From Hyphomicrobiales bacterium (lineage in GTDB: Bacteria; Pseudomonadota; Alphaproteobacteria; Rhizobiales; HXMU1428-3), in NCBI GenBank assembly GCA_021775385.1, contig JAJFHW010000324.1, positions 1 through 27,543 on the forward strand: a stretch of 27,543 nt of DNA, read 5' to 3'. Below, in pieces: positions 1-27,543 of this stretch. The notes below the pieces were generated by a model. That model saw nothing but the letters and a program-made list of their open reading frames with translations. It was not told the origin of the DNA and did not search any database. Within the stretch, counting starts at the first letter, position 1. Every line of letters begins with the position of its first letter. A program made the translations under genes and the position numbers.

Positions 1-949
1 GATTGCTCTTGCTCATGACCTTGGTCATTCACCATTTGGTCATGCGGGGGAGCGGGCGCTCAATCGTGTTATGGCTGAGTTTGGTGGCTTTGATCATAAT
101 GCGCAGAGTTTAAAGCATGTGACTTTGCTGGAGCATAAATATCCGCTATTTGATGGCTTGAATCTGAGCTTTGAATGTTTGGAGGGGATTGTTAAGCATA
201 ATGGTCCACTTATTGGTGACTTGGCTAAGGGCACTGCTGCTGATGCCAAGGGGGACACTGCCGATGAAGGTGTTCATTCTTATATTTTAGAGATTAATAA
301 AGATTTGGACTTGGGGCTTGATCAATTCGCGTTGTTGGAAGCGCAAGTGGCAGCCATTGCTGATGATATTGCTTATTGTAACCATGATATTGATGATGGA
401 TTGCGCGCTGGGTTGATTGACCTTGAGGATTTGAAGAAAGTTAGTCTTACTTCTGAGATACTTGAGCAAATAAAAGATGATTTTAGTTTGCAATTTACAA
501 ATCTGGACAAAGGGCGGTTGATCTATGAATTGAACCGCCGGTTAATCACCGCAATGGTTGCTGATATCACTGCTGAGGCTCAAAAATTGATTTTTGAGGC
601 TGATTTGAGTAATAGAGATGATGTTCGCTGTGCGAAACGAAGTTATATACAGTTTTCTTCTTCTATGTTTTTAGCTCTTAAAGAGCTCAGAGAGTTTCTT
701 TTTGCTACTGTTTACCGCGATAAGTGGGTGATGCAGGTGATGGGGCATGCTGAAGATATTGTGATAGATTTATTTCAGGCCTATTCATCCAATGCCGAAT
801 CATTGCCTTCTGATTGGCAAGCTCTGTTGCAAACGAATGATCTGCAAGACCGCGCCATTCATATTTGTGATTTTGTTGCCGGGATGACGGATCGGTATGC
901 TCTTCAGGAACACAAACGATTGTTTGATGTAACTCCTGAGCTGCGATAG
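1..949 (+). CDS. dgt: deoxyguanosinetriphosphate triphosphohydrolase-like protein (partial, 5' end missing)
   Basis: The reading frame is open from base 2 to the TAG at 947-949, so the true start lies before the window; about 315 residues are visible. The first visible residues read IALAHDLGHSPFGHAGE, the metal-binding HD motif of dGTPase-like HD-domain phosphohydrolases. Next come GFDHNAQSL and LEGIVKHNGPL, both typical of the bacterial Dgt-like family. Family members hydrolyse dNTPs to deoxynucleosides and triphosphate in the cytoplasm; the substrate range of this copy cannot be read from sequence. The last half is the helical C-terminal region. argS follows on the same strand after 314 bases, as is usual in Hyphomicrobiales. 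No terminator was seen after the stop. Confidence 0.93.
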   Translation, partial: IALAHDLGHSPFGHAGERALNRVMAEFGGFDHNAQSLKHVTLLEHKYPLFDGLNLSFECLEGIVKHNGPLIGDLAKGTAADAKGDTADEGVHSYILEINKDLDLGLDQFALLEAQVAAIADDIAYCNHDIDDGLRAGLIDLEDLKKVSLTSEILEQIKDDFSLQFTNLDKGRLIYELNRRLITAMVADITAEAQKLIFEADLSNRDDVRCAKRSYIQFSSSMFLALKELREFLFATVYRDKWVMQVMGHAEDIVIDLFQAYSSNAESLPSDWQALLQTNDLQDRAIHICDFVAGMTDRYALQEHKRLFDVTPELR

Positions 950-1263
950 GCCCGAATTGTATGGGAAGTTTATATTTCCTTATGCTTTTCAATCAGATAG
1001 AATGAAAATAACCACTATGGTAAATCATGGCTCTTCGTCCTGTTTATCGTTTGTGAAATGTATGTAATAAGCGGCTTACTGTTGATTTGTTTGTCAGTTT
1101 GTTTTTGACAAATATCAGTACTAGTTTTCAGTACCAACTTTAAGAGTTGCCTTCGAATTAAAATTTTGTGTTATCCGTGCTTTGTGTTTCAACTTATTAA
1201 GTACCCATATTATTAAGTACCATATTTTTGTAAGCCCATTTGAGTAGGCCCATAGGAGGGGTT
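950..1263. other. dgt-argS intergenic region (314 bases)
   Basis: No gene seen. It holds a perfect 7-bp inverted repeat (TTTGTCA 1090-1096, TGACAAA 1106-1112) whose right arm overlaps a TTGACA at 1105-1110 that could be a -35 box; no convincing -10 box stands at the right distance. A short tandem duplication lies at 1194-1224. The argS promoter is probably here, but I cannot place it. Confidence 0.5.
1194..1224. repeat. short tandem duplication upstream of argS
   Basis: TTATTAAGTACCCATA (1194-1209) is followed directly by TTATTAAGTACCATA (1210-1224), which differs by one missing C. It lies 40-70 bases before the argS start. It could be a recent slippage duplication or a paired protein-binding site; the sequence does not decide. 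Confidence 0.6.
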
Positions 1264-3039
1264 ATGGATCTCTTTGTATTGTTTAAAGATCATGTGCAGA
1301 CAGTTATTAATGACCTAATTAAGGGTGATGTCTTGCCTGCAGACGTGAACTTTAGCGCAGTTAACGTTGAGCCGCCTCGTGACCCGGCTCATGGAGATTT
1401 GTCGACCAATGCGGCTATGGTGTTGGCAAAACCTGCCAAGATGAATCCAAGAGCGCTAGCGGAACAGATTTCTTCAAAACTTACTGAGATTGATATTGTT
1501 AAATCAGCTGAAGTGGCTGGTCCTGGTTTTATTAATTTGCGCCTAGAAGATAGCTATTGGCCACAGGTCATTAGAGATATCTTGGCTGACCCTGCTGGTT
1601 TTGGACAATGCGATATTGGCAAAGATGAAAACGGTGTTTCAAGGAAACTTAATATTGAATATGTTTCGGCAAACCCAACTGGCCCAATGCATGTTGGCCA
1701 TTGCCGGGGTGCTGTTTTTGGAGATGCTTTAGCACGGTTGCTTGAATTTGCTGGCTTTGATGTGAGCCGAGAATATTACATTAACGATGCGGGCGCGCAG
1801 GTTAATGTTTTGGCGCGCTCTGCCTTGCTGCGGTACCGTGAAGCTTTGGGCGAAGATATTGGCGCCATTCCTGAAGGGTTATATCCAGGGGATTATTTGA
1901 TCCCCCTTGGTGAGACTTTGAAGGAAATTTATGGCGATGCTTTGCTTTCAATGGATGAAGATGCGTGGCTTCCACTTGTTAAGCAAGAAGCTATTGAAGG
2001 CATGATGGGGCTTATACGTGAAGATTTAGCTGCATTGAATATTCACCATGATGTTTTCTTTTCTGAAAAGACCTTGCATGAGGATGGCGGTAAGAAAATT
2101 AAAGCTGCGATTGAATTTTTGCGCGAACAAGGGCATATTTATCGTGGACGGCTTGATCCTCCCAAGGGAAAATTACCTGATGATTGGGAAGATCGTGAGC
2201 AAACCTTATTCAGAGCCACAGATTTTGGTGACGATGTAGACCGTGCTTTAGAGAAATCTGATGGCAGTTATACGTATTTTGCAGCTGATATTGCTTACCA
2301 TAAAGATAAATATGATCGCGGGTTCTCTCATCAGATTGATATTTTAGGTGCTGACCATGGTGGTTATATCAAACGGTTAAAAGCGGCTTTAAAGGCGATT
2401 TCTGCGGGTGAAGCTGAGCTGGATGTACGGATTTGCCAATTGGTTAAGCTTTTGCGCGATGGTACAGAAGTTAAGATGTCAAAACGAGCGGGCACCTTTG
2501 TTACATTACGGGACGTTGTTAATGAGGTGGGTGTCGATCCGGTACGTTTTATGATGTTGATGCGCAAGAATGATGCGCCTATTGATTTTGATTTTGCAAA
2601 AGTTACTGAGCAATCTAAGGATAATCCTGTGTTTTACGTGCAATATGGCCATGCACGGGTGCATTCGATCTTTCGTCAGGCGCAGGAAGTTATGCCTGGC
2701 ATAGATCCTGCTTCTGTAAAACTGAAAACTGCATCTTTGAATAATTTAGTAGATGAAGGTGAACTAAGCTTAATGCGTCGGCTGGCTCAATATCCAAGAG
2801 TGGTTGCGAGTGCAGCCGGAGCCCATGAGCCGCATAGGATTGCGTTTTATCTTTATGAATTGGCGAGCGAATTGCATAGCTTTTGGGCCAGAGGCAAAGT
2901 TGCGCCACATTTAAGGATTATTCAAGAAGATGACTGGGAAATTACAACAAACAGGATTGCACTAATTGCTGCAATTGGTGCTATACTAAAATCTGGACTA
3001 TCGATTTTAGGCGTTTCGGCGCCGGAAGAGATGCGGTAA
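1264..3039 (+). CDS. argS: arginyl-tRNA synthetase
   Basis: Class I aminoacyl-tRNA synthetase that charges tRNA-Arg in the cytoplasm. At 591 residues it has normal family length. It shows the N-terminal ArgS domain, the HIGH-type signature as HVGH (about residues 143-146, within [13 protein letters not shown]), the KMSKS-type signature as KMSKR (about 404-408), and a C-terminal DALR anticodon-binding region from about residue 465. I chose the ATG at 1264 over an in-frame TTG at 1240: AGGAGG at 1254-1259 sits 4 bases before the ATG and would lie inside the coding region from the TTG, and rhizobial ArgS proteins start with a similar M-x-L-F sequence. A SPOR-domain gene follows after 55 bases, so co-transcription is likely. 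Confidence 0.96.
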
Positions 3040-3094
3040 ACTAGATTTACGTTGTGATTCGGGCTTAAACTGAGCGGGTTAAGGAATATACAAT

Positions 3095-4021
3095 ATGTCG
3101 GATAAGCTGACCGCATACAGAGGTGAAATGTTTTCCTCTCAACAGGATGGTGAAGCACCCCAGCAAAATTATGGGATAGACCCCAATACAGGTCTTCCTA
3201 TTCAGTCTGGATATGCTCAACAAGCAGGCCAGCAAATGGGCCAGCAGGGGGTGCCGCAAGGTAACCTTCAGGGTAACCAGGGCTTTACTGGCGAGGGACA
3301 ACAGGCTGACCAAACTTACTATCAGCAACAAGACCCCTATCAACAACAAGATCAATATCAGGGACAGCAGGCTGGTTTTCAGCAGCAAGACCCTTATCAG
3401 CAGCAGGGACAATATACTCAGGCTGATTACAATCAAGCTCAATATGGTCAGCAGCAATATGGCCAAGATCAATATGCTCAGCCTCAGCAAGATCAAAGTT
3501 TGCAGCAGTATCAAGACCCATATCAAAATGGCACTCATCTTAATGGTACTCAGGGACAATATGGCCAGGTAGATCAATCTAATGCTGGATTACAGACGGA
3601 TATACCCAGCAAAATCAGGGGTATATCGAGGAAACAGATCCATATATGGCGGCGCATCAGAATGCGACGCTTCCTTATGACCCTTCTAATGATGCTCTTG
3701 GACAAGCTGGCCACTCATATGGTGTTGGTCAGGATCAGCAAGGGTATGTGCAGCAATATCAAGATCCTAATCAATATCAAGATCCAAATGCTGGACTGGG
3801 TGAATATAGCGCTGAGCAATCTGCATACGCTCAACAATATCAGGATCCGAATGCTGTCTATGGTGATTATCAGCAAGGCGCTGTGGCTGGCTTACCGGCT
3901 CCAGATGCTTATGCCGGATCTCAACAGCAATATCAGGATCCTAATGCTGGAACAGAATACGGAGCTCACTATAACAACCAGGGATTGCAACCTCTTCAAA
4001 ATAACGCACAACCGGGTATGA
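3095..4021 (+). pseudogene. N-terminal part of SPOR-domain envelope protein; frame broken near 3585-3605
   Basis: The ATG at 3095 follows AAGGA. The first ~165 codons are extremely rich in Gln, Tyr, Asp and Gly, with repeated QQQDPYQQQ-type blocks. After about 3597 this frame turns into basic, Ile/Arg/Met-rich sequence, typical of out-of-frame translation, and stops at 4021. The same Q/Y composition resumes in the -1 frame (YTQQNQGYIEETDPY, from 3601), which is closed by a TAA at 3580-3582 and open after it. The whole locus 3095-4965 is 1871 bases; one added base gives exactly 624 codons, so a single missing base explains the break. It is either a real mutation or a sequencing/assembly error. 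No classical -1 slippery heptamer was seen in the overlap. Intact, it would be a ~623-residue cytoplasmic low-complexity / one membrane segment / periplasmic SPOR protein. Confidence 0.75.
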
Positions 4022-4965
4022 TTGCTAGTGGTGGTTATGGCCAACAAGGTGTTGACCCTGCAGTTATGGCAGCTAACCAAGCTGATGCGAGTTATGAAGG
4101 TAATGTGCAATCATCAGGCCGCAAATCGTTTTTGGTAGGCACTATGATCCTTGGATCAGTGATTATTGGTGGTGGTGTTGCTTTTGCATATAAATATTCT
4201 GGTGATAGTTCGTCAGATAATGGACCTGTTATCACATCTGAAGACTCAGGTGTTAAATCTAAGCCTGATAATCCTGGTGGTCGTGAGTTTGCTCATCAAA
4301 ATAAAAAGATTTTTGCTCGCCTTGGAGATCCGGGCGCTAAAACTGAAGCAGGCATTGTAGCTTCACGTGAACCGGAAGTCGTTGAAAGCTTGCGCGGTGA
4401 AGTGAAAGATGCAGCCAATCAGGGGCAAAAGCTCGGAGATAATTCTACCGACACTAATGGTGGCCCAAGACGCGTTCGCACTTATCGCATTGACAGAAAT
4501 GGCAACCAAATTCTTGATACTGGCGCTAGTCGTGCCAAATTAGCTGGCCAGGATGTTAAAGATATGCCTGGAGTTACTGCTGATACTGGGCAACCTGCTC
4601 GTACTGTTCGTACCTTAAAAGCGAATGGTGAAAAACAGGTTCAGCAAAAATCAATTCAAATTGCGCGGGCACAAGCTAAAGCTCCTCCAGTTAATAGAGT
4701 GGCTTCGAACGATGGAAATTATGTTGTGCAGATTTCAGCTCGGCGTACACAAACTGATGCCTTAGCGGCTTTTTCTGGATTGCAATCTAAATATGGTGCT
4801 GTTCTTGGTGGATACCGTCCGCTTATTCAACGGGCTGACTTAGGTAGCCGTGGTATTTGGTTTAGACTTCGTGTAGGTCCTATGAAAAGCAGAGAAGATG
4901 CTGCTAATGTTTGCTCTAAACTGAAGAGCAAAGGCATGAAGAATTGCTTGGTTGCGTCTCGTTAA
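3646..4965 (+). CDS. SPOR-domain-containing membrane protein (C-terminal part of the frame-broken gene)
   Basis: This frame is open from 3583; 3646 is its first ATG and has no good ribosome-binding site, so it is probably the downstream part of the gene starting at 3095. Residues 1-150 continue the Q/Y-rich low-complexity region, with several copies of QYQDPNA. A single membrane helix lies at about 163-183 (FLVGTMILGSVIIGGGVAF). A charged linker follows, and a SPOR domain at about 358-436 (NYVVQISARRTQTDA ... WFRLRVGPMKSREDA). SPOR domains bind peptidoglycan strands lacking stem peptides and bring proteins to the division septum. It lies between argS and nagZ, as in other Hyphomicrobiales. 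A terminator follows 63 bases after the stop. Confidence 0.85.
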   Translation: MAAHQNATLPYDPSNDALGQAGHSYGVGQDQQGYVQQYQDPNQYQDPNAGLGEYSAEQSAYAQQYQDPNAVYGDYQQGAVAGLPAPDAYAGSQQQYQDPNAGTEYGAHYNNQGLQPLQNNAQPGMIASGGYGQQGVDPAVMAANQADASYEGNVQSSGRKSFLVGTMILGSVIIGGGVAFAYKYSGDSSSDNGPVITSEDSGVKSKPDNPGGREFAHQNKKIFARLGDPGAKTEAGIVASREPEVVESLRGEVKDAANQGQKLGDNSTDTNGGPRRVRTYRIDRNGNQILDTGASRAKLAGQDVKDMPGVTADTGQPARTVRTLKANGEKQVQQKSIQIARAQAKAPPVNRVASNDGNYVVQISARRTQTDALAAFSGLQSKYGAVLGGYRPLIQRADLGSRGIWFRLRVGPMKSREDAANVCSKLKSKGMKNCLVASR

Positions 4966-5028
4966 CTTGATGCTGCTTGGCGTGGTGCTTATATCATGGC
5001 GCTTGATTTTTTAATCTCTATAAGTTTT

Positions 5029-5061
5029 AAAAGCCCCTCATATTTTGAAGGGGCTTTTTTT
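5029..5061 (+). terminator. intrinsic terminator after the SPOR gene
   Basis: Perfect 10-bp stem AAAAGCCCCT (5029-5038) / AGGGGCTTTT (5049-5058) with a 10-base loop, running into T's up to 5061. It separates the argS-SPOR unit from nagZ. Confidence 0.88.
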
Positions 5062-5149
5062 ATAGGGTGTGTTTAAAAATAGTTTTTTTAAGATTGGTTT
5101 TAACAAAATGTGGAATTGTTTTACCAGTTAGATTTTTGAGGGATTGTCT

Positions 5150-6166
5150 ATGAATAGATCTGCGTTTATTTCCGGTGTTGAAGGGCTTTCTTTGCTTCCT
5201 TATGAGCGAGATTTTTTTGCGTCTAGCTGTCCGCTTGGTCTTATTTTGTTTGCGAGAAACATTGAAAGTGAGAGCCAAATAAAACGTCTTGTCGGAGATG
5301 TCCGAGATGCCGTTGGCGCAGAGGATTTTTGGGTGCTAATTGACCAAGAGGGGGGGCGTGTTCAGAGATTGCGTCCACCTTTGTTTCCTGAACTTCCCGC
5401 GGCGCGACGCTATACAGAGCTATATAAGCAAGACCCGAGTAAAGCGCAATTAGCCGCTTTTGAAATTGGTAAGTTTATGGGGAAGCGTTTGTTAGATCTT
5501 GGGATCACTATGAATTGTGCGCCTTGTCTTGATGCGGCGCAACTTGATGCTCATGATATTATTGGGGATCGTAGTTTCGGGATTGAAGTCGACGAAATAG
5601 TCAAATTGGGCCGTTGCCAAGCTGAGGGCCATTTGGCAGCTGGATCATTGCCGGTGGTAAAACATATTCCTGGGCACGGGCGTGCGAATGCTGATAGCCA
5701 TTTGGCTTTACCTGTAATTGATGCGTCTCATGAGGAATTAAGCGTTGTTGATTTTGAGCCCTTTAGGCAACTCAATACTCTGCCTGTTGCGATGACTGCT
5801 CATGTTGTATATTCAGCGATTGATGGCTCTTTGCCGGTGAGTGCTTCTGCGAGCTCTATTGAAGATATTATACGCAAGGAAATTGGCTTTGATGGTTTTT
5901 TGATGTGCGATGATGTTTCTATGGAAGCATTAGATGGCTCGATTGCTGAACGCACGAAAGCTGTACTCTCTGCTGGTTGTGATGGGGCTTTGCATTGCAA
6001 TGGTCAATTTGATGAGATGGAACAAGTTGCTGAAAATAGCCCGACATTAGAGGGGCGTAGTTTGAAGCGCTTTGAAGCTTCATTTGAGATGGTTAGAAGC
6101 TCTAGTGACATTGATGAAACTTTGGCTCTTGAATTCTTAGCTGAAGATTGGTGTGCTTGTTCATAA
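5150..6166 (+). CDS. nagZ: beta-N-acetylhexosaminidase (glycoside hydrolase family 3)
   Basis: Cytoplasmic enzyme of peptidoglycan recycling that removes N-acetylglucosamine from GlcNAc-anhydroMurNAc muropeptides. At 338 residues it has normal length. Visible GH3 NagZ marks: IDQEGGRVQRL near residue 65; KHIPGHG at about 171-177, followed by the conserved DSH that supplies the catalytic dyad of NagZ; and MCDDVSMEAL, carrying the nucleophile Asp (about residue 254 or 255). I chose ATG 5150 over the in-frame TTG at 5144 because GAGGG at 5138-5142 lies 7 bases before the ATG. It precedes scpA by 52 bases. NagZ products induce AmpC-type beta-lactamases in some bacteria; a class D beta-lactamase lies ~17 kb downstream, but no link is shown by the sequence. 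Confidence 0.95.
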   Translation: MNRSAFISGVEGLSLLPYERDFFASSCPLGLILFARNIESESQIKRLVGDVRDAVGAEDFWVLIDQEGGRVQRLRPPLFPELPAARRYTELYKQDPSKAQLAAFEIGKFMGKRLLDLGITMNCAPCLDAAQLDAHDIIGDRSFGIEVDEIVKLGRCQAEGHLAAGSLPVVKHIPGHGRANADSHLALPVIDASHEELSVVDFEPFRQLNTLPVAMTAHVVYSAIDGSLPVSASASSIEDIIRKEIGFDGFLMCDDVSMEALDGSIAERTKAVLSAGCDGALHCNGQFDEMEQVAENSPTLEGRSLKRFEASFEMVRSSSDIDETLALEFLAEDWCACS

Positions 6167-6218
6167 GAAATAGTAACCTACTGAATTAGCAATATATAAA
6201 AATAAATAGGAGTTTTTT

Positions 6219-7049
6219 TTGACAGCTCAGAAGCCACAATCTCAAGATGAGCAATGGGAACAGAACCCGCCTTTTCAGGATGATGAGGTGAGTGCTGATG
6301 ACCGTTTGCTTGTTGAGCTAGATGGGTTTGAGGGGCCGCTTGATTTGTTGTTGGCGTTAGCGCGTGAAAAGAAACTCGATATTTCTCAAATTTCAATTGC
6401 AGATTTAGCCACTCAATATATTGGGTACATCAATGATTTGAAAAAACATAGGCTAGAGATAGCTGCTGATTATTTGGTGATGGCGGCTTGGTTGGTGTTT
6501 TTAAAATCCAAGTTGATTTTACCGAGTGAAGAAACTGAAGCCGAGAGCCCTAGTGGTGATCAACTGGCTGCTCAACTGGCTTTTCGTTTGAAACGTTTGG
6601 AAGCTATGAGAGCCAAAGGAAATGAGTTGATGGCGCGTCCGCAATTGGGGCAAGAATTTTTTTCAGTTGGAGCGCCTTTAGTTAGAAACACGATTTCCAA
6701 AGTTGAATATAAGGCTGAGTTGTTTGACTTGTTAAAGGCTTATTCTGCGCAACAGCAACGTCAAGTTGTTCAGGGCTATAAGGTGAAACGCCGACAGGTT
6801 TGGTCTATAAAAAAGGCAAGAAATCGACTGAGCTCATTGCTTGGTATGTCAATTGAATGGGCACCTATTAACGAGTTGATTGCGTCGTTCCTTGGAGCTG
6901 AAACTGCGATGAAAACCACAGTTGCCAGTACTTTTGGAGCCACATTGGAGATGGCGCGTGATGGAGTGATTGAGATTAAACAATCAGGTCCTTTTCAACC
7001 TCTTTATGTAAAAACGACTTCAAACTCTGAGGAGGTTGATGATGAGTGA
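6219..7049 (+). CDS. scpA: segregation and condensation protein A
   Basis: Kleisin subunit of the SMC-ScpAB condensin complex, which compacts and separates chromosomes; 276 residues. The family N-terminus LDGFEGPLDLLLALAREKKL is present at about residues 30-50, followed by ISIADLATQYIGYI and the Leu-rich AADYLVMAAWLVFLKSKLIL helix that contacts SMC. The C-terminal winged-helix part is present. The start is TTG at 6219, supported by AGGAG at 6208-6212 with 6-base spacing; no ATG lies between it and the conserved domain. It overlaps scpB by 8 bases, showing a translationally coupled pair. Confidence 0.95.
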   Translation: MTAQKPQSQDEQWEQNPPFQDDEVSADDRLLVELDGFEGPLDLLLALAREKKLDISQISIADLATQYIGYINDLKKHRLEIAADYLVMAAWLVFLKSKLILPSEETEAESPSGDQLAAQLAFRLKRLEAMRAKGNELMARPQLGQEFFSVGAPLVRNTISKVEYKAELFDLLKAYSAQQQRQVVQGYKVKRRQVWSIKKARNRLSSLLGMSIEWAPINELIASFLGAETAMKTTVASTFGATLEMARDGVIEIKQSGPFQPLYVKTTSNSEEVDDE

Positions 7050-7719
7050 AATGAGCACTGATCTAAGCAAAGGGCAATCTTTAGGTGAAGGGCGTCTTGA
7101 TGATTTGCGCATTTTAGAAGCTTTGATTTTTGCCTCGAATGAACCTTTGAGTGAACATGCATTGCGTGAAGAGTTGGATGAGGGAGCTGATATTTCAGCT
7201 TTGTTAGAGCAATTAAGAGCTGATTATTCTAATCGGGGCATTCAACTTGTATCGATAGATGGGAAATGGGCTTTTCGAACGGCTCCAGATCTGGCTGCGT
7301 TTTTGACCAAATATAAAGTGGTTAAAAAGAAACTTTCTCGGGTGGCTCAGGAAACCTTATCAATTATTGCATACCACCAACCGGTGACAAGAGCTGAGAT
7401 TGAAGATGTGCGGGGGGTGCAAACCTCAACTGGTACGCTTGATGTTTTACTCGAGACCGGTTGGATTAAAATGCGCGGTCGTCGTCGGGCACCGGGTCGG
7501 CCAATCACTTATGGTACGACAGATTTATTCCTTGATCAATTTGGTTTAAGTGCTGTTGATGATTTGCCAGGATTAAGTGAGTTAAAGGGAGCTGGCTTGT
7601 TAGATGGAACTGTGCCTGTTGATTTTGAAGTCCCTTTATCGCAAAAACTTGAGACTCTGATGGATGATGAATTGCCATTAGATGAAGAAGATGATGAGAG
7701 CGCTGGTGATAGTTTTTAA
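7042..7719 (+). CDS. scpB: segregation and condensation protein B
   Basis: Partner of ScpA in the condensin complex; about 225 residues with two winged-helix domains. Typical stretches are ILEALIFASNEPLS, QETLSIIAYHQPVTRAEIE and GVQTSTGTLDVLLETGWI (GRRRAPGRP follows). The tail is acidic (DDELPLDEEDDESAGD). Start choice: TTG 7036, ATG 7039 and ATG 7042 are in frame; AGGAGG at 7030-7035 gives the best spacing (6 bases) to 7042. The end lies 18 bases from the convergent DUF6064-like gene. Confidence 0.94.
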   Translation: MSEMSTDLSKGQSLGEGRLDDLRILEALIFASNEPLSEHALREELDEGADISALLEQLRADYSNRGIQLVSIDGKWAFRTAPDLAAFLTKYKVVKKKLSRVAQETLSIIAYHQPVTRAEIEDVRGVQTSTGTLDVLLETGWIKMRGRRRAPGRPITYGTTDLFLDQFGLSAVDDLPGLSELKGAGLLDGTVPVDFEVPLSQKLETLMDDELPLDEEDDESAGDSF

Positions 7720-7737
7720 GTTATTGTCGTTATGAGC

Positions 7738-8418
7738 TTAAGTCTTCACGACTTTTTTATAGAGCCATTTCCCTATGAGCGTTAACGCGGCCATTAGACA
7801 TAAAAAATATGCAAAAAACTGAGCTGATCCTATAGTGTGGGATGTTAGAAGCCCTACTAGCGTATAGGTAAATGGTAGCATCAGTAACCATCCGGGTATT
7901 TTTTTTATCATCAAGGCAAAGCCAAATGTTGCAAGAAGTGTTGGGGCTAGTGAGAGGCATAGGATTAAGCTTGCTTTGATGCTTGCACCATCGATTAATC
8001 CGATAAAGGGAAGAATAAAAACACTTGACCCTATTAAGGTTTTCCCTAGGCCAGTTTGCCAAGTTGAACTCGGCATTAATTGATCAGCTTGATAAAAGTA
8101 GCGAACCAGCAAAAGTATCATTACGCCTGATTGCGCAATAAAAAACCACCCATAATAAAAGGCCATCCAATTTATTTGCTGATAAAATTTTAGATGATAA
8201 ACGGCTCCGCACCAGGCCCAGCCGAGAGTTAGAATTAGACCAGCTAGCAATGATTTGTTGTGATTGAGCGTAAGTGTGAGCCAGAAAAAAACTAGTGATA
8301 ATAGAATGGCTAGGAGCGGTAGTGGCCAAATGCTTTGATTGTAAAACGCGATAGAGCTAAAATACACATCAGGGGAAAATAGCAAAAGATCTTCAAGTTG
8401 GTAGTTTGCTATATTCAT
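7738..8418 (-). CDS. integral membrane protein, DUF6064-like
   Basis: A 226-residue protein with about six to seven hydrophobic helices (for example PLPLLAILLSLVFFWLTLTL near 32-51 and GWFFIAQSGVMILLLVRYF near 89-107). The beginning (LEDLLLFSPDVYF ... YNQSIWPLPLL) and AGLILTLGWAWCGAVYHLKF resemble the DUF6064 family as I recall it; the function of that family is unknown to me. GAGGG about 6 bases before the ATG supports the start. It lies 57 bases downstream of the Tat-signal aldo/keto reductase on the same strand, so both may share one transcript. This pair interrupts the scpB-tatA neighbourhood common in Hyphomicrobiales, which suggests an insertion. The family call is moderate; the membrane nature is sure. 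Confidence 0.75.
   Translation of the reverse strand: MNIANYQLEDLLLFSPDVYFSSIAFYNQSIWPLPLLAILLSLVFFWLTLTLNHNKSLLAGLILTLGWAWCGAVYHLKFYQQINWMAFYYGWFFIAQSGVMILLLVRYFYQADQLMPSSTWQTGLGKTLIGSSVFILPFIGLIDGASIKASLILCLSLAPTLLATFGFALMIKKIPGWLLMLPFTYTLVGLLTSHTIGSAQFFAYFLCLMAALTLIGKWLYKKVVKT
7740..7758 (+). terminator. probable terminator of scpB inside the end of the opposing gene
   Basis: AAGTC (7740-7744), loop TTCAC, GACTT (7750-7754), then T's to 7758. The stem is only 5 bp but the T-run is clear. It overlaps the last codons of the minus-strand membrane protein, as often happens where genes converge. Confidence 0.5.
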
Positions 8419-8475
8419 CTTAACCCTCGATTGTTTGTTTTTTTATGCTGGTTTTTATTGTTAAAGCGAGGCCCA

Positions 8476-9420
8476 TTAGAGAGAGGAGATGTATGCTGCC
8501 ATTTCAGCTCTCATTTTTAAGTCAGGCATTGGACCGAGGCCCGCAGATAGATTTTCTTTCACATGGTCAACACGGCTTGTTGCCGGGATTGCAACAGTCA
8601 GTGCGGGATGACTAATTATGAATTTTAAGAGAAACTGTGGCCAGTTGGTGCAGTTAATTTCTTTGGCAAAATCTGGTAGAGGGTGAGTGCTGTATCGATC
8701 TATTAGACGGCCCCTTGAGAATGGGCGATTGGCAATAACGGCGATGCCTTTATCAGCAGCGAAGGGGAGTAATGTTTTCTCTGCTGCCCGATTTTCAATG
8801 TTGTAGGTGAGTTGAACGAAATCCAGTGGTTCAGATTTCATTATTTCAAGAAACTCATTGTGTCTTCGGCTGTGACTGGTTGTGATGCCGATATAACGAA
8901 CCAGTCCTTCTTTCTTTAGAGTTTTAAGAATTTTTAAATGAGCTTTCCAGGCGACCAAGTTATGAACCTGTAACAAATCAAACTTTTTAATTCCCCATAA
9001 TTTCATGGATTGTTTGATTTGGGTGAGGCCTTGGCCTTCAAAGCTTGTCCAGACTTTTGTAGCCCCGAATAAGCTTTGAGGGTAGCTAAGTTCTTTAAGC
9101 ATATAGCCAATGACTTCTTCTGATGAGCCGTACATGGGGGATGAATCAACCATGGCGCCACCACCTTCAAAAAAAGCTCTTAAAACTTCTGTTCTGCTTT
9201 TTCGCAGGGTTGGGTTAGGGCCTACATTAAAGTTTATCCAGGAGCCGATGCCAATGGCGGGGATTTTTTCTCCGGTTGAGGGGATGATTTTTTTAAAAAT
9301 TGTTGAGTGATTTTGCGCTTGGAGTGAACCAGGCCATAGAGTGGTCATTGTGCCAGTTAAAAGACTTTGTGCTAATAGGCCTTGTATGAAATCTCTTCGG
9401 TTTAGATAAGAATTGGGCAT
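8476..9420 (-). CDS. aldo/keto reductase with twin-arginine signal
   Basis: A 314-residue protein. The N-terminus carries NRRDFIQG (Arg 8-9) followed by a hydrophobic stretch and an Ala-rich site near residue 36, which looks like a Tat signal peptide, so a folded, cofactor-loaded enzyme in the periplasm is inferred. The rest is an aldo/keto reductase barrel. The usual tetrad is visible as Asp92 (GGGAMVDSSPMYGSSEEVIG), Tyr97, Lys122 (FGATKVW) and His153 (LLQVHNLV). AGGAG lies ~8 bases before the ATG. The substrate is unknown; AKRs reduce carbonyls with NAD(P)H. It reads away from a 415-base gap and is followed by the DUF6064-like gene. Confidence 0.88.
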   Translation of the reverse strand: MPNSYLNRRDFIQGLLAQSLLTGTMTTLWPGSLQAQNHSTIFKKIIPSTGEKIPAIGIGSWINFNVGPNPTLRKSRTEVLRAFFEGGGAMVDSSPMYGSSEEVIGYMLKELSYPQSLFGATKVWTSFEGQGLTQIKQSMKLWGIKKFDLLQVHNLVAWKAHLKILKTLKKEGLVRYIGITTSHSRRHNEFLEIMKSEPLDFVQLTYNIENRAAEKTLLPFAADKGIAVIANRPFSRGRLIDRYSTHPLPDFAKEINCTNWPQFLLKFIISHPALTVAIPATSRVDHVKENLSAGLGPMPDLKMRAEMAAYISSL

Positions 9421-9666
9421 TGGTCAGCTCCTTTAACCAGGCCTATATTTTTAAGGTGTCGTTTAACAAAAATTATTATAAAGCACGACCTGGACTGTAG
9501 TCATAGTTCAATAGTTTGTTTAGAAATAGACCGTTCAGACCGTTTTGAAGGCATCTATTCGTACAAATGGTAACCAGTTTGTTGAGTTGGATCTGTACAG
9601 ATAGTGTTTCTTTTGTCATAAGAGACTAGAGCTTGTTATTTAAAAGTGGATACCGGTTTTAAGAAT

Positions 9667-9696
9667 TTGTGGATGCTGAGTGGGCATCTGAAGCGC
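9667..9696 (+). repeat. REP-like palindrome, copy 1
   Basis: Reads TTGTG-GATGC-TGAGTGG-GCATC-TGAA-GCGC. A perfect 5-bp inner stem GATGC (9672-9676) / GCATC (9684-9688) and the TGAAGCGC tail match the consensus GYGCG-GWTGC-N7-GCAWC-TGAA-GYRC seen at five other places in the window. The outer stem is weak here. Confidence 0.72.
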
Positions 9697-9725
9697 CAGT
9701 AAAGTAACAAGCTTAAATAAAAAAT

Positions 9726-9760
9726 AGAGCATGTCTTCAAATTCAAAAGTGAGATGCTCT
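9726..9760. repeat. inverted repeat upstream of the ABC ATPase
   Basis: AGAGCAT (9726-9732) and ATGCTCT (9754-9760) are exact inverted copies separated by 21 bases containing TCAAATTCAAAAGTGA. It has no T-run and so is not a normal terminator. It may be a repeat element or an operator. Confidence 0.5.
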
Positions 9761-9835
9761 GGTTATGAAACTTTTGGTGTTGAACTTAGGCCCTTTGCCT
9801 AATTCTTTGCCGATACTTGATGGAAAGATTAATTT

Positions 9836-10930
9836 TTGAGTTTAGCATCACCAGGTTGGGGACGGCGCGGATCAGCTGCTGCGACCATTGCGGCGCGGTT
9901 AACTTTTGATAATCTAACGCGGTCATTTGATGGTAAAGGGGCTCTTCGTGGGGTCAGTCTTGATATTGAGCCAGCGGAGACTGTTTGTTTATTGGGGCCA
10001 TCTGGGTGTGGTAAAACCACACTTTTACGGATTGCTGCTGGTATAGAGCGGCCTGATAGTGGGCGGGTTTTGTTTAACCATCAAGAAGTAGTTGGACCTG
10101 ATGTTTTCACACCGCCTGAAAAACGTGGTGTTGGGCTGATGTTTCAGGATTTTGCTCTTTTTCCGCATTTAACAATTTTACAAAATGTTATGTTTGGCCT
10201 TAAAAATTTTGAGGCAAAGGATGCGACACGAGTGGCTTTAGCCACGCTTGATCGTGTTGGACTTGCCCGCTATGCGGAAGATTTTCCGCATATTCTTTCT
10301 GGCGGGCAGCAGCAACGTGTAGCATTAGCCAGAGCGATTGCACCAAGACCTAGTATTATCTTTATGGATGAGCCTTTTTCTGGACTAGACCCACGATTGA
10401 GAGATCGTATTCGTGAAGAAACATTGGCAATTTTGCGTGAGATGAGAGCAACTTCGGTGATTGTTACTCATCAAGCTGAAGAAGCGATGCGAATGGGTGA
10501 CCGGATAGCTGTTATGCGTGATGGACGAATTTTACAAGTTGGCACAAGTGAAGAGATTTATAATCACCCAAATTCCTTATTTGTGGCCCGAATTTGTGCT
10601 GAAATGAATGAAATCCCTTGCGTTGTTAAAAATGGTGAAGTTGAGACTGTTTTTGGTCGCTTTCCAGCGAATGGGTTGGATGAGGGCACTGAAGCTGTTT
10701 TTGGGGCACGTTTACTTGGTTTAAGCGTCTCTAAAGAGGGGCCTGGTGTTCAAGGGCGGGTTATTGATAGAAAGTTCTTAGGTGGTTCAGCTTTGTTAGA
10801 AATTGTGGTTGATGGACATGATTCACCATTACAAATACGTTTGAGGGAGAATACAGCCCCAAATGTAGGGGATGAAATTTTCGTTTTTGTTGATATGCAT
10901 TTGCCTTTGGTGTTGGCAAAAGACGATTAA
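9836..10930 (+). CDS. ABC transporter ATP-binding protein (FbpC/PotA type)
   Basis: A 364-residue nucleotide-binding subunit. Walker A is GPSGCGKTT (about 54-62), signature LSGGQQQR (154-161), Walker B IIFMDEP (174-180) followed by the D-loop SGLDP, and H-loop VTHQ (His212). The ~110 residues after the ATPase domain fit a TOBE-type regulatory domain. This architecture is typical of importers for ferric iron, polyamines or sugars. No permease or binding-protein gene is nearby, so the substrate cannot be given and it may serve a transporter encoded elsewhere. The start is TTG at 9836 with GGAAAG 8 bases before it; no ATG lies ahead of the conserved domain. The first ~20 residues are not part of the fold. 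It stands alone between an insertion-like gap and tatA. Confidence 0.88.
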   Translation: MSLASPGWGRRGSAAATIAARLTFDNLTRSFDGKGALRGVSLDIEPAETVCLLGPSGCGKTTLLRIAAGIERPDSGRVLFNHQEVVGPDVFTPPEKRGVGLMFQDFALFPHLTILQNVMFGLKNFEAKDATRVALATLDRVGLARYAEDFPHILSGGQQQRVALARAIAPRPSIIFMDEPFSGLDPRLRDRIREETLAILREMRATSVIVTHQAEEAMRMGDRIAVMRDGRILQVGTSEEIYNHPNSLFVARICAEMNEIPCVVKNGEVETVFGRFPANGLDEGTEAVFGARLLGLSVSKEGPGVQGRVIDRKFLGGSALLEIVVDGHDSPLQIRLRENTAPNVGDEIFVFVDMHLPLVLAKDD

Positions 10931-11051
10931 GCCCTTTTTCTTTGCTAAGTTTAACCTTATATAAGATGCAGTGGTTGCGCATATGGGTTGTTTTTGTAAT
11001 ATTGGAATAAAGAACAAGAAAATGCGCATTAGGCGTTAGGAGAAAAGAAGT

Positions 11052-11285
11052 ATGGGTTACCCTGGTATTTGGCAAATTTTAATCGTTTTACTACTTGTAG
11101 TGCTTTTATTTGGCCGCGGTAAGATTTCAGATTTGATGGGCGATGTTGCTAAAGGCATCACAAGCTTTAAAAAAGGTCTGAAAGATGAGGACCAGGATAC
11201 TGCATCAAATGTTCATTCACTTGAGCAAGGTAGTGATGCGGACAAATCTGGCTCACTAAATAAAGAAAAAGCTGATTTATCTTAA
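11052..11285 (+). CDS. tatA: Sec-independent translocase protein TatA
   Basis: A small 77-residue subunit of the twin-arginine translocase, thought to form the transport pore for folded proteins. It has a short N-terminal membrane helix ([15 protein letters not shown]), the conserved [17 protein letters not shown] hinge and amphipathic helix, then an acidic hydrophilic tail. ATG 11052 is preceded by AGGAG at 11038-11042. It is separated from tatB by 337 bases, unusually far for a tat operon. Confidence 0.95.
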
Positions 11286-11622
11286 AATTTTTAGCTGAAA
11301 CGATAGATATTAAATTTCTAGATAGTAAAGCTGAGTGTTTATAAAAAAGGTGAAGTGTGGTTTTGCTAAAATTGAGGAGTGAACCACACTTGTATCTAAT
11401 TGGATCGTAAGATCTTTATCTATTTAGGTCAGCAGATCTATATTGATTATAAAACGGCTCTTCTTTTATCAATCCATATCTAGCAATTTTAGTCTTTCAT
11501 TTTTGGGCGAGATGTTTTCTGTTTGTGATTGATCAGTCTTCTATTCGATAGATAAATATCACGTTAGATAAATCGCAAAAACACGTTCAGCTTTTTTGCT
11601 GATCTAAATGGAGTAACTTTCC
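11286..11622. other. tatA-tatB gap (337 bases)
   Basis: No credible gene. It holds a perfect 10-bp inverted repeat (11353-11391), repeated AGATCT words and a small hairpin just before tatB (TCAGC 11587-11591 / GCTGA 11598-11602). A second promoter for tatBC could lie here. Confidence 0.5.
11353..11391. repeat. perfect 10-bp inverted repeat between tatA and tatB
   Basis: AAGTGTGGTT (11353-11362) and AACCACACTT (11382-11391) with a 19-base spacer. No T-run follows, so it is not a standard terminator. It could be an RNA-processing or stabilising hairpin that sets the excess of TatA over TatBC, or an operator. Confidence 0.6.
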
Positions 11623-12102
11623 ATGTTTGATATTGGCTGGAGTGAATTACTTGTCGTTGGGCTTGTAGCGCTGATTGTGGTTGGCCCAAAAGAGTTGCCA
11701 GCGATGATGAAACGTATTGGGCAATTGATCCGCAAGGCTAAACACACCGCGGGTTCTTTTCAACGCCAATTTGAAGATGCTATGGACGAGGGTGAACTTG
11801 GTGAATTGAAAGCCAGTGTTAAAGGCATCCAGGAAGACTTAGACCCGAATAAGATTATGGGTGACATGGTTGGTGATGAAACCGTTGATGACTTTGATCT
11901 TGATAAATGGAATGAACAAATTCTTGAAGATGAGAAAAAACGTACAGAAAACCCCATTCGCACTGTGGAAGAAATGGAAGCGACCAAGGGTGAGGCAGAT
12001 ACTATTGGTGCTTTAGACAGTGATGTTTCAAGTAGTTCAGAGGTTGCAACTGAGCGTTTAAGCAAAGATCAAGACCTTGCTCAGGAGAAACAAGTTTCAT
12101 GA
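11623..12102 (+). CDS. tatB: Sec-independent translocase protein TatB
   Basis: 159 residues. TatB with TatC forms the receptor for twin-arginine signal peptides. The sequence begins MFDIGWSELLVVGLVALIVV with the conserved Glu at position 8, then GPKELPAMMKRIGQLIRKA, a long amphipathic/charged helix and an acidic, Ser-rich tail. ATG 11623 has GGAG at 11610-11613. Its stop overlaps the tatC start as ATGA, so the two are translationally coupled. Confidence 0.95.
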   Translation: MFDIGWSELLVVGLVALIVVGPKELPAMMKRIGQLIRKAKHTAGSFQRQFEDAMDEGELGELKASVKGIQEDLDPNKIMGDMVGDETVDDFDLDKWNEQILEDEKKRTENPIRTVEEMEATKGEADTIGALDSDVSSSSEVATERLSKDQDLAQEKQVS

Positions 12103-12878
12103 GTGTTGATAGTGTTGAGGACAGCAAAGCTCCTCTGATTGCTCATTTGGTTGAGCTTAGAACACGACTTTTATGGTCTCTTGTGGCGATGGCTATCGCT
12201 TTTGTGTTCTGTTTTTATTTTGCTTCGACGATCTATAATTTCTTGCTTGGTCCTTATGAAAGAGCTGTTGGGCCGGATCAAATTATTGATATGCAATTTA
12301 CAGCGCCTCATGAATTTTTCTTTACGCAATTAAAGATGTCATTGTTTGGGGCCTTTGTGATTTCTTTTCCTCTTATTGCTTTGCAGATTTATAAATTTAT
12401 TGCGCCTGGACTTTATGCAAATGAGCGGCATGCGTTTGTGCCTTATTTGATCGCTACACCTGTCTTGTTTCTCATTGGGGCTTCCATTGTTTATTATATT
12501 GTGATGCCTTTGGCTTTATCGTTTTTCCTTTCGACACAGCAGGCTGGTGATACTGGTGTGCAGATTAAACTTGTGGCGCGGGTGAGCGAATATTTCTCCT
12601 TTATTATGGCGCTGATTATGGCTTTTGGAATTTGTTTTCAATTGCCAGTGGTTTTGACCTTACTTGGGAAAGCTGGGCTGGTTACTTCTGAGTGGTTGAA
12701 AGCGAAACGGCGCTATGCTGTTGTTGCGGTGTTTGCTGCTGCCGCATTACTAACGCCACCAGACCCGATGAGCCAGCTTGGATTGGCCTTACCAACTTAC
12801 CTTCTTTATGAATTTTCCATTTGGATGGTGATGTTGGTTGAAAAGAAGCGTGATGAAAAAGAGGCGGCACGAGATTAG
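12099..12878 (+). CDS. tatC: Sec-independent translocase protein TatC
   Basis: 259 residues with six membrane segments; the signal-peptide-binding core of the Tat system. The conserved start APLIAHLVELRTRLLWS, the periplasmic segment FTAPHEFFFTQLKMSL and the helix region LLTPPDPMSQLGLALP are all present. It overlaps tatB by 4 bases. A likely local substrate is the Tat-signal aldo/keto reductase encoded 3 kb upstream, which is inference from signal type and proximity only. Confidence 0.96.
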   Translation: MSVDSVEDSKAPLIAHLVELRTRLLWSLVAMAIAFVFCFYFASTIYNFLLGPYERAVGPDQIIDMQFTAPHEFFFTQLKMSLFGAFVISFPLIALQIYKFIAPGLYANERHAFVPYLIATPVLFLIGASIVYYIVMPLALSFFLSTQQAGDTGVQIKLVARVSEYFSFIMALIMAFGICFQLPVVLTLLGKAGLVTSEWLKAKRRYAVVAVFAAAALLTPPDPMSQLGLALPTYLLYEFSIWMVMLVEKKRDEKEAARD

Positions 12879-12896
12879 AACAGCTTTATTTTTTCT

Positions 12897-12977
12897 CACG
12901 GCTATTCCATGAGCTAACGCTCATAGGCCTCCGAGGGGCGGTGCTTGCACCGGGCAGCTCGCGCTGCCATTTCCGTG
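12897..12977. repeat. cloverleaf-like multi-hairpin element
   Basis: Three perfect 6-bp hairpins in a row: ATGAGC-TAAC-GCTCAT (12909-12924), CGGTGC-TT-GCACCG (12939-12952) and GGCAGC-TCGC-GCTGCC (12953-12968). They are enclosed by the outer pair CACGG (12897-12901) / CCGTG (12973-12977). It is more GC-rich than its surroundings. It is not a tRNA (no T-loop, no anticodon arm geometry). It may be an extragenic repeat, a small RNA or an mRNA leader structure. Confidence 0.65.
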
Positions 12978-13002
12978 CTCTGAAGTAAAGCACTCCTTTT
13001 TT
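12975..13002 (+). terminator. terminator-like hairpin after tatC
   Basis: GTGCT (12975-12979), 9-base loop, AGCAC (12989-12993), then TCC and six T's. Its left arm shares GTG with the outer stem of the preceding multi-hairpin element, so the two structures would exclude each other. Probably the end of the tatABC transcript. Confidence 0.55.
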
Positions 13003-13218
13003 CGTAATGAGACTTCATGAGTTTTTTTAACGAATACAATACTATGAGACATGTTCTAGATGAATTTAACATTTGCATTTTCGCGTAAATGCCTTTGAAG
13101 AAGTGATGCTCTTTGCGTTTTTCTCAACTTTTCTAATTTGTTTCCTTGTGATAGTTAGTAGTTTGTTTACATAACTCTTTTTGGTTATGAAAATAATAGT
13201 TGTTTTTCTTTGTCCTTT

Positions 13219-13233
13219 TTAATGAACTTTTAA
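13219..13233. promoter_or_regulatory. possible CtrA-type box before serS
   Basis: TTAA-TGAACTT-TTAA fits the TTAA-N7-TTAA pattern of alphaproteobacterial CtrA sites. It is a single site in AT-rich DNA, so chance is possible. Confidence 0.3.
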
Positions 13234-13253
13234 GGCGCGCGGCGCCATTTTTT
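13234..13253 (+). terminator. terminator-like (attenuator?) hairpin just ahead of serS
   Basis: GGCGC (13234-13238), loop GCG, GCGCC (13242-13246), then A and six T's, followed at once by the serS ribosome-binding site (AGGGG 13256-13260). There is no room for a promoter between it and the start, so serS transcripts must read through it. Confidence 0.6.
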
Positions 13254-13266
13254 ATAGGGGTGATTT

Positions 13267-14547
13267 ATGTTTGATCTAAAGTGGATCCGTGAAAATAGTG
13301 AAGCCTTTGATGCTGGTCTTGCAAAGCGCGGGGCTGCGCCGCTCTCAATTGATATCTTGAAGATTGACGAAGAACGCCGCGATCATTTGAAAGCCTTGCA
13401 AGATGCGCAAGCAAAGAGGAATACCGCGTCTAAAGAAATTGGCAAGGCGAAAGCTAGCGGTGATGAAGCGGCTGCAGCGGCAGCCATTGCCGAAGTAGCG
13501 AAGATTAAAGAATTTATTCAAAATGGTGAAGAAACTGAACGTGAGATTGATGAGCGAATAAATGCGCTTTTGTCTTCCATTCCTAACTTGCCACATGATG
13601 ATGTGCCTATTGGTAATGATGAAGATGACAATGAACTTGTTCGTACAGTAGGCGAGCAACCTTCATTTGATTTTGAGCCAAAAGAGCATTTTGACATTGG
13701 CGAAGCACTGGGTTTGATGGATTTTGAAACAGCTGCCAAGATGTCAGGTAGTCGATTTGTTGTGTTATCTGGCGCTTTAGCGAGATTAGAGCGTGCGCTA
13801 GCTCAATTTATGCTTGATTTGCAAACCGGTGAGCATGGCTATACTGAAGTTTCTCCACCAACTTTGGTGAAAGCAAACGCGCTTTATGGAACAGGCCAAC
13901 TGCCAAAATTCGAAGAGGATCTCTTTAAAACAACAGGAGATCATTACCTTATTCCAACTGCTGAGGTACCACTTACAAATATTGTGGCGGATTGTATTAT
14001 TGATGAAGGGTATTTGCCGCGACGCTTCACTGCCTTTACACCTTGTTTTCGGTCTGAGGCTGGATCTGCTGGCCGAGATACAAGGGGGATGATCCGTCAA
14101 CACCAGTTCATGAAAGTTGAAATGGTGTCTGTTACAAAACCCGAATTATCAGACGCGGAACTTGAGCGTATGACAGGGTGTGCTGAAGAAGTGTTGAAAC
14201 GTCTTGGGCTGTCTTACCGTGTTATGAAGCTTTGCACCGGAGATATGGGCTTTGGTGCTCGGCGTACTTATGACCTTGAGGTTTGGTTGCCGGGACAGAA
14301 TATGTACCGCGAAATTTCAAGTTGTTCGGTTTGTGGTGACTTTCAAGCGCGGCGCATGAATACTCGTTATCGTGTTGAAGGTGAGAAAGGTGGGCACTTT
14401 GTGCACACGTTAAACGGCTCTGGTCTTGCTGTTGGGCGGACGATGGTGGCAGTCTTAGAAAATTACCAGCAAGCTGATGGTAGTGTGGTTGTTCCTGAGG
14501 TTCTAAAACCTTATATGGGTGGTATAGAGATCATCAAGGTAGATTGA
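13267..14547 (+). CDS. serS: seryl-tRNA synthetase
   Basis: Class II aminoacyl-tRNA synthetase that charges tRNA-Ser (and tRNA-Sec where present); 426 residues, normal length. The N-terminal [18 protein letters not shown] leads into the long coiled-coil arm that grips the tRNA (about residues 30-110). The catalytic core has TAEVPLTN, motif 2 [20 protein letters not shown] and motif 3 [19 protein letters not shown]. The start ATG has AGGGG 6 bases upstream. It lies between tatC and surE as in other Hyphomicrobiales; the upstream hairpin suggests control at transcript elongation. Confidence 0.97.
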
Positions 14548-14659
14548 TTTGCTGGTTACCTTTAGAAACGACTTTTTGTAATTTTGCTTCTATGGCCTAA
14601 TTTAAGTGACGTTTTTATGAGCGTGAAATTAAACAGCCCTAAACGGAGAGCTTGTCTTT

Positions 14660-15427
14660 ATGCGGATTCTTGTAACGAATGATGATGGAATTGATGCTAC
14701 AGGAATTAAAGTTTTAGAAGGCATTGCCCGTGAGCTTTCAGATGATGTCTGGGTAGTGGCGCCAGCTCTTGATAATAGTGGTGTCTCTCATTCACTTACA
14801 TTACATGAGCCTTTGCGCCATTCTCAACATGGTGAAAAAACATTTTCCATTCAAGGGACACCGACTGATTGTGTGATTATGGGGGTGCGTAAATTTTTAG
14901 GGAGTACGCCGCCAAACCTTGTTTTGTCAGGTATTAACCATGGGCAAAACATCGCTGATGATGTGACTTACTCTGGGACAATAGCAGGGGCATTTGAAGG
15001 GTCTTTACTTGGTATTCCTTCCATTGCTCTCAGTTTGTCAACAGGGATTAAATCACCTCAATCTATGTATTGGGACACGCCTAAAACCCAGGCCGCTTCG
15101 TTAATTTCTACCCTTGTAGAAGGGGGGATAAGTGCGGATATTCCTTTGAATATTAACTTTCCAGATTGTGCGCCTGAAGATGTAAAAGGGAAACTGATTA
15201 CCGTACAGGGTAAGAGAGACCAGGGATTGCTTCGAATTGACAGCAGACTAGACCCTCGAGGGCGTGATTATTTCTGGTTTGATTTTGAAAGAAAGCTTTC
15301 AAACCCAGCTAAGGGCACGGATCTTTGGGCGGTTTATAATGATTATATCTCAATCACTCCGTTACATCTCAATCTAACGCATCATGAAAGTTGTCATGCG
15401 CTTGCGCAAAAATTCAATGATGTCTGA
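14660..15427 (+). CDS. surE: 5'/3'-nucleotidase SurE
   Basis: Metal-dependent phosphatase that dephosphorylates nucleoside monophosphates and short polyphosphates; a stress/stationary-phase survival protein in the cytoplasm. 255 residues. The metal-site residues are visible: TNDDG (Asp8, Asp9), APALDNSGVSHSLT (Ser near 40) and SGINHGQN (Asn93). ACGGAGAG lies about 9 bases before the ATG. In related genomes an isoaspartyl methyltransferase gene (pcm) usually follows; here there is none, only a 388-base gap before the LysM/LytM gene. Confidence 0.96.
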   Translation: MRILVTNDDGIDATGIKVLEGIARELSDDVWVVAPALDNSGVSHSLTLHEPLRHSQHGEKTFSIQGTPTDCVIMGVRKFLGSTPPNLVLSGINHGQNIADDVTYSGTIAGAFEGSLLGIPSIALSLSTGIKSPQSMYWDTPKTQAASLISTLVEGGISADIPLNINFPDCAPEDVKGKLITVQGKRDQGLLRIDSRLDPRGRDYFWFDFERKLSNPAKGTDLWAVYNDYISITPLHLNLTHHESCHALAQKFNDV

Positions 15428-15670
15428 GGGTTATAGCCCTTTACTGGTTTTCTTCACATTCTGCCGCTTTTATATCACATTCATGAGTAAACTTATGGTT
15501 TGATGCTGTTTTATTATGCCTTTTGGGATGGGCTGGTGAAATGGGGTAATTGTGCAAACTTGAGTGATTTTTTGTCTACTCTTAAAGGTTTGTTGGTGGG
15601 CAAGCTGATTGAACTTCGATTGGTTTCAATTGCTATATGATGCATCTTATTGGTTTTTAAGGCCGCGATA

Positions 15671-15686
15671 TTAAGGAAATCTTAAC
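15671..15686. promoter_or_regulatory. CtrA-type binding box 1
   Basis: TTAA-GGAAATC-TTAAC matches the full CtrA consensus TTAA-N7-TTAAC. It lies 130 bases before the start of the LysM/LytM lipoprotein gene. CtrA is the cell-cycle master regulator of alphaproteobacteria. Confidence 0.6.
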
Positions 15687-15722
15687 CATATCTATTGAGG
15701 TTAATAGCTCAAATTGTAACTA

Positions 15723-15737
15723 TTAAGGTTTTGTTAA
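15723..15737. promoter_or_regulatory. CtrA-type binding box 2
   Basis: TTAA-GGTTTTG-TTAA, a second complete TTAA-N7-TTAA motif 52 bases after the first. Two boxes in one 388-base gap are unlikely by chance even in AT-rich DNA. Confidence 0.6.
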
Positions 15738-15768
15738 TCTTTTCCGGGCTTAAATTTAACTATGTTAG

Positions 15769-15792
15769 AAGTGGGCAGTTCCACTTTTTTTT
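15769..15792 (+). terminator. terminator-like (attenuator?) hairpin before the LysM lipoprotein gene
   Basis: AAGTGG (15769-15774), loop GCAGTT, CCACTT (15781-15786) running into T's to 15792. It is oriented for plus-strand transcription and ends 24 bases before the GTG start, so it either ends a surE transcript or acts within the leader of the next gene. Confidence 0.65.
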
Positions 15793-15815
15793 AGTATGCG
15801 TGATAGAGGCCTGTT

Positions 15816-17423
15816 GTGAGTATAGTAACGCGTTTAACAATGATTGTGGCTATGTGTCTGGTTTTACCGGCATGTAGTTCAAATATGACCCGGTTTGATG
15901 CCCCAAGTTTGGGTATGAAACAAAGCGGTATTTCTGAAGACACCCCCATAAATGGCAATAGAGTGCAGCGTGATCAATCTAGCGATAGATCTTATGCGCA
16001 ACCAGATTATCGTCAATCTCAGTACAATAGAGATTTTAAGCAATCTGATTATCAGAAACCAGCTGACCGTTATAGTTCTAGCCAGAACCAGTATAATAAT
16101 ACGCGCACTAATGATTATGGGCGTAATAATTATAATGATTATCGTCAGCAATATTCTCAAAAACAATATGCTGAGAATAAATACAGCCAAAACAGATTTA
16201 ATAATTCGAAAGATGGATATCAGCCTAAGAAAATCTACAAAGATTATTCTGATCGCGATGTCTATGACACAAAGAGTACGCCTGATAGCCGGAATGCTTA
16301 TGATAATCGTTTCCAGAACAAAAATGGTTATGATCAAAATTCTGTGCAGCGTGAAACATTGCCTGATATTCAGCAATCTAATCGCCGTGAAGAAACGCGC
16401 GATCAACCAACACGCAAGGTGACGACTTATCGCTATGTGCCGCAAAATGCGCGCAAAGAAAGCGATTATCAGCAGCCACGCCAAAAGCAGGCACTACGTC
16501 AACAGGCTGACAAATTTGTTGAGCACCGTGTTGTTCAAGGTGATACGCTTTATAATATTTCCAAACGATATAACGTGCAGCAACAAGACATCAGCCGTGA
16601 AAACAACATTGATGGATCTGGCATTAAACTAGGGCAACGATTACGTATTCCGGGTGTGAGCCAACGAAATGTAGATGAGATTTCTCAAAAGTCAGTTGAG
16701 AAAAAATCTGTTGTTACTGCCCTTAAGGCGGGTGACAGATACCGGGTGAAAAGTGGTGATACCGTTTATAGCATTGCACGGCGCTCAGGTGTTTCTCCTC
16801 AAGACTTAGCGGATGCCAACGGACTTGATAATGTTGGACAGGTGAAGCTTGGCCAAGAGTTAGTTATTCCAGGAAAACAAGCTCAGAAGAAACCTGTTCG
16901 TGTTGCATCTATTGATAGAAATGCGGGCATCTCGAAACTTGCTCGAAAGTCTTCAAAAGCTCCTGTTCCAGTTCGTAAGAAAGTGGCTGCCAAAAACAAG
17001 ATTAAATCAGTTGATGCTGGTGTTTCTAAACGGCTTTCAGGGCCGCATCGGTTTATGTGGCCAGTTGGTGGACGGATTGTTTCTAAGTTTGGTCGTCAAA
17101 AAAGCGGAACCATCAATGATGGTGTGAACCTTTCTGTACCGGTTGGCACAAAAGTGAAGGCTGCTGAAAGTGGCACGGTTGCTTATGCTGGAAACGAGCT
17201 CAAAGGTTATGGGAACTTGATTTTGGTGCGTCATAAGAATAACTGGGTTAGCGCTTATGCGCATAATAGCAAGTTGCTTGTGAAACGCGGTGATAAGGTT
17301 TCTCGTGGGCAATTGATTGCTAAATCAGGTAAATCTGGAACTGTGAACCAACCGCAGTTACACTTTGAACTTCGCAAAGGCTCGAAGCCTGTAAACCCAA
17401 TGAAATACTTGGCTATGAGGTAA
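15816..17423 (+). CDS. LysM and LytM (M23-like) domain lipoprotein, NlpD/DipM type
   Basis: 535 residues. The start is GTG with AGAGG 6 bases upstream. The signal peptide ends in the lipobox LPAC (Cys20), so it is a lipoprotein, presumably in the outer membrane. Residues ~46-230 are a disordered stretch rich in Gln, Asn, Tyr, Arg and Ser. Two LysM peptidoglycan-binding domains follow (about 236-280 and 308-353), then a basic linker and a LytM domain (405-535). The metal ligands of active M23 peptidases are lost: the His and Asp of the HxGxD-type motif are Asn434 and Asn438 in INDGVN, and the first His of HxH is Gln514 in PQLHFE. This pattern fits non-enzymatic activators of cell-wall amidases such as NlpD, EnvC and DipM, acting at division. 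A terminator overlaps its stop codon. Confidence 0.92.
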   Translation: MSIVTRLTMIVAMCLVLPACSSNMTRFDAPSLGMKQSGISEDTPINGNRVQRDQSSDRSYAQPDYRQSQYNRDFKQSDYQKPADRYSSSQNQYNNTRTNDYGRNNYNDYRQQYSQKQYAENKYSQNRFNNSKDGYQPKKIYKDYSDRDVYDTKSTPDSRNAYDNRFQNKNGYDQNSVQRETLPDIQQSNRREETRDQPTRKVTTYRYVPQNARKESDYQQPRQKQALRQQADKFVEHRVVQGDTLYNISKRYNVQQQDISRENNIDGSGIKLGQRLRIPGVSQRNVDEISQKSVEKKSVVTALKAGDRYRVKSGDTVYSIARRSGVSPQDLADANGLDNVGQVKLGQELVIPGKQAQKKPVRVASIDRNAGISKLARKSSKAPVPVRKKVAAKNKIKSVDAGVSKRLSGPHRFMWPVGGRIVSKFGRQKSGTINDGVNLSVPVGTKVKAAESGTVAYAGNELKGYGNLILVRHKNNWVSAYAHNSKLLVKRGDKVSRGQLIAKSGKSGTVNQPQLHFELRKGSKPVNPMKYLAMR

Positions 17424-17456
17424 GAGGTTTTCTTTCTCTTACCTGCTATTTTTTTT
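17418..17456 (+). terminator. intrinsic terminator of the LysM/LytM gene
   Basis: Perfect 9-bp stem AGGTAAGAG (17418-17426) / CTCTTACCT (17436-17444), 9-base loop, then GCTA and eight T's. The stop codon lies inside the left arm. Confidence 0.85.
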
Positions 17457-17460
17457 AGTT

Positions 17461-17490
17461 GTGCTTCAGATGCCAACAAAGCATCCGCAC
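17461..17490 (-). repeat. REP-like palindrome, copy 2
   Basis: On the minus strand it reads GTGCG-GATGC-TTTGTTG-GCATC-TGAA-GCAC. Both the inner stem (GATGC/GCATC) and outer stem (GTGC/GCAC) are perfect. It matches copy 3 at 24 of 30 positions. Confidence 0.78.
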
Positions 17491-17566
17491 TTGGGCCATA
17501 GAGGGGCGGTATTTTTTGTGACCAGCTCTTATTTCTGCTCGCTAAAGCTCCGCTCAGACTGATCTT

Positions 17567-17596
17567 GCGCTTCAATTGCCGACAAAGCAAACGCAC
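17567..17596 (-). repeat. REP-like palindrome, copy 3
   Basis: Minus strand GTGCGTTTGC-TTTGTCG-GCAATTGAAGCGC. The inner stem keeps 4 bp; relative to copy 2 one A-T pair has become T-A, a compensatory change. The similarity to copy 2 continues loosely into the flank (both have GGTATTT...GTGA), making a duplicated unit of about 61-66 bases. Confidence 0.75.
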
Positions 17597-17712
17597 CTCT
17601 GTACTACCAGAAAAATGGTATTTGTTTCGTGATCTCAGATTTGCGAAAATGAATGAACCAAACATCGTGTCCTTGCGACTTATAGGGGTAACTTAAGTAA
17701 AAGGAATTCACG

Positions 17713-17940
17713 ATGTATAAGAAATTATTTGCACTAGTGGTTTTAGTGATGGCTCTTCCAGCTCCTGTGTTGGCTGGAGCTAAAGTAAAGATGCAAACTA
17801 ATGACCTTCATTCTGTTGAAAAGTTTGAGACCGTATCTCGCGCTAATCAGGCACGTAAAAGTAAGCGCCAGAAGTGCCTTGATATGATGCTTCCGCAAGA
17901 TGGTGTTGATTGTTTGAAGAAATTGAAAGCGAAGAAATAG
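17713..17940 (+). CDS. small secreted basic protein, unknown function
   Basis: 75 residues. The signal peptide (MYKKLFALVVLVMALPAPVLA) probably ends after residue 21, leaving a 54-residue mature protein rich in Lys, Gln and Ser with two cysteines (about 16 residues apart) and a Lys-rich end. Support for it being real: AAGGAA 7 bases before the ATG, a clean signal peptide, and a perfect bidirectional terminator ~100 bases after the stop. I do not recognise a family. The two cysteines could form a disulfide in the periplasm. Confidence 0.7.
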   Translation: MYKKLFALVVLVMALPAPVLAGAKVKMQTNDLHSVEKFETVSRANQARKSKRQKCLDMMLPQDGVDCLKKLKAKK

Positions 17941-18043
17941 TCTGGTAAAAACAAGAGGATTACAACTGAGCTTTGACTGGTTGCTTTGAAAAAAGTGACT
18001 TCAATTTGGGGCTTCAAGTTGGCGTTAATATATTTGAATATTA

Positions 18044-18073
18044 AAAAGGGCGGAAATTTCATTCCGCCCTTTT
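18044..18073. terminator. bidirectional terminator between the small secreted protein and cspA
   Basis: Perfect 12-bp stem AAAAGGGCGGAA (18044-18055) / TTCCGCCCTTTT (18062-18073), 6-base loop. T-runs face both ways, serving the two converging genes. Confidence 0.9.
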
Positions 18074-18109
18074 ATTTTGTTAAATATCAGATACATAATT
18101 AAAATGTAT

Positions 18110-18319
18110 TTAAAGAAGTTCTATAGTTCCGACAGCAATCTTGCCGCTTTTTGAATCAGTTTGAGTATCAAAAGATACTTTCTGACCTTCTGTCAGTGTG
18201 CTAATTCCAGCATTTTCAAGCGCTGTTGCGTGAACAAACACATCTTTATCGCCATCTTGTGGTTCGATGAAGCCGAAGCCTTTTTGGCTGTTATAGAATT
18301 TTACTGTTCCTGTAGTCAT
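18110..18319 (-). CDS. cspA: cold-shock domain protein
   Basis: 69 residues forming one OB-fold cold-shock domain. It has the RNA-binding motifs RNP1 (KGFGFIEP, about 13-20) and RNP2 (VFVHATAL). CspA proteins bind single-stranded RNA or DNA and act as RNA chaperones. AAGGAAAA precedes the ATG. Immediately upstream on the same strand lies a decayed start of a DEAD-box helicase, a common functional partner of cold-shock proteins. The symbol is a family name; several csp paralogues are usual in this order. Confidence 0.93.
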
Positions 18320-18992
18320 AGTGTTTTCCTTTCAATGACTGTTGTCCGCCTTGATTGACGGTATTAATTGCTACCGTCAGGCGGCAGAATTAGTTGATCC
18401 AGTTTGCGCAATTCCCAAAACATCCTGCTCAGTAAGCAGCGGAGGAATGGCTTTAGTTTGAATTGGGGTGGGATTGGTATACCCTTCAAGGGATATAGCT
18501 TTAAGTATAGGCTGGGCCAAGCCGAGGTCGTCAAATTTTTTCAAAAGAATGTCTTTATCCGCTGTCTAAAAAAGGCTAGTTGCCAGTTATCAACGGGTCT
18601 TTCATACAGGGGGAGCTTGAGTAGAGAAGCTGCCTTGGTTTCTGCGCCACATGGGGCTATTCCAGGCAGGGATCACTAAAATCAAAGTCGAGAATATTTC
18701 GTCGCTGATTTATTCATCTACACGCGACATGTAAATGACACTAACCTAATTTGCCGATTAAAGCAACAAAACAAATGTTTTTCAAATGTAGACCGCTGAT
18801 AGCATCGTTCAAATTAAGAAGTCCAATTATTAAGTGTTTCTGCATTGGGAAAACAATTTATCCAATGATAGTTTTGGTTGTTTTTAACATTTGCCGGGTA
18901 AAAATATAGCTGACTGTATGAATTCTTCGAGTTTAGCGCTGAGGTAAAACTGAAGTTTATCTCATTTCAAAACCTCTAATAGAGGTGATATT
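18320..18992. other. cspA-DUF815 intergenic region (673 bases)
   Basis: No intact gene. The part next to cspA holds a helicase remnant (18377-18544, minus strand). 18600-18680 can fold (TGCCTTGG near 18631 with CCAGGCA near 18662) and might be a leader or small RNA. 18700-18992 is AT-rich with nothing recognised. Confidence 0.5.
18377..18544 (-). pseudogene. N-terminal remnant of a DEAD-box RNA helicase (RhlE type)
   Basis: Read on the minus strand from a TTG at 18544 to a TGA at 18377, 55 codons encode a clear helicase start: KKFDDLGLAQPILKAI, then the Q motif GYTNPTPIQTKAIPPLL and LGIAQTGS, the beginning of motif I. The expected AQTGTGKTAAF is degraded to AQTGSTNSAA followed by stop, so the ATP-binding Lys is lost and the remaining ~400 residues are missing. 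No good ribosome-binding site precedes it. The sequence then passes directly into the cspA upstream region. It is most simply a deletion remnant of a cold-shock helicase gene once next to cspA. Confidence 0.8.
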
Positions 18993-19862
18993 TTACTTCG
19001 CTCCGAGCTCTCCTAATAAATGCTCGATGAATTGCCTTGCAACCCGGCCGGAGCGGCTACCTCTCTCTATTGTCCAGAGGTGGGCTCTTTTGATGAGCTC
19101 ATCTTCATCCAATTTTATTTCAAGGTCTTTTGCATATGTTTTGATGATTTCGTCGTAGTGGGCTTTGTCGCAATTATAAAAACCAAGCCATAGGCCAAAA
19201 CGGTCGGAGAGTGAAATTTTCTCGTTTGAGAGATCGTTATTATGGATGTAATCTTTTTGATTATATTCGCTTTGGTCGCGCGCTAATAGATGGCGTTGGT
19301 TTGATGTGGCATAAAATATGACGTTTGAAGGCCGTCCAGAAATGCCGCCTTCCAGCATGGCTTTTAAAGATTTGTAAGAGGCATCGTTTGGCTCGAAGGA
19401 TAAATCATCACAAAATAATATAAATTGAGCATCCTGGTTTTTTAATATCCTCAAGCATTCATTGAGGGTGGTGATATCCTCTCGCAAGATTTCGATAAGG
19501 ATGAGTGGGTGTTCTAAGTTTTCTTTTGATATCTCGTTGTGAATTGATTTGATGAGCGAGCTTTTTCCCATCCCTCTTGCGCCCCAAAGAAGCGCGTTGT
19601 TAGCTGGGAGCCTTTTTGCGAAGGCTTTTGTGTTGTTGAGGAGCTTTTGCTTTTGATCATCAATTCCGATGAGTAGATTTAGGTCGATATAGTTAATTTT
19701 CTTAATGGGGGTGAATGACTTGGTGTCGCCTTCCCATAAATACCCTTTTGCTTCGCCATTCTTATATGAAAAAGCGGGGATTTGTGATGGTTTTGGGCTT
19801 AAGCGCTCTAACGCATCTGCAATGCGGGATAGATCCTCAGCTATATTTTGTCGTTTTGTCAT
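18993..19862 (-). CDS. AAA+ ATPase, DUF815 family
   Basis: 289 residues. Walker A is GARGMGKSS (about 93-101), Walker B FILFCDDLSF (147-156), sensor-1-like YATSNQRHLL, and an arginine-finger-like SDRFGL. The N-terminus has a short helical segment before the domain. The layout matches DUF815 family ATPases; their cellular role is not established to my knowledge. It is transcribed away from yajC-secDF and shares a 228-base divergent region with it, an arrangement seen in other Hyphomicrobiales. The ribosome-binding site before its ATG is weak. Confidence 0.9.
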   Translation of the reverse strand: MTKRQNIAEDLSRIADALERLSPKPSQIPAFSYKNGEAKGYLWEGDTKSFTPIKKINYIDLNLLIGIDDQKQKLLNNTKAFAKRLPANNALLWGARGMGKSSLIKSIHNEISKENLEHPLILIEILREDITTLNECLRILKNQDAQFILFCDDLSFEPNDASYKSLKAMLEGGISGRPSNVIFYATSNQRHLLARDQSEYNQKDYIHNNDLSNEKISLSDRFGLWLGFYNCDKAHYDEIIKTYAKDLEIKLDEDELIKRAHLWTIERGSRSGRVARQFIEHLLGELGAK

Positions 19863-19970
19863 CGCGTTTTACTCATCTTAAGGACTAATTGTTCCATCAA
19901 TTGGTTCAGTATTCATCATATAGAGACATTTTTTGAGATTTTTCATTGATTTCGCAGTATAGAACTTCAT

Positions 19971-19990
19971 GCTTCCCTTGCAATGGAAGC
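19971..19990. promoter_or_regulatory. hairpin in the yajC leader region
   Basis: GCTTCC (19971-19976), 8-base loop, GGAAGC (19985-19990): a perfect 6-bp stem in the divergent region, 45 bases before a short ribosome-binding-site-bearing reading frame. Function unknown. Confidence 0.4.
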
Positions 19991-20034
19991 TCAAGAGGTT
20001 ATATTCAGTTTTCGCTGACCAGAGGACTGTTTTA

Positions 20035-20073
20035 ATGGCTTCAGCTTGTGTTAAAAAGTTTATCGAAGATTAA
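20035..20073 (+). CDS. possible 12-codon leader peptide before yajC
   Basis: ATG at 20035 with AGAGGA at 20021-20026 (8-base spacing) encodes MASACVKKFIED and stops at 20073, 17 bases before yajC. Small upstream frames can couple translation. It is far too short to act as a SecM/VemP-style arrest peptide. It could equally be chance. Confidence 0.3.
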   Translation: MASACVKKFIED

Positions 20074-20090
20074 AAAGGGAATGGAATTTT

Positions 20091-20426
20091 ATGCTGATAA
20101 CTCCTGCATTCGCACAGTCAGCCACGAACGGCGGTGGTACAGGCGATATTTTAGGGACGGTAATGTTGTTTTTACCGTTAATCGCAATTTGGTATTTCCT
20201 TATTATCAGACCGCAGCAAACTCAGATGAAGAAACACCGCGAGATGATTGATAATTTGCGACGCGGTGACAATATCGTCACCAATGGTGGTTTGATTGGT
20301 AAAATTACCAAAGTAGTTGGTGATGATGAATTTCAGGTTGAAATTGCTGACGGGATTAAAGTTCGGGTTGCACGTGGATCTGTTGCGAAACTTCGCGTGA
20401 AAACGGAACCTGTTAACGAAAAATAA
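20091..20426 (+). CDS. yajC: preprotein translocase subunit YajC
   Basis: 111 residues. A single membrane segment (TVMLFLPLIAIWYFLII, about 23-40) is followed by the family hallmark RPQQTQMKKHREMIDNLRRGDNI split by a short loop, and the conserved TNGGLIGKI...VEIADGIKVRVARG. YajC associates with SecD and SecF and with SecYEG in the inner membrane. The genes are in the standard order yajC-secD-secF. Confidence 0.95.
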   Translation: MLITPAFAQSATNGGGTGDILGTVMLFLPLIAIWYFLIIRPQQTQMKKHREMIDNLRRGDNIVTNGGLIGKITKVVGDDEFQVEIADGIKVRVARGSVAKLRVKTEPVNEK

Positions 20427-20505
20427 TAATAGATTTGGCACGGATGGTTCATTTAGTTCTCTACTTGTACTCTACCTGTGCTCTTTGGTGTGAAAGGTAT
20501 TTTCC

Positions 20506-22143
20506 ATGCTGCATTTTTCTAGATGGAAAACATTTATAGTTTGGGGCTTTGCCCTTCTGGGTGTGCTATGTGCAGCTCCCAACCTTATCCCTGAAAAAGA
20601 TTTGGCTAGTTACCCACAATTTGTTCAGAATTTAAGACTGAACCTTGGTTTGGACTTACGTGGTGGTTCCCATTTGCTTTTAAAAATGGATAAAGATCTC
20701 CTGATTGAAAAGCAAATTAAGGTATTGCGCGGTAATGTGCGGACTGTATTGCGTGGTAAACGTGATGGAGCGGCTCGGACCGGTGCTATTCGCTATCGTG
20801 ATTTAAGTGCGAAAAAAGATCGGGTTGAATTTAAGCCGTCTGACCCAGCTGATTTGGAAAAAGCTTACCAAGCGGCTCGTACGCTTATTGAACCACTCGC
20901 ATCTACATCTTTTGGCACGACGCCAGGTAATAATGTAGACGTTGAGAAAACGGCTGATGGACGAATTGTTGTGAGGCCTTCTGAGCCAGCAATAACAGCT
21001 AAAATATCAACTTCACTTGATTCTGCTATTGAAGTCTTGAGGCGCAGGGTTGATGCCTTGGGTACTACTGAGCCTTCTATTCAGCGCCAAGGTGAAGACC
21101 GGATTTTGTTACAAGTGCCTGGTTATGATGATTCTGATAAGTTGAAAGCCGTTGTTAAACAAGCGGCTGTGCTTTCTTTTCACTTGGTGGTACGGCCTGC
21201 AAATGTTGAAGAAGCGGCTGACGGGCTAACTGAGCCGGGGACTACAATCTTCCCGTCTAAGGATCAATATTCCACGCACTATATTCTGGAAGATGAACCT
21301 TTGATTACAGGTGCTGATTTGGCAAATGCGCGGCAAGAGATTAGCCCGCAGTCTAGCCGGCCCGTTGTTTCTTTTAGATTGAATTCTCGTGGTGCTGTTC
21401 GCTTTGGTGATGTAACAGCGGCGAACGTTGGGCGCCCATTTGCGATTGTCTTGGACGGTGAAGTGATTTCTGCACCGACCATTCAGGAAGCAATTACTGG
21501 TGGTTCTGGACAAATTTCTGGAAACTTTACAGTTTCAACTGCTGATGACTTGGCGATTTTATTACGCTCTGGTTCTTTAGAAGCGCCGTTGACTATTTTA
21601 GAAGAACGGACTGTTGATGCGAGCCTTGGTGCTGACTCTATTGCTGCTGGTAAGTTGGCCGCAATTATTGGTCTTGTTGGGGTTGTTGCATTCATTCTGA
21701 TGGCGTATGGCACGTTTGGTCTTTATGCAAACATTGCTCTATTGATTAATATTTCGATGATTATCGGGGCGCTTTCGTTGCTGCAAGCGACTTTAACTTT
21801 ACCCGGAATTGCGGGTATCGTTCTTACCATGGGTATGGCGGTTGATGCGAATGTGCTTATTTTTGAGCGGATCCGTGAAGAATTGCGGGCTGGTAAAACA
21901 GCGATTAGTGCGATTGAATCAGGTTATTCTAGAGCTCTTTCAACCATCTTGGATGCGAATATTACTACATTCTTGGCGGCGATTATTCTCTTTTGGCTTG
22001 GTTCTGGACCGGTAAGCGGTTTTGCGGTGACTTTATCAATTGGTATTTTTACATCTGTGTTTACCGCATTTGTATTAACCAGATGGCTAATTGCCTGGTG
22101 GTTGCGCTCACAGAGATCTAAAACTGTTGATATGCCAATATAG
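20506..22143 (+). CDS. secD: protein translocase subunit SecD
   Basis: 545 residues. SecD with SecF uses the proton gradient to pull exported proteins into the periplasm after SecA-driven translocation. It has an N-terminal membrane helix, the conserved LNLGLDLRGGSHLLLKMD (about 46-63), a large periplasmic domain, and five C-terminal membrane helices with GMAVDANVLIFERIREELR. GAAAGG precedes the ATG. The secF start lies 13 bases after its stop. Confidence 0.96.
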   Translation: MLHFSRWKTFIVWGFALLGVLCAAPNLIPEKDLASYPQFVQNLRLNLGLDLRGGSHLLLKMDKDLLIEKQIKVLRGNVRTVLRGKRDGAARTGAIRYRDLSAKKDRVEFKPSDPADLEKAYQAARTLIEPLASTSFGTTPGNNVDVEKTADGRIVVRPSEPAITAKISTSLDSAIEVLRRRVDALGTTEPSIQRQGEDRILLQVPGYDDSDKLKAVVKQAAVLSFHLVVRPANVEEAADGLTEPGTTIFPSKDQYSTHYILEDEPLITGADLANARQEISPQSSRPVVSFRLNSRGAVRFGDVTAANVGRPFAIVLDGEVISAPTIQEAITGGSGQISGNFTVSTADDLAILLRSGSLEAPLTILEERTVDASLGADSIAAGKLAAIIGLVGVVAFILMAYGTFGLYANIALLINISMIIGALSLLQATLTLPGIAGIVLTMGMAVDANVLIFERIREELRAGKTAISAIESGYSRALSTILDANITTFLAAIILFWLGSGPVSGFAVTLSIGIFTSVFTAFVLTRWLIAWWLRSQRSKTVDMPI

Positions 22144-22156
22144 GGGGATTAGTTCT

Positions 22157-23107
22157 ATGGCGTTTAAAGGTATTGATTTTGTCCCTCATGGTACAAAAAT
22201 TCCGTTTGTTTCTATGCGAAACATTACTTTCATCCTTTCAGGACTAGCGGTGATTGCATCGATTGCATTATTTTCAACCAAAGGTTTGAACTACGGTATT
22301 GACTTTCTTGGCGGTACTTCGATTGAAGTTCGTCATAAAGCTGGACCGGCTAACATTGCTGATGTGCGCTCGAAAGTTGGGGCGCTTGGGTTTGGTGATG
22401 TTCAAATTCAGCAATTTAATGACCCTCGAGATGTTTTGGTACGGATTGAACTGCAATCAGGTGGTGAAGAAGCGAACCAAAACGCACTTGATAAAATCAA
22501 GGTAGCACTCGGTGATGGTTTTGAATTTCGCAACACTGAAGTGATTGGCCCTACTGTTTCTGGTGAGTTAACCAGAGCTGGTATTATTGCGGTGATCACG
22601 GCTATTTTTGTTGTGCTGATTTATATTTGGCTCCGGTTTGAGTGGCAGTTTTCACTTGGTGCGGTTGTTGCACTTGTGCATGATATTGTGCTCACCATTG
22701 GTATTTTCTCACTCTTGCAACTTGAATTTACGCTTTCTATCATCGCGGCTTTGCTGACGATTGTTGGTTACTCGCTCAACGATACGGTGGTTGTTTATGA
22801 CCGTGTGCGTGAGAATTTGCGTAAATTTAAAAAGATGCCACTGAATGAATTACTTGACGTTTCGATTAATGAAACACTTTCACGGACGATTTTAACATCT
22901 GTGACAACATTGATTGCTCTTGTTTCATTGTTTGTTTTCGGTGGTGAGGTGATCCGTGGATTTGTTTTTGCGATGATTTGGGGTGTTGTGGTTGGTACTT
23001 ATTCCTCGATCTTTATCGCATCACCAGTTCTTTTGCTTGTTGGTGTTAAACGTGACTGGAGTGGCCTTGGTGGTGCTAAATATAAAGAACCTGGCACTGC
23101 AAAATAA
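22157..23107 (+). CDS. secF: protein translocase subunit SecF
   Basis: 316 residues from ATG 22157, preceded by GGGGGA at 22144-22149; the frame is open further upstream inside secD, but that part is a shadow. It has the SecF marks GLNYGIDFLGGTSIEV, FEWQFSLGAVVALVHDIVLT, and VGYSLNDTVVVYDRVRENLR in the C-terminal membrane bundle. Partner of SecD. A strong terminator follows 19 bases after the stop. Confidence 0.96.
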   Translation: MAFKGIDFVPHGTKIPFVSMRNITFILSGLAVIASIALFSTKGLNYGIDFLGGTSIEVRHKAGPANIADVRSKVGALGFGDVQIQQFNDPRDVLVRIELQSGGEEANQNALDKIKVALGDGFEFRNTEVIGPTVSGELTRAGIIAVITAIFVVLIYIWLRFEWQFSLGAVVALVHDIVLTIGIFSLLQLEFTLSIIAALLTIVGYSLNDTVVVYDRVRENLRKFKKMPLNELLDVSINETLSRTILTSVTTLIALVSLFVFGGEVIRGFVFAMIWGVVVGTYSSIFIASPVLLLVGVKRDWSGLGGAKYKEPGTAK

Positions 23108-23126
23108 GAATTAAAAAATTTGTTTT

Positions 23127-23154
23127 AAAAGGCGCTGTTTTCAGCGCCTTTTTT
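23127..23154 (+). terminator. intrinsic terminator after secF
   Basis: AAAAGGCGCTG (23127-23137) / CAGCGCCTTTT (23142-23152), perfect 11-bp stem, TTTT loop, T-run to 23154. It closes the yajC-secD-secF operon and implies that the next gene has its own promoter. Confidence 0.92.
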
Positions 23155-23271
23155 GTGGTCGGTTTTGTTTTGTGATTGGGTAAATTTTGTATTGCGGGTC
23201 ATTTCTTTGACGTTATCTTTTATATGGTATGCCACAATTTAAATTGTTTATTTTAAACGAGGTTTTTCTAA

Positions 23272-24099
23272 ATGAAGATGGTCTTTGGACTTTTAAATTT
23301 GATTATTGTTCTTTTTTATACGTCACCACTAGTTGCGCAGCCAATTGACACTGTTTCTCATCTTGAATGGGGCAAGTTTTTTGAGAAAGCTGGTGTGTCA
23401 GGAACGGTTGTTTTTAAGGAACTTGGCCGTGACAAGCGGCATGTTTTTGATAGAACAAGAGCTGAGAAACGTAAGATACCTGCATCGACTTTTAAAGTTA
23501 TTCACAGTTTGATTGCTTATGAAACTGGCGTAGTAACCAAGGCTGATCAATTGTTTAAATGGGATGGTAAACCACAATGGTTGAAGGCTTGGGAGAGAGA
23601 TTTGACATTTAAAGAAGCGATCAAAGTTTCTGCAGTTCCGGTTTATAAGAGAATTGCCAAGGCGGTTGGACCCAAAAAAATGAATTATTGGTTGCAGCGC
23701 TTAAATTATGGCAATGGAAATATTGATGGAGGGATCAGTGAATTTTGGTTGCCTGGTGGTGGGTTAAAAGTTTCAGCATATGAGCAGGTAACTATGCTTG
23801 AGAAACTCTATACCGGGCAATTAAATGCTTCTAAAGATGGGCAAGCTTTTGTTCGTGACATTTTACCTGTTACTAAGCACAAGTGTTTTGTTATTAAAGC
23901 TAAAACGGGATTAGCTTTTCGTAAAAACGGTCCACATATTGGTTGGTGGATTGGTTGGGCAAAAGCTCAGCAACAGGTTATCTTTTTTGCTTTGAATATT
24001 GATATAAAAGACAAAAAGCAATATGGACTCCGCCAATCATTGGCTGTTTCTTTGTTAGAGCGGGCTCAATTGTTTAAAGAGAAACTTTGCGCTAGTTAA
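23272..24099 (+). CDS. class D (OXA-type) beta-lactamase
   Basis: 275 residues with a signal peptide (about 1-22), so periplasmic. All class D serine-enzyme motifs are present at proper spacing: Ser72-Thr-Phe-Lys75 (PASTFK), Ser120-Ala-Val122, Tyr146-Gly-Asn148, a Trp near 159 in the place of the conserved Trp, and Lys211-Thr-Gly213 (KAKTG). The family hydrolyses beta-lactams through a carboxylated active-site Lys. Length is normal for OXA enzymes. The ATG has a GAGG-type site about 9 bases upstream. It follows the secF terminator and is 17 bases from the Mth938-like gene, probably in one transcript. secF is normally followed directly by that gene in relatives, so it appears inserted. Actual drug spectrum cannot be read from sequence, and a non-resistance role is possible. 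Confidence 0.9.
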   Translation: MKMVFGLLNLIIVLFYTSPLVAQPIDTVSHLEWGKFFEKAGVSGTVVFKELGRDKRHVFDRTRAEKRKIPASTFKVIHSLIAYETGVVTKADQLFKWDGKPQWLKAWERDLTFKEAIKVSAVPVYKRIAKAVGPKKMNYWLQRLNYGNGNIDGGISEFWLPGGGLKVSAYEQVTMLEKLYTGQLNASKDGQAFVRDILPVTKHKCFVIKAKTGLAFRKNGPHIGWWIGWAKAQQQVIFFALNIDIKDKKQYGLRQSLAVSLLERAQLFKEKLCAS

Positions 24100-24116
24100 C
24101 TTATGAAAGTTACGAG

Positions 24117-24491
24117 ATGAAACATGATGCTTATTACCCCGAGCCGTTAGAACTAGAGGCGTATGGCAATGGTGGGTTTCGCTTTGGAGAAATGAGCCAT
24201 GTTGGGTCTTTGCTCATTCTACAGAGCGGTATTTATGGATGGGATGTGACTGAATTTGATGATGCGCATCCTAATGGTTTTCAAGCGGTGTTTGATGAGG
24301 CTGAAGCCCATGAATTTTTAATTTTTGGCACTGGAGATAAGCAACGATTTCCGTCTAAAGAGCTGCGAAGTTCATTTGAAAATGCTGGGCTTGGACTTGA
24401 AGTGATGGACACGGGAGCAGCTGCGCGGACATATAATGTTTTAATCTCAGAAGGACGAAAAGTTGCCGCTGCCTTTATCGCTGTTGATTAA
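24117..24491 (+). CDS. Mth938-like domain protein (NDUFAF3-related)
   Basis: 124 residues forming one Mth938-like fold: GNGGFRFGEMSHVGSLLIL near the start, then EFLIFGTGDKQRFP and the end segment DTGAAARTYNVLISEGRKVA are typical. The human relative NDUFAF3 is an assembly factor of respiratory complex I; the bacterial role is not defined. The ribosome-binding site is weak, so it may rely on coupling to the beta-lactamase gene before it. The downstream gene is also related to a complex I assembly factor. Confidence 0.87.
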   Translation: MKHDAYYPEPLELEAYGNGGFRFGEMSHVGSLLILQSGIYGWDVTEFDDAHPNGFQAVFDEAEAHEFLIFGTGDKQRFPSKELRSSFENAGLGLEVMDTGAAARTYNVLISEGRKVAAAFIAVD

Positions 24492-24520
24492 CGCGGTTGT
24501 TTTGCAGGTAACTGAAGTGC
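24491..24520 (+). repeat. REP-like palindrome, copy 4
   Basis: ACGCG-GTTGT-TTTGCAG-GTAAC-TGAA-GTGC. The inner stem is kept using one reversed pair (A-T to T-A) and two G-U pairs compared with copy 2. It begins at the last base of the stop codon of the Mth938-like gene and is in tandem with copy 5. Confidence 0.75.
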
Positions 24521-24528
24521 AATTAACA

Positions 24529-24557
24529 GCGCGGTTGCTTGTAGGCAACTGAAGCGC
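24529..24557 (+). repeat. REP-like palindrome, copy 5
   Basis: GCGCG-GTTGC-TTGTAG-GCAAC-TGAA-GCGC. Perfect inner stem (GTTGC/GCAAC) and perfect outer stem (GCGC/GCGC); the loop is one base shorter than in the other copies. It ends 23 bases before the GTG start of the next gene, so it may affect translation there. Confidence 0.78.
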
Positions 24558-24580
24558 AACTAAAAAAGGTTGTTTTAAGA

Positions 24581-25474
24581 GTGTTTCCTCTAGACAAAAA
24601 TCAAAACGAATTAGAAGCGATCATTTTGCGATTAAAGCATCGTGACTATGCGGGGTATTTGAGTGTTCGATTTTCTCCTTTGAAAAACCGAGCAGCATTA
24701 ACCTGGCTCTTTGGTTTTTTCATGGATGTTGAGCAAATTTCTCTGAAGGTGAATGAACCATTGCTTGGTGAAATTCGTTTGCAATGGTGGCGTGATCAAT
24801 TGTTAAAGCTGCTTAGAAGTGAGAGTGTTGGGCATCCGGTTGCTGATGGCCTATCTCCTTATTTTAAAAAGTCTGGTGACCAGTTATTTAAAGAAATGAT
24901 TGCCATTGTTGATAGCTTTGGTTTTGAAATTCAAAAAGAGCCGATTAAAACAAAGGCTGAATTGCATTCAATATTGGATCAACGGTATGGCAGTTTTTTG
25001 AGAGCTGGTTTGATCTTGATTGATGGTCAGTTCAATGGCCAGGATGTTGTTTGTTCTGAAGCGGGCAAAGCAATTGGGCTTACGATTTTGCTGGCTGAAT
25101 TAAATGGTTATTTACACCGAGACATCATGCCCTTGCCGCAAGACGTCATGAGCCTTCATGATTTGTTTCATGAGGACTTTTTAGCGAAGAAGCCAAGCTC
25201 TGAAGAAAAAGAAGATGATGGAGCTAGTGATGATGTTAAAAGGCTAGCTAAAACAAAGGTCCTGGATGAAATACTTGATGGTCTTATGATTGGCAGCTGG
25301 GATATTAAGGCACATATGAAGAAAGTACCATCCGAGCAAAAGGCTTTGCTTGCTCGTTGGTTGTTGGTTCCGCACTTGGTGACTTCAGCCTTGAGAGATC
25401 GTGAGAATGGTGAGGCTGGGATTACAAGTTTAAATCCTTTGAAAGTCTTTTTTACACTTTACTTTAAACGATAA
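24581..25474 (+). CDS. squalene/phytoene synthase family protein (NDUFAF6-like)
   Basis: 297 residues, all-helical trans-prenyltransferase-like fold. Family marks are FGFFMDVEQISLKVNEPLLG, GEIRLQWWRDQL (about 65-76) and LLAELNGYLHRDIMPLPQDV. The Asp-rich metal-binding motifs needed for prenyl condensation are not clear (the second region reads LAELNGYLHRD), so enzymatic squalene synthesis is doubtful. The closest functional model is the mitochondrial complex I assembly factor NDUFAF6, which has the same degenerate fold. The start is GTG at 24581 with AAGG at 24566-24569; the first in-frame Met is too far inside. It follows the Mth938-like gene and two tandem REP-like hairpins. A terminator overlaps its stop. 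Confidence 0.85.
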   Translation: MFPLDKNQNELEAIILRLKHRDYAGYLSVRFSPLKNRAALTWLFGFFMDVEQISLKVNEPLLGEIRLQWWRDQLLKLLRSESVGHPVADGLSPYFKKSGDQLFKEMIAIVDSFGFEIQKEPIKTKAELHSILDQRYGSFLRAGLILIDGQFNGQDVVCSEAGKAIGLTILLAELNGYLHRDIMPLPQDVMSLHDLFHEDFLAKKPSSEEKEDDGASDDVKRLAKTKVLDEILDGLMIGSWDIKAHMKKVPSEQKALLARWLLVPHLVTSALRDRENGEAGITSLNPLKVFFTLYFKR

Positions 25475-25490
25475 GCTCATCGTTCTTTTT
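25467..25490 (+). terminator. terminator overlapping the stop of the phytoene-synthase-like gene
   Basis: AACGAT (25467-25472), loop AAGCTC, ATCGTT (25479-25484), then C and five T's. Confidence 0.65.
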
Positions 25491-25520
25491 GAGGTTTAGG
25501 TGTGCACAAAGCATCAGCAA
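25491..25520 (-). repeat. REP-like palindrome, copy 6 (probable, decayed)
   Basis: Ungapped comparison with copy 2 gives about 21 of 30 identical bases, including an exact ACAAAGCATC. The stem is no longer well paired. It lies in the gap before the SGNH hydrolase gene. Confidence 0.45.
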
Positions 25521-25691
25521 CAAGCGACCGGTGCTGTTATCTGCGATAAAGCGACCATACTATTCTTAAAACGGGTACCTACTTTAGGGCAGAATGATTT
25601 AGTGAGTAGTTTGCCTAGGACGAATGACCTTTTGCTTGTCATAATTAGGATCTAGAAAAATAGAATAGAATTATCAATTCAAGGATGTGGT

Positions 25692-27543
25692 ATGTCTCTT
25701 CTTTCTCGTGTTTTTCTTGTTGTATTGTTTTGTTTCAGTTGTGTTTTTTTGAATGGAGCTGTTTTCGCTCAAGCTGAACCTTTAAAGCAAACTGCTCTAA
25801 TAGAATGGGAATTGTTAAATCCATTTCGTTTGTTTAACAGGCCGGAACATACTGGTGTCCATCGGACAGTTTTTGATCAACTCAGCGATGAGGAACGCAA
25901 GACACCTATATTAAGTATTGAGAGGCGTCTGGCTTCTGACAATCCAACAGGCTGGGCGAAAACAGTTTATGATAAAACTTGTTGGTCTCGAAAGAAGGCA
26001 AGCTATCAGAAATGTGCGGGGAAGAATAAAAATTACCTTCACCCTAAATCTCATAGAATTTGGTTGAAATTCCAAAGAGATGATGAGAGCGGAGAACAAA
26101 AGGGCAGAGAAAGGAAGACGCGTGCTGTACTTTCTTGTCGTTGGTCAATGATGTATTTTAAGGGCAAGAGAAAACGCATTAAAACGGTTACTACGTCTTG
26201 TGATCAACGAGCTGAATTTGATGTTCCTTACCCAGCTGGTGCGACTATAGATGTGAAAGCTTCAGATGGGACGCTTTTAAAAGAAAAAATAAAAATCAAT
26301 GATGTTTTTATTGTGGGCATTGGGGATAGTTTTGCTTCTGGTGAAGGGAACCCGGATGTGCCTGTACGTTTTTCACGAACACGATCTGTTGTCTATCAGG
26401 AAAAATCTAAAAAACGTTTTCCTAAAAAAGCTTATCCGACCCGAGTTGGAAAATGGCGTGAATTAGCTGATCGTAATTTTATGAAATACAAAGCGCGCTG
26501 GCAGGGACAATCTTGTCATCGGTCTTTATATTCTCATCAAATGCGCGCTAGTTTGCAATTGGCGTTAGAAAACCCGAAACGAGCTGTGACTTTTGCGGGC
26601 TTTGCTTGTGCTGGTGCGCAGATTACGCATGGATTGTTTTTGAGATTTAAAGGAAATGAGTGGTCAGAGACTCCACCAAAATTATCTCAAATTAGCGCGG
26701 TTGCAGAAGCGCAATGTGGATCTCGCCGGGTGGAAAACAAGCAATATGCACGCGCCTTTGGGGTGGATGGTAAGTTAGAGATATTACATGATTTACCTGT
26801 GAAACGATGTGCGCGTAAAAATGCACGGCGGATTGATTTATTGATGGTCTCTATTGGTGGGAATGATGTGAACTTTTCTAGTTTGGTCGCCAATGTTGTT
26901 GTGAAAGATAGTTTGCAGTTGAAAACCGTTGGCGGTTGGATGGGAGCTATTCTCAATCATAACCAAGCTAAAGAGCGTATAAAAGAATTGAAACTGCGCT
27001 ATAAAGCTTTGCGTAGAGCGATCCATAATGTGTTACTTGTTTCATGGGGGCAAGCTGACCGCGTACTTCTCACGGCTTACCCGAATATGACCTTTCGAGA
27101 CAAGGGCCAGCGGGTGTGTGATGATGGGGCTTTGGGCATGGATGTCTCCCCACTATTTTCTCTCTCTAGTCAAAAGGCAAGTGAAGCTGAGAGCTTTGCT
27201 GAAGGCTTGAATAAGGCCATGCGCCGTGAGGCGAAACGATTTAAATGGACCTTTGTTGATGAGCACCGTGATGCGTTTACGAGCCATGGGATTTGCGCGC
27301 GAAACGAAGATCGTAAAGAAGAAATTGCTGAAAAATTAGAGCTTCCTTTTTGGGAGAATGGGAAATGGACCCATTATAACCCGGCGGATTATGTGCCTTA
27401 TGCGTCTCGTGAGCGCTGGTTTCGTACACCTAATGATGCATATTTAACTGGCCATTTGCATTTATCTGGGGCTATTATGAGGAAATTCAAGAAGTTACGA
27501 CCATTGCAGGTGTTGGTTGCTGGGACATATTCGGGGGCTTTTC
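25692..27543 (+). CDS. secreted SGNH/GDSL-type hydrolase (partial, 3' end missing)
   Basis: The frame is open from ATG 25692 (AAGGA at 25681-25685) to the window end, 617 residues without a stop. A signal peptide covers about residues 1-26 (ends GAVFAQA). The SGNH blocks are visible: block I IGDSFASGEGN (catalytic Ser about residue 212), a Gly block FAGFACAGAQ, block III SIGGNDVNF (Asn about 391), and block V TGHLHLSG near 587, likely the catalytic His. The region before block I has several cysteines and a basic stretch. The family hydrolyses esters of lipids, sugars or cell-wall acyl groups; the substrate is unknown. The Lys/Arg content is high throughout. The true length is unknown. Confidence 0.85.
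   Translation, partial: MSLLSRVFLVVLFCFSCVFLNGAVFAQAEPLKQTALIEWELLNPFRLFNRPEHTGVHRTVFDQLSDEERKTPILSIERRLASDNPTGWAKTVYDKTCWSRKKASYQKCAGKNKNYLHPKSHRIWLKFQRDDESGEQKGRERKTRAVLSCRWSMMYFKGKRKRIKTVTTSCDQRAEFDVPYPAGATIDVKASDGTLLKEKIKINDVFIVGIGDSFASGEGNPDVPVRFSRTRSVVYQEKSKKRFPKKAYPTRVGKWRELADRNFMKYKARWQGQSCHRSLYSHQMRASLQLALENPKRAVTFAGFACAGAQITHGLFLRFKGNEWSETPPKLSQISAVAEAQCGSRRVENKQYARAFGVDGKLEILHDLPVKRCARKNARRIDLLMVSIGGNDVNFSSLVANVVVKDSLQLKTVGGWMGAILNHNQAKERIKELKLRYKALRRAIHNVLLVSWGQADRVLLTAYPNMTFRDKGQRVCDDGALGMDVSPLFSLSSQKASEAESFAEGLNKAMRREAKRFKWTFVDEHRDAFTSHGICARNEDRKEEIAEKLELPFWENGKWTHYNPADYVPYASRERWFRTPNDAYLTGHLHLSGAIMRKFKKLRPLQVLVAGTYSGAF

What the first reader, a model, noticed from the sequence alone, without database searches (positions are those of the whole stretch)
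9667..25520. New-looking dispersed REP-like repeat family with compensatory stem changes
Six sites (9667-9696 +, 17461-17490 -, 17567-17596 -, 24491-24520 +, 24529-24557 +, and a decayed 25491-25520 -) share the pattern GYGCG-GWTGC-N6/7-GCAWC-TGAA-GYRC. All are intergenic. They occur in both orientations, twice as close pairs. The inner stem is kept through paired changes (A-T to T-A in copies 3, 4 and 5; G-U pairs in copy 4), so a folded RNA or single-strand DNA is selected. The one-sided TGAA bulge is conserved. This resembles REP elements moved by RAYT (Y1 transposase-like) proteins, but I do not recognise the consensus.
Basis: seen in the sequence. Interest (0 to 1): 0.78.

Follow-up and report, generated by a model that had tools for sequence, protein, structure and literature searches.

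The report
Hairpin repeats locked to one strand
A short hairpin-forming DNA repeat has spread through one little-known bacterial genus, without any sign of the enzyme that usually moves such repeats, and nearly every copy examined points the same way relative to the chromosome's strand composition, which suggests that it spreads at the replication fork.

Summary
Five of the six reported copies are real; the decayed sixth is not distinguishable from chance. They belong to a family of over 100 copies per genome in the richest species of one uncultured Hyphomicrobiales genus, and almost absent from sampled order-mates. Covariation supports the hairpin. The RAYT reading is not supported: 7 of 8 genomes have no detectable Y1 transposase, the only two Y1 genes found have no copy beside them, there is no GTAG/CGTC tag, and neighbouring copies are head-to-tail (139 of 140 pairs). 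329 of 333 copies in 120 loci lie on the locus's A-rich strand, on contigs up to 1.3 Mb, whichever way genes point. Each unit carries an A-rich 3' tail. Copies stand in tandem and are often nested in another copy's loop (42 of 488 by a strict rule; control 9). Two species differ in occupied sites. Two other repeat families share the polarity. I read it as a non-autonomous hairpin repeat spreading by a fork-coupled single-strand route, enzyme unknown. Strand assignment and mechanism are inferred. The window is atypical: 3 of its 5 copies lie on the minority strand.

The parts
9667..9696 (+). copy 1 of the hairpin repeat; lies inside a RIME1-like intergenic repeat; orientation against the strand rule
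   Evidence: (43.9 bits)
17461..17490 (-). copy 2; best-scoring copy in the window, with tail AACTAAAA just below it (about 17452-17460); orientation agrees with the window's strand composition
   Evidence: (55.5 bits)
17567..17596 (-). copy 3; orientation agrees with the window's strand composition
   Evidence: (45.7 bits)
24491..24520 (+). copy 4, tandem with copy 5 (spacing 38); orientation against the strand rule
   Evidence: (27.1 bits)
24529..24557 (+). copy 5 (29-nt form with 6-nt loop), with tail AACTAAAAAAG at 24558-24568; orientation against the strand rule
   Evidence: (47.5 bits)
9626..9762 (+). RIME1-like intergenic repeat (AAAAGTGGATACCGGTTTT motif) that hosts copy 1; the name RIME1 is recalled, ends approximate
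   Evidence: sequence; related insertions

Best explanation
This is a genus-specific family of about 40-nt non-autonomous hairpin repeats. SHOWN: each unit has a 4-bp outer stem, a 5-6-bp inner stem, a 6-7-nt loop mostly ending GTGG, a one-sided TGAA/TAAA bulge 3' of the inner stem, and an A-rich 3' tail of about 10 nt (MACTAAAAA). Units are dispersed, mostly in spacers, often tandem (commonest spacing 39-40 nt) and sometimes nested in each other's loops. Occupied sites differ between species. Nearly all units examined lie on the A-rich strand, the strand on which co-oriented genes are C-rich at third positions. INFERRED: that strand has the sequence of the lagging strand. A new copy is made from, or inserted as, single-stranded DNA at replication forks, so mostly one orientation is produced. 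The hairpin is what is recognised, and hairpin loops are favoured targets. The protein responsible acts in trans, is not a recognisable Y1/RAYT or reverse transcriptase, and may be shared with the other polar repeat families.
For: Copy number and near restriction to the genus. Covariation; the two outermost pairs, left free by my finder, are Watson-Crick in 58-75% against 34-37% by permutation. Polarity: AT skew is positive in 45 of 45 plus-only loci and negative in 34 of 34 minus-only loci, one of the 80 loci being mixed; 329 of 333 copies lie on the A-rich strand of their locus; in the 93 loci with two or more copies 306 of 309 agree with their locus majority; 99 of the 100 listed G002 copies (of 188) follow their contig's majority. 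Gene orientation is not the cause: 419 ORFs of at least 150 codons run with and 376 against the element, with opposite third-position skews, GC3 -0.245 and +0.185. G002 against G003: 43 copies in 300 kb and 38 in 280 kb of largely syntenic DNA, all on one strand, with shared, private and tandem-number differences. Nesting: 42 of 488 distinct copies by a strict rule, 0 with the host on the other strand, 9 in a mixed-flank control; one is a 37-bp insertion into a host copy's loop. Tail. Head-to-tail neighbours: 139 of 140.
Against: No mobilising gene was found. No target-site rule was derived, and most empty/filled comparisons are not clean. Whole-locus GC skew follows polarity only weakly: 231 of 333 copies on the C-rich and 102 on the G-rich strand, 40% of plus-only loci having positive GC skew. 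The lagging-strand assignment rests on the usual rule that the leading strand is G-rich. rpoB lies opposite to known copies on its contig in G002, G003 and G006 but with them in G004 and G007, where rpoB itself has lagging-type skew; the other three genomes were not judged. A looser finder sees single minority copies in 4 of 20 G002 stretches. The window breaks the rule in 3 of 5 copies, and at one of those sites related copies in G002 and G003 are in the same 'wrong' orientation, so wrong-strand copies can arise or persist. Which strand folds is not settled: inner-stem G-T against A-C mismatches are 18 to 15 in type a and 40 to 15 in type b.
Confidence: 0.55

Rival explanations
1. No dedicated enzyme: copies spread by replication itself. 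Hairpin-tipped lagging-strand ends or flaps switch template or are re-incorporated at another fork, so a copy from the lagging strand can only land in the lagging strand.
For: Two unrelated repeat families share the polarity (72 of 77 start motifs for the 'CGAAGAAGGAG' element, 15 of 15 for the RIME-like motif in the 120 non-overlapping loci). Exact repeats of at least 20 nt and at least 1 kb apart are direct rather than inverted about 10:1 (69:7 and 79:5), and 39:5 and 22:2 after the hairpin elements are masked, against 144:123 in an order-mate. Tandem and nested growth.
Against: Does not explain the defined 5' boundary and conserved tail, nor insertion at new non-homologous sites. Repeat pairs within one family are not independent. 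A reversed control motif with 20 hits also leans to the A-rich strand, 14:6. The order-mate region has no strand asymmetry, so inversions there may have erased polarity.
Confidence: 0.2
2. Classical REP elements moved by a RAYT (Y1 HUH transposase) that acts on the lagging-strand template, possibly through the beta sliding clamp.
For: Size, abundance, imperfect palindrome with bulge; IS200/IS605-type Y1 enzymes act on the lagging-strand template and are thought to bind the clamp (PMC6006769, passages); REP-bearing genomes without tnpAREP are noted there too.
Against: No PF01797 hit in 7 of 8 genomes; no copy beside the two Y1 genes in G003; no GTAG/CGTC tag; head-to-tail instead of inverted pairs.
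Confidence: 0.1
3. A selected polar chromosome signal (KOPS/AIMS-like or a priming site; names recalled) kept in one orientation per replichore by function.
For: Near-absolute polarity along contigs of 1.16 and 1.32 Mb.
Against: Several sites are private between species about 90% identical, copies nest and expand in tandem, two unrelated repeats share the polarity, and one species of the genus has only 3 matches (G001).
Confidence: 0.1
4. RNA-level elements (terminators, mRNA stabilisers) oriented with transcription.
For: Of 216 copies placed between ORFs, 131 are in tandem, 51 in convergent and 34 in divergent spacers.
Against: Orientation does not follow the flanking genes (81 with, 50 against in tandem spacers); an A-run, not a T-run, follows the hairpin; no Rfam match in the window at gathering scores.
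Confidence: 0.04

Closest known systems
REP elements and REPINs/BIMEs mobilised by RAYT (GTAG super-family)
   Same: Short imperfect palindromes in high copy; [quoted passage not shown] fluorescens SBW25 genome, are reported (PMC3116915, passages)
   Different: No GTAG tag, no RAYT found in 7 of 8 genomes, head-to-tail and nested in one orientation instead of inverted pairs or alternating orientation (PMC2817692, start of abstract in a listing), family-wide strand polarity, A-rich 3' tail
CGTC-tagged REPs of Alphaproteobacteria (PMC3733652; abstract, four sections and passages seen)
   Same: Predominantly alphaproteobacterial, short stem-loops, apparently no dedicated transposase
   Different: No CGTC tag and no CCA tail; CGTC repeats are mostly head-to-head dimers with head-to-tail negligible, whereas here head-to-tail is the rule
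IS200/IS605-type single-strand transposition, and replication-oriented transposable elements (Gomez et al. 2014, title seen in a reference list; paper not held)
   Same: Hairpin recognition and fork coupling would give one orientation; orientation set by replication has been claimed for bacterial transposable elements
   Different: No left and right ends, no transposase gene, no defined target tetranucleotide found
RIME1-type intergenic mosaic elements of Rhizobiales (name and family recalled; no sequence source read)
   Same: Intergenic mosaic; one copy in the window sits inside such an element
   Different: Unrelated, longer sequence; in two order-mates the motif occurs on both strands, 26/20 and 45/65, with runs of one orientation along contigs

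Membership tests
RAYT-mobilised REP (GTAG type) | Short palindrome in many copies, mostly outside genes | tested here: met
   216 of 333 copies between ORFs, 89 inside mechanical ORFs of at least 80 codons (not checked), 28 at locus edges
RAYT-mobilised REP (GTAG type) | Unpaired GTAG tag at one end | tested here: not met
   GTAG in the 5' flank of 7 and the 3' flank of 1 of 442 copies, reverse form CTAC in 2 and 8; logos
RAYT-mobilised REP (GTAG type) | RAYT (PF01797) gene in the genome, flanked by the repeat | tested here: not met
   no hit in 7 of 8 genomes; G003's two genes have no copy in C1:9000-18000, nearest at 8180
RAYT-mobilised REP (GTAG type) | Inverted pairs (BIME/REPIN) | tested here: not met
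   139 same-strand and 1 opposite-strand neighbour pairs within 200 bp
CGTC REP | CGTC-type tag and CCA tail | tested here: not met
   CGTC in 2 (5') and 13 (3') of 442 copies, variants TGTC and CCTC not counted; the 3' tail consensus is MACTAAAAA
CGTC REP | Mostly head-to-head dimers | tested here: not met
   against PMC3733652 section 6
Retroelement product (reverse transcriptase) | RT gene in genomes rich in copies | tested here: not met
   PF00078 found in G004 and G006 only, not in G000, G002, G003 or G007
Single-strand (HUH-type) mobile DNA in the broad sense | Movement as single-stranded DNA at forks | not testable with these tools
   inferred from polarity only

The most novel reading that the evidence does not exclude
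In this genus short dispersed repeats in general, not just this one, spread through single-stranded DNA of fixed fork identity, so repeat copying is tied to lagging-strand synthesis and needs no element-specific transposase; hairpin loops of resident copies act as landing sites.
Probability: 0.2. Interest if true: 0.85.

Novelty: new variant of a known kind. Interest (0 to 1): 0.62.

Why it matters
REP-type repeats are usually inverted pairs tied to a RAYT gene. Here a dispersed hairpin family without a detectable one is locked to one compositional strand along megabase contigs and lands in its own loops. That gives a clean genomic system in which to ask how transposase-less palindromic repeats (an open point for alphaproteobacterial CGTC REPs, PMC3733652 abstract) multiply, and whether replication-fork single strands are the route.

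Tried and rejected
RAYT/Y1: searched in own genome and genus, not supported. Reverse transcriptase (retron or group II route): not found in four of the five copy-richest genomes. Known structured RNA: no Rfam match in the window, and only a tRNA in 100 kb of G002, both at gathering scores. Transcription orientation as cause: rejected. Strand that folds, from G-T against A-C: inconclusive. Sixth copy: not supported. Weak extra model hit at 26690-26717 (18.4 bits): not counted as a copy. Relatives in other order members: 191 of 199 genomes had none at E 1e-4, and seven of the eight with matches are of the same genus (strict filters); the pattern hits looked at in G031 and G022 (one each) do not look like copies. 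Ori/ter flip: the element-poor first 100 kb of G003 C1 has mixed skew and no clear switch. E. coli K-12 as repeat-orientation control: too few repeats in 200 kb to be useful. The exact scan of genome contigs stopped at 100 stretches, so it shows hosts, not the full host range. A Y2 or other HUH family was not searched.

Literature: searches listed no paper that I could recognise from its title or abstract start as reporting replication-strand polarity of REP-like repeats; I opened only passages or sections of four papers (PMC3116915, PMC6006769, PMC3733652, PMC4692102). PMC4692102 reports no strand preference for a G-rich repeat (passage). PMC3116915 describes tandem REP arrays in opposite orientation on opposite sides of the SBW25 genome (passage), a possible precedent that I did not pursue. 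Gomez et al. 2014 on replication and the orientation of transposable elements is known to me here only by its title in a reference list; it is not held. on RIME1 gave no sequence source. The library holds open-licence papers only.

Caveats on counts: model searches score at most 150 candidates per genome. My finder allows 4 mismatches, with 0 matches in the reversed control, but misses the 29-nt form of copy 5 and of some G003 copies, so its counts are lower bounds; a separate search for that form finds 3 in the 120 loci, all on the A-rich strand. One search's figure of 330 of 333 on the locus-majority strand includes 24 single-copy loci that agree trivially, so I use 329 of 333 by AT skew and 306 of 309 in multi-copy loci. 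Loci L042-L141 were chosen because they hold a copy. Loci overlap for the other families, so I use the recount. One search's text rule gave 45 nested cases, some false because the right half belonged to a following copy; one search is the stricter recount, and its mixed-flank control gives 9. Copies shared by descent between species are counted separately. In one search species labels were missing for 100 loci and the output was cut; I drew no count from it. One search had a failed BLAST step, repeated.
Full report
OBSERVATION. Four match GYGCGGWTGC-N7-GCAWCTGAAGYGC with up to 3 mismatches, with none in 100 shuffles. A covariance model from 33 own-genome copies, four of them the window's, finds all five with E below 1e-5 in the window. 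The sixth, 'decayed' site is not found even with filters off, and sites as good are expected by chance.

FAMILY. The window's genome (2.88 Mb in 400 contigs, 79% complete) holds 87 pattern matches, with 0 for the reversed pattern. In the same genus the pattern counts are 185, 139, 146, 51, 22, 5 and 1 in G002, G003, G006, G007, G004, G005 and G001. The 33 order-mates of that search have 6 matches in all, against 10 for the reversed control (41 genomes). With the model, 8 of 8 genus members have matches, from 3 to 151, with only 150 candidates scored per genome. In 199 genomes of the order, 8 have matches at E 1e-4, seven of them in this genus.

ANATOMY. In 33 aligned copies 97.6% of pair cells are standard pairs, against 90.5% when shuffled and 18-44% when slid. 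On 233 and 145 distinct 30-mers of two subtypes, the outermost two pairs, which the finder leaves free, are Watson-Crick in 58 and 75% (type a) and 73 and 72% (type b), where permutation gives 36 and 37%, and 37 and 34%. Type a is mostly GGATGC/GCATC with a 7-nt loop; type b is mostly GGTTGC/GCAACC with a 6-nt loop; a GGTTTC/GAAACC variant exists. Loops mostly end in GTGG and the bulge is TGAA or TAAA. Downstream, about 10 nt are conserved (AA..AAAA in type a, CACTAAAAA in type b); upstream only 1-2 nt are. So the unit is a hairpin plus an A-rich 3' tail, about 40 nt, which matches the commonest spacing of neighbours (39-40 nt). Of 333 copies in 120 loci, 216 lie between ORFs, 89 inside mechanical ORFs of at least 80 codons that I did not check, and 28 at locus edges.

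POLARITY. In the 80 first-fetched loci, AT skew is positive in all 45 that hold only plus copies and negative in all 34 that hold only minus copies; one locus is mixed. In 120 non-overlapping loci of five species, 329 of 333 copies lie on the A-rich strand of their locus. In the 93 loci with two or more copies, 306 of 309 agree with the locus majority. Whole-locus GC skew follows less well: 231 copies on the C-rich and 102 on the G-rich strand. Of 188 pattern matches in G002, 100 are listed, and 99 agree with their contig's majority; all 32 listed on contig C1 (1.16 Mb) are plus, though a looser finder sees one minus match in each of two C1 stretches. In 17 sampled stretches of G004 C1 (1.32 Mb) AT skew is always positive, GC skew negative in 14, and all 6 copies seen are plus.

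Genes point both ways: 419 ORFs of at least 150 codons run with and 376 against the element's majority strand, and their third-position skews are opposite (GC3 -0.245 and +0.185). So the element follows strand composition, not transcription. With the usual rule that the leading strand is G- and T-rich (established knowledge), the element reads along the lagging-strand sequence. rpoB supports this in G002, G003 and G006 and contradicts it in G004 and G007, where rpoB itself shows lagging-type skew; the other three genomes were not judged (with copies). In the window, copies 2 and 3 agree with the overall skew and copies 1, 4 and 5 do not. At the site of copies 4 and 5 the orthologous spacer in G002 and G003 holds related tandem copies in the same orientation, while G006 holds one in the other orientation (read by eye; my finder sees only one of these).

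DYNAMICS. Comparing G002 C1:826001-1126000 with G003 C4 (HSPs average 89.7% identity), 43 and 38 copies are all on one strand. Some sites are shared, several are private to one species, and tandem numbers differ. One 37-bp gap is a unit inserted in the loop of another unit. Among 488 distinct held copies, a strict rule finds 42 nested in the loop of a same-strand host, 0 in an opposite-strand host, and 9 when flanks of different copies are mixed as a control; an earlier, looser rule gave 45. Neighbouring copies within 200 bp are on the same strand in 139 of 140 pairs.

NOT ONLY THIS FAMILY. In the 120 non-overlapping loci, a second repeat ('CGAAGAAGGAG...GCCGTGAGAGA') follows the same strand in 72 of 77 start motifs and 66 of 68 end motifs, and the RIME-like motif in 15 of 15; a reversed control motif gave 14:6 in a larger, partly overlapping set. 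Without any family in mind, exact 20-mers repeated at least 1 kb apart are direct:inverted 69:7 (G003) and 79:5 (G002); with the hairpin elements masked it is 39:5 and 22:2. In 280 kb of an order-mate it is 144:123. Pairs within a family are not independent. That order-mate region has no strand asymmetry, so frequent inversion there could have erased any polarity.

MOBILISER. PF01797 (Y1/RAYT) has no hit in 7 of 8 genomes at E 1e-3, although the same search rings in E. coli and Caulobacter controls. G003's two Y1 genes lie in a 100-kb region with one copy, at 8180, and none in 9000-18000. Reverse transcriptase (PF00078) is present in 2 of 8 genomes. No candidate was found. A divergent HUH protein below Pfam sensitivity remains possible, and so does loss from the assemblies; other HUH families were not searched.

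READING. The best reading is a REP-like, non-autonomous hairpin repeat that spreads by a single-strand, fork-coupled route in one orientation. It works like REP or IS200-type DNA in a broad sense, but fails the tested tag, transposase and pairing features of GTAG and CGTC REPs. The main rival is copying by replication without a dedicated enzyme, which the shared polarity of unrelated repeats makes attractive. Replication-set orientation has been claimed before for bacterial transposable elements (Gomez et al. 2014, title only), so the bias as such is not without precedent. What looks new is its near-completeness in a dispersed hairpin family with no detectable transposase, together with loop nesting.

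Noticed in passing
window 9626-9762: A RIME1-like intergenic repeat (AAAAGTGGATACCGGTTTT motif) hosts copy 1; similar RIME-like copies with a hairpin unit inside occur as insertions between G002 and G003. The name is recalled.
   Followed up: partly
G002 C1:826001-1126000 and G003 C4 (loci L213-L241): A second intergenic repeat of roughly 130 bp or more ('CGAAGAAGGAG...GCCGTGAGAGA'), no Rfam match in 100 kb of G002 scanned, strand-polar in 72 of 77 start motifs. Its end motif also occurs at window 12892 (-).
   Followed up: partly
G002 C1:826001-1126000 and G003 C4: Exact dispersed repeats of at least 20 nt are about 10:1 direct over inverted, unlike 280 kb of an order-mate.
   Followed up: partly
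G003 C1:1-100000: An element-poor region with weak, mixed skew; its 9-18 kb part holds two Y1 (RAYT-like) genes beside ORFs that look to me like a toxin-immunity cluster (not tested). It may be a genomic island or near the terminus.
   Followed up: no
G004 C1:52141 and G007 C30:89752: rpoB has lagging-type third-position skew, unlike in the five other species of the genus where it could be computed.
   Followed up: no
window 23272-24099 (+): A transpeptidase-domain protein (PF00905) that looks like a class D beta-lactamase or penicillin-binding protein; the family guess beyond Pfam is from memory.
   Followed up: no
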